From positions 62,001 to 126,000 of the forward strand of contig CAISYC010000066.1 in the NCBI GenBank assembly GCA_903889565.1: a stretch of DNA of 64,000 bases, written 5' to 3'. This document shows positions 1-64,000 of the stretch, piece by piece; position 1 is the stretch's first letter, and each line of letters opens with the position of its first letter. A program made the position numbers and the translations under genes. The notes below the pieces were generated by a model. The model had not been told where the DNA came from. It was given only the letters and a program-made list of their open reading frames with translations, and did not search any database. This DNA comes from an uncultured beta proteobacterium. GTDB lineage: Bacteria; Pseudomonadota; Gammaproteobacteria; Burkholderiales; SG8-41.

Positions 1-298
1 CACTGATGTCGCCGGCGCAATCCGCACAGGTGGCGATATCGCCGTCGGCCAGTCGCGCCCGTGCGCGTTCGATCTGAAGCAATTCGCGGCCGTGCCGCTC
101 GGCCAGCGCGCTGCTCAACGCCATCAGTTCGTCGGCTACCGACTCATCGCCCAGATCGTGCACCTCGCCGGCGATGCTGGCGTAGTTGTCCGTGCCGCTT
201 TCGACCAGCGCCGCGCGCATGGCGGCGCGAACCTTGTCTTCAAAACCGTCAAGCGCGCGCTTGACCTTCGCGACTTGAGTAACCGTCAGTTGGCCCAT
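1..298 (-). CDS. DksA/TraR-family zinc-finger protein (C-terminal part beyond window)
   Basis: The reading frame starts at 298 (start MGQLTVTQVAKVKRAL) and runs off the left edge after about 99 residues. It is alpha-helical and charged, and at the edge shows the first half of a C4 zinc finger (CADCAGDIS), the hallmark of the DksA/TraR family. Members bind in the secondary channel of RNA polymerase and modulate initiation with or without ppGpp. The visible part is the coiled-coil-type N-terminal region plus the first Cys pair. An excellent FNR-type site lies about 112 bp upstream (410..423), so low-oxygen expression is likely. The second Cys pair cannot be seen, and the family call rests on the partial finger and helical pattern. 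Confidence 0.7.
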   Translation of the reverse strand, partial: MGQLTVTQVAKVKRALDGFEDKVRAAMRAALVESGTDNYASIAGEVHDLGDESVADELMALSSALAERHGRELLQIERARARLADGDIATCADCAGDIS

Positions 299-409
299 GA
301 TTGATTCTCCGGAATTGCGATCGCCGCTGCCGCCGCGACGAACAACTGCAGCACGGCACACCGACTGATCGCTTGAGCATTACTATGTTCCGCCCGGCGA
401 ACGGCCGAC

Positions 410-423
410 TTGATGCAGATCAA
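410..423 (-). promoter_or_regulatory. FNR/ANR-type site upstream of the DksA/TraR-like gene
   Basis: TTGAT-GCAG-ATCAA is a perfect match to the FNR consensus. Its centre (416.5) is 41.5 bp from a start site that would follow the minus-strand hexamer CATAGT (387..382). That is a class II activator position for the gene starting at 298. The site overlaps the stop codon of the Mg2+ ATPase gene. Confidence 0.75.
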
Positions 424-2951
424 TCAATACCGCCACGGCGGGACGCCAGCCGTCGATAAAACAGGCGTTTCACCCATTCGACCAGCAACAGGTAGGCCGC
501 CACCAGCCCGGCGAGGATGGCGTAAAACGCCGGGGGCGGCACCACAAAGCCGAAATAGGCGCCCAGCGGGGTCAGTGGAAGCAGCGCGCCAACCGCCACC
601 ACCGCAACGGCGGCTGCAACCAACAGCGGATGCGCGCCGCCGCGCCACGCGCTTCTGCGCGAACGAATCACGAATATCACCAGCACCTGGGTGGTCAGCG
701 ACTCGATGAACCAGCCGGTCTGGAACAGGCGTTCGTCGGCATGCAGCACCGCCAACAGAATGTAAAACGTCAGGAAATCGAACAATGAACTAATCGGTCC
801 GATGATCAGCATGAAATTGCGAATAAACGCGATATCGAGCACGCGCGGCCGCTGCACGTCCTCCGGATCGACGCGGTCGAGCGGAATCGGCACTTCCGAA
901 ATATCGTAGAGCATGTTGTTGAGCAGAATCTGCGTCGGCAGCATCGGCAGAAACGGCAGAAACAGCGCGGCCCCCGCCATGCTGAACATGTTGCCGAAGT
1001 TCGAACTCGTGCCCATCAGCATGTACTTCATGATGTTGGCAAAGGTCCGCCGTCCTTCGATCACCCCCTCGTGCAGCACCACGAGATCGGCATCCAGCAA
1101 AATCATGTCGGCCGCCTCACGCGCGACATCGACCGCGCCGGCGACCGACAGGCCGACGTCGGCCGCGTGCAGCGACGGCGCGTCGTTGATGCCGTCGCCG
1201 AGATAGCCGACGACGTGGCCGCGCAGCTTGAGTGCGCGGATGATGCGCTCCTTCTGCCCCGGATTGACGCGACAAAACAGATTCGCCACTTCCGCGCGTG
1301 CTGCCAGCGCATTGTCGTCGAGTTGAGCGATGTCGCGCCCGGTCAACACGCCGGTGACGGGTATGTTCAACTGTCCGCAGATATGCTGCGTGATGGTTTC
1401 GCCGTCGCCGGTGACAATTTTCACTGCCACACCCGACGCGGTCAGCGCCGCCAGCGCGCCCGCCGCACTTTGCTTGGGCGGATCGAGAAACGCGGCGAAG
1501 CCGGCCAGCACCAGTCCGGACTCGTCGCCGACCACCGCATGCGGATGATCGGGCGGCACATTGCGCCAGGCAATCGCCAGCACGCGGAAGCCCTCGCTCT
1601 CCAGCGCCTGGCGCCGCTCATGCAGCCGCAGGCGGGCGGCGGCATCGACCGGCGCCGCCGGCGCACCGGCACGCTCGAATTCGGCGCACAGATCGACAAT
1701 ATCTTCCGGCGCCCCCTTGACCACGAGCAGGCGCCTGTCACCCAATTCAAGCAGCACCGACACGCGGCGCCGTTCGAAATCGAACGGCACCTCGTCGATC
1801 TTGCGCCACACCGAGGCATCGATGTTTTTATGCTCGAGAATGGCGTCATCGAGCGGGCTCTTCAGTCCAGTTTCGAAAAAGCTGTTGAGATAGGCCAGTT
1901 CGAGCACCCGCTCGCTCGCCTGACCGTCGGCATCGACATTACGCTCGAGATGGATTTTCGCCTCCGTCAGCGTGCCGGTCTTGTCGGTACACAGCACATC
2001 CATCGAGCCGAGGTTCTGGATCGCCGCCAGCCGTTTGACGATGACGCGCCGCGCCGCCATGCGTTGCGCGCCGCGCGACAGGGTGACTGACACCACCATC
2101 GGCAGCAGTTCAGGCGTGAGACCGACAGCCAGCGCGACCGCGAACAGAAACGACTCCAGCCACGGCCGGTGCAGCATTGCGTTGACCAGCAACACGAACA
2201 ACACCATCAGGATGGTCAGGCGCATGATCATCAGGCCGAAGCGCCGGGTGCCGGTATCGAAGGAGGTCGGCGGCGCTTCGCGCGACACGCTGACGGCGAT
2301 CGCGCCGAGCGCGGTGGCCTTACCCGTGCGCATCACCAGAACCCGCGCACTGCCGCTGATTACCGAAGTGCCCATGAACACCGCATTGGTCGCGGCATCC
2401 ATGCCGTCGGCATCCGCTGGCGGCAACGCCGCATGCTTCTCGACCGGATAGGGCTCGCCGGTGAGCAGCGCCTGCTTGACGAAGAAGTCGCGCGCCTCCA
2501 GCACCAGCGCGTCGGCCGGAACCAGATCGCCGGCGGACAGCAGCACCACGTCCCCCGGCACCAGTTCGGCGACGAGACAGTCGAATTTGTTGCCGTCGCG
2601 GAGCACCGTTGCCCTGAGCGACACCGACTGGCGCAGGCGTTGCGCGGTGGCGCCGGCGCGCGTTTCCTGCACGAAATCGAGTGTTACGCTTAACAGCACG
2701 ATGACCGCGATGATCAGAAAATTCGCGGTCTCGCCTGACAGCGCCGAAATCGCGCTGGCGACGAGCAGAATCAGCACCAGCGGATTGCGGAAACGGCTGA
2801 GAAACTGCAAAACCAGCGACCGCGCCGGCGCATCGACGATGCTGTTGGGACCGTACTGTTGCGCGCGCGCGGCGGCTTCGAGCGCGCTCAAACCGCCAGC
2901 GTCAGGCGCTGGCGCGCCCGCATGCCACCATTCCGTTTCAGCGATCGACAT
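420..2951 (-). CDS. mgtA: Magnesium-translocating P-type ATPase (MgtA/MgtB type)
   Basis: A type IIIB P-type ATPase of 843 residues that imports Mg2+ across the inner membrane using ATP. It shows the N-terminal cation-ATPase domain (about 1-60), the actuator domain with the LTGEP motif, the MgtA-typical membrane motif GLTPELLPMVV, the phosphorylation site CTDKTGTLT with Asp323, the nucleotide-binding domain, the TGDGETI and GDGINDAPSL hinge motifs, and C-terminal helices. The start at 2951 is chosen over the upstream ATG at 2984 because GGAG lies 6 nt before it. It follows a truncated ATPase remnant and probably shares its FNR-type promoter. MgtA of enterics is controlled by Mg2+ and PhoP; oxygen control here is inferred. 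Confidence 0.9.
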   Translation of the reverse strand: MSIAETEWWHAGAPAPDAGGLSALEAAARAQQYGPNSIVDAPARSLVLQFLSRFRNPLVLILLVASAISALSGETANFLIIAVIVLLSVTLDFVQETRAGATAQRLRQSVSLRATVLRDGNKFDCLVAELVPGDVVLLSAGDLVPADALVLEARDFFVKQALLTGEPYPVEKHAALPPADADGMDAATNAVFMGTSVISGSARVLVMRTGKATALGAIAVSVSREAPPTSFDTGTRRFGLMIMRLTILMVLFVLLVNAMLHRPWLESFLFAVALAVGLTPELLPMVVSVTLSRGAQRMAARRVIVKRLAAIQNLGSMDVLCTDKTGTLTEAKIHLERNVDADGQASERVLELAYLNSFFETGLKSPLDDAILEHKNIDASVWRKIDEVPFDFERRRVSVLLELGDRRLLVVKGAPEDIVDLCAEFERAGAPAAPVDAAARLRLHERRQALESEGFRVLAIAWRNVPPDHPHAVVGDESGLVLAGFAAFLDPPKQSAAGALAALTASGVAVKIVTGDGETITQHICGQLNIPVTGVLTGRDIAQLDDNALAARAEVANLFCRVNPGQKERIIRALKLRGHVVGYLGDGINDAPSLHAADVGLSVAGAVDVAREAADMILLDADLVVLHEGVIEGRRTFANIMKYMLMGTSSNFGNMFSMAGAALFLPFLPMLPTQILLNNMLYDISEVPIPLDRVDPEDVQRPRVLDIAFIRNFMLIIGPISSLFDFLTFYILLAVLHADERLFQTGWFIESLTTQVLVIFVIRSRRSAWRGGAHPLLVAAAVAVVAVGALLPLTPLGAYFGFVVPPPAFYAILAGLVAAYLLLVEWVKRLFYRRLASRRGGID

Positions 2952-2976
2952 CGTTTCTCCGGTTGTCAAAGCCGCA

Positions 2977-3465
2977 TCACGCATCGAGGGCAGGCGACAC
3001 CGCCGTTCGGCGATAGCGCAGGAATTTATACAGTTCGAACCAGAGGACGCTCACCAGTGCCGCAACCACGCTGAACGCGACGTCCGCAACCGACGGCGCC
3101 GCCAGACGAAACAAATCGCGCAACGAGGGGATTATCAGCACCAGCGCGCGCGGACTCGACAAATCGCGCAGGGCCTCAAGCGCGCGTTCGCTTTTGCGCT
3201 CCTGATAAATGGTAATGCCCATGACCACGAACACCGACGCAAGCAGCACCAGCGCTTCGCGTACATCACCAATCAAAAGGTAGGTGCCGGCCGCCGCCGC
3301 CAGCAGCATGAACATCGGTTCGCGCAGCACTTCGCGCACGACAGCGGCCAGCCCGCGCGGCCGTGCCGCGGGCAGCTCGTTCGGACCATCCGCCGCCAGC
3401 CGCTTCGCGGCCTCTGCCGCGGTCAGCCCGCACGGTGTTGCCGGAGGCGCCTCCTGCTCGATCAT
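2977..3465 (-). pseudogene. Internally deleted P-type cation ATPase (N- and C-terminal ends fused)
   Basis: The frame encodes 162 residues. About the first 100 match the N-terminus of a PMCA/SERCA-like P-type ATPase (GLTAAEAAKRLAADGPNEL, first membrane pair, YQERKSERALEALRDLSSP). The rest matches the extreme C-terminal helices (PSLRDLFRLAAPS, SVLWFELYKFLRYRR). The actuator, phosphorylation and nucleotide-binding domains, roughly 600 residues, are missing, yet the frame is intact across the junction near RALVL/IIPS. It has no DKTGT, TGES or GDG motif and cannot pump ions. It starts at 3465, precedes the Mg2+ ATPase by 25 nt, and has an FNR-type promoter. It is either a decaying gene or a retained small membrane protein. 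Confidence 0.75.
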
Positions 3466-3525
3466 CGTTAGCCTGCACTCGGCATTTGCCGCCGACTCAT
3501 TATGGCGGCGCCAACAGATGCCGGA

Positions 3526-3539
3526 ATGACATGGATCAA
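3526..3539 (-). promoter_or_regulatory. FNR/ANR-type site for the ATPase remnant and mgtA-like gene
   Basis: On the minus strand it reads TTGAT-CCAT-GTCAT, two mismatches from the FNR consensus. A minus-strand -10 hexamer CATAAT lies at 3504..3499, putting the site centre near -41. It is one of two sites in the divergent intergenic region 3466..3658. Confidence 0.55.
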
Positions 3540-3568
3540 TTTGCCGGGCTGCCGTGGATGCAACTCCA

Positions 3569-3582
3569 TTGACTCCGGTCAA
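3569..3582 (+). promoter_or_regulatory. FNR-type dyad upstream of the formate/nitrite-type channel gene
   Basis: TTGAC-TCCG-GTCAA is a perfect dyad differing from the FNR consensus only at the two inner bases. The hexamer TAGACT (3604..3609) gives a start site near 3616, with the dyad centred near -41. It drives the gene starting at 3659. Confidence 0.55.
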
Positions 3583-3658
3583 GCAGCGGCACTGCGATCC
3601 GCATAGACTGACTACAGGAGTCCGGCGCGCCCAATCGCGCCGGCAGGCAGGAGAAAAC

Positions 3659-4576
3659 ATGAGCGAATATCCGGATTTCGATGCCTACTCGCCGGCGCAG
3701 ATCGCCGAGCGGGTGGAAAAGGCCGGCGTTGCCAAGGCGCGCATGCCGCTGCTGCAAACGCTGATGATGGGCGTGATGGCGGGCGCCTTCATCGGGCTGG
3801 GGGCGCTCTACTTCACCATCGTCGCCAGCGACAGCACCCTGCCGTTCGCCGTGTCGCGCGTATTGGGCGGCATCGCCTTTTCACTGGGCCTCATTCTGGT
3901 GGTGGTCGCCGGCGCCGAACTCTTCACCGGCAACAACCTGATGGTCATGGCGTGGGCCGACGGCCGTATCGGCACAACCGAGTTGCTGCGCAACTGGGTT
4001 CTGGTCTACTGCGCCAATGCGGCGGGGGCGGCCGGTCTTGCACTGCTCGTCTATCTATCGCACCACGCCGATCTCAACCAGCACGCGATCGCCAACGCCT
4101 ATATCCGCATCGCGGTGGCAAAAACGGCGCTGCCGTTCGCAGAAGCGTTTTTTAAGGGTGTGCTGTGCAATGCGCTGGTCTGTCTCGCCGTGTGGCTCGC
4201 GCTCGCCGGACACAGCGTTACCGATAAGATTCTTGCGATTGTTTTTCCGGTGTCGGCTTTTGTCGCCGCCGGCTTCGAGCACAGCATCGCCAATATGTAT
4301 TTCATCCCGCTCGGCATGCTGCTCAAAAGCGATGGCGTGGTGCCGGCAACGATCGACGCCCCGACGCTGAACTGGCAGGGCTTTGCCGCCAATCTGCTGC
4401 CGGTGACGCTCGGCAATATCGTCGGCGGCAGCGTGATGGTGGCGCTGGTTTACTACGTGATTTACAGGCAACGCGAAAAAATTAGCGCGCGGCGCCGTGT
4501 ATCCCGGTCGCCGCTTCTTCGCAGCAATCATCGGTTGCGCGGCGCGGACAGCCGATCGGCCGCTCCGGCGGCTTGA
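3659..4576 (+). CDS. Formate/nitrite transporter (FNT) family channel
   Basis: An inner-membrane protein of 305 residues of the FocA/NirC family, pentameric channels for formate, nitrite or related small monovalent anions. Six hydrophobic segments are visible. The family features include a glycine-rich first segment (GVMAGAFIGLGALYF), the ELFTGNNLMV loop segment and the late motif GFEHSIANMYFIP, which carries the central His. The start at 3659 is preceded by AGGAG at good spacing. The tail after about residue 275 is Arg-rich and overlaps the convergent gene at 4482..4814. The substrate cannot be read from sequence; the FNR-type promoter and neighbouring oxidase fit a low-oxygen role. Confidence 0.88.
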   Translation: MSEYPDFDAYSPAQIAERVEKAGVAKARMPLLQTLMMGVMAGAFIGLGALYFTIVASDSTLPFAVSRVLGGIAFSLGLILVVVAGAELFTGNNLMVMAWADGRIGTTELLRNWVLVYCANAAGAAGLALLVYLSHHADLNQHAIANAYIRIAVAKTALPFAEAFFKGVLCNALVCLAVWLALAGHSVTDKILAIVFPVSAFVAAGFEHSIANMYFIPLGMLLKSDGVVPATIDAPTLNWQGFAANLLPVTLGNIVGGSVMVALVYYVIYRQREKISARRRVSRSPLLRSNHRLRGADSRSAAPAA

Positions 4577-4814
4577 GCGGACAGAAATTATTGATGTCGG
4601 CAGCCGGCTTCTGCAGAAAGCAGGTCATCGCGCTGGAACCGGCCGCGACCAGCCAGAAGGCAAAAAATCCGATCGTGTAAATCGCCATCGGCCCGACCTC
4701 GATGACTTCGCCGAACAGGTGCAGCTCCATCGGGTCAAACAGCGTGAAAAAAACCGCTTCGGCGATACCGCCGACGATAAACGACGGCCACAGCACCCAG
4801 ATCGCTCTTTGCAT
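4482..4814 (-). CDS. Small membrane protein following ccoH
   Basis: The frame encodes 110 residues with two or three membrane segments (about 4-22, 36-62) and a Cys-containing soluble tail (CPLKPPERPIGCP, CCEE). The start at 4814 is chosen because GGAGGAGG lies 5 nt upstream; an in-frame ATG 21 nt earlier has no such site. It lies 45 nt after the ccoH stop and is probably the last gene of the oxidase operon. Its 3' end overlaps the convergent channel gene by 95 nt. I do not recognise a named family. The position suggests an accessory of the cbb3 oxidase, which is inference. Confidence 0.65.
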   Translation of the reverse strand: MQRAIWVLWPSFIVGGIAEAVFFTLFDPMELHLFGEVIEVGPMAIYTIGFFAFWLVAAGSSAMTCFLQKPAADINNFCPLKPPERPIGCPRRATDDCCEEAATGIHGAAR

Positions 4815-4859
4815 ATCGGCCTCCTCCGTTGTCATCCGCGCCGGGCGCGGACGTTCTTG

Positions 4860-5366
4860 TTACGGAACTGCGATTAGCGTGCTTTGAGCAGCACTGGCGG
4901 CCTCACCGGCCAGCCGCCAATTGCGCTCCGCATCTTCGATCATCACCAGCCGGCGTCCGTCGAGCGGCGCCGTCAATGCCGTAGAGTACTCCCCCGGCGC
5001 GCTTCGATGCAATTCCAGCCGCTGGTCGCCGAGCGCGCGGGTCGGATGGATCAGGCGCAGATACAGTGTCTCGGGCAGCGCCGCGCCGCCGTGAACAACC
5101 ACGCGCACGCGGCCTGCGACCGCGTCCAGCGTGACGTCCGCACTCAACCCGAGGTCGCGCGCATTCTGCTCGCGGGTCAGCGTCTGGTTGATCGCCAGTC
5201 CGCGGCGGTAGTAATCGTCGGCGACCAGGCCGTCGTCGGATTTCACCGCCAGCCACAGGGTGGCGAAGCCGGCCACCACGACAATCGCCGGACCGGCCAT
5301 CAGGATCCACGGCCACGGTTCACGGTGCCAGGGTTTGGCAATCGCTTTTTCAGTCAATGTCGTCAT
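4860..5366 (-). CDS. ccoH: FixH/CcoH family cbb3 oxidase assembly protein
   Basis: A protein of 168 residues with one N-terminal membrane segment (about 20-40, WPWILMAGPAIVVVAGFATL) and a periplasmic domain containing the FixH signature DDYYRRGLAINQ. CcoH stabilises the cbb3-type oxidase during assembly. The start at 5366 has GGAGG 5 nt upstream. It directly follows ccoG, as in most ccoGHIS clusters. Confidence 0.88.
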   Translation of the reverse strand: MTTLTEKAIAKPWHREPWPWILMAGPAIVVVAGFATLWLAVKSDDGLVADDYYRRGLAINQTLTREQNARDLGLSADVTLDAVAGRVRVVVHGGAALPETLYLRLIHPTRALGDQRLELHRSAPGEYSTALTAPLDGRRLVMIEDAERNWRLAGEAASAAQSTLIAVP

Positions 5367-5383
5367 TGCAGCCTCCATCGGCG

Positions 5384-6799
5384 CTATCTCACATAAAAAA
5401 CGGATTTTTCCTCGGTCTGCACGCGCGCATCGTCCTGATCCTTGACCGCAAAACGCACTGCATGCGTGCCCGGCGTGGTCGCCGCCGGATCGATGCGCAG
5501 ACTCACCGGCACGGTCAGCGTGCTCGCCGGCCCGATCTCGACCGGCTGCTGAAGAATCACTTCGAGGCCGTCAATGCCCTTGACCGAGACCACCAGTTTG
5601 CGCGGCACTTCGGCGGTATTCATGACCTGCAGGCGGTAGATATTCTCGATGCGCCCGTCGCTGGTTTCGCGGACCATCGCGGTGCGGTCGCGAATGACAT
5701 CGACCTTGAGCGGCACGCGCATGAACAGCAACACAAAAAAGGCGGCGATAATCGACAGCAGAATCGCGCTGTAAATCAGCGTGCGCGGCCGCATCACGTG
5801 ACGCAGGATCTGGCGGTCGGCATAGGCGCCGTGCACGGCGTTTTCGGTGGTGTAACGGATCAGGCCTTGCGGATAGCCCATCTTGTCCATGACCTGATTG
5901 CAGCCGTCGATGCAGGCGGCGCAGCCGATGCACTCGTACTGCAGGCCGTGCCGGATGTCGATGCCGGTCGGGCAGACCTGCACGCAGATGCCGCAATCGA
6001 CGCAATCGCCCTGACCGGCCTTGCGCGCATCGACGCCGCGTCCGCGCGAGCCGCGCGGCTCGCCGCGGATCTGGTCATAGGTGATGATCAGCGTGTCGTG
6101 ATCGAACATCACGCTTTGAAACCGCGCATAGGGGCACATGTATTTGCAGACCTGTTCGCGCATCCAGCCTGCATTGCCGTAGGTGGCAAAGCCGTAGAAG
6201 AATATCCAGAAGGTTTCCCACGGCCCCAACTGCACATGCCCCACCTCGGTGAGCAGTTCGCGCACCGGCGTGAAATAACCGACAAAGGTGAAACCCGTCC
6301 ACAACGACAGCGCAATCCAGATGACGTGTTTGAGTCCCCGGAGTCCGAACTTGCGCGCATTCATCGGCTGCGCGTCGAGCTTCATGCGCGCCGGGCGATC
6401 GCCCTCGACCAGATGCTCGATCCACATGAAGATTTCGGTATATACCGTCTGCGGGCAGGCATAGCCGCACCACAGGCGCCCGGCCACCGCCGTGAACAAA
6501 AAGAGCGACAGCGCCGAAATCACCAGCAGCATGGTCAGGAAAATGAAATCCTGCGGCCAGAACACCAGGCCGAAGATATAAAACTTGCGCGAAGCAAGAT
6601 CGAACAGCACGGCCTGGCGGCCGTTCCAGTCCAGCCACAAGGTACCGTAGAAGACGAGTTGCGTCAGCACCACCAGCGCAATGCGCCAGTTCGCAAACCA
6701 GCCGTGCACCGCGCGCGGATGGATGGTGCGCTGGATTTCGTAAAGGTCGATCACCGCATCCGCGCTGGCGGATGCCGGTTTCGGGGCTGCGCTGTTCAT
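5384..6799 (-). CDS. ccoG: Cytochrome c oxidase accessory protein CcoG (FixG/RdxA)
   Basis: A polyferredoxin-type membrane protein of about 471 residues, implicated in Cu(II) reduction and copper supply to the cbb3 oxidase. It has five membrane segments, the conserved WCGYACPQTVYTEIF segment, and two 4Fe-4S ferredoxin motifs (CVDCGICVQVCPTGID and CIGCAACIDGCN). A C-terminal Ig-like domain (FixG_C) follows. The start is uncertain: ATG at 6799 has a distant AAGGG, while an in-frame ATG at 6835 adds 12 residues and has no ribosome site. It lies between ccoP and ccoH. Confidence 0.92.
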   Translation of the reverse strand: MNSAAPKPASASADAVIDLYEIQRTIHPRAVHGWFANWRIALVVLTQLVFYGTLWLDWNGRQAVLFDLASRKFYIFGLVFWPQDFIFLTMLLVISALSLFLFTAVAGRLWCGYACPQTVYTEIFMWIEHLVEGDRPARMKLDAQPMNARKFGLRGLKHVIWIALSLWTGFTFVGYFTPVRELLTEVGHVQLGPWETFWIFFYGFATYGNAGWMREQVCKYMCPYARFQSVMFDHDTLIITYDQIRGEPRGSRGRGVDARKAGQGDCVDCGICVQVCPTGIDIRHGLQYECIGCAACIDGCNQVMDKMGYPQGLIRYTTENAVHGAYADRQILRHVMRPRTLIYSAILLSIIAAFFVLLFMRVPLKVDVIRDRTAMVRETSDGRIENIYRLQVMNTAEVPRKLVVSVKGIDGLEVILQQPVEIGPASTLTVPVSLRIDPAATTPGTHAVRFAVKDQDDARVQTEEKSVFYVR

Positions 6800-6944
6800 C
6801 GGTCGATGGCGCCCTTGGGGGTTAGGAAATGCCATGCGAAATAAGGTAACTCTCTTGCCAAGCCGGCATGCGCGGCGACCACGCGGTCACCGCAGCAATG
6901 CAACGGCCGGATTGTCGCGCGACGGGGACAACCCCGCCGTCAAA

Positions 6945-7853
6945 TCATTTCGGCGCCTGCGCCGACAAACCATACACATAGGCAGCCAGCAGATGAATCT
7001 TGCCTTCGCCCAGTTTATCCTTGTGTGCCGGCATCTGGTTGCTGCGCCCGTTGGTAATCGTTTCGATGATGGTCGCCTCGGAACCGCCCCACAGCCAGAC
7101 GCCGTCGGTCAGATTCGGCGACCCGATCGCCGGATTGCCGGTGCCCGCAGGCGTATGGCAGGCCGCGCACACGGTGTCGAACGTCGTCTTGCCGCGGGCA
7201 GCACGCGCCTGGTCATGCGGACGGCCCGACAGCGACAGCACGTAGTTGGCAACATCGCGCACCGCCTCCTCGCCGCCGATCGCCGCGCCGAGCGGCGGCA
7301 TCATGCCGTTGCGGCCGTTGGTGATCGAGGCCTTGATCGTCTCCGGCGCGCCGCCGTAGAGCCAGTCGCCGTCGCGCAGATTCGGAAAGCCGCGGCCGCC
7401 GCCGGCGTCCGAGCCGTGGCATTGCGCGCAATAGGTCAGAAACAGCCGCTGGCCGATTGCACGCGCCTCCGGGTCGGCGGCAACCGCCTGGATATCCTGT
7501 TTCAGATATTTTTCAAAGATCGGCCCGTAAGTGGCCGCCGCCTGCTGCTCCTCGGCGTCGTATTGGCCGTGCGAACTCCAGCCGTAGGCGCCGGCATAGC
7601 TGCCCAGTCCCGGATAGAGCGCGAGGTAGATAAACGCAAAAATGATGCAACCGAAGAACAGCCACATCCACCAGCGCGGCAGCGGGCTGTTGCGCTCGCC
7701 GAGATCTTCATCCCAGACATGTCCGGTCGTTTCGCCCGGCGCACCGGCGGTCGCGGAACTGAAAGTGAACAGCAACACGCCGCAGGCGATGATGCTGACC
7801 ACCGTGATCAGGCCGATGTAGACGCTCCAGAAATCGCTCGTAAAGTCGCTCAT
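6945..7853 (-). CDS. ccoP: cbb3-type cytochrome c oxidase subunit III (diheme)
   Basis: The diheme c-type subunit passes electrons from soluble cytochrome c towards CcoO and the catalytic subunit. It has 302 residues with two membrane segments (about 10-30 and 60-82) and two heme-binding motifs, CAQCH (142-146) and CAACH (229-233). Methionines that could be distal ligands follow (MMPP, QMPAHKDKL). The start at 7853 has GAGG upstream. It belongs to the ccoNOQP operon. Confidence 0.95.
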   Translation of the reverse strand: MSDFTSDFWSVYIGLITVVSIIACGVLLFTFSSATAGAPGETTGHVWDEDLGERNSPLPRWWMWLFFGCIIFAFIYLALYPGLGSYAGAYGWSSHGQYDAEEQQAAATYGPIFEKYLKQDIQAVAADPEARAIGQRLFLTYCAQCHGSDAGGGRGFPNLRDGDWLYGGAPETIKASITNGRNGMMPPLGAAIGGEEAVRDVANYVLSLSGRPHDQARAARGKTTFDTVCAACHTPAGTGNPAIGSPNLTDGVWLWGGSEATIIETITNGRSNQMPAHKDKLGEGKIHLLAAYVYGLSAQAPK

Positions 7854-7862
7854 GTTTTTCCC

Positions 7863-8039
7863 TCAATGATCCGCTTGACGCCGGTTTTGCGACACCGGCT
7901 CCACATCATCTTCGAGCGGCACGCGTGCGGCCGCTTCGAAATCGTCGTGCCGCTTGCCGCTCCAGGCCCACAGCACAATGCTGACGAAAATCACCAGCGA
8001 AACGACGGTCCAGACGCTGCTCATCAGTGTGAAATCCAT
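7863..8039 (-). CDS. ccoQ: cbb3-type oxidase small subunit CcoQ
   Basis: A short frame of 58 residues between ccoO and ccoP: start MDFTLMSSVW, one membrane helix (about 8-26) and then a charged tail (SGKRHDDFEAAARVPLEDD). CcoQ stabilises the oxidase against oxygen damage. Its position, size and single helix followed by GKR/DDFE-like residues are typical. The stop is 9 nt before the ccoP start, so it is co-translated. Confidence 0.85.
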   Translation of the reverse strand: MDFTLMSSVWTVVSLVIFVSIVLWAWSGKRHDDFEAAARVPLEDDVEPVSQNRRQADH

Positions 8040-8044
8040 GGCGT

Positions 8045-8671
8045 CTACCTCACGTTCTTCAGCAGCAGCCCGAGGCCCTGCAGATAGGCGATCAGCGCGT
8101 CCTGCTCGGTCTTGCCGCGCGCGGCGTCTGCCGCCTTTGCGATGTCATCATCCGTATACGGCACGCCGACGACGCGCAAGGCGCGCATCTTGGCCGGCAG
8201 AATGTCCGCATCGACCGGTGTCTTGGCGAGGAAGGGATAGGCCGGCATGATCGACTCGGGGACCACATCGCGCGGATTGTTCAGATGCACGCGATGCCAT
8301 TCGTCGGAATAGCGGCCGCCGACACGGTGCAGATCCGGACCGGTGCGTTTCGAACCCCACAGGAAGGGATGGTCGTAAACGAATTCGCCGGCCACCGAAT
8401 AGTGCCCGTAACGCTCGGTTTCGGCGCGGAACGGCCGGATCATCTGCGAATGGCAAAGGCTGCAGCCTTCACGGATGTAGATATCGCGCCCGGCCAGTTC
8501 CAGCGCCGGATAGGGCTTGAGGCCCGCTACCGGCTCGGTGGTCGAGCGCTGGAAGAACAGCGGCACGATTTCGACGAGGCCGCCGAAGGCGACGGCCAGA
8601 ATGATCAGCACCATCAAGAGGCCGACGTTGCGCTCGATGATGTCGTGTTTGCTCGTGTTGGGTGTGGACAT
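8045..8671 (-). CDS. ccoO: cbb3-type cytochrome c oxidase subunit II (monoheme)
   Basis: The monoheme c-type subunit of 208 residues, with one N-terminal membrane anchor (about 16-36) and a CSLCH heme motif followed by the family-typical [17 protein letters not shown]. The start at 8671 (start [10 protein letters not shown]) has AGGAG upstream and replaces a longer frame that enters the ccoN stop region. Five nucleotides separate it from ccoQ. Confidence 0.95.
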
Positions 8672-8687
8672 TTTCCAGGCTCCTGAA

Positions 8688-10115
8688 TCAGGCGTGTGCC
8701 AGCATGACGGCCGGTATCCTGGCATCGTCAACCGCGCGTTGTCCGGCAACCGTCCTGATCACGTTGTAGGCCATGATCAGCATGCCGCTGAAGAATATGA
8801 AGCCGCCGAGCAGGCGAACTTCATAGTAGGGGTGGCTGGCCTTGACCGCCTCGACGAAGCTGTAGGTCAGCGTGCCGTCGGCGTTGACCGCGCGCCACAT
8901 CAGCCCCTGCATCACGCCGGCGATCCACAGCGCGGCGATGTAGAGCACGATGCCGATGGTCGATACCCAGAAATGCACGTTGATCAGGCTCACGCTGTAC
9001 ATTTCCTTGCGGCCGAACAGTCGCGGTATCAGGTAATACATCGCGCCGATCGACACCATCGCCACCCAGCCGAGCGCCCCCGAGTGCACGTGGCCGATCG
9101 TCCAGTCGGTGTAATGCGACAGAGCGTTGACGGTCTTGATCGACATCATCGGCCCTTCGAAGGTCGACATGCCGTAGAACGACAGCGAGGTGATCAGGAA
9201 TTTGAGGATCGGATCCGAGCGCAGTTTGTGCCAGGCGCCCGACAGCGTCATGATGCCGTTGATCATGCCGCCCCAGGACGGCGCCAGCAGGATCAGCGAG
9301 AACAGCATGCCGATGCTTTGCGCCCAATCCGGCAATGCCGTGTAGTGCAGATGGTGCGGACCCGCCCACATGTAGGTGAAGATCAGCGCCCAGAAGTGCA
9401 CCACCGACAGCCGGTAGGAATACACCGGCCGCTCAGCCTGCTTGGGGATGAAGTAATACATGATGCCGAGGAAGCCGGCGGTGAGGAAGAATCCCACCGC
9501 ATTGTGGCCGTACCACCACTGGATCATCGCATCCTGCACGCCGGCATAGGCCGAGTACGACTTGGTCAGCGAAACCGGAATTTCGGCGCTGTTGACCAGA
9601 TGCAGAATGGCCACCGTCAGAATGAAGGCGGCGAAAAACCAGTTGGCGACGTAGATGTGCTGGATGCGCCGCTTGGCGATGGTGCCGAAGAAAACGATCG
9701 CATACGAGACCCACACCAGCGTGATCAGGATATCGATCGGCCATTCCAGTTCGGCGTATTCCTTGCCGCTGGTGATACCGAGCGGCAGCGTAATGGCCGC
9801 CAGCAGAATGATCAGCTGCCAGCCCCAGAACGTGAATTGCGCCAGCCCGTCACTGAACAGACGGGTGTGGCAGGTACGCTGAACCACGTAATAGGAGGTG
9901 GAGAACAGTGCGCAGCCGCCGAACGCGAAAATCACCGCGTTGGTGTGCAGGGGGCGCAAGCGGCCGTAGGTGAACCATGGTCCGAAATTAAGGTCAGGCC
10001 AGACCAGTTGGGCGGCGATTATTACACCGACCAGCATGCCGACGATCCCCCACACCACGGTCATGATGGCAAATTGCCGCACCACCTTGTAGTTATACGT
10101 GTCTTGCGTGCTCAT
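8688..10115 (-). CDS. ccoN: cbb3-type cytochrome c oxidase subunit I (catalytic)
   Basis: The heme-copper catalytic subunit of 475 residues with about 12 membrane segments. It reduces O2 to water with high affinity and pumps protons. Conserved His-containing segments are visible: [11 protein letters not shown] for the low-spin heme ligand, [12 protein letters not shown] and HHLHYT for CuB, and [16 protein letters not shown]. The start at 10115 is chosen because GGAG lies 8 nt upstream; an in-frame ATG at 10130 has none. An FNR-type site sits at about -41 of its promoter. Confidence 0.96.
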
Positions 10116-10172
10116 CCACGTTTCTCCCATAAAGACTCAGTGCGATGGTAGGCAAATTAATCGCCCGCCTTG

Positions 10173-10186
10173 TTGATCCATGTCAA
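10173..10186 (-). promoter_or_regulatory. FNR/ANR-type site of the ccoNOQP promoter
   Basis: TTGAT-CCAT-GTCAA has one mismatch to the FNR consensus. The minus-strand hexamer TACCAT (10150..10145) gives a predicted start at 10138, exactly 41.5 bp from the site centre. Low-oxygen activation of cco operons by FNR/ANR/FixK proteins is well established. Confidence 0.8.
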
Positions 10187-10201
10187 ATTGCTTCGCCGCA
10201 A

Positions 10202-10226
10202 CAAAAAACGCCGGTTTCAGCCGGCG
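10202..10226 (-). terminator. Intrinsic terminator overlapping the ccoS stop
   Basis: A perfect 6-bp stem CGCCGG/CCGGCG with a 6-nt loop is followed on the minus strand by six T. It separates ccoIS transcription from the ccoN promoter. The ccoS stop codon lies in the loop. Confidence 0.8.
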
Positions 10227-10372
10227 TCGGGTTTGTCGTCATCCATCAGAATTCGATGCGCCGGCCCCTCGAGGTCGTCGAACTGTCCGCCGCGCAACGA
10301 CCACCAGAATGCCATGCCGATAAAAAACACCAGCACGACGCTCAACGGTATCAGCAGATAAACAATATCCAT
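10217..10372 (-). CDS. ccoS: cbb3-type oxidase assembly protein CcoS
   Basis: The frame encodes 51 residues: start MDIVYLLIPLSVVLVFFIG, then the CcoS-typical AFWWSLRGGQFDDLEGPAHR and an acidic tail. It is a one-helix membrane protein needed to insert cofactors (heme and Cu) into CcoN. It begins 3 nt after the ccoI stop, as in standard ccoIS pairs, and its stop lies within the terminator hairpin. Confidence 0.9.
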   Translation of the reverse strand: MDIVYLLIPLSVVLVFFIGMAFWWSLRGGQFDDLEGPAHRILMDDDKPDAG

Positions 10373-10375
10373 GCC

Positions 10376-12898
10376 CTACTCCACCACAGTCACGGTCCGA
10401 GCATAAACCGGCGTTGACAATTTGCGTTCGATGCGCAGCAACCGCAGCGCGTTGGCAATCACAAGTGCGGAACTCGTCGCCATGCCGACCCCGGCAAGCA
10501 GCGGCGTGACCAGACCGCAGGCTGCCAGCGGAATTGCCAGCGCGTTATATGCGAATGCCCAGGCCAGATTCTGGCGCACGATACGCAGCGCGCGGCGCGC
10601 CGTGTCAAACGCCGTGGCGAGACCGTCGAGACGACCATCGAGCAACACCACATCGCTGTTGCCGCTGGCCACATCCGCGCCGCCGCCCATCGCGACCGAA
10701 ACCTGCGCCGCGCCAAGACCAGCCGCATCGTTGACGCCGTCGCCGACCATCACGACCAGCGCGCCGTTTTGTTGCAGGCGCTGCACGTAGGCGCATTTGT
10801 CGGCCGGCGTCGCCACCGCGCGCACGCAATCGATATCCAGTTCACGCGCGACGTGCTGCACACTTGCGAACCGGTCGCCGGAAACCAGATGCAGGCGCAA
10901 GCCGCCCTTGCGCAACGCGGCGACCAGTTCGCGCGCGGCCGGCCGCACGCGGTCGGCAAGCGTGAACTGCGCGAGCCAGCCTTGTTCGTCGCCCAGCATG
11001 ACGACCGTGCAATCTTCGGCAACCCCGGCGATCGTCGCCGGCAGCGCTTGACCGCATAACTGTCCGACATAGGCGGGGGTGCCGATGCGCAAACGGCGAC
11101 CTTCGATCACCGCTTCGACACCGCCGCCGGCGACGTGCGTAATGCTCCCGACCTGCCGCCGCTGCGCCGCATCGATCTCGTTTTCGGCAACTGCCGTCAG
11201 CGCGCGCGCCACCGGATGGATCGAACCCGCTTCGAGCGCCGCAGCGATGGCGAGGCATGCCGAACGATCCTCGCCGCCCAACACCGCGACATCGCGCAGA
11301 TGCATGCGGCCCGTCGTCAGCGTGCCGGTCTTGTCGAACACAACGTCAGTCGCCCTGGCCAGTCCTTCAATGGCGTCGCTGCGCGTCACCAGCACGCCGC
11401 GCGCATGCAGGCTGCCGCCGGCCGCGCCCAGCACCGCCGGGGTAGCGAGCGACAGCGCGCACGGGCAACTCACCACCAGCACCGCGACCGTGACCGCCAG
11501 CGCATGCGCGGGATCGATGCGCATCCAGATCACCGCGACCGCGGCGGCGACAACCAGCAAGGCGGATACGAAATAGCGCGCCACGCGATCGGCCGCCAGT
11601 GCAAGCCGCGGCCGCGCCGCGGCGGCGCGATCGGCCAGCCGCAGAATCGCTGCGAGGCGCGTCGATTCACCGACGCCGGTTACGCGCATGACAAGCGGAT
11701 TGCCGAGATTGAACGAGCCGCCGGTAAGTGTTTCACCCGGCCGCCGCATTTGCGGTTTGGCCTCGCCGGTCAGCAACGCCTCGTCAAGTTCGCCGGTGCC
11801 ATCGACCACAATGCCATCGGCCGGCACCGTTGCGCCGGTGGCAATGCGGACGTGGTCGCCTTCATGCAGCGCCAAGGCCGGCACTTTTTCGGCTGCGTGC
11901 GACGCCGGCCAGTCGCTCAGTCGTTCGGCGACCTGCGGCACGCGCAAGGCGAGCTGCTCCTGGGTCGCCAGCGATTTCGCGCGCGCGGTCATTTCAAAAT
12001 AGCGCGCTGCCAGCAGCAGAAATACGAACATCGTGACCGAATCGAAATAAACGGCATCTGTGCCGCGCAGCGTCGCCAGAACGCTGGCAGCAAACGCCGC
12101 GCCGATGCCCAGCGCCACCGGCACGTCCATACCGGGCCGGCCGTTACGCAAATCGCGCCAGGCCCCGGCGAAAAACGGAAATGCGGAATAAAACACCACC
12201 GGTGCGGTCAACGCGAGACTGGCCAGACGCATCAACTGTTCGACGTCGGCGGTCATGTCGCCGGCGGCAAGGTAAACCGGCACCAGATACATCATGACCT
12301 GCATCATGCCGAAACCGGCGACGAACAGGCGCAGCAGCGCGCGATTGCGTTCGCCGCGGCGCGCCTGCTCGGCGCGGTCGCGATCGTAGGGATAAGCGCG
12401 ATAGCCGATCGCTGCGATGGTGGCGATGATCTCACTCAAGCGCGTGCGCGCCGGCTGCCAGCGCACGCGCGCGCGATGCGAGGTGAAATTGATTTCGAAG
12501 GCGACCACACCGGGAATCTGCATGACACGGCCCTCGATCAGCCACACGCAGGCCGCGCAATTGATGCCTTCGAGTATCAGCGCGGCTTCGCGGATGTCGC
12601 CGTCGGCCGCCGCGTTGCCCGGCGGCAAAACGTCGTAGGCGGCCAGATCGCGCAGGGATTGCGGCACCGTCGCGTCGCGCGCCGGCAGGGCGCTGCGCTG
12701 ACGATAATATGAAACAAGGCCGTTATCGACGATCGCCTGGGCGACCGCGGCACAGCCGGCGCAGCACATCGGCTGCGCGGCACCCTCGACTATGGTGTGA
12801 CAGGCGGAGCCGGCAGGAACCGGCTCGCCACAATGAAAACAGGCCGTCGCGTGAAAAACTGCTGGCGCCGATTCACGCGCGGCCTGACTGCCATCCAC
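10376..12898 (-). CDS. ccoI: Copper-exporting P1B-type ATPase for cbb3 oxidase (CcoI/FixI)
   Basis: A heavy-metal P-type ATPase of about 840 residues that moves Cu to the periplasm for cbb3 oxidase assembly. It shows an N-terminal Cys-rich segment (FHCGEPVP, CCAGC), an HMA domain with NCAAC, eight membrane segments, the CPC metal site (SCPCALSLATP), the phosphorylation site DKTGTLT with Asp522, and the GDGVNDAAGL hinge. No ATG fits: the likely start is GTG at 12898, just behind the ompW stop and a hairpin. It is followed by ccoS. It may be read from the ompW promoter through the hairpin or from its own unseen promoter. Confidence 0.92.
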   Translation of the reverse strand: MDGSQAARESAPAVFHATACFHCGEPVPAGSACHTIVEGAAQPMCCAGCAAVAQAIVDNGLVSYYRQRSALPARDATVPQSLRDLAAYDVLPPGNAAADGDIREAALILEGINCAACVWLIEGRVMQIPGVVAFEINFTSHRARVRWQPARTRLSEIIATIAAIGYRAYPYDRDRAEQARRGERNRALLRLFVAGFGMMQVMMYLVPVYLAAGDMTADVEQLMRLASLALTAPVVFYSAFPFFAGAWRDLRNGRPGMDVPVALGIGAAFAASVLATLRGTDAVYFDSVTMFVFLLLAARYFEMTARAKSLATQEQLALRVPQVAERLSDWPASHAAEKVPALALHEGDHVRIATGATVPADGIVVDGTGELDEALLTGEAKPQMRRPGETLTGGSFNLGNPLVMRVTGVGESTRLAAILRLADRAAAARPRLALAADRVARYFVSALLVVAAAVAVIWMRIDPAHALAVTVAVLVVSCPCALSLATPAVLGAAGGSLHARGVLVTRSDAIEGLARATDVVFDKTGTLTTGRMHLRDVAVLGGEDRSACLAIAAALEAGSIHPVARALTAVAENEIDAAQRRQVGSITHVAGGGVEAVIEGRRLRIGTPAYVGQLCGQALPATIAGVAEDCTVVMLGDEQGWLAQFTLADRVRPAARELVAALRKGGLRLHLVSGDRFASVQHVARELDIDCVRAVATPADKCAYVQRLQQNGALVVMVGDGVNDAAGLGAAQVSVAMGGGADVASGNSDVVLLDGRLDGLATAFDTARRALRIVRQNLAWAFAYNALAIPLAACGLVTPLLAGVGMATSSALVIANALRLLRIERKLSTPVYARTVTVVE

Positions 12899-12901
12899 TA
12901 C

Positions 12902-12921
12902 CGATTCGCCGTTCGGCGAAT
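12902..12921 (-). other. Perfect hairpin between ompW and ccoI
   Basis: GATTCGCC-GTTC-GGCGAATC forms an 8-bp perfect stem with a tetraloop. It starts one base after the ompW stop and lies three bases before the GTG start of ccoI. There is no T-tract, so it may be an mRNA 3'-end stabiliser or attenuator rather than a full terminator. Confidence 0.6.
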
Positions 12922-13521
12922 CTAGAACTTCATGCCGACGCCTACGCCGATGATCACCGGATCGATCTTCAGTGAGGAAATTTGCGCGCCCGTCAACCCG
13001 TTGTTGACGTTCGTGCTGATCCAGATTTTCTTGACGTCGAAGTTGAGGAACCATTTCTTGTCCAGTGCATAGTCAAAACCGGCCTGCACCGCACCACCCC
13101 AGCTGTTTTTGTCCACCGTCAGCGGCGTTGCACCCAGCGCAAGGCTGGCATTATAGAAGCGAGTGTAATTCAAGCCCGCGCCGACGTAGGGCCGGAACGT
13201 TTCTTTCGGCATGAAATGATACTGGAGGGTCAATGTGGGCGGCAGGTGCGAAACATTGCCCACGCTGGCACCGCCTACCGTCACGGTATGGCGCTGGGTT
13301 GCAAGAATCAGCTCGGTCGCGATGTTATCCGTGAAAAAATAGCTGAAGTCGACTTCCGGTGTGACTTCGTTGCTGACGCCCAGAGTGCCGATCGACGAGC
13401 TGACGCTCGGCCGGATATCCAGAATGCGCGCACGCGCCAGCCAGTCACCCTGATCCGCCTGTGCCGGCAACGCCATAGCCATCACCGCCCCTGTGACGGC
13501 CAGTTTCATTGCATTGTTCAT
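12922..13521 (-). CDS. ompW: OmpW family outer-membrane beta-barrel protein
   Basis: A protein of 199 residues with a signal peptide ending at AQA (about residue 22). The mature part is an eight-strand barrel with OmpW signatures: PTLTLQYHF, RPYVGAGLNYTRFY, WGGAVQAGFDYALDKKWFLNFDVKKIWI and the terminal Phe (VGMKF) recognised by the Bam machinery. OmpW forms a narrow hydrophobic channel and is FNR-controlled in enterics. A class II FNR-type promoter is visible here too. Confidence 0.92.
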   Translation of the reverse strand: MNNAMKLAVTGAVMAMALPAQADQGDWLARARILDIRPSVSSSIGTLGVSNEVTPEVDFSYFFTDNIATELILATQRHTVTVGGASVGNVSHLPPTLTLQYHFMPKETFRPYVGAGLNYTRFYNASLALGATPLTVDKNSWGGAVQAGFDYALDKKWFLNFDVKKIWISTNVNNGLTGAQISSLKIDPVIIGVGVGMKF

Positions 13522-13587
13522 GATTCGCTCCGTATAAAAAAATCGTTAACGACGGAGCAATACTAGGATTCGCCGGTGGCCGTCAGT

Positions 13588-13601
13588 TTGATCCAAGTCA
13601 A
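13588..13601 (-). promoter_or_regulatory. FNR/ANR-type site of the ompW promoter
   Basis: TTGAT-CCAA-GTCAA has one mismatch to the FNR consensus. The minus-strand -10 hexamer TAGTAT (13565..13560) places the start near 13553 and the site centre at -41.5. The region 13522..13972 has no protein gene; it holds this promoter, a second FNR-type site facing right, and a structured stretch. Confidence 0.7.
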
Positions 13602-13726
13602 AGCGGCGGAGATTCAGGCAACCAATTCGGAGGCTGTTGCGATAAATGCAACAATACGGAATGCACGCGCGCAGCGATGCGAAGCACTGATGAATCGCGG
13701 TTTTGACGTGACAATGGGTGCGACCG

Positions 13727-13768
13727 TTGATCCATATCAGTACATCGCCGATAACACTCGGCTTTAAT
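13727..13768 (+). promoter_or_regulatory. FNR-type promoter facing a gene-free stretch
   Basis: TTGAT-CCAT-ATCAG (13727..13740) has one mismatch to the FNR consensus. On the plus strand a -10 hexamer TTTAAT lies at 13763..13768, giving a start near 13775 and a site centre at -41.5. No protein gene follows on the plus strand. Confidence 0.5.
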
Positions 13769-13774
13769 ACCTTC

Positions 13775-13948
13775 ACTGGCTCAGGGTGATCGGTTTCCCG
13801 TGGGATTGCAGTTCGCCAGAACGGCAATTTCACATCGCCGCTAACCTGGGGGGGTTAAGCTTCATCGCAGTCTGCCCCTGGCAGACTCGAAGCGTCATCT
13901 TGGGCCATCCTATTCAAGCGGCCGCGTCATTCGACGCGGCCGCTTCAT
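13775..13948 (+). ncRNA. Candidate oxygen-regulated small RNA
   Basis: This is a gene-free stretch downstream of an FNR-type promoter with consecutive hairpin potential. The elements are TTGC-a-GTTC/GAAC-g-GCAA (13806..13827), AGTCTGC/GCAGACT (13869..13887, extendable by CTTC/GAAG), and a 13-bp perfect stem at 13916..13945 that could end the transcript. No open frame with coding character is present. FNR-activated small RNAs are known (FnrS in enterics, AniS in Neisseria), but no sequence relation is claimed. Existence and size are inference from promoter geometry and structure. Confidence 0.35.
13916..13945. terminator. 13-bp perfect hairpin between convergent units
   Basis: AAGCGGCCGCGTC is followed by a 4-nt loop and its exact complement. 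It lies 27 bp beyond the stop of the minus-strand operon ending at 13973, and at the end of the candidate plus-strand RNA. T-tracts are weak (CATTT on plus), so it may work as a bidirectional, non-classical terminator. Confidence 0.55.
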
Positions 13949-13972
13949 TTGACGCCGGCGCTTGCCCCGCTT

Positions 13973-15088
13973 TCAGGCGACGAAGTCCTGTACTGAACGA
14001 ATCGGCGTGCCATCCTTGAAGGTAATCGCCTGCGTCACACTCATGCTGTAGCCGGCCGTCAGCAACGCGTTCATATGCCGCTGATGTCCGCCGGCGACGA
14101 AGACCAGAATATTTTCCGCCTGACCAACGATCGGCACCATCGCGTTGTCGTCGTTCGCATCAATGAATTTCGGCAGCGGCGACTTGCCCCAGGCGCCGCG
14201 GTCGCGCAATTCACGCAGCGGCTTGCGCGCGTGTTCGTAGATGTAGTTTCTGACATCGTCCTTGCTCCAGCCGAAATCGGCAATCCACTTGGCACTTTCA
14301 GACGTAATGACAAGGCCCTGCTCGCCGCGCAGCGCGCTGCGATACAACCCGTTGCCGCCGAGCGTCGCCATGGTCGAGGCGGCCGACCCCAGATACATCT
14401 CGGGCGTCTTGCTGACCTGATCGTTGACGTTGTGCGGCGCCTCGGCGCAAAACAGCGTAACGGCGCTGGTCTCGGGCGCAAGCCCGCGCTCGACGTGAAA
14501 CGGCTGCCATGGACTGCCCTCCTCGTCCTCGCCCATGCAATAGGAATACTTGCCCGGATGTCCGTGCGTGGCCATGTCGGTGACGCCGGGCTTGTTGCCG
14601 GCAACATTGATCAGGATGAGGCGCAGCGCGCGGCCCATGGTCGCGTTGGCGCGCCAGCCGTGGCCGAACACATTGTGTTTGCAGTTGACGTCGAGTTCGT
14701 GGCGGATCGGTCCGTTGATGATGAGCAGATGCGCGCCCGGATGGGTGGTGGTCTGCCGGCCGTAGAGGTTGTACTCGGGCCGCACCATGATTTCGACCGC
14801 GGTGATCAGCACCGGCAGATATTCGGGCCTGCAGCCGGCCATTACCGCATTGATGGCGATTTTCTCGACCGTCGCGGCGCCGTTCTTCGGCGGAATGATG
14901 GCGACCACTTCATCGCGCGCACGGTCGGTGTAACGCAGCATCGCGTTGACCGCCGCTTCGGTCGGCGGATAGATCGGCAGGCCGTCGGTCCAGCCTTTTT
15001 CGTAATACAGGTCGAACACCTCGAAGATATTCGACAGCGAATCGACCACGCCAAACTGCCGTGCGCGCGCCGGGGCAGCCCTGTCCAT
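13973..15088 (-). CDS. Conserved protein of unknown function linked to UGSC selenoprotein
   Basis: A protein of 371 residues with no signal peptide or membrane segment, so probably cytoplasmic. I do not recognise a named enzyme family. Notable conserved-looking parts are YYEKGWTDGLPIYPPTE near the N-terminus, MAGCRPEYLPVLI, VNCKHNVFGHGWRAN, HPGKYSYCMGEDEEGSPW and a C-terminal GGHQRHMNALLTAGYS. Cysteines in three of these motifs could be redox active. The start at 15088 has AAGGAG 5 nt upstream. It begins 9 nt after the selenoprotein stop, so the two are translated together and probably act together, for example as two subunits of a redox or reductase-type enzyme; that is inference. Confidence 0.7.
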   Translation of the reverse strand: MDRAAPARARQFGVVDSLSNIFEVFDLYYEKGWTDGLPIYPPTEAAVNAMLRYTDRARDEVVAIIPPKNGAATVEKIAINAVMAGCRPEYLPVLITAVEIMVRPEYNLYGRQTTTHPGAHLLIINGPIRHELDVNCKHNVFGHGWRANATMGRALRLILINVAGNKPGVTDMATHGHPGKYSYCMGEDEEGSPWQPFHVERGLAPETSAVTLFCAEAPHNVNDQVSKTPEMYLGSAASTMATLGGNGLYRSALRGEQGLVITSESAKWIADFGWSKDDVRNYIYEHARKPLRELRDRGAWGKSPLPKFIDANDDNAMVPIVGQAENILVFVAGGHQRHMNALLTAGYSMSVTQAITFKDGTPIRSVQDFVA

Positions 15089-15097
15089 AAAATCTCC

Positions 15098-15640
15098 TTA
15101 ATCCGGGCGCCGGGTCAGCGCCGTCCGCAGTTCAGCACTCACTGCCCTGACCTTTTGCCGCAAATTTTCGCGCGGAAGCGCGGCAATCGGATGCGGAATG
15201 ACCACGATCGGCAGCGCCTCCATGCCCTGCATGCGGCACAGCCCGCGCGCGTATTTGTCGAAGGCGTGGGTGACGAAGGTCGCGGTGGGAATGCCGCGGC
15301 GCTCGAAGAACATACTGTCGCGGACACTCCACGACGAGCATGACCCTCAATCGCCGACCGCGCCGACGACAGCGTCGCAGGCGGCGATTTCCTCCAGCAG
15401 TTCGGGCGCCGCGCCGCTGACCGATTCCTTGCGGAAGAAGCGGAACTCGGCGCGCGGAAAATCCTTCTGCAGCAGGTTTTTCACCTCGTCGAGCAGCGTA
15501 TCCACCAGATCCTTGGTGTTGTTGAGCAGGCCGATGACCTTGCCGTCGAGTGTGGCCGGACGCCGCGCGAGCAGATCCTGCCTGCCGTCTTCCTCGGCGA
15601 CCGGTTCATACAACAGGATGGTTCTCGTTGCCTCGGACAT
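15098..15640 (-). CDS. UGSC-family selenoprotein (in-frame UGA at codon 98)
   Basis: Two frames in the same phase are separated only by one TGA (15349..15347). Read as selenocysteine, they give one 180-residue protein with the motif Sec98-Gly-Ser-Cys101 inside AVGD-U-GSCSSWSVRD. Upstream is an alpha/beta segment (RTILLYEPVAEEDGR, VIGLLNNTKDLVDTLL, ACDAVVGAVGD). Downstream is SMFFERRGIPTATFVTHAF and PIVVIPHPIA. The protein resembles the UGSC-motif selenoprotein family, whose function is unknown; the U-x-x-C arrangement suggests a thiol/selenol redox site. A hairpin suited to a bacterial SECIS follows the UGA. The start at 15640 has AAGGAG upstream. Without SelB-dependent recoding only a 97-residue fragment would form. 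Confidence 0.85.
15317..15335 (-). promoter_or_regulatory. Putative bacterial SECIS hairpin
   Basis: Eleven bases after the UGA, the mRNA can form a 7-bp stem, GUCGUGG with CCGCGAC (one G-U pair), closing the pentaloop AGUGU. The loop G is about 20 nt from the UGA, inside the distance range known for bacterial SECIS elements. It lies within the coding sequence, as expected for bacteria. Confidence 0.65.
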
Positions 15641-15676
15641 CTTCTTCTCCTTGTTCCAGTCACAAACCGCAAAACG

Positions 15677-16684
15677 CTATTCGGCGCGGATGTCCGCCGT
15701 CTGCACGACGCGGCTCCATTTTTCGACATCCCTACGCATGTAAGCCGCAAATTCCTGCGGCGTGCCGCCGGCCACCTCGCCGCCTTCGCCCGTCAGATGT
15801 TCGCGCACCTCCGGCAGTCGCAAAATGACGCCGAACTCGCGGTTCAAATGATCGACCATCGCGCGCGAGGCGCCGAACGGCAGCACGATTCCGTACCATT
15901 GTAATGCTTCGTATCCCGGCAGCGCGGACTCTGCAATTGTCGCCACCTCGGGCAAACCCGGCCAGCGCGACGGGCCGCTCACACCGAGGGCGCGCAGGCG
16001 GCCCGATTTGATGTGCGGCAGCGCCGGCACCAGATTGTTGAAACCCGCCTGCACCTGGCCGCCGATCAGGCTGATCACTGCCAGCGAGCTGCCTTTGAAC
16101 GGCACATGCACGAGATGCACGTGCGCCATGTCGTCGAAAAGTTCCATCGCCAGATGGGATGCGGTACCGATGCCGGAGGACGCGTAGTTGATGCGCCCCG
16201 GCTGCGCCTTGGCAAACTGAATCAGTTCGACGACCGACTTCGCCGGCAGCGCGGGATGCACCACCAGCACATAAGCGATGCTGCTCACCAGCAGCACCGG
16301 CGAGTAAGCGTCTGCGAGGCTCTGGTAGCGCTGGCGTTTCAACGCCGGCCCTGTGGCCAGCACACTCGACGAACCGAGCAACAGGGTATAACCGTCGGCG
16401 ACTGACTTCGCCACGATCTCGGCCCCGATCGTACCGCCGGCGCCGGGCCGGTTATCGACAATCACCGGTTTACCGACGCGCGCGGAGAATTTTTCGGCGA
16501 GCAGGCGCGCCACTGCGTCCGCGCCGCCGCCGGGCGGAAACGGACAGACGATTCTGACCGGTTTGTTCGGATAGGATTCACCCGCCAGCGCAGGCGACGG
16601 CACCGGCAGACTGCAGCAAAAGATAACCGCCGCGACCAGACGATAGTGCACGACGCGACTGGAACCAACGTGCAGAATTTGCAT
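15677..16684 (-). CDS. Bug/TctC-family tripartite tricarboxylate transporter substrate-binding protein
   Basis: A periplasmic solute-binding protein of about 335 residues with a signal peptide (cleavage near PALA/GESYPNKP). The Bug fold signatures are YPNKPVRIVCPFPPGGGADAV, IVDNRPGAGGTIGAEIVAKS, ADGYTLLLGSSS and INYASSGIGTASHLAMELF. Such proteins bind carboxylates or amides. No membrane TctA/TctB genes are nearby, as is common for orphan Bug proteins. The start at 16684 gives a normal signal peptide; an ATG at 16714 would add ten charged residues. It is the first gene of the operon containing the selenoprotein, 37 nt upstream of it, and may bind the pathway substrate. Confidence 0.88.
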   Translation of the reverse strand: MQILHVGSSRVVHYRLVAAVIFCCSLPVPSPALAGESYPNKPVRIVCPFPPGGGADAVARLLAEKFSARVGKPVIVDNRPGAGGTIGAEIVAKSVADGYTLLLGSSSVLATGPALKRQRYQSLADAYSPVLLVSSIAYVLVVHPALPAKSVVELIQFAKAQPGRINYASSGIGTASHLAMELFDDMAHVHLVHVPFKGSSLAVISLIGGQVQAGFNNLVPALPHIKSGRLRALGVSGPSRWPGLPEVATIAESALPGYEALQWYGIVLPFGASRAMVDHLNREFGVILRLPEVREHLTGEGGEVAGGTPQEFAAYMRRDVEKWSRVVQTADIRAE

Positions 16685-16795
16685 GCGCCCTATGCTACGA
16701 CGCCGGTATGCCATTGCGCAAGGCAGGCGCTATTGTCCAGACGAATTCTGCTTGTGCCAATGGTCTTCCTGGAGAACCATCGACAGGCTGCGCCG

Positions 16796-17329
16796 CTACT
16801 TCTGCCCCGCGTGCTGGGACTTCAGCGTGTCGTAGCAGCCGTCGGAAATGTCCTGCTGATGATCGAGCAGGCAATCCATGATGCGGCCGCCGCCGCTTTG
16901 GATGCCGGCACAAAACTTTTGCACATCCTGCTTGCATCCCTGCGCGCTGTGCTGACTCTCCATGCGCGCCTTGAGGGCGTCATAACACGCGTCGGAAATG
17001 TCGTTCTGATGATCGAGCAGACAATCCATTGTTTTGCCGCCGCTGCCCCGGCTGCCGCCGCAAAACTTGCTTGTATCTGCCATGCAGGCGGATACGCCGC
17101 CCTTGCCGGGCGCGTCGCCCTCGTCGGCAGGCAACGATGACGGCAGCAAGGTCACGCCGCCCTGTTTCAATGGTTCGACGAACTGCAGTCCATAGGCCTC
17201 GCAGGGTTTGTCCACATACACCACGCCGCCCTTCGCATCTTTGCATTTGCTGATCGAACCGTCCGCCTGCGCCAGACCGGCCGCCACCAAAAGCCCCGTC
17301 AATGCGAATTGAAGGATCGAATGCTTCAT
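16796..17329 (-). CDS. Secreted Cys-rich repeat protein (DUF4124 plus GLG1-type repeats)
   Basis: An exported protein of about 177 residues. After a signal peptide (to about AQA) comes a DUF4124-like segment (ISKCKDAKGGVVYVDKPCEAYG). Two tandem Cys-rich repeats of about 40 residues follow, each with CxxDxxKFC, MDCLLDHQ-DIS and a further Cys. They resemble the GLG1 cysteine-rich repeat known from the eukaryotic Golgi apparatus protein and from some bacterial exported proteins. Disulfide bonding in the periplasm is expected; the role is unknown. The start is ambiguous between 17335 and 17329; 17329 gives better spacing to GAG. Confidence 0.65.
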   Translation of the reverse strand: MKHSILQFALTGLLVAAGLAQADGSISKCKDAKGGVVYVDKPCEAYGLQFVEPLKQGGVTLLPSSLPADEGDAPGKGGVSACMADTSKFCGGSRGSGGKTMDCLLDHQNDISDACYDALKARMESQHSAQGCKQDVQKFCAGIQSGGGRIMDCLLDHQQDISDGCYDTLKSQHAGQK

Positions 17330-17397
17330 GGTCATTTGCTCACGCCGGTGCCATTGTGGCATTGGCACCGGACGGTGCGCGCGATTTCCGGTTTCGG

Positions 17398-18096
17398 TTA
17401 GCGGTGTCTGGATCCGCCACCACCAGCCTGCCGCTGTTGTGCATTCGCCACGTTCTGGCGGTGATCGGCGTGTGCAAAGTCGGACCTGCGCTGATCCTGA
17501 CGCCCCTCGCGATGATCCTGTCGGGCCTCGCGACGATCCTGCCGCTGCTCGGAGCGGTTGGCGCGCAGATCACGCCGATCGGTTGAACGCTGGGCCTCGG
17601 CCCTGTTCAGGTTTTGACGATCCGTATTGACCGTGGACCGGTCCTGCTGGAGTGCTGCGCGCTCCTGCGCCGCGCCTGCCGTATTGCCGCTTCTCAAGTC
17701 GGTACGCAGGGCGCGCCGGTCCTGGTTGCTCTGCGCTTCCGCACTGTTCAGGCTGCTGCGATCCTGGCGCACAGCCTGATTGGCCTGGCGCAAATCGACG
17801 CGACCGTTGCCGGAAGGATTGCCGGCGGTGGATTGGCCGGTGCCTGACGACGCACCCGACGCATTTTGCCGGAACCCTGAAGACGGACCCGTGGAACTCT
17901 GACCGCCGCCTGAAGGCGTCCCTGTATTCGATTGCCCGCCGCCTGACGGCGTTCCCGAATTTGTCTGGCTGCCGCCGGACGGCGAACTGGTAGCGGGAGG
18001 ATTCGTGGTCGGCGGCGTCGTTTGCGCGTAGCTGACGCCAACCGAGGTACCAAGCGCGAGCCCACATGCAATTGCGATGAGTGTCTGACGATACAT
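17398..18096 (-). CDS. Secreted low-complexity protein, Gly/Ser linker plus Arg/Gln/Asp helical tail
   Basis: A protein of 232 residues with a signal peptide (to about YAQ). A flexible stretch rich in G, S, T, P and N (about 26-95) carries short GTPSGGGQS-type repeats. A highly charged Q/R/D-rich segment (about 98-215) follows, predicted helical with repeats such as LRQANQAVRQDRSSL and RRDLRANRSEQRQDR. No enzyme motif is present. The charged part is reminiscent of periplasmic envelope-stress proteins but is not close to a named family. A possible CpxR-like site lies about 91 bp upstream. Confidence 0.6.
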   Translation of the reverse strand: MYRQTLIAIACGLALGTSVGVSYAQTTPPTTNPPATSSPSGGSQTNSGTPSGGGQSNTGTPSGGGQSSTGPSSGFRQNASGASSGTGQSTAGNPSGNGRVDLRQANQAVRQDRSSLNSAEAQSNQDRRALRTDLRSGNTAGAAQERAALQQDRSTVNTDRQNLNRAEAQRSTDRRDLRANRSEQRQDRREARQDHREGRQDQRRSDFAHADHRQNVANAQQRQAGGGGSRHR

Positions 18097-18186
18097 GGCG
18101 GTCTCCAGTCTTCAATGACAGGAATGGCAAATGCCAATCTGTATACGGTCACAGTGTCTTGCGAAGTCGCCGTTGCACGGAATGGT

Positions 18187-18201
18187 TTTACAAAGTGTTA
18201 C
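18187..18201 (-). promoter_or_regulatory. Possible CpxR-like tandem site
   Basis: The minus strand reads GTAAC-ACTTT-GTAAA, one mismatch from the CpxR consensus GTAAA-N5-GTAAA. It is 91 bp upstream of an exported Arg/Gln-rich protein. No Cpx genes are visible in the window, so this is suggestive only. Confidence 0.3.
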
Positions 18202-18394
18202 ACCCCGTTTTGCAATCGATGTCCGCCGCACCCCGTCACATTGGAACTTGCGTGGCGACAAGTCTTGATCCGCGCTGATGGTGATAGCGGCAATTAGCGC
18301 GTAAAGCGATCATGTTGCTTTTTCAAAAAGTGTGGCGCCGATTAGCCTCCGTCAGATCGATCCGGTCACGAATTGTTCCGAGGCAACGGGATCA

Positions 18395-18419
18395 ACAAAA
18401 AACCCGCCGCAGCGGGTTT
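18395..18419 (-). terminator. Intrinsic terminator after the DUF883 gene
   Basis: The stem AAACCCGC/GCGGGTTT with loop CGCA is followed by a T-run on the minus strand. It lies about 40 bp after the stop at 18461 and closes the four-gene unit that starts at 19876. Confidence 0.8.
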
Positions 18420-18460
18420 GATGTTTTCATGACCTCGACTGCGCAGGTCGGGGGATCAGA

Positions 18461-18850
18461 TCATTCGGCGTTTTGATCGGCACCGGGCGCCTTGCGGCGA
18501 CCGAGCAGAAAACCAAGCACGACACCGGCTGCGGCAGTGACGCCGGCCGACGCCCACGGATTTTCGCGCACAAACGCTTGAGTTGACCGGGTTGCGCATT
18601 GCGCATTTGCCTGCACCGCACTGCGCGCGCGCCCGATCTTCGCCCTGGCATCGTCCAGCGTGCCCTCGAAACGGGAACGCAAGACGGCAAAACTCTCGAC
18701 CGAGGTTCCGGCCGCCTCGCGGATCAGCTGTTCGCCGTCCGCCACCACCGTTTTGAGATCAGCGATCAGTTTTTCCTTGTTGCTGTCATTGCTGCAGGTC
18801 GGCTGCGCCGGTGCCGCTGCATCCTGCATGATCCTGGTCTGGGTGTTCAT
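18461..18850 (-). CDS. DUF883 family (ElaB/YqjD-like) membrane-anchored protein
   Basis: A protein of 129 residues with a helical N-terminal part (KEKLIADLKTVVADGEQLIREAAGTSVE, LRSRFEGTLDDARAKIGRA) and the family's C-terminal motif VRENPWASAGVTAAAGVVLGFLLGRR, a glycine-rich membrane helix ending in Arg. ElaB/YqjD are C-tail-anchored inner-membrane proteins, ribosome-associated in stationary phase. It is the last gene of a probable stress operon with the DUF1328, lmo0937-type and glycine-zipper genes. Confidence 0.88.
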   Translation of the reverse strand: MNTQTRIMQDAAAPAQPTCSNDSNKEKLIADLKTVVADGEQLIREAAGTSVESFAVLRSRFEGTLDDARAKIGRARSAVQANAQCATRSTQAFVRENPWASAGVTAAAGVVLGFLLGRRKAPGADQNAE

Positions 18851-18889
18851 GATGAATCTCCAAATGGTCGAATTTAAAACAGCCCGGCG

Positions 18890-19051
18890 TCACCGCCGAA
18901 CCGACTTTCGCATTGCCGTCGCGATCAGCGCGAGCAGCAATACAACAAACAAAATGTTTTCGACGATGACGCCGTGCGCGGGTATCCCGCCCAGCCCCAG
19001 CGCCTCGGCCGCCGCCACCAGCGTTACTATCCCCGCGGCGTAGCACCACAT
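18890..19051 (-). CDS. DUF1328 (UPF0391)-like small membrane protein
   Basis: A short frame of 53 residues: start MWCYAAGIVTLVAAAEALG, then LGLGGIPAHG and a second hydrophobic helix ILFVVLLLALIATAM, ending MRKSVRR. Two helices around an L-G-x-G-G-I turn match the DUF1328/YtjA pattern, although the N-terminus is atypical. It lies 39 nt upstream of the DUF883 gene and 49 nt after the lmo0937-type gene. Confidence 0.7.
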   Translation of the reverse strand: MWCYAAGIVTLVAAAEALGLGGIPAHGVIVENILFVVLLLALIATAMRKSVRR

Positions 19052-19100
19052 GGTGCGCTTCGCTCGCTGGCCGGAGATGGACGACAGAATGGCGCCATGA

Positions 19101-19250
19101 TCAAACCGCTCCGCGGCCGCCGATCACGCGCAGCAGCACCACCACGATCGCGATTACCAGCAGCACATGGATGAGTCCACCCATGGTGTAGGAGGTCACG
19201 AGGCCAAGCAGCCACAGGATGAGCAAAACGACGGCAATGGTATAAAGCAT
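19101..19250 (-). CDS. lmo0937-type small membrane protein
   Basis: The frame encodes 49 residues: start MLYTIAVVLLILWLLGLVTS, then YTMGGLIHVLLVIAIVVVLL and RVIGGRGAV. The two-helix layout with a YTMGG turn is typical of the lmo0937/DUF5670 family, abundant in soil bacteria next to CsbD and DUF883 stress genes. Function unknown. It is the second gene of the unit starting at 19876. Confidence 0.8.
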   Translation of the reverse strand: MLYTIAVVLLILWLLGLVTSYTMGGLIHVLLVIAIVVVLLRVIGGRGAV

Positions 19251-19303
19251 GGGGTGTTCCCTTTCGTAACTTGCATTGAGCCCGCGACACGCGCAGCGCG
19301 CGA

Positions 19304-19876
19304 TCAGGGGTTGGCCCGTATCACACCGCTGACGATACGGACTTGATCACCGGCGCGAAACGCCGGTGGGTTGGTTTCATTGATCACGCGCCGCGAACCG
19401 TTGTCCATGCGAACAGTGACAGCGTAGCTCTTGCTCGTTTTGACGCGCTTTTCGATTTCATTCCCGCCGACTGCGCCGCCGACCGCGCCAATCACGGTCG
19501 CCACGGTATTGCCCCGCCCGTTGCCGATCTGATTGCCGAGCAAGCCGCCGACGACGGCGCCGCCGGCAGCACCAAGGCCGCTGCCCTCGCCCTTGCTGGT
19601 AATCTCGCGCCAGGATTCGATCACGCCGCAGTCTGCGCAACCGCCCGTGCCGGAGGCGTTGCCCGCCATATCTGCCGCGGATGTCGCGTAGAGCGGTTTA
19701 CCCGCTGCAGCCGCCTGCTTGTCCGGGATGGCGATCTCAGCGATGTCGGCGCCGCGCCCCATTGAGGTCGGAATCCAGCCCATGATCGCGCCGACGCCGG
19801 CCGCGCTGAACACGATCACTGCAATGCCGGCAACCCACATGAGAACGCGTGAAGACTGATCATTGCTGATATTCAT
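19304..19876 (-). CDS. Glycine-zipper 2TM-domain membrane protein
   Basis: A protein of 190 residues with an N-terminal membrane helix (about 11-34), a linker with a CADC pair, a glycine-zipper domain (GLGAAGGAVVGGLLGNQIGN, then IGAVGGAVGGNEIEKRVK) and a C-terminal beta segment (SYAVTVRMDNGSRRVI, GDQVRIVSGVIR). This is the SlyB/PcpY/Rickettsia 17-kDa antigen layout, but with an uncleaved N-terminal helix instead of a lipobox. It heads the unit 19876 to 18461, 63 bp from palindrome 19939..19956, with hexamer CACAAT at 19917..19912. Confidence 0.8.
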   Translation of the reverse strand: MNISNDQSSRVLMWVAGIAVIVFSAAGVGAIMGWIPTSMGRGADIAEIAIPDKQAAAAGKPLYATSAADMAGNASGTGGCADCGVIESWREITSKGEGSGLGAAGGAVVGGLLGNQIGNGRGNTVATVIGAVGGAVGGNEIEKRVKTSKSYAVTVRMDNGSRRVINETNPPAFRAGDQVRIVSGVIRANP

Positions 19877-19938
19877 CCTGATGTCCGTGCGACGGTGATT
19901 TGAACGCGTCGATTGTGTGCCTCGACAGCGTTCAAATC

Positions 19939-19956
19939 TGTGCGCCAGCGAACATA
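19939..19956. promoter_or_regulatory. Palindromic regulatory box (GTNCGC-N2-GCGNAC), copy 1
   Basis: TGTGCGCCAGCGAACATA has the perfect core GTGCGC-CA-GCGAAC. It lies in the divergent region between the glycine-zipper gene (minus, 63 bp away) and a Crp/Fnr regulator gene (plus, start 20139). The minus-strand hexamer CACAAT starts 30.5 bp from the centre, the class II activator geometry. Confidence 0.75.
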
Positions 19957-20138
19957 CATGCGCAAGTCGGTTGCTTTATCCTGCGGACGATGCGATAGTC
20001 CGCCCGCGTTGCAGCGAACTCCATCGCATCACGGCCACGCGCCCGCCGGCGGCCGATCGCGGCAACCGAATTGCACCGACGACTCCGCGTGTCGCCGCCA
20101 CGACGTCAACGCAGGCAACATTCACCGGAGTCCATTCG

Positions 20139-20849
20139 ATGCCAACGCAATCGCCACCGTACCTCGCCAATCATCTGCTCGCCGCCATGCCGCGCAGCGC
20201 CGCGAAAAAAATGTGCGCAGCCCTCGCGCCGGTCCGGCTGGTCTATGGGCAGGTGTTGTATGAACCGCTGGCACCGATCCGTTATGTCTACTTTCCAATT
20301 GACTGCCTCGTCTCGCTGCTCACTGCAGTCGATCGCGAGCGCAGTCTCGAGGTCGGCATGGTCGGCAACGAGGGCATGGTCGGCATGCCGATGGTTCTCG
20401 GCATCGGCGTCTCGGCCGTGCGCGCACTGGTGCAGGGCAGCGGCAGCGCGCTGCGCCTGAGTGCGACCCAATTTCGCAACGAGTTCGCAAAAAGCCCGCC
20501 GCTGCAACAAGCACTGTTCCGCTACACACATCTGTTGATGGCGCAGGTTTCGCAAACCGCCGCCTGCAACCGCTTTCACGACGCGGAGGCCCGCCTCGCG
20601 CGCTGGCTGTTGATGACCGCCGACCGTTTGCATGCGGACGAATTCCGTCTGACGCATGAATTTCTGGCGCATATGCTGGGCGTGCGCCGGGTCGGCGTAA
20701 CCATGGCGGCGAGCGATCTGGAGCGCAAAAAACTGATCTCTTACAGCCGCGGCAATATCCACATCCTGAGCCGTCGCCGGCTCGAGGCGGCCTCCTGCAG
20801 CTGCTACCGCATCGTGCGCGATCTGCAGGACAAAACACACGCCGCATAA
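20139..20849 (+). CDS. Crp/Fnr-family transcriptional regulator (paralog 1)
   Basis: A protein of 236 residues with a cupin-like effector domain (about 15-120), a dimerisation helix (about 122-160) and a winged helix-turn-helix (about 168-215). The phosphate-binding cassette of CRP is degenerate (GNEGMVGMPMVLG), and the N-terminal cysteine cluster of FNR is absent, so neither cAMP nor a 4Fe-4S cluster is expected. It shares TAACNR (Cys143), the recognition segment MLGVRRVGVT and the C-terminal CSCY (Cys220, Cys222) with the second regulator at 46008..46748. The start at 20139 has GGAG 9 nt upstream. Palindrome copy 1 lies 183 bp upstream, fitting autoregulation. Confidence 0.9.
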   Translation: MPTQSPPYLANHLLAAMPRSAAKKMCAALAPVRLVYGQVLYEPLAPIRYVYFPIDCLVSLLTAVDRERSLEVGMVGNEGMVGMPMVLGIGVSAVRALVQGSGSALRLSATQFRNEFAKSPPLQQALFRYTHLLMAQVSQTAACNRFHDAEARLARWLLMTADRLHADEFRLTHEFLAHMLGVRRVGVTMAASDLERKKLISYSRGNIHILSRRRLEAASCSCYRIVRDLQDKTHAA

Positions 20850-20885
20850 GCAGGCGCGCCGGAACAGGATGGCCGGCGCACGCAC

Positions 20886-20918
20886 GAAGACGCGCCGGCC
20901 ATGGGCCGGCGCGTCTTC
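20886..20918. terminator. 15-bp perfect hairpin between convergent genes
   Basis: GAAGACGCGCCGGCC, loop ATG, then the exact complement. It sits between the Crp/Fnr gene stop (20849) and the lipoprotein gene stop (20936). There is no T-tract on either side, so it may be a bidirectional terminator of weak class or an mRNA end stabiliser. Confidence 0.6.
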
Positions 20919-20935
20919 GAACGGCGACTGCTGCT

Positions 20936-21157
20936 TTATCTCTGCTTGCCGACCTGGTTGCCGATAATGCCGCCAACCGCCGCGCCACCGACCGTGCCGA
21001 TTGCACTGCCGCCAGTCAGAACCGCGCCGCCGACTGCGCCGACGCCGGCACCGATCGCGGTATCTTTGTCACGCGTCGACATGTCGCCGCAACCGCCAAG
21101 ACCGAGCAATACCGCCGCGGCCACCATGCTTGCCGTGATACCCATTTTCGTTTTCAT
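20936..21157 (-). CDS. Small glycine-zipper lipoprotein (OsmB-like)
   Basis: A protein of 73 residues with a lipoprotein signal (LLGLGGC, lipidation at Cys of GGC) and a glycine zipper (AIGAGVGAVGGAVLTGG, TVGGAAVGGIIGNQVGKQR). OsmB-type lipoproteins are osmotically and stationary-phase induced. It is probably the last gene of the CsbD-headed unit (22096 to 20936). Confidence 0.82.
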   Translation of the reverse strand: MKTKMGITASMVAAAVLLGLGGCGDMSTRDKDTAIGAGVGAVGGAVLTGGSAIGTVGGAAVGGIIGNQVGKQR

Positions 21158-21209
21158 GAGAGTGCCTCTTTGTCAAACCGCTGTTGTAAAACACGTGCGC
21201 CGCGATGCC

Positions 21210-21824
21210 TTACGACTGGCCGTAGCGCGCCTTCGCCTCCTTGATGCAATTGGTTTTGGCGTCATTCGCAAAGGTGTCGCACTTTTCCCTGGCGACCGCG
21301 TAATCCGCATTGCGCTTGTCGGTTGCCGCATCGTTACGCGCGGCTGCCTTCGCCTCGCCGGCCGCGACATTCGCCGCGCCGGTCTTCCGGGTGGCGGCAT
21401 CGTTGGCATTGGACGTTTTCAGCAATGCGGTGGCGTCGGCCTTGGCTGAAACACGGGCGGCTTTCGCTTCCTTGACGCAGACATCCTTGTCATTGCCAGC
21501 CTTGTCGTCGCATTTTTCGATCGCCACCGCGTAATCGCCGTCCGCTTTGGCGATGCTGACGTTGTAATGCGTTTTATTGGTCGGCTTGTAACCGTCATCA
21601 AGCTCCGCCTGGGCGACGTTTTTCCGGCCCATGGCTTCCGCCTTGCAGATGTCTTTGGCGTTGGCAGCGAACGAATCGCAGGCAGCGCCGGCGGTCTTGT
21701 AATCGGAACCGATGGTGCCCCTGGCCTTGTTGTAGTCGTCTTTTGACATGGTTGCCGCGGTCGCGGCGCCGCAGAAAGCCAGAGCGACAGCCGAAACCAT
21801 CGCCGCGAGTTTGAATTTGTTCAT
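21210..21824 (-). CDS. Exported repeat protein with paired Cys motifs
   Basis: A protein of 204 residues with a signal peptide (to about ATA). Three related segments follow with the pattern Y-x-x-A-x-x-x-C-D, then A-K-D-x-C-x-x-E-A (ACDSFAANAKDICKAEA, KCDDKAGNDKDVCVKEA, KCDTFANDAKTNCIKEA), joined by Ala/Lys/Asp-rich helices. Cys pairs nine to ten residues apart suggest a disulfide in each helical hairpin. The start at 21824 has AAGGAA upstream and replaces a longer frame from 21917. No named function; it lies between CsbD and the lipoprotein gene. Confidence 0.75.
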   Translation of the reverse strand: MNKFKLAAMVSAVALAFCGAATAATMSKDDYNKARGTIGSDYKTAGAACDSFAANAKDICKAEAMGRKNVAQAELDDGYKPTNKTHYNVSIAKADGDYAVAIEKCDDKAGNDKDVCVKEAKAARVSAKADATALLKTSNANDAATRKTGAANVAAGEAKAAARNDAATDKRNADYAVAREKCDTFANDAKTNCIKEAKARYGQS

Positions 21825-21877
21825 ATTGATTTCCTTGTTAGGTTGTTTGCGATTGCATTCACCGAAGTCCGGCCGCG

Positions 21878-22096
21878 TCAGTCGATGTGATAATTGTCTT
21901 TCATGCGCTTCTGCCATTCGTCGAGCTGATTTTCGGTTTCGTCCCTGGTCAGGCCGTAGGTCTCCTGAATCTTTCCGGCAAGGTGTTCGCGCCTGCCGGC
22001 AATGACGTCAATCTGATCGTCGGTGAGCCGGCCCCACTGCTCCTTGACGTTGCCTTTGAATTGTTTCCAGTTGCCTTCGATGCGGTCCCAGTTCAT
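21878..22096 (-). CDS. CsbD family stress protein (copy 1)
   Basis: A cytoplasmic protein of 72 residues matching CsbD: MNWDRIEGNWKQFKGNVKEQ, then WGRLTDDQIDVIAGRREHLAGKIQETYG and a helical tail. CsbD-like proteins are general-stress induced, abundant and of unknown activity. The start at 22096 has AGGAG upstream; the longer frame to 22264 would run into the palindrome. The box at 22248..22265 with GACAAT at 22226..22221 is its likely promoter. Confidence 0.9.
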   Translation of the reverse strand: MNWDRIEGNWKQFKGNVKEQWGRLTDDQIDVIAGRREHLAGKIQETYGLTRDETENQLDEWQKRMKDNYHID

Positions 22097-22139
22097 TGCT
22101 GCTCCTTGAGCTTGATTGACGACATTCGGCAACACCCGG

Positions 22140-22751
22140 CTACACTGCGCACTGCCATCCGGTTTCACGCGGCGGAGTTCGCGACAGCGGCTTGCCTGCC
22201 ACTGCGTTGCCGTTGAAGCCATTGTCAGCGCCGGCCTCGCGATTGACCGTTCGCTGGCGAACATACGTCAATACTTTTTGCAAACGCGGCGCCTGCCTGT
22301 TCCCGCAATGACGCCCGTATGCGCGGACGGCGATGACCATGAAGCAACAGGGCAGCAACCACAACAGCAGCATGCCTGCGAGGAATTGCCAACGTTGACC
22401 GTCTGCCTGTTCACGCAGAATCCGCCGGTATTCGGCGGCCACCAGCGCCGTCTGTTCGCCGCTGGTGTTGCCGGGGAAACTCAGCGCGACGCCGTTCATC
22501 ATGTAGACGACGCGCGAGACCGGCGACCATACCAGCGGGTCGCGCCGCGCCTTGCGCGCGACCTCCACCGCCGCCTCATCGCCACGCAGAATGGCCTCCG
22601 CTGCAGCCGACATTTGTGAAAGATATCGCGCATCCTCGGGCATCGTGTTTGCGCGCGGCAGGTTCATCCACGCCAATGCCGCGGCGATCACCGTCCACAC
22701 CAGCAGGAGCGCCGCCCACAGCGGCCACCACGTTCCGAATCGATTAACCAT
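22140..22751 (-). CDS. Membrane protein of unknown function between AI-2E transporter and CsbD genes
   Basis: A protein of 203 residues from the ATG at 22751. An N-terminal membrane helix (about 8-28), a helical periplasmic stretch (MPEDARYLSQMSAAAEAIL, VSRVVYMMNGVALSFPGN) and a second helix (about 138-160) are visible. The tail after about residue 165 is polar and Arg-rich and contains the palindrome of the downstream CsbD promoter, so it may not be conserved. No family recognised. It lies 77 nt after the AI-2E-type transporter stop. Confidence 0.55.
   Translation of the reverse strand: MVNRFGTWWPLWAALLLVWTVIAAALAWMNLPRANTMPEDARYLSQMSAAAEAILRGDEAAVEVARKARRDPLVWSPVSRVVYMMNGVALSFPGNTSGEQTALVAAEYRRILREQADGQRWQFLAGMLLLWLLPCCFMVIAVRAYGRHCGNRQAPRLQKVLTYVRQRTVNREAGADNGFNGNAVAGKPLSRTPPRETGWQCAV
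22248..22265 (-). promoter_or_regulatory. Palindromic regulatory box, copy 2 (csbD promoter)
   Basis: The core is GTTCGC-TG-GCGAAC, perfect and fully symmetric. The minus-strand hexamer GACAAT at 22226..22221 starts 30.5 bp from the centre. It lies inside the 3' end of the upstream gene and 152 bp from the CsbD start. Confidence 0.75.
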
Positions 22752-22828
22752 CAATGCATCTTCGGCCGTGCGCGATACGCGGTCTGTACGGCAGCGAGCA
22801 TTGGGCGCCAGCCAGCCGGCTTCGGCGC

Positions 22829-23980
22829 CTAACGTCCGAGCAGTTCGCCCAGTGCCTTCAGCGATTCGACGCGATCGCAGATGACCTTGGCAATGGCCAC
22901 CAGCGGCGCGCCCAACAGCAGGCCCCACACGCCCCACAGCCAGGCGAAAAACAGCAGCGCGATAAACAACACCGCGGCATTCACCCGCGCGAAACGGCTT
23001 TGCAGCCAGGTCATGAATACGAAGCCGATCGAGCCGGCGACCACGATAGAGGCGCCGGCCACCGCGAAGGCGTCGAGCAAGGAACCGAATTGCAGGAAGG
23101 CGGCGACGCCGGCGGCCACCGCAATGGCCACCGTGCCGAGATAAGGAATGAAATGCAGAATTCCGGCAGCCACGCCCCAGACGCCGGCCTGTTCCATGCC
23201 CAGCCCCTGGAAGGCGAGCCAGGTCATTACCGCCACCAACGCATTCGACGCCAGCATTGCCAGCAGATAACGCTGCACCTGCACGTCGATCTCCTGCAGG
23301 ATCAGCACGGCGTCTTTTTTGCGTGTCAGCGACGGCCCGACGAAGCCGACGAGCTTGCGCCGGAAGTGCGAGCCCGAGGCGAGCAGAAAATAGGTCAGCA
23401 GCAACACCATCGGCGTTTGCGCAGCGACCGTAACGAGCAGTGCCGATTGCGCCAGCGCGTAGTCGCGCAACCACAGCGACGGCTCGGCGGCCTTGACCAC
23501 CAGCACACGCGCGCCCGGTTTGGCCCCGGCGTCGGCGGCCGCGCCCTGGATTTCGTTGGCGGCGGCCTGCATGTTTTGCAGAGCGGTCGGATTGCCGTTG
23601 CGCGCATCGCTGAGGCTGAGACGCAAACGGCGCGCCGCCTCCGGCAGTTTTTCAATCATCGCCGTCGTCTGACCGGTGAGTGAAAATCCGATCCAGACCG
23701 TGCCGCCGATCAGAACCGCCAGCACCAGCGCCGCCGCTACCGCGCCCGGGACACGCCAGCTTTTCAACCAGTCGACCAGCGGGCTCAGCGTATAGCTGGC
23801 GAGGATACCGATCAGCAGCGGCACGAAAAACGCCCGCGCCAGATACAGCGAAGCCACCAGCGCGATCACCATCAGGATCACCACGGCGATGGTGAGGCGC
23901 GAATAACGCAGCGCGCGCACACCTGCCTCGGCAATCACGGTGGCGCTCGGCGCAGCCGGTTCGACGACGGGAGCGCTCAT
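22829..23980 (-). CDS. AI-2E family transporter (PerM/YdiK type)
   Basis: An inner-membrane protein of 383 residues with about eight membrane segments, an amphipathic cytoplasmic stretch (about 60-150) and the family motif of two hydrophobic blocks separated by HFIPYLGTVAIAVAAGVAAF. Family members export diverse small solutes or act as Na+/H+ antiporters; only some move autoinducer-2. The start at 23980 has GGAGG 9 nt upstream. It follows the BON lipoprotein gene by 40 nt, probably one operon. Confidence 0.88.
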   Translation of the reverse strand: MSAPVVEPAAPSATVIAEAGVRALRYSRLTIAVVILMVIALVASLYLARAFFVPLLIGILASYTLSPLVDWLKSWRVPGAVAAALVLAVLIGGTVWIGFSLTGQTTAMIEKLPEAARRLRLSLSDARNGNPTALQNMQAAANEIQGAAADAGAKPGARVLVVKAAEPSLWLRDYALAQSALLVTVAAQTPMVLLLTYFLLASGSHFRRKLVGFVGPSLTRKKDAVLILQEIDVQVQRYLLAMLASNALVAVMTWLAFQGLGMEQAGVWGVAAGILHFIPYLGTVAIAVAAGVAAFLQFGSLLDAFAVAGASIVVAGSIGFVFMTWLQSRFARVNAAVLFIALLFFAWLWGVWGLLLGAPLVAIAKVICDRVESLKALGELLGR

Positions 23981-24019
23981 CACCGGCTGCCTCCGCGCAT
24001 AGCGGCGGCTTTCACGGCC

Positions 24020-24598
24020 TTACTTCTTGAGGCTCATCTGATTGTCGACGCTCTTCACGCCCTTGATACCGCGCGTCACTTCGAGCGCGCGGTCGATCTG
24101 CCCGGGATTGTTGACGAAACCGCTCAGTTGCACGGCGCCTTTGCGCGTCTTTACCGCAATGTCGCCGCTCTTGACGTCGGCATCGGCGAGCAGCGCAGTC
24201 TTGACCTGTGCCGTCACGATATCGTCGTCGACTTCATTGCCGAGCGTGGTCGGCGTGCCTTTCAATACCACGTTGTTTTCGATGCCCTTGACGCCCGCGA
24301 CGCCGCGCGTCACCTCGATCGCACGATCGATCTGCGGCTGGTTGGCGACAAAGCCGCTTAATTGCACCTCGCCATTGCGCGTTTCTACCTTGAATTCGAA
24401 GCTGCGCACGACTTCGTCGGCGAACAAGGCGGCCTTGACCCGCGCCGTCACCACACTGTCGTCGATGTCGGTGCCGACCGACACCGCAGGCGGCCGCGCG
24501 CCCGTGGTGTCGGGCGCCTTGCTGCAAGCCGCAAGCGTCAACAGCGTTGCCCCAAGCAGTGCTGCGGGTGTCAATAACGAATGGCGGCAGCGTGTCAT
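24020..24598 (-). CDS. BON-domain lipoprotein (two BON domains, OsmY-like)
   Basis: A protein of 192 residues with a lipoprotein signal (LLTLAAC, lipidation Cys about residue 25) and two BON domains. Each has the pattern D-D-x-V-T-A-x-V-K-x-A-L, then G-x-V-Q-L-S-G-F-V and a helix ending in G-V-K-x-x-x-N. BON domains bind phospholipid surfaces; OsmY-like proteins protect the envelope in osmotic stress. The start at 24598 gives a normal signal. Palindrome 24666..24681 lies 68 bp upstream. Confidence 0.9.
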
Positions 24599-24665
24599 CG
24601 GAATCTTTCGTGTCCGGCGGGCGGGTGGAGTTGGGCGAACCATCCCCGATTCGGCCGGAATTCTC

Positions 24666-24681
24666 TGTGCGCTAGCGCACG
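24666..24681. promoter_or_regulatory. Palindromic regulatory box, copy 3 (divergent BON / glucan synthase)
   Basis: TGTGCGC-TA-GCGCACG is a perfect core and a 14-bp perfect palindrome. It sits between the divergent BON gene (68 bp) and the cyclic glucan synthase (152 bp). The plus-strand hexamer CAACAT (24703..24708) has the right spacing; the minus-strand equivalent is weaker, so the glucan synthase may be the main target. Confidence 0.7.
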
Positions 24682-24832
24682 TTGCCGCCTCGCCATTCCT
24701 GTCAACATCGAGCCGCTTCCGCCGGATGCCCGGTGGAAGCATGTCTGCGGTCTTGTCAGGCGACAGGATGCGCTTGCAGCAAGCACGCAGCCGGCGATCC
24801 TGCCGCTGCCCGTTCAGCAAAGGAAATCCCAC

Positions 24833-27800
24833 GTGCGTTTCGGCTTCGCCAGCATCCGCGATTGGCTGCGCCAACTGACCGCGGTACTGGCAGGCCGGCG
24901 CGCGCTGCAATACTCCGACGACGAGGCGCCGCTGCGCGCAGAACTCTTCAGCGCCGATCAGATGGAACAGCACGGCCGCGATCTCGCCGGCGTCCACCGG
25001 CTGCGCCGGCGCCGCACGCCCGACCAGTTGCTGTTAAGGCTGGCACAAAATGAAATCGTGCTGCGCGACACCTGCAACCTGCTCAGCACCACGGTCAAGG
25101 CGAACCGCCGCATCACGCCGGCCGGCGAATGGCTGCTCGACAATTTTTATCTGATCGAAGAACAGATCCGCACCGCCAGACGCCATCTGCCGAAGCGCTA
25201 CAGCGGCGAGCTGCCGCGCCTGTCGCGCGGCCCCTCGGCCGGCTTTCCGCGCGTCTACGACATCGCGCTGGAGGCGATCTCGCACGGCGACGGCCGCGTC
25301 GATCCCGAAAGCCTCGACCGCTTCGTCATTGCCTACCAGAAGACCACGCCGCTGAAACTCGGTGAGTTGTGGGCGATTCCGATCATGTTGCGCCTGGCGC
25401 TGATCGAGAATCTGCGCCGTGCCGCCGCGCGCATTGCCGCCGGCGCGGTCAACCGCGAACTCGCCGACCAGTGGGCGGATCGCATGATGGAGGTGGCCGA
25501 CAGCGATCCGAAAAGCCTGATTCTGGTGATCGCCGACATGGCGCGCTCGTCGCCGCCGATGGTCAGCCCTTTCGTCGCCGAACTCGCGCGCCGTTTGCAG
25601 GGCCAGAGCCCGGCGCTAGCGCTGCCGCTGACCTGGATCGAACAACGACTCTCGGAAGAAGGCGCCACCATCGAACAGATGGTGCAACTGGAAACGCAGA
25701 GCCAGGCCGCCAGCCAGGTCTCGATCAGCAACAGCATCGGCAGTCTGCGCTCATTGGGCGCGCTCGACTGGCGCAACTTTGTCGAAAGCATGAGCATCGT
25801 CGAACTGAAGCTGCGCGAAGACCCCGCCGGCATTTACGGCGCCATGGATTTCGCCACCCGCGACCACTACCGGCATGCGGTTGAAAAAATCGCCAAATGC
25901 AGCGGCATCTCCGAAATCGACGTCGCGCGCAAAGCAGTGCAACTCGCGCACGAGCACGCCCGGCAAGGCGCCGACGACTGCGGCGGCGCGGCGAACGCCG
26001 CGCGCGCCGCGCACGTCGGCTATTTCCTGATCGACCACGGGCGGCGGCAGCTTGAGCAGGCGGCGGCGGTGCGCTGGTCGGCGGGCGAAAAACTGCGCAA
26101 CATCGGTCAACGCTTTCCGCTGCCGTTCTATCTCGGCCTGATTGCGCTGCTGACTGCGCTGTTTACCTGGGCGCTCATGGTGCGCGGCGCATCCCGCGAC
26201 CTGCACGGTCTGCTGCTCGCCGCGGCCGGCCTGGTCGTCGCGCTCGGCGCCAGCCAGCTTGCCGTGGCACTTGTAAACTGGCTGGCCACGCTGGTGGCAA
26301 CACCGCAGTCGCTGCCGCGGCTGGACTATTCGGATGGCATTCCCGCGGCATGCCGCACGCTGGTCGTGGTGCCGACCATGCTGGTGAGCACCCGCGGCTT
26401 CGATGAACTGGTCGAGGCGCTGGAGGTGCGTTTCCTCGCCAACCGCGATCGGCAACTGCACTTCGGCCTGCTCACGGATTATATGGACGCCGCCGAAGAA
26501 ACGCAGCCCGGCGACGCCGCCCTGCTCGCCCACGCGCAGACGCGGATTGAAGCGCTCAACCGGCAATATCGCGCGGTCGAAGTCGGGCCCGAAACCGCCG
26601 ACGGCGAACCGTTCTTTCTGTTTCACCGCCCGCGCCTGTGGAATGCGCATGAGCGGATCTGGATGGGCCGTGAACGCAAGCGCGGCAAGCTGGCCGATTT
26701 GAATGCCCTGCTGCGCGGCGGCGCGCCCGAACTGTTCGCACTGGTCGTCGGCAGCAGCGCAGTGTTGCCCGACGTCAGATACGTGATCACGCTCGACACC
26801 GACACGCAATTGCCGCGCGACGCCGCGCGCCAGTTCGTCGGCACCATGGCGCATCCGCTGAATCATCCCTGTTTCGAACAGGGCGCGGCCAACCGTGTCG
26901 TCGCCGGCTACTCGATTATGCAGCCGCGCGTGGCGGTCAGCCTGCCCGGCAGCAACCGCTCGCGCTACGCCCGCCTCTACGGCAGCGAAGCGGGAATCGA
27001 TCCATACACGCGCGCGATCTCCGATGTCTATCAGGATGTGTTCGCCGAAGGCTCGTTCATCGGCAAGGGCATTTACGATGTCGATGCCTTCGAGCGCGCG
27101 CTGAAAGACCGTTTCCCAGACAATCGCATCCTCAGCCACGATCTGCTCGAAGGCTGTTACGCGCGCGCCGCCCTGTTGAGCGACGTGCAGCTCTACGAGG
27201 AATACCCGGCGCGCTACAGCGCCGACGTCGCGCGCCGCCACCGCTGGATCCGCGGCGACTGGCAGATTGCTTCGTGGCTGTGGGCACGCGTGCCGCGCGC
27301 TGCCGCGGGCGCGAGCCGCCAGCGCAATCCGCTGTCCGGATTGTCGCAATGGAAAATTCTCGATAACCTGCGGCGCAGTCTGATCGCGCTTGCGCTGACC
27401 ACGCTGCTGCTGGGCGGCTGGTTGTTGACGGCGAAGGCCTGGTTCTGGACCGCCGCAGTGATCGGCATCATTCTGATTCCGTCGCTGAGCGCGTCGATCG
27501 TCGAGTTGTTCCGCAAACCGGAGGAGGTACTGCCGGGGCAGCATTGCGCCGCCGCCATGCAATCATTCATGCGCCACCTCGCGCAGGCCGGCTTGTCGCT
27601 GGCCTGTCTGCCGCATGAAGCATGGTTCAGTCTCGACGCCATCGTGCGCACCAACTGGCGGATATTCATCAGCCACCGGCGCCTGCTGCAATGGAATCCG
27701 TCCGATGCAACCGAACGCGCCAGCGGCGAAGGCGCGCGCAGCAGCCTTGTTGCCGCCTATCGCGAAATGTGGGCGGCGCCCGTTACCGCGGTCGCGGCAG

Positions 27801-30800
27801 CGGCGTTGCTGGTATACACCAAGGCCGCCGCTTTACCCGCCGCCGCCGCAGTGATCGCGTTGTGGTTTTACGCGCCCGCCATTACCTGGTGGATCAGCCG
27901 GCCGCTGACACGGCACGTCGCCAGCCTCTCCGCCGAACAAACGCTGTTCCTGCGCAAACTCGCGCGCCGCACCTGGGGCTTCTTCGAAACCTTCGTCGGT
28001 GCCGACGATCACTGGCTGCCGCCGGACAATTTCCAGGAACATCCGGCGCCGGTGATCGCGCATCGCACCTCGCCGACCAACATCGGCCTCGCCCTGCTGT
28101 CGAATCTCGCCGCCTACGACTTCGGCTACATCATGGCCGGCGCGCTGATCGAACGCACCGCGAACACCTTTGCCACCATGGCCCTGCTGGAGCGCCATCA
28201 CGGCCACTTCTGCAACTGGTACGACACGCTGACGCTGCAGCCGCTGCCGCCGCTCTATCTGTCCACGGTAGACAGCGGCAATCTCGCCGCCCACCTGCTG
28301 ACGCTGCGGCCGGGCCTGCTCGGACTCGCCGACAACGCGATTGTCTGCATCAAGGTGTTCGACAGTCTCAACGACACGCTGGCCATCGTCGCCGCGGCAG
28401 CGGGCACCCTGCCGATCGCGGTCACCAACCGGCTCACGCAACTGCAGCGCGACATCGACGCCGCCTGCGATTCAAGGCCGGCGACCCTGGCCGCAGTACA
28501 CAAACGCCTGACACTGCTGACCGCCGGCGCGGTGTCGGCAGCCGCCGGACTGACGCCGGAGGCTGCTGCCAATACGCCGGCCTTTACGGTGCAGTGGTGG
28601 ACGCAGGCGCTGGCACGCCAGTGCCGCGACGCGCTGAACGAACTCGAAACGCTGGCGCCATGGCTGACACTGCCCGCAGCGCCCGGCCGCATCAATGCAT
28701 TGATCGAGATGGAAACGATTCCGACCCTGCGCGAACTCGCGCACTACGACGAACGCTGGCTGAAATCGATCGAATTGCGCGCCGGCGCCTTGCCGGAAGA
28801 GCGCGCGTGGCTGACGACCCTCGGCGAACAGATCGCGATTGCCAGCCGCAATGCGCGCGAGCGTCTGGCGACGATCGAAACACTGGCAACCCAGGCCGGC
28901 GGCTATGCGCAGATCGAATACGGATTTCTCTACAACGAAGCGCGCCATCTGCTGGCAATCGGCTACAACACCGCCGACCACCGCGCCGACGCCGGCTATT
29001 ACGACCTGCTGGCCTCGGAGGCGCGCCTCACCACCTTCGTCGCCATCGCCCAGGGCCGGTTGCCGCAGGAGAGCTGGTTTGCGCTCGGCCGCCTGCTGAC
29101 CAATACCGGCGGCGACCCGATCCTGCTGTCATGGAGCGGCTCGATGTTCGAGTACCTGATGCCGCTGCTCGTGATGCCGACCTACGAAAATACCCTGCTC
29201 GACCAGACTTGCGCGGCGGCAGTGGCGCGGCAGATCGCCTACGGCAAACAACGCGGCGTCGCCTGGGGCCTGTCGGAATGCGGTTACAACACGGTCGATG
29301 CCGCGCGCAATTATCAATACCGCGCCTTCGGCGTGCCGGGACTCGGTCTCAAGCGCGGACTCGCCGACGATCTGGTGATCGCGCCCTACGCCTCGGCGCT
29401 GGCGCTGATGGTCGAGCCGGCAGCGGCCTGCGCGAATCTGCAACGCCTCGCCGACGAGGGCCTCGCCGGCCAGTATGGTCTGTACGAAGCAGTCGATTAC
29501 ACGCCATCGCGTCTGCCGCGCGGCCACGCGAGCGTGGTGGTGCGTTCGTTCATGGCCCATCACCAGGGCATGAGCCTGCTTGCGCTGGCCTACCATCTGC
29601 TCGACCGCCCGATGCAGCGGCGCTTCGAATCCGATCCGCAGTTTCAGGCCACCACCCTGCTGCTGCAGGAGCGCGCGCCGCGCGCCGCTGCGTTCCACCT
29701 GCCCGACATGGAGTTCTCCGGCGGTCGCGTCACGGAAAACAGCGCCGCCATTCCGGTCCGCGTATTGACCAGCGCCGACACTGCAACACCCGCAGTACAG
29801 TTGCTGTCGAACGGCCGCTATCACGTCATGCTGACCAACGCCGGCGGCGGCTACAGCCGCTGGAAGGATCTCGCCGTCACGCGCTGGCGCGAAGACACGA
29901 CCTGCGACAACTGGGGCAGCTTCTGCTACATCCGCGATGTCTCCAGCGGCATGTTCTGGTCGACTGCGCACCAGCCGACGCTCAAACGCGCCGACAGCTA
30001 TGCGGCGATCTTTTCCGAGGGCCGCGCCGAATTCCGCCGCCGCGACCTCGACTACGATACGCATATGGAGATCGTCGTCTCGCCGGAGGACGACATCGAA
30101 TTGCGGCGCCTGCATATCACCAACCGCGCGCGCACGCGGCGCACGATCGAAATCACCAGTTACGCCGAGGTCGTGATCGCCGCCGCAATTTCAGACGCGC
30201 TGCACCCTGCGTTCAGCAATCTGTTCGTCGAAACCGAAATCATCCGCGAGCGTCAGGCCATACTGTGCACCCGGCGCCCGCGCGCCGACAACGAACAGCC
30301 GCCGTGGATGTTCCACCTGATGGCCGTGCGCGGCGCCGCGGTCGAGACCGTCTCGTTCGAAACCGACCGCCTGCGCTTCATCGGCCGCGGTCGCAGCGCC
30401 GCCGCGCCGCAGGCGATGGACGGCAACGCCGCGCTCTCCAACAGCGCCGGCGCGGTGCTTGATCCGGTGGTCGCCATCCGCCATCGCATCACGCTGGAGC
30501 CCGAACAGATCGCGATCATCGACATGGTGACCGGCGTTACCACCAGTCGCGACGATGCGCTGGCACTTGCCGGCAAATACCAGGACCGCCATCTCGCCGA
30601 CCGCGTGTTCGAACTGGCATGGACGCACAGCCAGGTCGTGTTGCGCCAGATCAACGCCAGCGAGGACGACACCCAGCTCTACGGCCGCCTCGCCAGTCCG
30701 GTCATTTACAACAACAACTGTCTGCGCGCGGACGCAGCGACGATCAGCCGCAACCGCCGCGGCCAGTCGGGATTGTGGGGCTATGCAATCTCCGGCGACC

Positions 30801-33664
30801 TGCCGATCGTGCTGTTGCAGATCGGCGAACTCGAGAACATCGATCTCGTGCGCCAGCTGGTGCAGGCGCATGCCTACTGGCGGCTGAAGGGTCTCAGCGT
30901 CGATCTCGTGATCTGGAACGAGGAACACGCCGGCTACCGCCAGCAGTTGCAGGAACAGATCATGGGGCTGATCGCCGCCGGCGTGGAAGCGCATGTGATG
31001 GACAAACCCGGCGGCATCTTTGTGCGCCGCGCGGAGCAGATTTCCGACGAAGACCGCGTGCTGGTGCAGGCGGTCGCGCGCGTCATCATCAGCGACCGCC
31101 GCGGCGCGCTTACCGATCAGGTCGGCCGCTGCGAATTTGTCGAACGCCGCGCCGCGCGCGCGGATGCGGGCGCGCGGCGCGGCATTAACGAGCGGCGGGT
31201 GCCGCGATTGGTGCCGGCCAAACAATACCGCCGCGAAACGCCGGCGCCGGGCACGCCGCCGCCGCGCGAATTGCTGTTCGACAACGGACTCGGCGGCTTC
31301 ACGCCCGACGGCCGCGAATATGTCATCACCACCGCGCACGGCAGCGTCACGCCGGCGCCGTGGGTAAACGTGCTGGCGAACGCCGAATTCGGCAGCGTCG
31401 TCTCCGAAAACGGCATGGCCTATACCTGGAGCGAGAACGCCCACGAGTTCCGCCTCACGCCCTGGAACAACGATCCGGTCAGCGACGCCGGCGGCGAAGC
31501 GTTCTACCTGCGCGACGACGACAGCGGCTATTTCTGGTCGCCCTCGCCGCTGCCCAGACGCGGCAGCACACCGTATGTGACACGCCATGGTTTCGGCTAC
31601 AGCCGCTTCGAACACAGCGAAGGCGGCGTCACGTCCGAACTCACGGTCTACGTCGCGCTCGCCGACGCGGTGAAATATGCGGTGTTGAAGGTGCACAATC
31701 ATTGCGGCCGCGCGCGCCGACTGTCCGCCACAGGCTATGTCGAATGGGTGCTCGGCGATCTCAGGCAGAAATCGACCATGCACGTGGTGACCGAAATCGA
31801 TGCCGCGAGCGGCGCGCTGATGGCGCGCAATGCCTTCAACAACGAATTTGCCGGCCGCGTGGCCTTTTTCGACGTCGATGACGGCACGCGCACCTTCAGC
31901 GGTGACCGCGGCGAATTCATCGGTCGCAACGGCAGCCTGCGCAATCCGGCGGCGATGGGCCGCATGCGGCTGTCCAACAACGCCGGTGCCGCGCTCGACC
32001 CCTGCGCGGCGCTGCAGGTGGCGTTTGAACTCGAGGATGGCGAAGCACGCGAATTGGTCTTCAGGCTGGGCGCCGGACGCGACCTCGGAGATGCGCGCAA
32101 GCTCCTGCAACGCGGACGCGGTGTCGCCGGCGCGCACGAGGCACTGGGCAAGGTGCAGCAATACTGGCAGCACACCCTCGGCGCAGTGCAGATCGCGACA
32201 CCGGACCCGTCGCTGGATGTACTGGCCAACGGCTGGCTGTTGTATCAGACGCTGGCCTGCCGGCTGTGGGGGCGCAGCGGCTTTTACCAGTCCGGCGGCG
32301 CCTTCGGGTTCCGCGACCAGTTGCAGGACGTGATGGCGCTGATCCATGCCGAACCGGCGCTGACCCGCGAACATCTGCTGCGCTGCGCTGCGCACCAGTT
32401 CACCGAAGGCGATGTGCAGCACTGGTGGCATCCGCCATCGAGTCGCGGCGTGCGCACGCGCGGCAGCGATGACTTTTTGTGGCTGCCGCTGGCAATTTGC
32501 CGTTACGTCAACGCCACCGGCGACCGCGCCGTGCTCGACGCCCCGCTGTCCTTCCTCGACGGCCGCGCAGTCAATGCGGACGAAGAGTCCTATTACGATT
32601 TGCCCGGCCGCGCCGATGTTTCGGCCAATCTGTATGAACACGGCGCGCGCGCCATTCTGCGCGGCCTGCACTTCGGCGAACGCGGACTGCCGCTGATGGG
32701 CACCGGCGACTGGAACGACGGCATGAATCTGGTCGGCGCGCACGGCCGCGGCGAAAGCATTTGGCTGGGTTTTTTCCTCTACGACGTGCTGACGCAGTAT
32801 GCCGGCATCGCGCGCCTGCGCAACGACAGCGCATTCGCCGAACGCTGCACGATGGAGGCGGCGCAGCTCAGGCACAACATCGAACGCAACGGCTGGGACG
32901 GCGATTGGTACCGTCGCGCCTACTTCGACGACGGCACGCCTCTGGGTTCGGCGATCAACACCGAATGCCGGATCGACTCGGTTGCGCAAAGCTGGTCGGT
33001 GCTCTCCGGCGCCGGCGATCCACAACGCGCGCGCACGGCAATGGCCGCGGTCGATCGCATGCTGGTGCGCCGCGACGATGCGTTGATTGAATTGCTGGCG
33101 CCGCCGTTCGACAAGTCGGAGATGAACCCCGGCTACATCAAGGGCTACGCACCGGGGGTGCGCGAAAACGGCGGCCAGTACACGCATGCGGCGATCTGGA
33201 CGGTCATGGCCTTCGCCAGACTCGGCGATCATGCGCGCGCATGGGAATTATTCGAGCTGATCAATCCGGTCAGGCACGGCGCCTCGGCGGAAAAAATTGC
33301 CATCTACAAGGTCGAGCCCTATGTGGTCGCCGCCGACGTTTATGCCGTCGCGCCGCACACCGGTCGCGGCGGCTGGACCTGGTACACCGGCTCGGCCGGC
33401 TGGATGTACCGGCTGATACTCGAATCGCTGCTGGGATTGCATCTGGAAGTAGACAAGCTGCGCTTCACGCCCTGCCTGCCGGCCGCCTGGACTTCATTCA
33501 AGCTGCGCTATCGCTACCGCGACACGCTTTATCACATCGTGGTGTCGCAAACCGGAGAAGGAACCGACGGCGTCACGCTCGACGGCGTCGCGCAGACCGA
33601 AGCAGGCATCGCGCTGAAAGACGACCGCATAGACCACAACGTCGAGGTCAGGATCAAACCCTGA
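24833..33664 (+). CDS. ndvB: Cyclic beta-1,2-glucan synthase (NdvB/ChvB type, GT84-GH94)
   Basis: A giant inner-membrane enzyme of about 2940 residues. It primes, extends and cyclises beta-1,2-glucan from UDP-glucose for the periplasm, giving osmoadaptation and surface properties. It shows a helical N-terminal domain (1-420), membrane pairs near 425-485, 850-890 and 985-1025, and the GT84 glycosyltransferase with [14 protein letters not shown] near 652 and [10 protein letters not shown] near 802. A glycoamylase-like domain (about 1340-1600) and GH94 phosphorylase-like modules (from about 1635 and 2140) follow, including TGDWNDGMN near 2625 that sets chain length. GTG at 24833 is preferred: AAAGGAA precedes it. 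Earlier in-frame codons lie over the BON promoter. Confidence 0.9.
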
Positions 33665-33688
33665 CTGCGGAACAACAGGAGACCATCA

Positions 33689-33925
33689 ATGGACACCACA
33701 GGTTGGAAAATCATTCAGATCATTTCGGCCGATTCATGGCTGGCCTGTTATCGCGAGGGCGACGCCGACGTCGAGGAACGCTTGAGTTGCTGGGCGCTGG
33801 TGAACGCCGGCGACAGGAGCTTCGTCACCGGCGTGGTACTTGCCGGCGGCGAATCCGGTATCAGCCAGTTTGCACTGGCGATGCCCAATTTCAAAAAGTA
33901 CCGCCATCTGCGCGGCGGTGAATAA
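33689..33925 (+). CDS. Small hypothetical protein behind the glucan synthase
   Basis: A protein of 78 residues, start MDTTGWKIIQIISADSWLAC, with mixed alpha/beta character and no signal peptide or membrane helix. The sequence ends GISQFALAMPNFKKYRHLRGGE. AGGAG lies 7 nt before the ATG, and it begins 24 nt after the glucan synthase stop, so it is probably co-transcribed. Family unknown. Confidence 0.65.
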   Translation: MDTTGWKIIQIISADSWLACYREGDADVEERLSCWALVNAGDRSFVTGVVLAGGESGISQFALAMPNFKKYRHLRGGE

Positions 33926-34070
33926 ACAGGACAACACGCGTCGCGAAAAAACACAATCCCGCGCGGCCGTACGCGCCGCGGAAAAATCTCAGGCACCGAT
34001 CATGTTCAACGACAACCCGATTGAAATGATCCATCCGTCGAGATGCGGATTCCCATCATCGATGAGCGCG

Positions 34071-34088
34071 CGGTACGATAGCGTACCG
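34071..34088 (+). promoter_or_regulatory. Palindromic regulatory box, copy 4 (one mismatch; DsbA-like gene)
   Basis: CGGTACG-ATAG-CGTACCG is a 7-bp perfect inverted repeat; in the common frame the core is GTACGA-TA-GCGTAC, one mismatch. The plus-strand hexamer TAAATA (34110..34115) starts 30.5 bp from the centre, upstream of the gene at 34138. The rest of 33926..34137 shows no gene. Confidence 0.6.
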
Positions 34089-34137
34089 ACAAGGCGCGCT
34101 CACTGCGACTAAATATCTGTTTGAACAGGAGTGCATC

Positions 34138-34695
34138 ATGAATTCAGCCATCACATCCGTCACGCTCGCGGTGCCGGTCGCCGCAACCGACCATATCCGT
34201 GGCGCGGACACCGCCCGCATCACCCTCGTTGAATACGGCGATTACGAATGCGCCGCATGCGGACAGGCTTATCACGCCGTCAAAATACTGCTCGAAGAAT
34301 TCGGCGACCGCCTGCGCCTGGTGTTCCGCCATTACCCGTTGCGCGAAGCGCACCCGCATGCGGAACTGGCGACGGAAGCGGCGGAAGCGGCGGGCGCACA
34401 ACAGAAATTCTGGCTGATGCACGACCTGCTGTTCGAAAACCAGCTGCACCTGAAGGCAAAAAGTCTCCGGCAGTACGCCGAAAAGGCGGAACTCGATCTG
34501 CCGCGCTACGACTTCGAAATGAACGACCATATCTATCTGCAGCGCGTGCAGGAACACCTTGCGAGCGGGCAGCGGAGCCACGTTCAGTCAACGCCGGCAT
34601 TCTTCGTCAACGGCGTGCTGCAGGACGTTTCGTTCGGACTCGATCATCTGCAGCGCGCGATCGAATCGGCGCTCGGTGGCGGGGTTCACGCTTGA
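34138..34695 (+). CDS. Cytoplasmic DsbA-fold thioredoxin-like protein (CxxC)
   Basis: A protein of 185 residues of the thioredoxin_4/DsbA-like type: VEYGDYECAACGQAYHAVK contains the redox pair Cys-Ala-Ala-Cys, followed by the helical insertion (LREAHPHAELATEAAEAAG, FWLMHDLLFENQ) and the cis-Pro loop STPAFFVNG. There is no signal peptide, so it should act in the cytoplasm, as a FrnE/NhaA-tail-like dithiol oxidoreductase. It is a single-gene unit with a palindrome copy in its promoter. Confidence 0.85.
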   Translation: MNSAITSVTLAVPVAATDHIRGADTARITLVEYGDYECAACGQAYHAVKILLEEFGDRLRLVFRHYPLREAHPHAELATEAAEAAGAQQKFWLMHDLLFENQLHLKAKSLRQYAEKAELDLPRYDFEMNDHIYLQRVQEHLASGQRSHVQSTPAFFVNGVLQDVSFGLDHLQRAIESALGGGVHA

Positions 34696-34705
34696 CAAAG
34701 CGCCA

Positions 34706-34732
34706 ATAAAAAACCCCGCCGCAGCGGGGCTT
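34706..34732 (-). terminator. Intrinsic terminator after the Lys-rich repeat gene
   Basis: The stem CCCCGC/GCGGGG with loop CGCA is followed on the minus strand by a run of six T. It ends the gene 34758..35267; the plus-strand DsbA-like gene stops just to its left. Confidence 0.8.
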
Positions 34733-34757
34733 GGCATAATGCCGGTAGTGCCGGCGT

Positions 34758-35267
34758 CTATTTGCTCTGATCGGCTTTCAGGTTCGTCTTGTCGGTCGCG
34801 ATGTCCTTCTTGTCGCCCTTGACGTTCCTGCTGTCCTTATAGACCTTCTCCGAATCCTTCGATTCGGCAGCCATCTTGCCCTCGGCCTTGTCCGCTTTCA
34901 TCGTCTTGACATCGGTTTTGGTCTGCTTCTCGTCGCGCTGCAGGCCGGCGTTGTCCGATTTCATCTGCAGCGAACCGGGCTTGTCCGTGGCAACCGCCTT
35001 CTTGTCGCCCTTGACGCTCTGCTGGTCCTTGTAAACCTGATCCGAATCCTTGGACTCCGCGGCCATCTTGCCAGACGCCTTGTCCGACTTCATCGTTTTG
35101 GTATCGGTCTTGACCTTCTTCTCGTCGCGCTTCAGATCGGTCTGATCGGCCTTCATCTGCGCCTTGTCTTCCTGCACCGCCGGCGATGATTGGGCAAACG
35201 CGGCAACGGCGCCGAACCCCAGCACGGCGGCCATCACCGCAAGACTCATTGTATTCATCGATTTCAT
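34758..35267 (-). CDS. Exported Lys/Asp-rich tandem-repeat protein
   Basis: A protein of 169 residues with a signal peptide (to about AFA). It consists of two copies of a unit of about 60 residues: LKRDEKKVKTDTKTMKSDK, then GKMAAESKDSDQVYKDQQSV and KGDKKAVATDK. Lys and Asp dominate and the repeats are predicted helical. It resembles LEA/hydrophilin-like desiccation proteins in composition, but no family is recognised. The palindrome at 35392..35409 and hexamer GATACT (35370..35365) form the likely promoter. Confidence 0.7.
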   Translation of the reverse strand: MKSMNTMSLAVMAAVLGFGAVAAFAQSSPAVQEDKAQMKADQTDLKRDEKKVKTDTKTMKSDKASGKMAAESKDSDQVYKDQQSVKGDKKAVATDKPGSLQMKSDNAGLQRDEKQTKTDVKTMKADKAEGKMAAESKDSEKVYKDSRNVKGDKKDIATDKTNLKADQSK

Positions 35268-35391
35268 TATCTTTTCTCCCAGGCAAACGCTTGCCCCCGG
35301 AATGAGGACAATACGGCAATCAGGCGTCGGCGCATGCCGTTAATGGCAATCCCCCGACGCCACCAGTATCGTTTCATACAAAGAGGATTTC

Positions 35392-35409
35392 CGTACGCCA
35401 GCGCACATA
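35392..35409 (-). promoter_or_regulatory. Palindromic regulatory box, copy 5 (Lys-rich repeat gene)
   Basis: The core GTACGC-CA-GCGCAC is perfect. The minus-strand hexamer GATACT (35370..35365) starts 30.5 bp from the centre. It is 125 bp from the start codon at 35267 and 63 bp from the fumC stop at 35472. Confidence 0.75.
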
Positions 35410-35471
35410 CGACCGGAAACGGCTGACGTGGCGAGAATGCGAGGGGTGCCGCGAAAGTGCGGCGGGTCGGG

Positions 35472-36878
<1,407 letters not shown>

Positions 36879-36940
36879 CACACACTCCTTCAAGCCATTG
36901 CATTGAGCCTGGTCCTGTCACGCACCGCTCCCCCCGCCGT

Positions 36941-38020
36941 TCAATCGTTGAATACATCCGCTTTCGCGCCCAGCCGCATCATCAATTCGCGCCACGAGCG
37001 CGTGAAGGAATCGGCACCCTGTCGTTGCAATTCAGCGGCAAGCGCCGTGTCATCGATGCCCTCGCGGACGAATTCGGCGATCACCGCTTCGGCCAATCCG
37101 CCATCCGCCGGCAACGCCGCCGTCACCGTGCCATGCGCGGCAAACGCCAGCAGCGTTTTTGCCGGCATCGTATTGATGGTATCGGGTGCCGCCAGCGCGT
37201 CAATATAGAGCGTGTCCGACGCGGCCGGGTCCTTGCTGCCGGTGCTGGCCCACAGCAGGCGTTGCGGTTTTGCACCGGCGGCGGCAAGCTTCTGCCAGCG
37301 TGCCGAGGCCAGCAATTCGCGATAGGCCTTGTAACTGCGCATCGCCATCGCAATGCCAAGCCGGTTTTGAAAACCCGCGGAAACGCGATCCTTCACCGCC
37401 GTATCCCAGCGGCTGACGAAAATCGACGCCACCGAGGCCACATCCGGATCAAGCCGCGCAGCGATGCGCCGCTCGATGCCGCGCATATAGGCGTCCGCCG
37501 CCGCCAGATAGTGCTCGCGTGAAAACAGCAGCGTCACATTCACCGGCACACCGGCGAATATCGATTCCTCGATAGCCAGCACGCCGGCGCGGTTGCCGGG
37601 AATTTTGATGAAAAGATTGGGCCGGCGCGCGCGCGCGTGCAAACGCCGCGCCGCGTGCACGGTGGCGGCGGGGTCGTCGCACAAGAGCGGCGACACTTCG
37701 AGCGAAACCCAGCCGTCGATGCCGCCGCTGGCAGCGTGAACCGGCCGGAACAGATCGGCCGCCTCGGTGAGATCTTCGAGCGCCAGTTCAAAAAACAATT
37801 CTTCGCCGGATTTGCCCTCGTCAACCTTGGTGTGAATCGCCGCGCTGTATTCGGGCGCATCGCGGATCGCCTGCTCAAATATTGACGGGTTGGAGGTGAG
37901 GCCGGTCACCGCGTATTCGCGGATGTAATACCCAATCGTGCCATCGCGCAACAACCCGCGAGTGATGTTGTCGAGCCACAGGCTCTGGCCGAGTTCATGC
38001 AGTTGTTGCGTGGGTTTCAT
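36941..38020 (-). CDS. tal: Transaldolase
   Basis: A cytosolic enzyme moving a three-carbon unit from sedoheptulose-7-phosphate to glyceraldehyde-3-phosphate. It has 359 residues of the longer bacterial/actinobacterial type, with LWLDNITRGLL, AVTGLTSNPSIFEQAI, PNLFIKIPGNRAG (Schiff-base Lys of FIKIPG) and SIFVSRWDTAVKD. The start ATG overlaps the stop of the HAD gene (ATGA), so translation is coupled. Confidence 0.94.
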   Translation of the reverse strand: MKPTQQLHELGQSLWLDNITRGLLRDGTIGYYIREYAVTGLTSNPSIFEQAIRDAPEYSAAIHTKVDEGKSGEELFFELALEDLTEAADLFRPVHAASGGIDGWVSLEVSPLLCDDPAATVHAARRLHARARRPNLFIKIPGNRAGVLAIEESIFAGVPVNVTLLFSREHYLAAADAYMRGIERRIAARLDPDVASVASIFVSRWDTAVKDRVSAGFQNRLGIAMAMRSYKAYRELLASARWQKLAAAGAKPQRLLWASTGSKDPAASDTLYIDALAAPDTINTMPAKTLLAFAAHGTVTAALPADGGLAEAVIAEFVREGIDDTALAAELQRQGADSFTRSWRELMMRLGAKADVFND

Positions 38021-38733
38021 GGAGTCTCCTGAATCGCATCGGCCGCGGTGACATCGAACAATGCGGCGAAATCATAGTTCGGCAAATCGCCGATGCAGTC
38101 GATCGACAGATCGGCCGCGGGGTATAAAAGAACGTTTTTCTGATCAAGCGCGTAATGCCCCTGCCGCACGAACACGCTGGTGAGCCGCTCCTTGAGCACT
38201 CTTTTCATGGCCGCCAGTATGGAAAGCTTGTCGTCGATCATGACGTAGCGACGGGCCGGGTAGCGCTGCTCCACGTCGGCCAGCATCTGCTGCTTGTGGA
38301 TGTAGATCAACACGCGCCCCGCGACCGCCTGCCACAGTCCGGACTTCCGGATCTTGTGCGGTTGATACACCACGTCGCCATCGGACAACACCACCGTCGG
38401 CCCCCAGGTGCTGACATGCGCAAGCGCATTCACCGCACCGGCATACACCCTGTCGGCAAACGGATAGTCGAGCAGGAATGCCGACAACTGCAGCAGATCC
38501 GGATCGCTGATCTCGGCGGCGGTCAGCCCCGCGCGGTAACGCTGCAAGGTGCCCAGATAATCGGCGTAACCAAGTTCGCAGCGCAGCGCCTCGAACTGCG
38601 TCCAATACCGGTCACGGCCCGCAGTGCCGAATGCCTGTTCAAGACGGGCGCCGAGATCGTCGTGAAAACGGTCGTGGTCGAACAGTGTGTTGTCAATGTC
38701 GAACAGGAACACCACATCGTGCCGGTTGGTCAT
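38017..38733 (-). CDS. HAD-superfamily hydrolase in the pentose-phosphate operon
   Basis: A protein of 238 residues with HAD motif [14 protein letters not shown] (nucleophile and acid/base Asp), a helical cap, motif II VVLSDGD, and late motifs including [15 protein letters not shown]. It is probably a phosphatase acting on a sugar phosphate or a damaged metabolite; the substrate is not readable. Its ATG overlaps the zwf stop and its stop overlaps the tal start (ATGA at both ends), so it is tightly integrated in the operon. Confidence 0.85.
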
Positions 38734-40139
38734 GCCGCCGCCGCGCGCGGATCGCTGTTGTGCCAGCCGCCGTCGGCGGCGATCAGCGCCGCGGCGGCGG
38801 CCGGCCCCCAGCTGTTGCGCTTGTAGGGCAGCACCGGTGAATGACGGCCGAGCACCGGCTCGACCACCGCCCACGCCGCCTCGACCGCATCCTCGCGTGT
38901 AAACAGCGCGCCGTTGCCGCTCAGCGCGTCCCCCAACAGGCGCTCGTATGGCAGCTCTTCGCCGGGCCGTTCGTCCATCAGGTAGAGCTCGCGCTGGTCG
39001 CCGATAAATTCCTTGCCCGCGCGCTTGACGCGGGCAGCCAGCGCCAGCGCCGAATTCGGCGACAGCCGGAAACGCAGGTAATTGGCACGCCCGCTCGGCG
39101 GCGCCGAATCAGTGAACAAGCGCTGCGGCGGCGGCTTTAACTGCACAATCACCTCGCCAAAGGTGGCGGCAAGGCATTTGCCGGCGCGCAGATACCAGGG
39201 CACACCGGCCCAACGCCAAGAGTCGATGAACAGCCGCAGCGCGCAAAACGTCTCGACATCGGAATCCTTCGCCACCCCTTTCGTCCTGCGATAACCGGCA
39301 TACTGGCCGCGCACCAGATCGGCCGGCACGAGCGGCCGCATCGCCTGAAACACATCGGCAGTCTCGCCGTGCACCGCGCCGAACCCGCGATAGGTCGGCG
39401 GCTCCATCGCCAGCAGCGCGATGATCTGGAACAGATGGTTTTGAACGACATCGCGCAGACAGCCGGCGGTTTCGTAAAAGGCGCCGCGGCCATCGACATC
39501 GAAATTCTCCGCCAGCGTGATCTGCACGCCGGCGACGTAGTTGCGATTCCAGATCGGCTCCAGGAACGAATTGGCGAAGCGGAAGTACAGAATATTCATG
39601 ATCGCCTCGCGCCCGAGGTAGTGATCGATGCGGAAGATCGCTTCCTCATCGAACACCGACAGCGCAATGCGGTTGAGTTCGCGCGCCGAGGCAAGATCGC
39701 GGCCGAACGGTTTTTCGACAATCAGGCGCGCGTGTTTGGCAAGCCCAGCGCTGCCGAGCCCCTTGATCACCGTCTCAAACAGCGCCGGCGGAATGGCGAG
39801 GTAAAACGCCGGCCGTCGTGCCTTGCCCAGTGCTTTTGCAAGCAAACCGAAGGTGGCGAGATCGTTGTAATTGCCGCTGACGTATTGAAGCAATGACAAG
39901 AGGTGTCGCAGTGCGGCAGGGTCATCGATGACACCGGCGGCGCGAATGGCGTCCGTCGCCTGCTGACGGATCTGTGCAATGCTCCACGCCGATGAGGCGA
40001 CACCGACGATCGGCAGCCTGAGCGCGCCGCGCCTGGCCATCGCGTAGAGCGCCGGCAATATTTTCTTGCGCACCAGATCGCCGGTGACGCCGAACAAAAC
40101 CAGCGCGTCCGAATGTGCACTGCCGCGCGCATTGTTCAT
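38730..40139 (-). CDS. zwf: Glucose-6-phosphate 1-dehydrogenase
   Basis: The first oxidative step: glucose-6-phosphate to 6-phosphogluconolactone with NAD(P)+. It has 469 residues with the coenzyme-binding start [20 protein letters not shown], the active-site motif [13 protein letters not shown] and the substrate segment VEKPFGRD. It ends in an Ala-rich tail. It starts directly behind the gnd stop (TAA then ATG, no gap). Confidence 0.95.
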
Positions 40140-41159
40140 TTAGCCGCAGCCCTTCTTTTCAAGGTGGCCGCCGAACTGCTTGCGCATGGCCGACAACACG
40201 CGATTGGCAAAATCCGAATCGCCGCGCGAACTGAAGCGTTCGTAGAGCGCCGCGCTGAGCACCGGCACCGGCACCGCCTCGTCGATGGCGGCGGCGATGG
40301 TCCAGCGCCCCTCGCCGGAGTCGGATACGCGGCCGGTGTAATTTTTTAATCCAGCATCACCCAGCAGCGATGCCGCCGTCAGATCGAGCAACCACGAACT
40401 GATCACGCTGCCGCGCCGCCACAACTCTGCGATCGCCGGCAGGTCGAAGTCATACTGGTAGAACTCGGGGTTGCGCAACGGTGTGGTCTCGGCGTCACGG
40501 TCGCGCGCGCGGCGACCGGCATTGGCGCTTTGCAGAATATTCAGACCCTCGGCATAGGCAGCCATCAACCCGTATTCAATGCCGTTGTGAACCATCTTGA
40601 CGAAATGGCCCGCGCCCGCGGGGCCGCAATGCAGCCAGCCCTGCTCACCGGCGGCGACGGCGCCGCGGCGGCCCGGCGTGCGCGTTGCCGCCTTGAAACC
40701 CGGCGCGATGGTTTTGAAAATCGGCGTCAACCGTTTGATCACGGCCGCCTCGCCGCCGATCATCAGACAGTAGCCGCGCTCGAGCCCGAACACGCCGCCG
40801 CTGGTGCCGCAATCGACGAAGTGTATGCCCTGCGCCTTCAATGCCCTCGCGCGCTCGATATCATCGCGGTAATAGCTGTTGCCGCCATCGATGATGATGT
40901 CGCCGGCCGTCATTCCGGCGGCAAGGGTTTCGATGGTCTGACCCGCGACCGCCGCCGGCACCATGACCCACACGATGCGCGGCGCAGTCAGCTTTTCCAG
41001 CAATGCTGCCATCGACACCGCACCGCGCACGCCGCGTCCAACGCGCGCCTTCACCGCGGCGGCATCGACGTCATAGGCCACGCAGCGATGACCGCCTTTT
41101 ACGAGGCGCCGCACCAGATTCGCCCCCATGCGGCCCAAACCGACCATGCCGAGCTGCAT
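40140..41159 (-). CDS. gnd: 6-phosphogluconate dehydrogenase, short (GntZ/YqeC-like) form
   Basis: Decarboxylates 6-phosphogluconate to ribulose-5-phosphate. It has 339 residues of the short form, with the Rossmann start MQLGMVGLGRMGANLVRRL, the signature DCGTSGGVFGLERGYCLMIGG and HFVKMVHNGIEYGLM (catalytic Lys and Asn). Short forms often prefer NAD+. The start at 41159 is 2 nt after the xfp stop with GAGG overlapping. No lactonase gene is present in this operon. Confidence 0.93.
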   Translation of the reverse strand: MQLGMVGLGRMGANLVRRLVKGGHRCVAYDVDAAAVKARVGRGVRGAVSMAALLEKLTAPRIVWVMVPAAVAGQTIETLAAGMTAGDIIIDGGNSYYRDDIERARALKAQGIHFVDCGTSGGVFGLERGYCLMIGGEAAVIKRLTPIFKTIAPGFKAATRTPGRRGAVAAGEQGWLHCGPAGAGHFVKMVHNGIEYGLMAAYAEGLNILQSANAGRRARDRDAETTPLRNPEFYQYDFDLPAIAELWRRGSVISSWLLDLTAASLLGDAGLKNYTGRVSDSGEGRWTIAAAIDEAVPVPVLSAALYERFSSRGDSDFANRVLSAMRKQFGGHLEKKGCG

Positions 41160-41161
41160 CC

Positions 41162-43588
41162 TCAATGCTCCAGCGAAAGCGGCGCGACAGTACCCGCGAT
41201 CGACATATCCGCCGTTGTCCACCGCCAGTTGCGGATTTCCGGCATGTCTTCGCCGTGCTTGTTGATGTAGTGCCGGTGGTCGATCAGTTTTTCCTTCAGC
41301 TGCCGCTTGAGTTGCAGCCCGGCCTCGCCGGTCTGCGGCAGGCGGTCGATGCTGTCCATCACCAGATGAAAGCGGTCGAGTTCATTCAGCACCGGCATGT
41401 CGAAGGGCGTGGTGATGGTGCCCTCCTCCTTGTAGCCGCGGACGTGAAAGTTGGCGTGATTGGTCCGGCGATAGGTCAGGCGGTGGATCAGCCACGGGTA
41501 AGCGTGAAAGGCGAAGATCACCGGCTTGTCTTTGGTAAAAAGCTCGTCGAAATCGGTATCGCTAAGGCCATCCGGATGTTCGTGCGGCGGCTGCAGCTTC
41601 ATCAGGTTGACGACGTTGATGACGCGGATTCTGAGCTGCGGCAACTGCGCGCGCAGAATTGAAACTGCGGCCAGCGTTTCGAGTGTGGGCACATCGCCGC
41701 AGCAGGCCATCACCAGATCCGGCCCGCCCGGCTCGTCATTGCTTGCCCAGCGCCAGATGCCGATGCCCTGCTCGCAATGCGTGATCGCGGTGTCCATCGA
41801 CAGCCATTGCGGCGACGGATGTTTGCCGGCGATCACGACGTTGACGCGATGCCGGCTCCTGAGACAATGATCCATCACGTAGAGCAGGCAGTTCGCATCG
41901 GGCGGCAGGTACACGCGCACCACCTCGGCCTTCTTGTTGACGACATGGTCGATGAAGCCCGGGTCCTGATGGGTAAAGCCGTTGTGATCCTGGCGCCACA
42001 CATGCGAAGCCAGCAGGTAGTTCAGCGAGGCAATCGGCCGCCGCCACGGCAAATGTGCCGTCACCTTCAGCCACTTCGCGTGCTGGTTGAACATCGAATC
42101 GATGATGTGGATAAAGGCCTCGTAGCAGTTGAACAGGCCGTGACGTCCGGTCAGCAGATAACCTTCGAGCCAGCCTTCGCATTGGTGTTCGCTCAGCATC
42201 GAGTCAAGCACGCGCCCTGTCGGCGCAAGATATTCATCGTTTGGCAAGGTCGCCGCACACCATTGCCGGCGCGTCACTTCGAACAAGGCTTCAAGTCCGT
42301 TGGAGAGAGTTTCATCCGGCCCGAACACGCGGAAATTGCGCTGCTCGTTATTGAGTTTGACGACATCGCGCAGAAACGCCCCCAGCACATGCACGTCGCC
42401 GATGCCGCGCGCACCCGGCGCCGGCACGCTCTCGGCGTAATCACGAAAATCCGGCAGGCGCAGATCGCGCAACAGCATGCCGCCATTGGCATTCGGATTG
42501 GCCCCCATGCGGCGCGTACCCTGCGGCGCCAGCGCGCCCAGTTCCGCCTTCAGGCGGCCACCCTGATCGAACAATTCCTCAGGCCGGTAGCTGCGCAGCC
42601 AGTCTTCCAGCATTTTGAGATGGGCCGGATGAGTGGCCGGATCGGACAGCGGCACCTGATGGGCACGAAAGGTGCCTTCGACCTGCAGTCCATCGACTTT
42701 CTTCGGTCCGGTCCAGCCTTTGGGCGAATTCAACACGATCATCGGCCAGCGCGGCCGCGTCATCACGCCGCCGCCAAGACCGCCTTCGCGCGCGCTCTTC
42801 TGGATCTGCAGAATCTGCTCGATGACGATATCGAGTGTCGCCGCCATCGCTTCGTGCATGGCGCCTGGATCATGGCCCTCTACGAAATACGGCGTCCAGC
42901 CGTAGCCGCGCAGCAACTGGTCGAGTTCCTCTTGCGTGATGCGCGCAAGAATGGTCGGGTTGGAAATCTTGTAGCCGTTCAGATGCAGGATCGGCAGCAC
43001 CGCGCCGTCGGTCATGGCGTCGAGAAATTTGTTCGAATGCCAGGCTGTCGCCAGCGGCCCGGTTTCCGCCTCGCCGTCGCCGATCACGCAGGCGGCAATC
43101 AGCTGCGGATTGTCGAACACCGCACCGAAGGCGTGACTCAGCGAATAACCGAGTTCGCCGCCTTCGTGAATCGAGCCCGGACATTCGGGCGAGGCGTGGC
43201 TCGGAATCCCGCCCGGAAACGAGAACTGCAGAAACAGCTTTTGCAGCCCCGCCTCATCGCGGCTGATATCCGGATAAACCTCGCTGTAGCTTCCTTCGAG
43301 ATAGGTATTGGCGACAACGGCCGGACCGCCGTGCCCGGGGCCCGAGATGTAAATCATGTCGAGATCGTATTTCCGGATGACGCGATTCAGGTGCACGTAG
43401 ATGAAATTCTGTCCCGGCGTGGTGCCCCAGTGCCCGAGCAGCATGCGTTTGACGTCGCCCAGCACCAGCGGCCTTTTCAACAGCGGATTGTCGAACAGAT
43501 AGATCTGGCCGACCGCGAGATAGTTGGCGGCGCGCCAGTAGGCGTCCATGCGATACAGGAGATCGGGCGTCAGCGTCGGTGCGGTCAT
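41162..43588 (-). CDS. xfp: Xylulose-5-phosphate/fructose-6-phosphate phosphoketolase
   Basis: A thiamine-diphosphate enzyme cleaving xylulose-5-P (or fructose-6-P) with phosphate to acetyl-phosphate plus glyceraldehyde-3-P (or erythrose-4-P). It has 808 residues, full length, with [60 protein letters not shown], the ThDP-binding [20 protein letters not shown] and a late [14 protein letters not shown]. The start ATG overlaps the ackA stop (ATGA). With ackA it gives ATP and acetate from sugar phosphates. Confidence 0.96.
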
Positions 43589-44796
43589 GGGGATGTAAAC
43601 CGGTTAACTTTTTTATCGAGATGCAGCAGGCGCGCGACGGTGCGCGCGATCATGAGTTGCTCGTCGGTCGCCATGACGCGCACCCGCACCACGCCCGACG
43701 ATATGAGCGGCGCATTCTTTGCGTTGCGCGCGGCATTCAGTTGGATGCCGAGAAATTGCATCCCGTCGCAAATGCGCGCGCGGATCGGCGCCGCGTGTTC
43801 GCCGATGCCGCCGGCAAATACCAGCGTGTCGACGCCTCCCAGCGCGGCGGCAAAGCCGCCGATCCATTTTTTGGCCTGATAGCAGAACAGCGCCAGCGCC
43901 TCGGCCGCACGCGCATCGGTCGCTTCGCGCGCCAGCAGATCGCGCACATCGGAACTGCCCGCGGATACGCCGCGCAATCCGGATTCGTGATTGAGCATGC
44001 GGTTGAGTTGCACCGCAGTTTTGCCCTCGCTGCGCGCCAGATAAAACAGCACGCCGGGATCGATGTCGCCGCTGCGCGTGCCCATCATCAGGCCCGCCGC
44101 CGGCGTAAAACCCATGCTGGTGTCGATGCTGCAGCCGTTGTTGACGGCGGCCAGACTGGCGCCGTTGCCGAGATGGGCAAGGATCACGCGCCCCTTCACC
44201 GCCGGTGGATCGACGCGCGCCAGTTCCTCCATCAGATACGCATAGGACAAACCGTGAAAACCGTAGCGCACCACGCCTTTCGTTGCATAACGCCGTGGAA
44301 TCGCCAGCCGTTTCGCCACGGACGGCATGTCGCGGTGAAACGCGGTATCGAAACAGGCGAACTGCGGCAACTTCGGCTGGCGTTGCCCGAATGCTTCGAT
44401 CATCGAAAATTCGTTCGGCAGGTGTTCGGGGTCGTAAGGCGCGATGCGGTGCAGTTCGGCCAGCAGCCTGGGCGTGACGAGCGCCGGCGCGGTGTGACGC
44501 ATGCCATGCACGATGCGATGGCCGACGGCCGCGATGGAACCGCACTGCGGCCGCGACTCCAGCCACTCGAGCAGACGGCCGGCAGCGGCGGCATGATCGC
44601 GCGCGCGCAGGTTAATGCGCGAGACCGCGGAGCCGGCGTTTCCATCACTGAAGGACAGTTGCGTGCCGCTCGCGCCGATGCGGTCGATCTTGCCGCCGAG
44701 CAGCCTGTGCAGAACCTTGCCCGCCGAATAGATGGCGAAACGAATGCTTGACGAACCGCCGTTGATGGTCAGCACGCACGGCAATCCGGACTTCAT
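43585..44796 (-). CDS. ackA: Acetate kinase
   Basis: Transfers phosphate from acetyl-phosphate to ADP (and the reverse). It has 403 residues with the ASKHA start [16 protein letters not shown], the acetokinase signature [27 protein letters not shown] and [14 protein letters not shown], and the C-terminal [14 protein letters not shown]. It is the first gene of the phosphoketolase operon. A perfect palindrome copy 63 bp upstream with hexamer GACAAT (44837..44832) marks the promoter. No pta is present; Xfp supplies acetyl-phosphate. Confidence 0.96.
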
Positions 44797-44858
44797 CCTG
44801 CGCTTCCTTCGTCAGTGCGAACGAGTTTTGGATTGTCGCCGGCGCTGTCGTTTTACAC

Positions 44859-44876
44859 TGTGCGCTGGCGAACATA
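44859..44876 (-). promoter_or_regulatory. Palindromic regulatory box, copy 6 (ackA-xfp operon promoter)
   Basis: TGTGCGCTGGCGAACATA has the perfect core GTGCGC-TG-GCGAAC. GACAAT at 44837..44832 starts 30.5 bp from the centre, identical spacing to copy 1. It places central carbon metabolism under the same control as the stress genes. Confidence 0.78.
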
Positions 44877-44896
44877 TCCACCGTAGCGGCCCGCAA

Positions 44897-44920
44897 TGAA
44901 AAGCCCGCTTGCGCGGGCTC
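44897..44920 (-). terminator. Intrinsic terminator after the collagen-like gene
   Basis: The stem AGCCCGC/GCGGGCT with loop TTGC is followed by TTTT on the minus strand, 27 bp beyond the stop at 44947. It shields the ackA promoter from read-through. Confidence 0.75.
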
Positions 44921-44946
44921 ATCACAAAGCCAGACTGCGACCGCCG

Positions 44947-45270
44947 TTAACGCGCAGGCGGCACCACCACGATGGTGTCGCCGGATTTGCCGCGCTGGCC
45001 GGTTGCCCCGTCAGCACCGGAGGCACCGGTATAGCCGGTCGCACCGGTGTTACCCGTATTGCCGGTGGCACCGGTATTGCCGGTGGCGCCGGTATAACCC
45101 GTGTTGCCGGTATTGCCGGTGCTGCCGGTTTTGCCGGTCGCCCCCGTATACCCGGTGGCACCGGTATCGCCGGTGGCGCCCTGCGGTCCCGGCGGGCCGG
45201 CCGGTGCGCTGATACAGGCGCTCAAGGCGAGCGCCGCCGATGCTGCAACCAGCAGTTTCAGATTGTTCAT
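44947..45270 (-). CDS. Collagen-like repeat lipoprotein
   Basis: A protein of 107 residues with a lipoprotein signal (LALSAC, lipidation Cys about 19), then about 23 Gly-X-Y triplets ([19 protein letters not shown] and further [10 protein letters not shown]-type units), and a short tail [12 protein letters not shown]. Gly at every third position indicates a collagen-like triple helix, rich in Thr/Asn/Ala rather than Pro. Such proteins project from the cell surface and may mediate adhesion. The near-identical codons make the DNA strongly repetitive (about 45000..45190), prone to copy-number change. A one-mismatch palindrome lies upstream. Confidence 0.85.
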
Positions 45271-45363
45271 GATGATTCCTTTCACGTCGCTGACAAAAAC
45301 TGCATGCGCGATTGCCGGCAGTGCGCCAACGCCATGACAATGCGGTAATGAGTGACTGTCTTC

Positions 45364-45379
45364 CGTGCGCTTGCGCGCA
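45364..45379 (-). promoter_or_regulatory. Palindromic regulatory box, copy 7 (one mismatch; collagen-like gene)
   Basis: The core GTGCGC-TT-GCGCGC deviates at one position. It is 94 bp upstream of the collagen-like lipoprotein start and 34 bp past the stop of the PRC-barrel gene. The -10 at the expected spacing is poor, so this copy is less certain. Confidence 0.45.
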
Positions 45380-45412
45380 TTGCCGCGCTTTTTTACCGGT
45401 GATCGCGGATGG

Positions 45413-45781
45413 CTATTCCCAGTACGGCGAACGCGCATAGAACTTGTAGACGTCGCGGTTCCACTTTTCGTCAGCCATCGACGGCCAGTTGTCGGCATCG
45501 AATCCCGGTGCCGTCTGCAGGCGTTCCTTCGAGATATCGAGCATGTACTGATTTTTGGCGACGTTGTACTCGAAGGCGGTAAACGGCACCGCAAACAGTT
45601 TCTCGCCCATGCCGAGAAAGCCGCCGAACGAGACTACCGCGTAGGCGACCTTGCCGCTGCGCGGATCGATCACCACCTCTTTGACATCGCCGAGATTCTC
45701 GCCCTTTGTGTTGACCACATCGGTGCCGATCATGCTCGATGCCTTGACGGGCGAGCTCGAAAATACCTGTAGCTGACTCAT
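45413..45781 (-). CDS. PRC-barrel domain protein
   Basis: A cytoplasmic protein of 122 residues with a PRC-barrel: [40 protein letters not shown] and [14 protein letters not shown]. The family takes part in RNA maturation (RimM) and photosynthetic reaction centre assembly; stand-alone copies like this are common in stress islands of soil bacteria, function unknown. No palindrome is seen in the 226-bp region upstream; a 16-bp self-complementary stretch lies at 45852..45867. Confidence 0.88.
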
Positions 45782-46007
45782 GTTGATTCTCCGGTTGGCT
45801 TGTTGAAAAAAGTGAAATCCGCCGCCGCCCGCAGCTTCATCGAATCATTGCGCCGGCAATTGCCGGCAGGCGATTTGAATTCCAGCCGCCAGATTAGCGC
45901 GCAGCCGGCGCGTCCACAGTACTGCAGCACACACAGGCGGCACCTCGGCGGCGAACAGCGATTGCGGCCATGTACGGCGGCAGACAGTCAGAGCGCGTGG
46001 CGGCGGG

Positions 46008-46748
46008 TCAATGCGCGCGGGCAATTTCCCGGGAATTGCCGACATCCGAAAGGAGGCGGCTGAATTCCTTCTTGACCACCGCATAACATTCGCATGTCAG
46101 GGTTTCCAGACCGGCGCGCTTGAGCACCGAAATATGGCCGCGACTGTAGCGGATATAACCGGCGCGCTGCAATTTGCCGGCGGACTCGGTGATGCCCTCG
46201 CGCCGCACACCGAGCATGCTGGCGACCAGTTCCTGCGTCATCACCAGATCGCCGCCGGGCAGACGGTCCAGCGTCAGCAGCAGCCATCGGCACAGTTGCT
46301 GTTCGACCGAATGATGCCGGTTACAGGCAGCGGTCTGGAACATCTGCGTGACCAGCGCCTGTGTATAGCGCAGCAACAGGCGCTGGGCCGCGCCGGCCAG
46401 GTTGAATTCCTGTTTGAGCACGCGCGCAGGCAGGCGGTAGCCGAAACCGGCGGTCTGCACCACTGCCGAGCTCGGCGTGGTATCCCCACCCATGAACAGC
46501 GGCACGCCGACCACGCCCTCGTTGCCGACACCGGCGGTTTCCGCGGAGGCGCCCGACTCCATCACGTATTGCAGAGACACGATCGCGGTGGTGGGAAAAT
46601 ACGCATGCGGCATCGGTCCGCCGGGCTCATACAGCATCTCGCCCAGCAACATCGGCGTCAGCTGAAGATGCGGCAGCAGCCGCTCGTATGCTTCAGCAGG
46701 CAAAGCCGCCAGCAGGTGATTTTGACGCGGGTTGTGTTGCAAGGGCAT
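46008..46748 (-). CDS. Crp/Fnr-family transcriptional regulator (paralog 2)
   Basis: A protein of 246 residues with the same architecture as the regulator at 20139: a cupin-like domain with degenerate cassette GNEGVVGVPLFMGG, the dimer helix with TAACNR (Cys142), a winged helix with MLGVRREGIT, and the C-terminal CECY (Cys219, Cys221). No FNR-type cysteine cluster is present. It is co-transcribed behind a histidine kinase and response regulator (15-nt gap) from a promoter carrying the palindrome at 50033. Identical Arg pairs in the recognition helix of both paralogs suggest the same DNA target. Confidence 0.9.
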   Translation of the reverse strand: MPLQHNPRQNHLLAALPAEAYERLLPHLQLTPMLLGEMLYEPGGPMPHAYFPTTAIVSLQYVMESGASAETAGVGNEGVVGVPLFMGGDTTPSSAVVQTAGFGYRLPARVLKQEFNLAGAAQRLLLRYTQALVTQMFQTAACNRHHSVEQQLCRWLLLTLDRLPGGDLVMTQELVASMLGVRREGITESAGKLQRAGYIRYSRGHISVLKRAGLETLTCECYAVVKKEFSRLLSDVGNSREIARAH

Positions 46749-46763
46749 GGCAGTCGCTCCCGG

Positions 46764-47585
46764 TTAGTGCTTTGCAATCAGTTCGACACCGATGCCGCGA
46801 TAGCCGACGAAACGCGAGGACTGATTGAACATCGGCTGGCCGCTGACCTGGAATTTCTGGCTGGAGCCGTCGTCATTCACGCGGCTGAAAATAAAATCGA
46901 GAAAGGGCTGGCGTGCCGCGATCTTCGATTGCAACAACTCGCGCTCCGCCTTGTTCCAGCCGGAGGCCTCGACCGCAGAGTCGCCGTCAGCGAGCGAGGC
47001 GACGCGGATGCCCAGCATTTCCAGCACCGGTCCGGAAACCTTGGTGAAGCTGCCGCTCTCGTCCTGCTCCCAGTACCAGTCGGAGGCGAGTTCGGTCAGG
47101 CTGCGAAACCGCGCCTCGCTCTCGCGCAATTCGGCGGTGCGCTCAGCGACCGTCTGCTCGAGCAATTTGCTGTAATTCTCCAGCCGCTTGTATAACAGGC
47201 GCACCTCCAGCATGTTGTGAATGCGCGTTCTGACCTCGACCAGATCGAACGGCTTGCTGATGAAATCCTTGGCGCCGGCCTGCAATGCCCGCAGTTTATG
47301 CCCGGGCTGGGCGGTCAGCACGATCACCGACAGGTAGCTATCGGCCTCGTTGGTCTTGAGTCCCTCCATGACCTGAAAGCCATCCATCACCGGCATCTGC
47401 AGATCGAGCAGGATCAAATCGTAGGCATTCTTCCGATGCATCGCACAGACCTCCTGCGGATGCTCGGTCGAAGTCACGTTGGTATAGCCTGCGTCGGCGA
47501 GCAATTGCTCGAGCAGGACGATATTGGCTTCCTGATCATCGACAATCAGTATTCGCGCGCTCAGGACGTCGGGGGTACTCATCAT
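46764..47585 (-). CDS. Response regulator with PAS domain
   Basis: A protein of 273 residues: a receiver domain (about 10-125, LILLDLQMPVMDGF with phospho-acceptor Asp near 62, Lys of ISKPFD), a short coiled coil (LLEQTVAERTAELRESEARF) and a PAS domain (about 160-270). There is no DNA-binding or output enzyme domain, so it probably relays a signal by protein contact. Its ATG overlaps the stop of the hybrid kinase gene. The regulator gene follows after 15 nt. Confidence 0.88.
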   Translation of the reverse strand: MMSTPDVLSARILIVDDQEANIVLLEQLLADAGYTNVTSTEHPQEVCAMHRKNAYDLILLDLQMPVMDGFQVMEGLKTNEADSYLSVIVLTAQPGHKLRALQAGAKDFISKPFDLVEVRTRIHNMLEVRLLYKRLENYSKLLEQTVAERTAELRESEARFRSLTELASDWYWEQDESGSFTKVSGPVLEMLGIRVASLADGDSAVEASGWNKAERELLQSKIAARQPFLDFIFSRVNDDGSSQKFQVSGQPMFNQSSRFVGYRGIGVELIAKH

Positions 47586-49906
47586 GGCGTTTTTTCCTCT
47601 GTAACAGGATGGGTGGTGTCGCGGGTCAATGCGAGTTCGAGTGCAAGGTCCAGCGTGGCCATGAACTCAATCAACTTGATCGGCTTGGTCATGTAGCGGA
47701 AAAATTCCGCCGCCAGGCCCTTTTCGATGTCGCGCTGCATCGCATTCGCGCTCAAGGCTACCACCGGAATATGCTCGGTCAGCGGGTCGTGCGACAGGAT
47801 GCGCAACGCTTCGAAACCGGAGATGCCGGGCAGATTAATGTCCATCAGAATGACGTCGGGACGCACGGCATGGGCGAGTTCGATGCCACGAATGCCGTCG
47901 TGCGCGCTGACCAGCCGCAGGTCGGATCGGCGCGCAATCATATCCTCGACCAGCGTCAGGTTCGCCGGATTGTCTTCGACGTAAAGCAGCGTGCGCACTT
48001 TGCTGCTGCTGGTTACTGCTGCGGCCGGAGCGGCCGGCAACTCGGCCGCAACCAGCGGCGCCGCCGTGATATTGAGTTCGATCCAGAACACGCTGCCCTG
48101 ACCGAGCACGCTCTCGACGCCGATGACGCCACCCATCAGTTCGATCAGCCGCTTGCACACGACCAGCCCGATGCCGGTACCCTCCTCGACATCGGTTTCC
48201 TGGCCGAGACGGTTGAATGGCTGAAACAACTGTGCAAGCTTGTCTGCCGGTAATCCGACGCCGGTATCGGTGACGCACAGGCGCAGGCGCTGCGAATTGC
48301 CGACGATGCAGTCGATCGTCACCGAGCCGTCGCTGCTGTTGTATTTGATCGCATTCGACAACAGATTGATGATGACCTGCTTGACGCGAGTGCGGTCGGC
48401 CCGCACGAAATAGTTGTCGTCCAATTGCGGAAAACTCATGCGGATACCGCGTTTGGCCGCCTGCGGTTCGATCATGGTCTGGCATTCGCGCATGACGTCG
48501 GACAGTGAAATCGGCTCCATCGACAGCGACAGCTTGCCGGACTCGATCAGCGCGAGATCGAGAATTTCATTGATCAGATCGAGCAGGTACCAACCGGCCT
48601 TGAGGATCTGATCGATGCTGCGTTTCTGCGACACCGTCGGTTGCGGCAACCCGGATTCCATCAACTGGGCGAAACCGAGAATCGCGCTCAGTGGCGTGCG
48701 CAACTCGTGGCTCATATTCGACAAAAACTCGGATTTGGCGAGATTGGCCTTTTCCGCCATCAATTTGGTGCGCTCCAGCTCGAGGCTGCGCTCATGCAGC
48801 ACCTGATCGAGACGCTTGCGTTCGGTGACGTCGCGAAATACCAGCACCGCGCCGACCACGCGGCCTTCGCGGTCGCGGATCGGCGCGCAGCTGTCGGCGA
48901 TATGGCATTCGCTGCCGCCACGCGCAAGCACCACTGTGTGATTGGCCAGCCCCTGTATCGTATTGTGGGTCAGCGCGTCGCGTACCGGCACTCGCGAAGG
49001 CTCGCGGGTTTCAGCGTTGAGTATACGAAACACCTCCTCGATGGGATGGTCGGCGGCCTCCGCCACCGTCCACCCCGTGAGCTGTTCGGCCAGCGGGTTC
49101 ATCAGCGTTACGCGGCCCCCTACATCAGTGGCAATCACCGCGTCGCCGATCGAATTGAGCGTCACCGCCAGGCGTTCCTCGCTAATGTGCAGCGTGGTGT
49201 TGGCCTGCTGCAACCGTTCGTTGGTGGCGGTCTGGCTGTCGAGCAGATGGCTGGTCTCAAGATGCACGAGATCGCGCAGGCGATGGCGCGATTCGCGAAA
49301 TACAAGCCAGGCAAACGACAATGCCAGCAGAAAGGTAAACAGGCCGGCCGTCACGATCAGGGCAAACATATGTCGCAGGCTCGCCCGCAACTCGTCGTCA
49401 TGCCGCGCGAGCACGTCCTCTTCGACGCCAATGTAGGCGTTCATCTCGACGCGTATGGCGTCCATCAGGCGCTTGCCTTCCGCGCTGCCGCCGGCGGCAG
49501 CCAGCAATGCCGTCATTTCGCGCTGGCGGCGCAGCTGAACGACTTTCGACATATCGTTCATTTTGGCGTCCAGCAGCGGACCCAGCGCGTCGAGATGTTC
49601 GCGCGCTGCGGGCACGTGCGTAAATTCGCGCAAATGCGCCAGATGCCCTTCGATATTTTCACGCACCGCCAGATAAGGCGCCAGAAATGCTTCGTCGCCG
49701 GTCAGCGAAAAGCCGCGCTGCCCGGTCTCGGCATCCTTGAGTTCGGACAGCAATGCATTGGCGGCGCTGATCAGCGTATAGGACTGTTTGCGCGCTACGC
49801 TGGATGTTTCAATCTGGCCGAAGGCCCAGAACGACAGAACCGCGACGATGACCACCATCAGACCCGCACCGAGCAGCGCGAGGAGAATCTTGCGATCAGT
49901 TTTCAA
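47582..49906 (-). CDS. Hybrid sensor histidine kinase (CHASE3-PAS-HisKA-HATPase-REC)
   Basis: An inner-membrane sensor of 774 residues. Two membrane helices (about 8-30 and 182-205) flank a periplasmic CHASE3-type domain (KDAETGQRGFSLTGDEAFL). A PAS domain (about 245-365), the phospho-acceptor motif SNMSHELRTPL with His near 400, the ATPase domain (NLLSNAIKYN, GTGIGLVVCKRL) and a C-terminal receiver (ILMDINLPGISG, about 645-765) follow. It starts an operon with a receiver-PAS protein and a Crp/Fnr regulator. The palindrome at 50033 with hexamer GTATAT lies 127 bp upstream. Confidence 0.92.
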   Translation of the reverse strand: MKTDRKILLALLGAGLMVVIVAVLSFWAFGQIETSSVARKQSYTLISAANALLSELKDAETGQRGFSLTGDEAFLAPYLAVRENIEGHLAHLREFTHVPAAREHLDALGPLLDAKMNDMSKVVQLRRQREMTALLAAAGGSAEGKRLMDAIRVEMNAYIGVEEDVLARHDDELRASLRHMFALIVTAGLFTFLLALSFAWLVFRESRHRLRDLVHLETSHLLDSQTATNERLQQANTTLHISEERLAVTLNSIGDAVIATDVGGRVTLMNPLAEQLTGWTVAEAADHPIEEVFRILNAETREPSRVPVRDALTHNTIQGLANHTVVLARGGSECHIADSCAPIRDREGRVVGAVLVFRDVTERKRLDQVLHERSLELERTKLMAEKANLAKSEFLSNMSHELRTPLSAILGFAQLMESGLPQPTVSQKRSIDQILKAGWYLLDLINEILDLALIESGKLSLSMEPISLSDVMRECQTMIEPQAAKRGIRMSFPQLDDNYFVRADRTRVKQVIINLLSNAIKYNSSDGSVTIDCIVGNSQRLRLCVTDTGVGLPADKLAQLFQPFNRLGQETDVEEGTGIGLVVCKRLIELMGGVIGVESVLGQGSVFWIELNITAAPLVAAELPAAPAAAVTSSSKVRTLLYVEDNPANLTLVEDMIARRSDLRLVSAHDGIRGIELAHAVRPDVILMDINLPGISGFEALRILSHDPLTEHIPVVALSANAMQRDIEKGLAAEFFRYMTKPIKLIEFMATLDLALELALTRDTTHPVTEEKTP

Positions 49907-50032
49907 TAGACATTACACGCCACCTGCGACGAGCCCTGTTAAATGACTTCCAGACCCGCGCGCCAACAGCCACGGCGCACAGGTGAAAAGCAACAGCCCT
50001 GACTTATATACGCGGATGGCTCCGCCCCGGTC

Positions 50033-50050
50033 TGTACGCTTGCGAACATA
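50033..50050 (-). promoter_or_regulatory. Palindromic regulatory box, copy 8 (kinase-RR-Crp/Fnr operon)
   Basis: TGTACGCTTGCGAACATA has the perfect core GTACGC-TT-GCGAAC. The minus-strand hexamer GTATAT (50011..50006) starts 30.5 bp from the centre. It allows autoregulation of the second Crp/Fnr paralog. Confidence 0.78.
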
Positions 50051-50160
50051 TCAACAGATAAGCCGGCAGCGGGGGAACGCGGACGGGGGAAATCGCCAGT
50101 GGCGCCTTCCCCGCACCGGTTCCGCCGATTGTTGCGGGAACGTTCCGGACCGGCCGGATG

Positions 50161-50490
50161 CTATTTGTCGGCCTTGATCTGAATGTTGTTCTGCACGTTG
50201 GTCACGCCCTTGACGCCGCGCGCAATTGCCACCGCCTTGTCGATGGCCTTTTGGTCAGCGGCAAAACCGCTCAGCACGACCACACCGCTGTTGTCGGTAT
50301 CGACGCCGATTTTGACCAGGCTCGACATTTTTTCGCCGGCAAGATCGGCCTTGATTTTGGCCGTAATGACCGAATCCTTAACGAACGCCTTCGGCGACGA
50401 GCGATCGCTGTCGCCATCGGCGGCGTACCCCGCCAGCGGCAGCATCAACGCACCGGCAACCAGCAATCCTGCAGCAATTTTCGTATTCAT
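50161..50490 (-). CDS. Periplasmic single BON-domain protein
   Basis: A protein of 109 residues with a signal peptide (to about YAA) and one BON domain (AFVKDSVITAKIKADLAGEK, then GVVVLSGFAADQKAIDKAV and GVKGVTNVQNNIQIK). It resembles OsmY and the lipoprotein BON gene at 24020 but lacks a lipobox. The start at 50490 gives a normal signal peptide. The upstream box is 50600..50617. Confidence 0.88.
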   Translation of the reverse strand: MNTKIAAGLLVAGALMLPLAGYAADGDSDRSSPKAFVKDSVITAKIKADLAGEKMSSLVKIGVDTDNSGVVVLSGFAADQKAIDKAVAIARGVKGVTNVQNNIQIKADK

Positions 50491-50599
50491 GGCCTGTCCA
50501 GTCTTTTCAGTTGAGAAATGATGTTTCCAGCTTACGGACTCGACACCGCCTGCGGTGCGTCGTCGTGCCCGGATTCTCCGCATTGACCTCAGCACGCTC

Positions 50600-50617
50600 T
50601 GTGCGTCTCCGCACATA
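50600..50617 (-). promoter_or_regulatory. Palindromic regulatory box, copy 9 (BON gene; symmetric variant)
   Basis: TGTGCGTCTCCGCACATA keeps a perfect 5-bp symmetry GTGCG/CGCAC and the TGT...ACATA flanks but differs at both inner positions. The minus-strand hexamer GAGAAT (50578..50573) starts 30.5 bp from the centre. Confidence 0.65.
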
Positions 50618-50813
50618 CGGAACATTTAATTCTGCATAGCGTGGCAGTCCTTTCGCGGCTGCGCGAAGCGCCCGCCATGAAACGGCTGCCAATGCTTGTT
50701 TCGCCTGCCCTGCCGCCGGGGAGTCCCACCGCCGCCAAGGCGAAACGGTGCGATGGCCGCGCGCCGCGGGATTTTTTTCAAATCGATGGCAAATGCAGCG
50801 CTGTGTTCGCCAC

Positions 50814-50829
50814 CGCACGGAGCGCGCCG
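50814..50829 (+). promoter_or_regulatory. Palindromic regulatory box, copy 10 (one mismatch; DUF3300 operon)
   Basis: The core GTTCGC-CA-CCGCAC has one mismatch. The plus-strand hexamer GACAAT (50851..50856) starts 29.5 bp from the centre, upstream of the gene at 50895. The same hexamer is found at the csbD and ackA promoters. Confidence 0.6.
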
Positions 50830-50894
50830 GCCGCAACGAAGACAATCGGCCACCACTTTCCTCGCGTCACCTGCCAATGGAATGGAAACGCCCC

Positions 50895-52349
50895 ATGAAT
50901 CGATCCGCATCGTCCCGTCTGAACCGTCTTTACGGTCTGCTGCTCGTGGTGACAATGGCGCTGTGCCAGCAAAATATCGCATTGGCGCAGGACGCCGCCG
51001 CGTTCTCGCAGCCGGAACTCGATCAGATGCTGGCGCCGGTGGCGCTTTATCCGGACGCCCTGCTGTCGCAAATCATGATGGCAGCAACCTATCCGCTCGA
51101 AGTGGTCGAGGCCGCGCGCTGGTCGCACGCCAATCCAGGGCTTGCGGGCGAACGCGCGGTCAATGCGGTCGAACGCAACAACTGGGACCCCAGCGTTAAA
51201 TCGATGGTCGCCTTCCCGCAGATTCTCGGCATGATGAGCGACAAGCTCGACTGGACAGAGCGTCTGGGTGACGCCTTCCTCGATCAGGAATCGCAGGTCA
51301 TGGATACGGTGCAGGATCTGCGCCACCGCGCCTATGCCAGCGGCAACCTGCGCTCCAACGACAATTACCGCGTCAATTCGAGCGGCGATTACATCGACAT
51401 CGACGAGACCAATCCGGGATTCGCCTACGTGCCCTATTACGACCCGGGCGTGGTCTACGGCCCGTGGCGATCGCCGCAGTATCCGCCGGTCTACTGGGCA
51501 CCGTGGCCGGGTTATCGCGAGCGCGCGGGCTTCGGCGCTGGTTTCGCCTGGGGTGCGGGCATCGCCCTCGGCAACGAATTTTTCTTCGGCGCCCTCGATT
51601 GGCGACAGCACCGCGTCGATGTGGTCAACGTCAACAATTCCTATTACCCGCGCAATGCCGGTTCTGCCAACCGCTCGCAGGCTGCGTGGCAACACGCTCC
51701 GGAGCACCGCCGCGGCATCCCTTACCGTGCAGCCGCGGTGCGCAGCCGATTCAGCGGCGGCGCCACGGCCATCGACTCGCGGCGCGATTTCCGCGGCCGC
51801 GCAGCGCCGGCAGCGATGCCCGCGGAGCGCAAAGACAATCGAGCGGATCTGCGCGCCGGCGCAAGCGACCGACCCGACGAACGCAGCGCCGGCAAAGCGG
51901 CGGCGACGGCAACTGCAGGCAACAACCGTGGCGCAGCAGCAGTCAATGCGAGAACGCCGGCGGCCACCGCGCCGGTACGCCCGGACCTGCGCGACAATCG
52001 CCGCGACGCGCGCAACAACACCCCTGCCGTCATAGCGGCCCCGGCAAAACCCGAAACGCGCAGCGCACGCCCCGCGCCGACGGCGCGCGCAGCGGCCGAG
52101 CCGGCGCCGCACGCACTGGAGAATATCGGCCGCGGTTCTGAAGCACGCAACGCCAGCGAGCGCGGCCGCGCCAGCACTGCGCCGGCAGCACCCCGTGCAC
52201 CGGAACGCGCTGCCGCGCCAACCCAACGCCAGGCGGCGCCAATGCAACGCCAGGCCGCGCCCGCGCCACCCCAGCATGCTGCCGCCCCGGCGCAGGCCGC
52301 GCATGAAAGACCGCGCGAGAGTCCGGGCAAGGGCCGGCAGGAAAAATAG
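50895..52349 (+). CDS. DUF3300 family exported protein
   Basis: A protein of 484 residues with a signal peptide (to about ALAQ). The DUF3300 core (about 35-250) shows FSQPELDQMLAPVALYPDAL, LSQIMMAATYPLEVVEAARW, SVKSMVAFPQILGMMSDKLD and the Tyr/Pro-rich NPGFAYVPYYDPGVVYGPW. The C-terminal half is low-complexity, rich in Ala, Arg and Pro. Function unknown; DUF3300 genes typically precede a DUF2950 gene, as here. The start at 50895 fits the signal peptide. It is the first gene of a four-gene envelope operon. Confidence 0.88.
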   Translation: MNRSASSRLNRLYGLLLVVTMALCQQNIALAQDAAAFSQPELDQMLAPVALYPDALLSQIMMAATYPLEVVEAARWSHANPGLAGERAVNAVERNNWDPSVKSMVAFPQILGMMSDKLDWTERLGDAFLDQESQVMDTVQDLRHRAYASGNLRSNDNYRVNSSGDYIDIDETNPGFAYVPYYDPGVVYGPWRSPQYPPVYWAPWPGYRERAGFGAGFAWGAGIALGNEFFFGALDWRQHRVDVVNVNNSYYPRNAGSANRSQAAWQHAPEHRRGIPYRAAAVRSRFSGGATAIDSRRDFRGRAAPAAMPAERKDNRADLRAGASDRPDERSAGKAAATATAGNNRGAAAVNARTPAATAPVRPDLRDNRRDARNNTPAVIAAPAKPETRSARPAPTARAAAEPAPHALENIGRGSEARNASERGRASTAPAAPRAPERAAAPTQRQAAPMQRQAAPAPPQHAAAPAQAAHERPRESPGKGRQEK

Positions 52350-52385
52350 ACCGGCAGTGTTTTAATCATTCACAAGGCAGATGCG

Positions 52386-53321
52386 ATGAACCCAATGACG
52401 ACAACCGCCTTGCGCGCAGCAACCTGCTGGCGCGCGACCATTGCTGCGGTGACACTCGCGATGATTGCCACCGCCGCCGTCGCCGCGCCGAAAAGCTTTG
52501 CATCCCCCGAAGACGGCGTCAGCGCACTGGCCGCCGCCGTTGAAATGAACGATCAATCCGCGTTGGCCGCGATGCTGGGTCCGCGCGGCGGCAGGCTGAT
52601 CAGTTCAGGCGATGCCATCGCCGATGCGCACAACCGCGAAATCTTCAGCAAAAGTTACAGCGAAGCGCACAGCATCCGGCTCGAAGGCCGCTCCCGCGCC
52701 GTGCTGCTGACCGGCAACGATGAATGGCCGCTGCCGATTCCGCTGGTGAAAGCGGGCAACGGGCGCTGGCACTTCGATGCCGGCAGTGGTGAAAAAGAAA
52801 TCCTGACGCGGCGCATCGGCCGCAACGAGCTGGCGGCAATCCAGGTTTGTCTCGCCATCGTCGATGCCGAACGCGAATATGCAGCGCGCAACCCGGACAA
52901 AAACAGTGTGCGACGTTACGCCGCCCGACTGGTCAGTTCGCCGGACCGCCACGACGGCCTCTATTGGCCGACTGCCGAAGATGAATTGCCGAGTCCGCTC
53001 GGCCCCCTGCTGGCTGCAGCCGCCGTCGAGGGCTATGCCGGCAATGCGGCGTTTCCGCTGACGCCCTATCATGGCTATTACTACCGGATCGTCACCGCCC
53101 AGGGCCGCCATGCCGCCGGCGGCGCCTATGAGTATGGCAACGACAACAGCGGCGGCTTTGGCGTCATCGCCTACCCGGCACGCCACGGCGCTTCCGGCGT
53201 GATGACCTTCGCAGTCAATCACGACGGCATCGTTTACGAAAAAAATCTCGGCAAAAACACTTCTGCAATTGCGGCCACGCTGAAATTGTTCGACCCCGAC
53301 GCCACCTGGAAGCGGCCTTAG
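52386..53321 (+). CDS. DUF2950 family exported protein
   Basis: A protein of 311 residues with a signal peptide (to about VAA). DUF2950 features include FASPEDGVSALAAAVEMND, WHFDAGSGEKEILTRRIGRN, ELAAIQVCLAIVDAEREYA and the C-terminal HGYYYRIVTAQG and GASGVMTFAVNHDGIVYEKN. Function unknown; it is probably periplasmic and works with the DUF3300 protein encoded 36 nt upstream. Confidence 0.9.
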   Translation: MNPMTTTALRAATCWRATIAAVTLAMIATAAVAAPKSFASPEDGVSALAAAVEMNDQSALAAMLGPRGGRLISSGDAIADAHNREIFSKSYSEAHSIRLEGRSRAVLLTGNDEWPLPIPLVKAGNGRWHFDAGSGEKEILTRRIGRNELAAIQVCLAIVDAEREYAARNPDKNSVRRYAARLVSSPDRHDGLYWPTAEDELPSPLGPLLAAAAVEGYAGNAAFPLTPYHGYYYRIVTAQGRHAAGGAYEYGNDNSGGFGVIAYPARHGASGVMTFAVNHDGIVYEKNLGKNTSAIAATLKLFDPDATWKRP

Positions 53322-53383
53322 CCTTCGACCAATAAGGCCGTACTGCCCGGCCGCCCCGCCTTCGCGCAACACCGGAGATTGCC

Positions 53384-55003
53384 TTGCCCTTCTGTCCGAC
53401 GACGCCAATCCGCCGCGCGCGCGCCGGCTTGCTGCTCATGCTGGTCGTCACGCTGCTGGGCGGCTGCGTCTCGCTGCCACCCGGTTCGTCCTACCCCAAA
53501 ACGATAACGACTGCGCTGGCACAGCCGGAAACCACCGTCTTCGGCCAGCAAATGACGCAACCTGCGCTGGAACACCCCGGGCAATCCGGCTTTCGCCTGC
53601 TTGCCGCAGGGGTCGATGGCTTTTTGACGCGCGCGCAGATGATCAATGCCGCCGAGCGCACCATCGACATGCAGTATTTCATTTTCCGCGCCGACGACAC
53701 CGGCCGCCTGCTGACCGAAGCGGTGCTGCGCGCAGCCGACCGCGGGTTGCGCGTGCGCGTGCTGGTCGACGACGGTGAAACCATCGCCGGCGACGAGCAA
53801 CTGGTGGCGCTCGACGCGCATCCGAACATCGAGGTGCGCTCGTTCAATCCGTTTTTCTACCGCGGCCATCACACGGCCATTCGCGCGCTCGAATTCGCCC
53901 TCAATGCGTCGCGCCTCGATTACCGCATGCACAACAAGCTGGTGGTGGTCGATAACGCCATCGCACTGGTCGGCGGCCGCAATATCGGCGACCAGTATTT
54001 CCAGATCGATCCGGACTCGCAGATGGCGGACGATGATGTTTTTTCCGCGGGGCCGGTGGTCAAGGCGCTGTCGGCAACCTTCGACGAATTCTGGAACAGC
54101 CCGCTGGCGATTCCGGTGCGCGCGCTTGGCAAGGCCGAAACCTCCGATGCGGCGCTCGCCGCCTATCGCGCGGTATTGATTGCCCATCGCCTGCAACTGA
54201 AGGCCGACGGCAGCGATTATGCGAGCCGCGTTGCGAGCGGCGAACCGCTGGCCGGCATGCTGGCCGGCCGTCTGCCGCTGGTATGGGCGCACGCGCAGCT
54301 GGTCTACGACAGTCCGGAGAAAAGGCGCGTCGAAAACGGCGACATGGTCGGCAAGCTGATGCACCGCCCGGTGGCCGCCGCGGTATCCGCCGTGCAGTCC
54401 GAGTTGCTGATGGTGACGCCATACTTCATCCCGGGCAAGGAAGGCATGCGTCTGTTCGGCGATCTGCGCCAGCGCGACGTGCACATCAGCATACTGACCA
54501 ATTCACTGGAATCGAGCACGGTATTGATCGCGCAGTCTGGCTACATGAGCTATCGCCAACCGCTGCTCGCCACCGGCGTCGAGATACACGAGATCCGCTC
54601 GCTGCTCGGCAATGCCCGCGGCAGCGGACAAACCATCGGCATGGCGCGCTTCGGCAACTATTCGCTGCATGCCAAGCTGTTCATCTTCGACCGCCGCAAA
54701 CTGTTCATCGGCTCGATGAATTTCGACCAGCGCTCGATGCACCTGAATACCGAAATCGGCCTCCTGATCGACAGTCCGGAGCTGGCACAGGAACTCGCCA
54801 CCCGTTTCGCTGCGATGATCAGCCCGCCCAACAGCTACCAGGTATTGATGTTGCCGCACACCGACGGGCAATCGCCGCGTCTGATCTGGCGCACCGCGGA
54901 AAACGGCAAAACCATCGACTACGCGGAAGAGCCTTCGCGCGGCTTCACGCAGCGCTTCAAGGTCAAACTGCTGTCGCTGCTGCCGCTTGACGACGAGTTG
55001 TGA
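53384..55003 (+). CDS. Phospholipase D-family lipoprotein (cardiolipin synthase C-like)
   Basis: A protein of 539 residues with a lipoprotein signal (VVTLLGGC). Two PLD catalytic motifs, MHNKLVVVDNAIALVGGRN and LHAKLFIFDRRKLFIGSMN, form one active site. Length and layout match ClsC/YmdC, which makes cardiolipin from phosphatidylglycerol and phosphatidylethanolamine, but the lipobox points to periplasmic anchoring. The start is TTG at 53384 with GGAG 6 nt upstream. It overlaps the DUF5329 gene by four bases. Confidence 0.88.
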   Translation: MPFCPTTPIRRARAGLLLMLVVTLLGGCVSLPPGSSYPKTITTALAQPETTVFGQQMTQPALEHPGQSGFRLLAAGVDGFLTRAQMINAAERTIDMQYFIFRADDTGRLLTEAVLRAADRGLRVRVLVDDGETIAGDEQLVALDAHPNIEVRSFNPFFYRGHHTAIRALEFALNASRLDYRMHNKLVVVDNAIALVGGRNIGDQYFQIDPDSQMADDDVFSAGPVVKALSATFDEFWNSPLAIPVRALGKAETSDAALAAYRAVLIAHRLQLKADGSDYASRVASGEPLAGMLAGRLPLVWAHAQLVYDSPEKRRVENGDMVGKLMHRPVAAAVSAVQSELLMVTPYFIPGKEGMRLFGDLRQRDVHISILTNSLESSTVLIAQSGYMSYRQPLLATGVEIHEIRSLLGNARGSGQTIGMARFGNYSLHAKLFIFDRRKLFIGSMNFDQRSMHLNTEIGLLIDSPELAQELATRFAAMISPPNSYQVLMLPHTDGQSPRLIWRTAENGKTIDYAEEPSRGFTQRFKVKLLSLLPLDDEL

Positions 55004-55398
55004 GAGCGCGCGAAACCGCACTGTGTCTGCTCGGCCTCGCCGCTGTTACCGGCGCGCAGGCCGCGCCGACCGCGGCAGAACTGGCGGAGATCGAGCACCT
55101 GATGAAAGCGATCGGCAGTTCCGGCTGCATCTTTAAACGCAATGAGGTCTGGAACAATGCCGCCGCTGCCGAAGCGCATCTGCGCAGCAAATTCGATCTG
55201 ATGAAACGGTTCGGTCTGGTTGAAACGACCGCCGACTTCATCGAAAAGACCGCGACCCGGGGTTATTTCTCAAACCAGCCGTACGAAATCAAATGCAGCG
55301 GCGAGACCGTACTGCCGAGCCGCGTCTGGTTGCTGGCTGAATTAGTGCGCTATCGCGCGGGGCGTGCAGCGCCGGCCGCGGCCGGCGACCCGCACTGA
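55000..55398 (+). CDS. DUF5329 family exported protein
   Basis: A protein of 132 residues, GTG start overlapping the preceding stop (GTGA). It has a signal peptide (to about AQA), then LAEIEHLMKAIGSSGCIFKR, NEVWNNAAAAEAHLRSKFD and FSNQPYEIKCSGETVLPSRV. Two Cys residues could form a disulfide. DUF5329 proteins are uncharacterised; coupling to a PLD-type enzyme suggests an accessory role. It is the last gene of the 50895-55398 operon. Confidence 0.85.
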   Translation: MRARETALCLLGLAAVTGAQAAPTAAELAEIEHLMKAIGSSGCIFKRNEVWNNAAAAEAHLRSKFDLMKRFGLVETTADFIEKTATRGYFSNQPYEIKCSGETVLPSRVWLLAELVRYRAGRAAPAAAGDPH

Positions 55399-55419
55399 CA
55401 CCAGGCCGCGCAAGCGGCA

Positions 55420-56262
55420 TCAGGCGAAGGCGAAGCCGGCCTTGTCGCGTTTGGCGCCATACATCGCCTTGTCGGCGCTGGCGACAAGAATGTCGGCGGA
55501 CTCTCCATCCTGCGGAAAACGCGCAATGCCGATGCTGACCTGCAGATTGAGCGTGATTCTGCCGGCCGTGCCAACGACCTCGCATGGCCGGCTGATCGCA
55601 TCGACAATCTTTTGCGCGATCTGTCCGACGTCCTGGTCGCTTTGGGTCTCCATCATCAGGTAGAGAAACTCGTCGCCGCCGAGACGGCTGACAGTATCGT
55701 CGTCGCGCGTATTTTCAAGCAGTCGCGCCGCGATCGTCTGCAATACGCGATCGCCGGCTTCATGTCCGTGCGTATCATTAATCGGCTTGAATTCGTTCAA
55801 ATCCATGAACATCACCGCCAGCGCGCGCTGGTGGCGTCTGGCCTGCGCGAGGCCGTGCTCCAGCCTGTCCATCGCCAGTTTCCGGTTGGGCAACCCGGTC
55901 AACGCGTCATGAAACGATGCATGGCGGGCGGACTCCTCCTGCACGGTCACCGCGGCCAGCTGGTGTTCGAGCTGATGCCGCTCGGCGACTTCCTCGTGCA
56001 GGGCCTCGTTGACGACCGACAGCTTTTCCGCTACCTCCTGCACCTTTTCTTCAACCGCTGCGCTTTTTTCCAGCGCATTTGCCACCGCCTGCGGCGGCGC
56101 CTGCACCGCGAACTCCTCGTTCATGACGACGTTGATCGAGGTCAGCTCCTTGGCGCACTCGCCGACCAGATTCTCGACTTGCTCGTTCTGCCCGATCGCT
56201 GCGCTCAGCGATTTGGCTGCATCGCCGGCGCCTTGCACAGCGCCAGTCACATTTGTTTTCAT
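55420..56262 (-). CDS. Diguanylate cyclase (GGDEF domain, no sensor domain)
   Basis: A cytoplasmic protein of 280 residues: N-terminal helical/coiled-coil part (about 1-105), then a GGDEF domain (about 112-275) with FHDALTGLPNR, FMDLNEFKPINDTHGHEAGD and the catalytic GGDEF. It makes cyclic di-GMP, which fits the downstream pga genes. There is no RxxD inhibitory site immediately before the motif. Its ATG overlaps the stop of the previous GGDEF gene. Confidence 0.9.
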   Translation of the reverse strand: MKTNVTGAVQGAGDAAKSLSAAIGQNEQVENLVGECAKELTSINVVMNEEFAVQAPPQAVANALEKSAAVEEKVQEVAEKLSVVNEALHEEVAERHQLEHQLAAVTVQEESARHASFHDALTGLPNRKLAMDRLEHGLAQARRHQRALAVMFMDLNEFKPINDTHGHEAGDRVLQTIAARLLENTRDDDTVSRLGGDEFLYLMMETQSDQDVGQIAQKIVDAISRPCEVVGTAGRITLNLQVSIGIARFPQDGESADILVASADKAMYGAKRDKAGFAFA

Positions 56263-57545
56263 GTTTGATCCTGCACGGTGATTTGCGCATTGGCCTGTCG
56301 TGCGGCGGGCGCCGGCGTGCCGAATGCCTCGGCGACACGGTTGCGGCCGCCGCGTTTGGCCTGGTACAGCGCAACGTCGGCCGCCTTCATCAGCGCTGCC
56401 ATGTCCGATGAGTTATCCGGAAAAATGGCGAGACCCAGCGACAGCGTAATCGCACCGAGTTCGCGGTTGGCGTGGCTGACCAGAAGGTTGCCCGCATCCT
56501 GACGGATTCTTTCTGCGCGCAGACGCGCGCCCTCGGCGGTGGACGGTGACAGGATCAGCATGAATTCCTCGCCGCCGTAACGGCAGGCGATATCGCTGCC
56601 GCGCACATGCTGCTTGAAGAAACCGCCGAGTTCGCGCAAAACGGCGTCGCCGCCGTCATGGCCGAAATTGTCGTTGAACTGCTTGAAATGGTCGATGTCG
56701 ATCATGATCACCGCGAGCTGCGCCTTGTTGCGCGTCGTGCGATGCAGTTCCTGCGCGAGCGCCTCTTCCATGTAGCGCCGGTTGAACAGACCGGTCAGCG
56801 GGTCGCGGATCGACAGGTTGCGCATTGATTCGCGCAGTTTCAGATTGGCGATGCCGAGCCCGATATTGTCGGCCAGAATTTTCGCCAGTTGCCACTTCTC
56901 CGTCATGCGTGCCTCTGCCGCCGCATCCTGACCGGCGTCGCCGTCGAGCAGATGCAAAACGCCCAGCGTTTCGCCCTGCGCCAGCAGCGGCAGACACAGA
57001 TACATATGCCCGTCGGTGCTGACGTGCGCGCAACGACGCTCGTGACCTGTCACCAGATGGCCCTGGCCGCGGCGGTGCGCCCAGCATTCATTGGGCGGAA
57101 AGATGACGTTACCCGGCGCCAGCGCACCCCAGACCGTCGCTGCCTCGAGCATGTCGCGCGAAGCGTTCAGCACAAACACCGCGCCCGAATCGTCCGGAAA
57201 CAACTTCGTCACGGTGTCTGAAATGATCGAATAAGCCTCGGCTTCGGTGGTGCTCGTTTGCAGAAAATCATTCATCTTGCAGAACAGCGTAACCTCTTGG
57301 TTGCGCTTGGCGAGCTCGGCCGCCTGCTCGCGCAGCACGTCGTTGGCCGCATTCAATTCGGCGGTGCGTTCGGCAACGCTGATTTCCAGATGGGCTTTCT
57401 CGTGTGCGAGTTCGGCGGTGCGCTCCGAGACGATGGATTCAAGCCCGCGGCCATAACTCAGCAGCTTGTCCTGATTGTCCTTGAGATCGGCCGCCATGCT
57501 GCCGAAGGCGGCGGCCAGATTGCCGATTTCGTCACGCAGCTTCAT
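56259..57545 (-). CDS. GAF-GGDEF diguanylate cyclase with a truncated HAMP-like start
   Basis: A protein of 428 residues. The N-terminus (RDEIGNLAAAFGSMAADLK) matches the second half of a HAMP domain but no membrane helix or first HAMP helix precedes it. A long coiled coil (about 30-85), a GAF domain (about 95-240) and a GGDEF domain with CRYGGEEFMLIL (about 255-410) follow. It should make cyclic di-GMP. The gene may be the 3' part of a formerly longer membrane receptor. It begins 6 nt after the hybrid kinase stop with no clear ribosome site, so translation probably depends on coupling. Confidence 0.85.
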   Translation of the reverse strand: MKLRDEIGNLAAAFGSMAADLKDNQDKLLSYGRGLESIVSERTAELAHEKAHLEISVAERTAELNAANDVLREQAAELAKRNQEVTLFCKMNDFLQTSTTEAEAYSIISDTVTKLFPDDSGAVFVLNASRDMLEAATVWGALAPGNVIFPPNECWAHRRGQGHLVTGHERRCAHVSTDGHMYLCLPLLAQGETLGVLHLLDGDAGQDAAAEARMTEKWQLAKILADNIGLGIANLKLRESMRNLSIRDPLTGLFNRRYMEEALAQELHRTTRNKAQLAVIMIDIDHFKQFNDNFGHDGGDAVLRELGGFFKQHVRGSDIACRYGGEEFMLILSPSTAEGARLRAERIRQDAGNLLVSHANRELGAITLSLGLAIFPDNSSDMAALMKAADVALYQAKRGGRNRVAEAFGTPAPAARQANAQITVQDQT

Positions 57546-57551
57546 GTCGGG

Positions 57552-59633
57552 TCAGGCCTCGTGACTGAATTCCTGCGCGGCGAACTCCAGCGCAACATCC
57601 AGCGTTTCGAGAAACTCACCGACCTTGATCGGCTTGGTCAGATAACGGAAAAAGCCGGCTTCGAGCCCGCGTTCGATGTCGCGCGGAATCGCGTTGGCAC
57701 TCAGGGCCACCACCGGAATATGTGCAGTGGCGGTATCTGCGCGCAAGATCTGCATTGCCTTGATGCCGCTCATGCCGGGCAGGTTGATATCCATCAGAAT
57801 GACGTCCGGACGCGCGCTGCGCGCGATGTCGATACCGAGCGTGCCGTTGCGCGCGCTCAGCAGCCGGATGTCCGGACGTCGCGCAATGATCTGCTCGACC
57901 AGTTGCAGATTGGCCGGATTGTCCTCGACATAGAGCAGGGTGCGCGAAGCCACGCCCTCCACCGCCGCCGGCTGGCGGGCGACAATGTGATCGGCCTCGC
58001 CGGCCTCAAGTTGCGGCGCGGCCGCCACCACCAGTTCGATCCAGAACACGCTGCCTTTGCCGACGATACTGGAGACGCCGATTGCGCCGCCCATCATTTC
58101 GACCAGACGCTTGGTCACCACCAGTCCGATGCCGGTGCCCTCTTCGCCCCCGCCCTCCTGGCCGAGCCGGTTGAACGGCTGGAACAACTGCAGAAGCTTT
58201 TCCGTCGACAAGCCTGCACCGGTGTCGGTGACGCTGACACGGATACGCTGCGGCGCCGGCTCGCTGACCTCTACCACCACCGCGCCGCCGGGTTGGTTGT
58301 ATTTGATTGCGTTGGACAACAGGTTGATCAGCACCTGCTTCACGCGCGTGCGGTCGGCCTTGATGAAACTGTGGATGGCGGCCTCCGGAAACGAAATGCG
58401 GATACCGCGTTTTTGCGCCTGCGGCTCGATCATGGTGCGGCACTCCGACATCACATCGTGCAGCGACATCGGCTCCAGCGACCACGACAGGCGCCCGGAC
58501 TCGATCATTGCCAGATCGAGAATCTCGTTGATCAGTTCCATCAGATACCAGCCGGCCTGCAGGATTTGCGCGATGCTTTGCTTTTGCGACGGCGTCGGCA
58601 GCGGCGTGTCGGTTTCCATCAGCTGCGCGAAACCCAGTATGGCGTTGAGCGGCGTGCGCAGCTCGTGACTCATGCTCGACAGAAAATCGGATTTGGCGAG
58701 GTTGGCTTTTTCCGCCACCGATTTGGCATTGGTCAGCTCCGCCTCGACTTTGCGCCGCTCGGTCAGATCGCGCGTCAGCTTGGCAAAGCCGCGCAGATTG
58801 CCCATCTGGTCGCGGATCGCGGTGAACACCACGTTGGCCCAGAAGGTCGAGCCGTCCTTGCGCACGCGCCAGCCTTCGTCCTCAAAGCGGCCCTTGGTGG
58901 TGACGACATCGAGATCGCGCTGCGGCGCACCGCTGTCGATATCCTGGCGCGGATAAAAACGCGAAAAATGCTGGCCGACGATTTCCTCGGCGCTGTAGCC
59001 CTTGATGCGCTGCGCGCCGCTGTTCCAGCTCACCACCAGTCCCGCCGGGTCGAGCATCACGATGCCGTAGTCGCTCACACTCTCCACCATCAGGCGAAAG
59101 CTCTCCTCGGTCCAGCGCAGCTGTTCCTCGACCTGCTTGCGCGCCGAGTTGTCGGTGCCGATCAACAGGTAACCGATGATGTTGTTGGCAGCATCGCGCA
59201 GCGCGGTGACCGACACGATCGCCGGAAAACGGCTGCCGTCCTTTCGGATGTAGGTCAGTTCGTATTTGTCCTCGATGCCGCGCGAGGCCTTGAACACCAG
59301 CGCTTCGAAGCCCGGCGTGATCGCGGTGGCGAGTTCCTGGCTCAGCACCACCGCGCGCGCGATGACCTCCTGCGGATCCGAGATATGCGCCGGCGTGATC
59401 TTGTTGACCATCTCGGCGGCGGCGTAACCGAGCATGCGCTCGGCGCCGATGTTAAACAACTGGATGATGCCCTTTTCATCGGTCGCGATGATCGAAAAAT
59501 TGGCGCTGTTCAGAATGGCGTCCTGCAGCGCACCGGTTTTCAATAACGCCTCTTCGCGCAGCACCTCGATGCTCGCCGCGTCGCTCGCAGTCGCACGCCC
59601 GGGGGCGGCAGATTCCAGATCATTTGGGGGCAT
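57552..59633 (-). CDS. Hybrid histidine kinase (PAS-PAS-HisKA-HATPase-REC), soluble
   Basis: A protein of 693 residues with no membrane segment, from the ATG at 59633 (GGAG 8 nt upstream). Two PAS domains (about 35-160 and 165-285), the phospho-acceptor motif SSMSHELRTPL, the ATPase motifs (NLLSNAIKYN, GTGIGLVVTKRL) and a C-terminal receiver (ILMDINLPGMSG) are visible. It is closely similar in design to the kinase at 47582, suggesting duplication. It is co-transcribed with two GGDEF genes, linking a sensory signal to cyclic di-GMP. A weak palindrome lies 100 bp upstream. Confidence 0.9.
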   Translation of the reverse strand: MPPNDLESAAPGRATASDAASIEVLREEALLKTGALQDAILNSANFSIIATDEKGIIQLFNIGAERMLGYAAAEMVNKITPAHISDPQEVIARAVVLSQELATAITPGFEALVFKASRGIEDKYELTYIRKDGSRFPAIVSVTALRDAANNIIGYLLIGTDNSARKQVEEQLRWTEESFRLMVESVSDYGIVMLDPAGLVVSWNSGAQRIKGYSAEEIVGQHFSRFYPRQDIDSGAPQRDLDVVTTKGRFEDEGWRVRKDGSTFWANVVFTAIRDQMGNLRGFAKLTRDLTERRKVEAELTNAKSVAEKANLAKSDFLSSMSHELRTPLNAILGFAQLMETDTPLPTPSQKQSIAQILQAGWYLMELINEILDLAMIESGRLSWSLEPMSLHDVMSECRTMIEPQAQKRGIRISFPEAAIHSFIKADRTRVKQVLINLLSNAIKYNQPGGAVVVEVSEPAPQRIRVSVTDTGAGLSTEKLLQLFQPFNRLGQEGGGEEGTGIGLVVTKRLVEMMGGAIGVSSIVGKGSVFWIELVVAAAPQLEAGEADHIVARQPAAVEGVASRTLLYVEDNPANLQLVEQIIARRPDIRLLSARNGTLGIDIARSARPDVILMDINLPGMSGIKAMQILRADTATAHIPVVALSANAIPRDIERGLEAGFFRYLTKPIKVGEFLETLDVALEFAAQEFSHEA

Positions 59634-59732
59634 GCCGGTGGCTCCGCTAAATACTTCAGATGTTGGTGCCGTTCCGGGTGGGGGGACATCAAAACGGCTG
59701 GACCAGATATAGCCGGTTTCACCGTCGCGCTC

Positions 59733-59748
59733 TGTGCGGCGACACACA
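59733..59748 (-). promoter_or_regulatory. Degenerate palindromic box, copy 11 (kinase-GGDEF operon)
   Basis: TGTGCGG-CG-ACACACA keeps the outer TGTGCG and ACA but has three core mismatches. A minus-strand hexamer TATCTG lies near 59709..59704 at about the right spacing. Low-confidence member of the set. Confidence 0.3.
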
Positions 59749-59765
59749 CAAGGAAAAGATTCGGG

Positions 59766-60734
59766 TCAGCGGGCGCCGCCCTGGCGCTGCAAAATCAGAT
59801 CGCGGGTTTCGCGCGTGGCGCCGGCATACGGCCCGTCGATTGCGGCGGCGCGCTCGATCAACAGCAGCGCCTCGTCGTTGCGCCCCTCGTCCGACAGCGT
59901 CTGTGCCAGATTGTTCAGCACCGCCACCGAGTCCGGATGATGGTCGGCGGCAAGCCGCAGCACGGCCTCGGCTGCAGCAAGCGCGCCGTTCGCATAAAAA
60001 CGGTTGGCGAGCCCGACGCTGGCCGTGACGTCGTCCGGCCAGCGCGCGAGCAGCGTTTCATAGGCCGTCTGCACTGCAGGCGCATCGGCCACCCGCGCCA
60101 TCGCGACGACGGCCGCCAGCCATGACGATTCCGTCGCGGTGACGGCAATGCGCGCGGGCGGCAGAGTCACCATCGCCCAATAACCGCTTTTCTTCCACGT
60201 GTATTCGAGCACGAAGAATGGCATCAGCAGACGTTGTTTCTGACCAGAGCGCACGATCAACTCGCCTTTGGGATAGTCGTAACCCACCACCACCGCGTAA
60301 TGCCATGCGTTGCCGAAATTCTGCAACACGATCACCGGCGTGCCGGCGGCGATTTCGCGCAGCAAATCCTCGAGCCGCGGTGCGAGTTGGTAGGCCACCA
60401 TGCCGTAGCGGCGCGGCGTGGCCAGCATTTCGACTTGCAGACTGCCCTGGCGTGCCGGCAGATAAACCTGCGCCGCCAGATCGTCAGGCGTAACCTTGAC
60501 CTTGAAATGGGCGAGCGAGGTCGCCAGCGCCGCCGGGCCGCATTGGTAATCCTCTTGCGGGAAGAACGGCACATCGGTGAGCTCGACGCGCTCGGGCAAA
60601 CCGGCCGGCCAGGCATCGCGCAACACTGCCGCCTGCGGCGCCATCGACGCGCAACCGCCGAGGACTGCAACAAGCAGCAAAACGCCCGCCGTCTGGCGGG
60701 CGCTCCGTGACCATTGCTGAAACAACAAAATCAT
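59766..60734 (-). CDS. PA2778-type C39-like cysteine peptidase lipoprotein with TPR
   Basis: A protein of 322 residues with a lipoprotein signal (LLVAVLGGC), a C39-like peptidase domain (DVPFFPQEDYQCGPAALATS with the Cys, HYAVVVGYD with the His) and C-terminal TPR-like helices (SVAVLNNLAQTLSDEGRNDEA). It is probably a periplasmic or outer-membrane peptidase of unknown target. The ATG at 60734 overlaps the stop of the PA2779-like gene, so the pair is coupled. Confidence 0.85.
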   Translation of the reverse strand: MILLFQQWSRSARQTAGVLLLVAVLGGCASMAPQAAVLRDAWPAGLPERVELTDVPFFPQEDYQCGPAALATSLAHFKVKVTPDDLAAQVYLPARQGSLQVEMLATPRRYGMVAYQLAPRLEDLLREIAAGTPVIVLQNFGNAWHYAVVVGYDYPKGELIVRSGQKQRLLMPFFVLEYTWKKSGYWAMVTLPPARIAVTATESSWLAAVVAMARVADAPAVQTAYETLLARWPDDVTASVGLANRFYANGALAAAEAVLRLAADHHPDSVAVLNNLAQTLSDEGRNDEALLLIERAAAIDGPYAGATRETRDLILQRQGGAR

Positions 60735-61090
60735 TTCCAGGTGAAATACACCACCAGACCGACCACGATCAGCAGCACGACCCAACCGCCGTCCCACATG
60801 GCGCCGGCCGGCAGGGAATTGATCCTGCCCGCCAGGGTATGCACTTCATCGTTAGTCATGGCAGCGACACGATCCTGCGCGAGTTTCGGATCGACGCCCA
60901 TCGCCTGCAATTGGCTCGTCACGTCAGCGCGCGTCAGCGCAGCGGTAACAACAGTGCGATCCGCCTGCACGGTCGTGGCCGAAAGCATCTGCTCGGCGCC
61001 CACCATGCCGGCGGTGGCCAGCGGCAGTTGCAGTAAAAAAAATGACGCGATCAGAAAACGGCAGATCATCTTGATTCCGGTCGATTGCAT
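60731..61090 (-). CDS. PA2779-type small membrane protein
   Basis: A protein of 119 residues with an N-terminal signal or helix (MICRFLIASFFLLQLPLATA), a helical middle (LTRADVTSQLQAMGVDPKLAQDRVAAM, NDEVHTLAGRI) and a C-terminal membrane helix (WDGGWVVLLIVVGLVVYFTWK). The start at 61090 has AGGAG 6 nt upstream. The family is nearly always next to a PA2778-type peptidase; whether it is a substrate or partner is not known. Confidence 0.82.
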   Translation of the reverse strand: MQSTGIKMICRFLIASFFLLQLPLATAGMVGAEQMLSATTVQADRTVVTAALTRADVTSQLQAMGVDPKLAQDRVAAMTNDEVHTLAGRINSLPAGAMWDGGWVVLLIVVGLVVYFTWK

Positions 61091-61141
61091 GTGATTCTCC
61101 TTGGGTGAATGGATTTGAAACGGGTTGAACCTTGTTCCGCA

Positions 61142-61318
61142 TTAAGTGCTTTTCTTGACTGCTTCCTTGAGGTCGCCGTAGCCCGCCTGCACCTTGCCGA
61201 CCGCCTGCTGAACCCTGCCCTTTTGTTCGAGATTCGGATTGCCGACCACCTTGCCGGCAGCGGCCTTGACTTTGCCGGTGGCTTCTTCGACGCGCCCTTT
61301 GACCTGATCCTTGTTCAT
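61142..61318 (-). CDS. CsbD family stress protein (copy 2)
   Basis: A protein of 58 residues: start MNKDQVKGRVEEATGKVKAA, then AGKVVGNPNLEQKGRVQQAVGKVQ and a helical end. It is a short CsbD form distinct from the copy at 21878. AGGAG lies upstream of the ATG. The palindrome at 61516..61533 with hexamer TATAAC (61495..61490) is its likely promoter, giving a leader of about 165 nt. Confidence 0.9.
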   Translation of the reverse strand: MNKDQVKGRVEEATGKVKAAAGKVVGNPNLEQKGRVQQAVGKVQAGYGDLKEAVKKST

Positions 61319-61515
61319 CGCCTGCTCCTGAAAGTTAATTTGGAAAACGCAGGTTGTTCCGAATGGATTCCAATGCGTTCCGACTGCGAGATTGCCCACC
61401 GTTGCCACTGCAGTCTGTTCGTTAACGTACTGTCGATGCGACAATCGAATACAGGCGCCAACGCCTGCATGCGCGGACCGAACCGGCACGTTATAACGGG
61501 CCGCACCGCGGGTTC

Positions 61516-61533
61516 TGTACGCAAGCGCACACA
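61516..61533 (-). promoter_or_regulatory. Palindromic regulatory box, copy 12 (second csbD)
   Basis: TGTACGCAAGCGCACACA has the perfect core GTACGC-AA-GCGCAC. The minus-strand hexamer TATAAC (61495..61490) starts 29.5 bp from the centre. It is the rightmost clear copy. Confidence 0.75.
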
Positions 61534-61546
61534 GAAGCCGTCAATA

Positions 61547-62776
61547 TCAATCGCGAATCCGGACCGGGATCAGACGCATGCCGGTGATCGAAAGCGTGGC
61601 AAACAGAACCTGATCGGGCGCAACGAACACACCGGTGGTGCCGGCGTAATCCCATGTATAGGGTTGATCGATCAGGCGCAGCAGTTCGATGGCCCCGGCG
61701 GCCAGGCGCACCACCGCCACGCCGCGCGGCCGCACCGGATAGACGGCAATGGTCTGCGCACCGCCGCTGCCGAGGATGATGCGGCTCTCGCTCGCCATCG
61801 GCGGCAATCCGCGCTGGAGTTTCAATAATTCGCCGTTCACACCGACCAACCCGACAAAGCCCTCTTCGCCGGTCGCGCCGGCGACCACATAGGCGCCCAG
61901 CGCCGGCGCGAATTCGACGTCATAGGCATAGCGCACCGGCAGGCCGTCGATGATCTGGCGCTGCACGATGACATTGCCGGCAGCGCTGATCAACGCCAAT
62001 TGCAGCGTCATCTGCGGATAACGCTGCCATACCACCAGCCAGTTGCGGTCGGAGGCCGCCACCAGCGGCCAGCCGTCGCGATGACCCGACGACAGTTTGC
62101 TTTCACCGCCCGGCTTGCCATCCGGTCCGACGCTGCGCACATAGATGTCTTTACCGGTACCGCGATCGAGAAACCCGCCGCCATCGACCCAGCCCTCGCC
62201 GTAAGCGACCAGAAAATTTTCGCCCAATGCAGCAACGTGACCGGAATGCCCGCCGCGCTTGATCATAAGCGGGTATTTGCGCAGCACGTGAAGCGCGCTG
62301 TCCCACAGCCCCGCATACTGATTGATGCCGTCGCTGCCGTCTTCGCTGGTCACCAGAATGGCGCCCCGCGAATTGATTGCCGCGCTCGGCGGTTCCTGCG
62401 CCTCGGGCCGCGACACCAGCAATCGCGGCTCGACCGGCAGGGCCGCGGCATCCAACGCCGGTTTCAGCCATGCCGTGTAGATATCGTGCTGCCAGTCGCC
62501 GCCGGGATTGGCACGCGGCGGATTGCCGGGGCTGCCCCAGACCAGCAGCAGTTGGTCGCCGATTCTGAGCAAATCGATGCCGTGTTGCCAGGCGCGGTGG
62601 TCTTCGTCTGGTTCGGCGGCAGCACTGACCAATGTCAGGAATGCAAAAGCAAGAAGCAGATATTTTCGGCTGCGCCCCCGTAGCGCAGGCGACCCGCCTG
62701 CATACCGTGACAATTGCAGGCGGCTCGCCTGCGCTACAAAAGCAAAACGCCGCCGCAGGCATGTCATTTTGAACAT
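61547..62776 (-). CDS. Exported protein of unknown function with REP-derived N-terminus
   Basis: A protein of up to 409 residues behind pgaD (4-nt gap). A REP-like element supplies about residues 14-33 (VAQASRLQLSRYAGGSPALR). A signal-peptide-like helix (YLLLAFAFLTLVSAAAE) follows, and then a repetitive beta-rich region with blocks such as GRAILVTSEDGS-, NFLVAYGEGWVDGGG- and NWLVVWQRYPQ-like strands, suggestive of a beta-propeller. The true start is uncertain because the REP element separates the ATG from the signal sequence. It may be an extracellular partner of the Pga polysaccharide machinery; inference from position only. Confidence 0.6.
   Translation of the reverse strand: MFKMTCLRRRFAFVAQASRLQLSRYAGGSPALRGRSRKYLLLAFAFLTLVSAAAEPDEDHRAWQHGIDLLRIGDQLLLVWGSPGNPPRANPGGDWQHDIYTAWLKPALDAAALPVEPRLLVSRPEAQEPPSAAINSRGAILVTSEDGSDGINQYAGLWDSALHVLRKYPLMIKRGGHSGHVAALGENFLVAYGEGWVDGGGFLDRGTGKDIYVRSVGPDGKPGGESKLSSGHRDGWPLVAASDRNWLVVWQRYPQMTLQLALISAAGNVIVQRQIIDGLPVRYAYDVEFAPALGAYVVAGATGEEGFVGLVGVNGELLKLQRGLPPMASESRIILGSGGAQTIAVYPVRPRGVAVVRLAAGAIELLRLIDQPYTWDYAGTTGVFVAPDQVLFATLSITGMRLIPVRIRD
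62680..62736. repeat. REP-like inverted repeat
   Basis: Two 22-bp arms (62680..62701 and 62715..62736) are reverse complements at 21 of 22 positions, separated by 13 bp. The arm begins GTAGCGCAGGCGA. It has the form of a REP/BIME-type dispersed palindrome mobilised by RAYT proteins. It lies inside the 5' end of the gene at 61547..62776 without breaking the frame. Confidence 0.75.
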
Positions 62777-62780
62777 TTCA

Positions 62781-63275
62781 CTAAATCGGCACCGCTGCGC
62801 CGTCGATCAGCGCTTCGACCTTCGCAATGTTGCCCTTCAGATCGTGGGTCACATAAAGACGCTGCTCGCTCTGCCAGCGTGCGACTGCCGGTGCGCTCTG
62901 GCAGAAATCGCGCGCGATCTCCAGCGTGGTGACCGGCAGCGGCGCGGTGCGTTTCTCGACGCCGCCAAAACGCACAATGTTGTAGAGTGCCCACAGCACG
63001 AGGGCGCCGCCCATCATCCAGATGATCAGGCCGTAGAATCCGAGCAGGTTCAGAACATCGCGGTAGCCGCCGAGCACGATCATGTATTTGTAAGCCTGCT
63101 GCACACCCAACGACCATGCCAGCAGCGCCAGCACCGGCAGCCACAAATAAAACCAGAACGCCCAGAACGCCAGCGTCAGCGCGGCGTAGACCGTGCGCTG
63201 ACGCGGCGACTGCAGATCGGAGCGCTCGATCAGCGGCGATTTCAGGGCAGAATGCCGCGATCGGGACTGGTCCAT
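62781..63275 (-). CDS. pgaD: PgaD-like protein of poly-N-acetylglucosamine synthesis
   Basis: An inner-membrane protein of 164 residues with two helices (about 30-55 and 70-98), a short N-terminal tail and a cytoplasmic C-terminal part (RTAPLPVTTLEIARDFCQ). PgaD partners the glycosyltransferase PgaC and is needed for cyclic di-GMP-dependent activity. The start at 63275 has GGAGGG upstream and overlaps the pgaC end by 34 nt. Confidence 0.82.
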   Translation of the reverse strand: MDQSRSRHSALKSPLIERSDLQSPRQRTVYAALTLAFWAFWFYLWLPVLALLAWSLGVQQAYKYMIVLGGYRDVLNLLGFYGLIIWMMGGALVLWALYNIVRFGGVEKRTAPLPVTTLEIARDFCQSAPAVARWQSEQRLYVTHDLKGNIAKVEALIDGAAVPI

Positions 63276-64000
63276 CGTGCCCTCCTTTTGGAATTGCGCA
63301 ACAACGCGCGCGGCACCGCCACGATCGTCGTCGCCATGTTGATCATCCAATACGCCAGCGGATACCAGATCATCCAGAAGAAACTGCGCACCGAGCCGCT
63401 GCCGTACCGCGAATCGAGCGCAAGACTGACGCCGATCTGGATCAGACAGGTGGTGCCGACCATGACGCCGCTCCAGCCCGACAGCAATGAGGGCACGCGG
63501 TAATCCGGCGGCAATTCAACGAACTGTCCGGCCAGCCACAACACCGCCATCACCAGCATGGCGTAGGCCCAGACCACGCTCATCAGATATTCGATCAGCA
63601 CCGGCCACATGCGGCGCGCCTTCCACAGGTGCTCGATATGCCAGTTCTTAATCATCACCTGGATGCCGCCCATCGACCAGCGCAGTCGCTGCGCCCACAG
63701 GCCGGGCAGTGTCTCCGGCGCAAGGATCCAGCAATGCGCCTTGGGCTCGAAACGCACATCCCAGTGGCGGATCTGCAGCTTCCAGCTGATGTCGATATCC
63801 TCGGTCAGCATGTCGGGGCTCCAGTAGCCGACGTCATGCAGCGCCGCCTTGCGAAAACAGGCGACCACGCCTGACACCGTAAAAATCCGGCCATAGGTGC
63901 GCTGAGCCCGTTTAATCAAACCGACGATCGAAGAAAACTCGCCGACCTGCAAGCGGCCGAGCAGGGTCGAGCGGTTGCGCACGCGCGGGTTGCCGGTCAC
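63242..64000 (-). CDS. pgaC: Poly-beta-1,6-N-acetylglucosamine synthase PgaC (N-terminus beyond window)
   Basis: The C-terminal 252 residues of a family 2 glycosyltransferase. The acid/base motif TEDIDISWKLQ and the QRLRWSMGG (QxxRW) motif are visible, followed by four or five membrane segments and an Arg-rich end. It polymerises UDP-GlcNAc into the biofilm exopolysaccharide PNAG at the inner membrane. The right window edge cuts the N-terminal part. Two GGDEF proteins encoded nearby could supply the activating cyclic di-GMP. Confidence 0.9.
   Translation of the reverse strand: MTGNPRVRNRSTLLGRLQVGEFSSIVGLIKRAQRTYGRIFTVSGVVACFRKAALHDVGYWSPDMLTEDIDISWKLQIRHWDVRFEPKAHCWILAPETLPGLWAQRLRWSMGGIQVMIKNWHIEHLWKARRMWPVLIEYLMSVVWAYAMLVMAVLWLAGQFVELPPDYRVPSLLSGWSGVMVGTTCLIQIGVSLALDSRYGSGSVRSFFWMIWYPLAYWMINMATTIVAVPRALLRNSKRRARWTSPDRGILP

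What the first reader, a model, noticed from the sequence alone, without database searches (positions are those of the whole stretch)
19939..61533. A recurrent palindrome, GTNCGC-N2-GCGNAC, defines a hidden stress/metabolism regulon
Seven perfect copies (19939, 22248, 24666, 35392, 44859, 50033, 61516) and several near copies (34071, 45364, 50600, 50814, weak 59733) lie upstream of genes. At most of them a -10-like hexamer starts 29.5-30.5 bp from the palindrome centre: CACAAT, GACAAT (three times), GTATAT, GAGAAT, GATACT, TAAATA, TATAAC. That equals an activator centred near -41.5 to -42.5. Assuming about 60% G+C and random sequence, a perfect core is expected less than once in 64 kb. Targets include CsbD (twice), BON proteins, glycine-zipper/DUF1328/DUF883, the Lys-rich and collagen-like proteins, a DsbA-fold protein, glucan synthase, a kinase-regulator operon and ackA-xfp-gnd-zwf-tal. 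I know of no published description of this exact box.
Basis: partly seen in the sequence, partly recalled or inferred. Interest (0 to 1): 0.9.

Follow-up and report, generated by a model that had tools for sequence, protein, structure and literature searches.

The report
Box of an uncharacterised stress-gene activator
The repeated palindrome looks like a real DNA switch, set at one exact distance before promoters of stress-protection and central-carbon genes, and the best candidate to dock on it is a little-studied relative of the classic activators CRP and FNR that is found in many environmental bacteria.

Summary
All seven perfect cores are present (one base right of the stated starts). A 22-bp matrix taken from other genomes (central consensus TMTGTNCGCTAGCGNACAKA) finds 14 sites in the window, reversed 1; 13 are intergenic. 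Contig C66 has 28 strong sites in 174 kb; 400 kb of other stretches have 3. A -10-like hexamer starts 29 bp from the centre (-41.5, class II) in 33 of 54 site-gene pairs here and 121 of 250 in relatives, against 9 of 110 on sides without a qualifying gene. Best candidate binder: the Crp/Fnr-type protein at 46008-46748 (CrpA). Eighty loci chosen only for a CrpA relative hold 224 sites in 69 loci, reversed 0. Box excess follows CrpA/B presence across 120 genomes. Where the recognition helix has S instead of E, the core stays but the T beside it is mostly replaced (T in 25 of 94 half-sites against 162 of 234). CrpA often neighbours a hybrid kinase and a receiver-only regulator. Nine searches of open-access papers found no description. 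Binding, start sites and signal are untested.

The parts
19936..19957 (.). box (score 27.4) between a glycine-zipper gene (19304-19840, -) and crpB (20139-20849, +); -10 CACAAT at offset 29 on the - side, TATCCT at offset 30 on the + side
22245..22266 (-). box (19.4) upstream of csbD (21878-22096); -10 GACAAT at offset 29; lies inside called ORF 22140-22751
24663..24684 (.). box (23.5) between a BON gene (24020-24484, -) and the GH94 glucan synthase (24833-33664, +)
34069..34090 (+). weak box (14.5) upstream of a DsbA-fold/Thioredoxin_4 gene (34138-34695); TAAATA at offset 30
35389..35410 (-). box (26.0) upstream of the Lys-rich protein 34758-35267; -10 GATACT at offset 29
44856..44877 (-). 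box (22.8) upstream of the run acetate kinase, phosphoketolase, 6PGD, G6PD, HAD, transaldolase (44796 down to 36941); -10 GACAAT at offset 29
45361..45382 (-). weak box (14.2) upstream of a collagen-repeat protein (44947-45270)
50030..50051 (-). box (24.7) upstream of the run kinase, regulator, crpA; GTATAT at offset 29, TATATA at 30
50597..50618 (.). box (22.7) upstream of a BON gene (50161-50445, -); -10 GAGAAT at offset 29
50801..50822 (+). box (20.5) upstream of a DUF3300 gene (50877-52349); -10 GACAAT at offset 29
59730..59751 (-). box (20.4) upstream of a PAS hybrid kinase (57552-59633); TATATC at offset 29
61513..61534 (-). box (24.7), 205 bp before csbD 61142-61318; TATAAC at offset 28
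46008..46748 (-). crpA, Crp/Fnr-type protein, proposed binder; helix VRREGITESAG
   Evidence: HTH_Crp_2 48.3 bits, cut-off 27; linkage; helix covariation
20139..20849 (+). crpB, second Crp/Fnr-type protein (helix VRRVGVT), likely target, possible partner or competitor
   Evidence: HTH_Crp_2 54.9 bits; 43% identical to CrpA
46764..47585 (-). response regulator: receiver domain, no DNA-binding domain found by Pfam
47582..49906 (-). CHASE3-PAS hybrid histidine kinase

Best explanation
The palindrome is the operator of a Crp/Fnr-superfamily activator of an unnamed subfamily, here called CrpA (46008-46748). A CrpA dimer sits on the 16-bp core TGTNCG-N4-CGNACA centred at -41.5 and recruits RNA polymerase from there (class II), in place of a -35 element. 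It drives a regulon of envelope and stress proteins (CsbD, BON, glycine zipper; OmpA in relatives), in this genome also the phosphoketolase/pentose-phosphate run and perhaps the cyclic-glucan synthase. It also drives the kinase-regulator-crpA run itself, crpB and, in relatives, other crp genes. Shown by computation: the box, its distance to a -10, its recurrence upstream of related genes in other genomes, and its linkage to and covariation with CrpA. Inferred: direct binding, activation, and control of CrpA by the neighbouring phosphorelay. The signal is unknown; invariant C142, C219 and C221 make a redox or metal signal conceivable.
For: (1) Enrichment: a matrix from 16 C66 sites gives 40 sites at 15 or more in the fetched own sequence (partly chosen for matches), reversed 0. 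The matrix re-estimated on relatives gives 28 at 16 or more on C66 against 3 (2 coding) in 400 kb not chosen for sites. (2) Promoter geometry: -10 score over 2 at offset 29 in 33 of 54 pairs, 0-6 at the other offsets; in relatives 121 of 250, mean 11.3 and maximum 21 at other offsets, 9 of 110 on sides with no qualifying gene. The -10 lies outside the matrix. (3) Linkage: 80 loci fetched by CrpA sequence alone hold 224 sites at 15 or more in 69 loci, reversed 0. By pattern, density is 133 per Mb and the kilobase before crpA is the richest bin (23 of 109 matches in 41 full-length loci). (4) Co-occurrence in 120 genomes: excess over reversed control median 6 in 53 with a CrpA/B hit (E 1e-30), 0 in 67 without (p 9e-10; own family 9.5 against 1, p 2e-8; own genus 13 against 3, p 0.014). 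(5) Covariation: E at helix position 184 in 96 of 99 CrpA sequences. In S184 relatives of family f32 the core is still linked to the gene, but the base before GT changes. A first set of 13 loci gave T in 2 of 24 half-sites (partly post hoc). A new set fetched afterwards, 28 loci with S184, gave 50 cores against 1 reversed and T in 25 of 94, against 162 of 234 and 32 of 48 in E-type loci (p 2e-12 and 5e-6). (6) The 16-bp core has CRP spacing, and invariant R183 lines up with the CRP arginine that reads the G invariant here (CRP contacts recalled). (7) The adjacent response regulator shows no DNA-binding domain.
Against: No binding, expression or start-site data. 11 of 80 CrpA loci have no site at 15 or more, some on short contigs. 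12 of 29 further CrpA relatives have none at 14 or more within about 1.5 kb, and 8 of 13 loci of a group about 60% identical in family f32 have none. 29 of 53 genomes with a CrpA/B hit show an excess under 8; 2 of 67 without a hit (G012, G014) show 8 or more. The genome test is not corrected for phylogeny. The helix change is essentially one clade, and its first, stricter form failed: CCGTNCG-type boxes with up to 2 mismatches were 15 against 12 reversed in the 13 loci. In seven loci closest to L117, T stands in 3 of 8 half-sites. The matrix used on relatives came from this genome, and the second matrix from sites found with the first. In the window crpA has no box directly before it; the box lies before the kinase gene, 3.3 kb upstream.
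Confidence: 0.82

Rival explanations
1. The box is bound mainly by the second Crp/Fnr protein (CrpB, 20139-20849), or by CrpA and CrpB together, one activating and the other competing.
For: crpB has a box before it here. B lies directly after A on the same strand in 12 of 74 loci. Both share R183 and the VRR.GVT..A frame (R182 in 22 of 25 B).
Against: Sorting by hand: 8 of 23 genomes with only A-type hits have a box excess of 8 or more, 0 of 5 with only B-type hits (very few B-only genomes). The base-level covariation follows A.
Confidence: 0.1
2. Another regulator linked to crpA, such as a NarL-type response regulator, binds the box; crpA is only a neighbour.
For: Hybrid kinases and receivers lie next to crpA in many loci.
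Against: The window's linked regulator has only a receiver domain by Pfam. Box sequence changes together with the CrpA recognition helix. Boxes lie just before crpA in many lineages.
Confidence: 0.05
3. The copies are a REP-like repeat or an artefact of GC-rich composition.
For: Two same-genus genomes carry 150 and 263 perfect cores; in the places listed for G009 they are often pairs 27 bp apart, like a REP element. The short core with one mismatch is at chance level in the window.
Against: Reversed matrices give 0 at 15 or more. Copies differ in sequence and keep a fixed distance to a -10. With the extended pattern those two genomes have 0 and 9 matches.
Confidence: 0.02

Closest known systems
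CRP (cAMP receptor protein) class II promoters
   Same: 22-bp palindrome with a 16-bp core and the same half-site spacing, G at position 5, centre -41.5 (CRP details recalled).
   Different: Half-site TGTNCG instead of TGTGA; third recognition residue mostly E where CRP has R (CRP residues recalled); cNMP domain just below Pfam's cut-off.
FNR/ANR/FixK-type regulators
   Same: Same superfamily by HTH_Crp_2; activators at -41.5 (recalled).
   Different: The FNR box TTGAT-N4-ATCAA (recalled) is not what is seen; no cysteine before C142 in CrpA (sequence).
Low-oxygen-activated (lxa) locus of Burkholderia cenocepacia
   Same: A clustered stress and metabolism island in a betaproteobacterium; looked up as a first idea (search listing and starts of abstracts only).
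   Different: Gene content and promoters were not compared here.

Membership tests
Crp/Fnr superfamily (CrpA) | Crp-type helix-turn-helix | tested here: met
   PF13545 48.3 bits, cut-off 27
Crp/Fnr superfamily (CrpA) | N-terminal cNMP-binding-like domain | tested here: inconclusive
   PF00027 26.6 bits, cut-off 27.5
Crp/Fnr superfamily (CrpA) | direct binding to a two-fold symmetric site | not testable with these tools
   palindrome and covariation only
CRP proper | TGTGA-N6-TCACA site | tested here: not met
   site is TGTNCG-N4-CGNACA
CRP proper | recognition residues R180, E181, R185 | tested here: not met
   R183 in 99 and E184 in 96 of 99, third position E in 87 of 99 (CRP residues and register recalled)
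FNR proper | TTGAT-N4-ATCAA site | tested here: not met
   site composition
FNR proper | N-terminal Fe-S cysteine cluster | tested here: not met
   no cysteine before C142 in the window protein (sequence)
named NCBIfam Crp/Fnr equivalogs | score over a curated cut-off | tested here: not met
   best 19.2 bits against 274
class II activator site | centre near -41.5 relative to a -10 | tested here: met
   offset 29 peak; start sites not measured
REP element | many near-identical paired intergenic copies | tested here: not met
   copies differ and sit at promoters
lxa locus | shared gene content | not tested
   only

The most novel reading that the evidence does not exclude
This is the DNA code and core regulon of a so far unrecognised general stress response spread over Beta- and Gammaproteobacteria: a Crp/Fnr activator that stands in for the missing DNA-binding output of a hybrid-kinase phosphorelay, autoregulates, controls sister crp genes, and switches envelope-stress proteins together with, in this genome, a phosphoketolase/pentose-phosphate bypass.
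Probability: 0.4. Interest if true: 0.82.

Novelty: new variant of a known kind. Interest (0 to 1): 0.66.

Why it matters
CsbD, BON, glycine-zipper and similar small stress proteins are widespread and poorly understood (general knowledge). A readable box makes their control testable from sequence in many genera, gives an uncharacterised Crp/Fnr subfamily a predicted target set, and offers a natural E-to-S change for studying how this superfamily reads DNA. It also raises the question of how a kinase and a receiver-only regulator talk to a Crp/Fnr protein.

Tried and rejected
Short core alone: not discriminating with one mismatch and weak genome-wide (31 against 19 reversed); replaced by the 22-bp matrix. 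A first extended pattern, CTGTNCGCNNGCGNACAG, was too strict for relatives. REP element: fits G008 and G009 only. lxa locus: a lead by recall, not pursued. My first helix listing by pattern picked the wrong stretch in many rows and was replaced by the alignment.

S-type idea: formed on L106, L117 and L173. A strict CCGTNCG pattern did not beat its control in 13 further loci (15 against 12). The looser core test on the same loci was set after seeing that listing (T in 2 of 24), so I fetched new loci and repeated it unchanged: 31 loci, of which 3 without S184 (L238, L251, L259: P or A) were dropped before the count; the effect held but was smaller (25 of 94). Solved structures: three weak matches, best E 0.0017.

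Literature: ten searches; nine on the box, protein or gene set, one on lxa. Of PMC12531629 I saw outline, abstract and passages, of PMC6446978 passages, of PMC5343134 a term search without occurrences, of PMC9201469 one passage (a primer); nothing seen describes the box. Matsui et al. 2013 on Crp/Fnr motifs is not held, so a description there is not excluded.
Full report
What was checked. The seven perfect cores are real, one base right of the stated starts; Markov models expect 0.24-0.53. The window is C66:62001-126000 of a 5.04 Mb genome in 74 contigs. Genome-wide the bare 14-bp core occurs 31 times against 19 for the reversed pattern, and 11 of the 31 are on C66, so the short core is a poor discriminator but clusters strikingly. 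Lining up the copies showed a longer palindrome. A matrix from 16 C66 sites gives 40 sites at 15 or more in the fetched own sequence and 0 reversed; these stretches were partly chosen for matches. A matrix re-estimated from 180 sites in other genomes gives, at 16 or more, 28 sites on C66 (2 coding, although 87% of C66 is called coding), 12 in 552 kb of other stretches, many chosen for matches or crp genes, and 3 (2 coding) in 400 kb not chosen for sites; reversed 0, 1 and 0. The second matrix comes from sites found with the first, so it is not fully independent. In the window 14 sites score 11 or more, 13 intergenic, reversed 1.

Promoter geometry. For each intergenic site with a gene pointing away from it I scored every offset for a -10 hexamer. 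At offset 29 from the centre 33 of 54 pairs score over 2; other offsets from 8 to 79 give 0-6. In relatives 121 of 250 do, other offsets average 11.3 with a maximum of 21, and sides without a qualifying gene give 9 of 110. Offset 29 puts the centre at -41.5, the class II position. The hexamer lies outside the matrix, so this is not built in.

Beyond this genome. They hold 224 sites at 15 or more in 69 loci, reversed 0; 219 of 222 are intergenic although 76% of the DNA is called coding (the two totals differ by rounding). By pattern the density is 133 per Mb, and the kilobase before crpA is the richest bin. Families among target genes against length-matched other genes of the same loci: Crp-type HTH 24 of 110 against 9, HisKA 10 against 3, CsbD 8 against 2, glycine zipper 9 and BON 6 against at most 2 (lists cut at 25 families). 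By relatives of window genes, 20% of all called genes have a site within 400 bp upstream, but 9 of 16 and 4 of 7 CsbD, 10 of 21 and 9 of 17 BON, 6 of 9 and 8 of 14 glycine-zipper, 4 of 4 relatives of 21210-21824 and 54 of 110 Crp-type genes do. The AI-2E transporter has 0 of 8 and the regulator inside the kinase run 1 of 61. The kinases (18 of 64; 20 of 96) and the glucan synthase (6 of 16) are not clearly enriched, and the ackA-xfp genes had too few relatives to test.

Which protein. In 120 relatives, extended-box matches minus reversed control have median 6 in 53 genomes with a CrpA/B hit and 0 in 67 without (p 9e-10); within the family 9.5 and 1, within the genus 13 and 3. This is not corrected for phylogeny, and exceptions exist both ways. 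34 of 398 sampled phylum members have a CrpA at E 1e-60; of the 29 loci fetched from genomes other than this one, 17 have a site at 14 or more within about 1.5 kb, with 1 reversed match in all. The recognition helix of CrpA is nearly fixed as VRREG(V/I)TEAAG: R182 and R183 in 99 of 99, E184 in 96. The three exceptions, L106, L117 and L124, have S184 and hold one site at 15 or more between them. In S184 relatives a strict CCGTNCG pattern failed to beat its control (15 against 12 in 13 loci). The shared core GTNCGNYRNCGNAC, looked at next in the same loci, was enriched (13 against 1), with T before GT in 2 of 24 intergenic half-sites. Because that test followed a look at the data, I fetched new loci: 28 with S184 give 50 cores (47 intergenic) against 1 reversed, and T in 25 of 94 half-sites. 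E-type loci have T in 162 of 234 and 32 of 48 (p 2e-12 and 5e-6). Two E-type loci in that same family, L208 and L209, keep mostly T. So the core stays linked to crpA while the flank follows the helix. I take this as the strongest sign that CrpA itself reads the box, though it is essentially one clade.

How it probably works. CrpA binds as a dimer at -41.5 and activates (inferred). In 29 of 74 loci a relative of the receiver gene lies directly before crpA, in 14 a hybrid kinase directly after, in 12 a crpB directly after. In the window the run is kinase, regulator, crpA with the box before the kinase. The regulator has no DNA-binding domain by Pfam, so a link from the phosphorelay to CrpA is plausible but inferred. 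CrpA is far from every NCBIfam equivalog (19.2 bits against 274) and from solved structures by sequence (best E 0.0017). C142, C219 and C221 are invariant in 45 aligned sequences; a redox or metal signal is a guess.

Standing. The box and its promoter position are, in my judgement, beyond reasonable doubt as computation goes. CrpA as binder is likely, activation is likely, the signal is unknown. Nine searches of the held open-access library on the box, protein or gene set found no description. Subscription papers and regulon databases could not be searched, so 'not in print' is not claimed.

Noticed in passing
   Followed up: partly
L040:819-840 and L046:975-996 (own contigs C68, C23): Boxes (23.7 and 18.5) before two other Crp/Fnr genes, by eye an FNR-type and a CRP-type one, so the regulon may feed into oxygen and carbon control.
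   Followed up: no
L027 (own contig C68:246001-266000): A second cluster of boxes, before a Ysc84-like protein and an aconitase-like enzyme (by eye).
   Followed up: partly
L106, L117, L124, L194-L207, L231-L261: Clade of CrpA with S184 (P or A in a few) whose boxes mostly have C or G instead of T before the conserved GT: a natural specificity change.
   Followed up: yes
window 44947-45270 and C66:138380: Small proteins with collagen-like repeats, each near a box; function obscure.
   Followed up: no
CrpA C142, C219, C221 (window 46008-46748): Invariant cysteines in 45 aligned sequences, including a C-E-C-Y motif near the C-terminus also seen as CxCY in CrpB: possible sensor.
   Followed up: no
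L073, L081, L088: Metagenome bins titled Klebsiella pneumoniae and Bordetella parapertussis hold CrpA loci 73-77% identical to this one; the titles may be wrong.
   Followed up: no
window 5384-12769: By eye a cbb3-type oxidase gene run outside the boxed region; not analysed.
   Followed up: no
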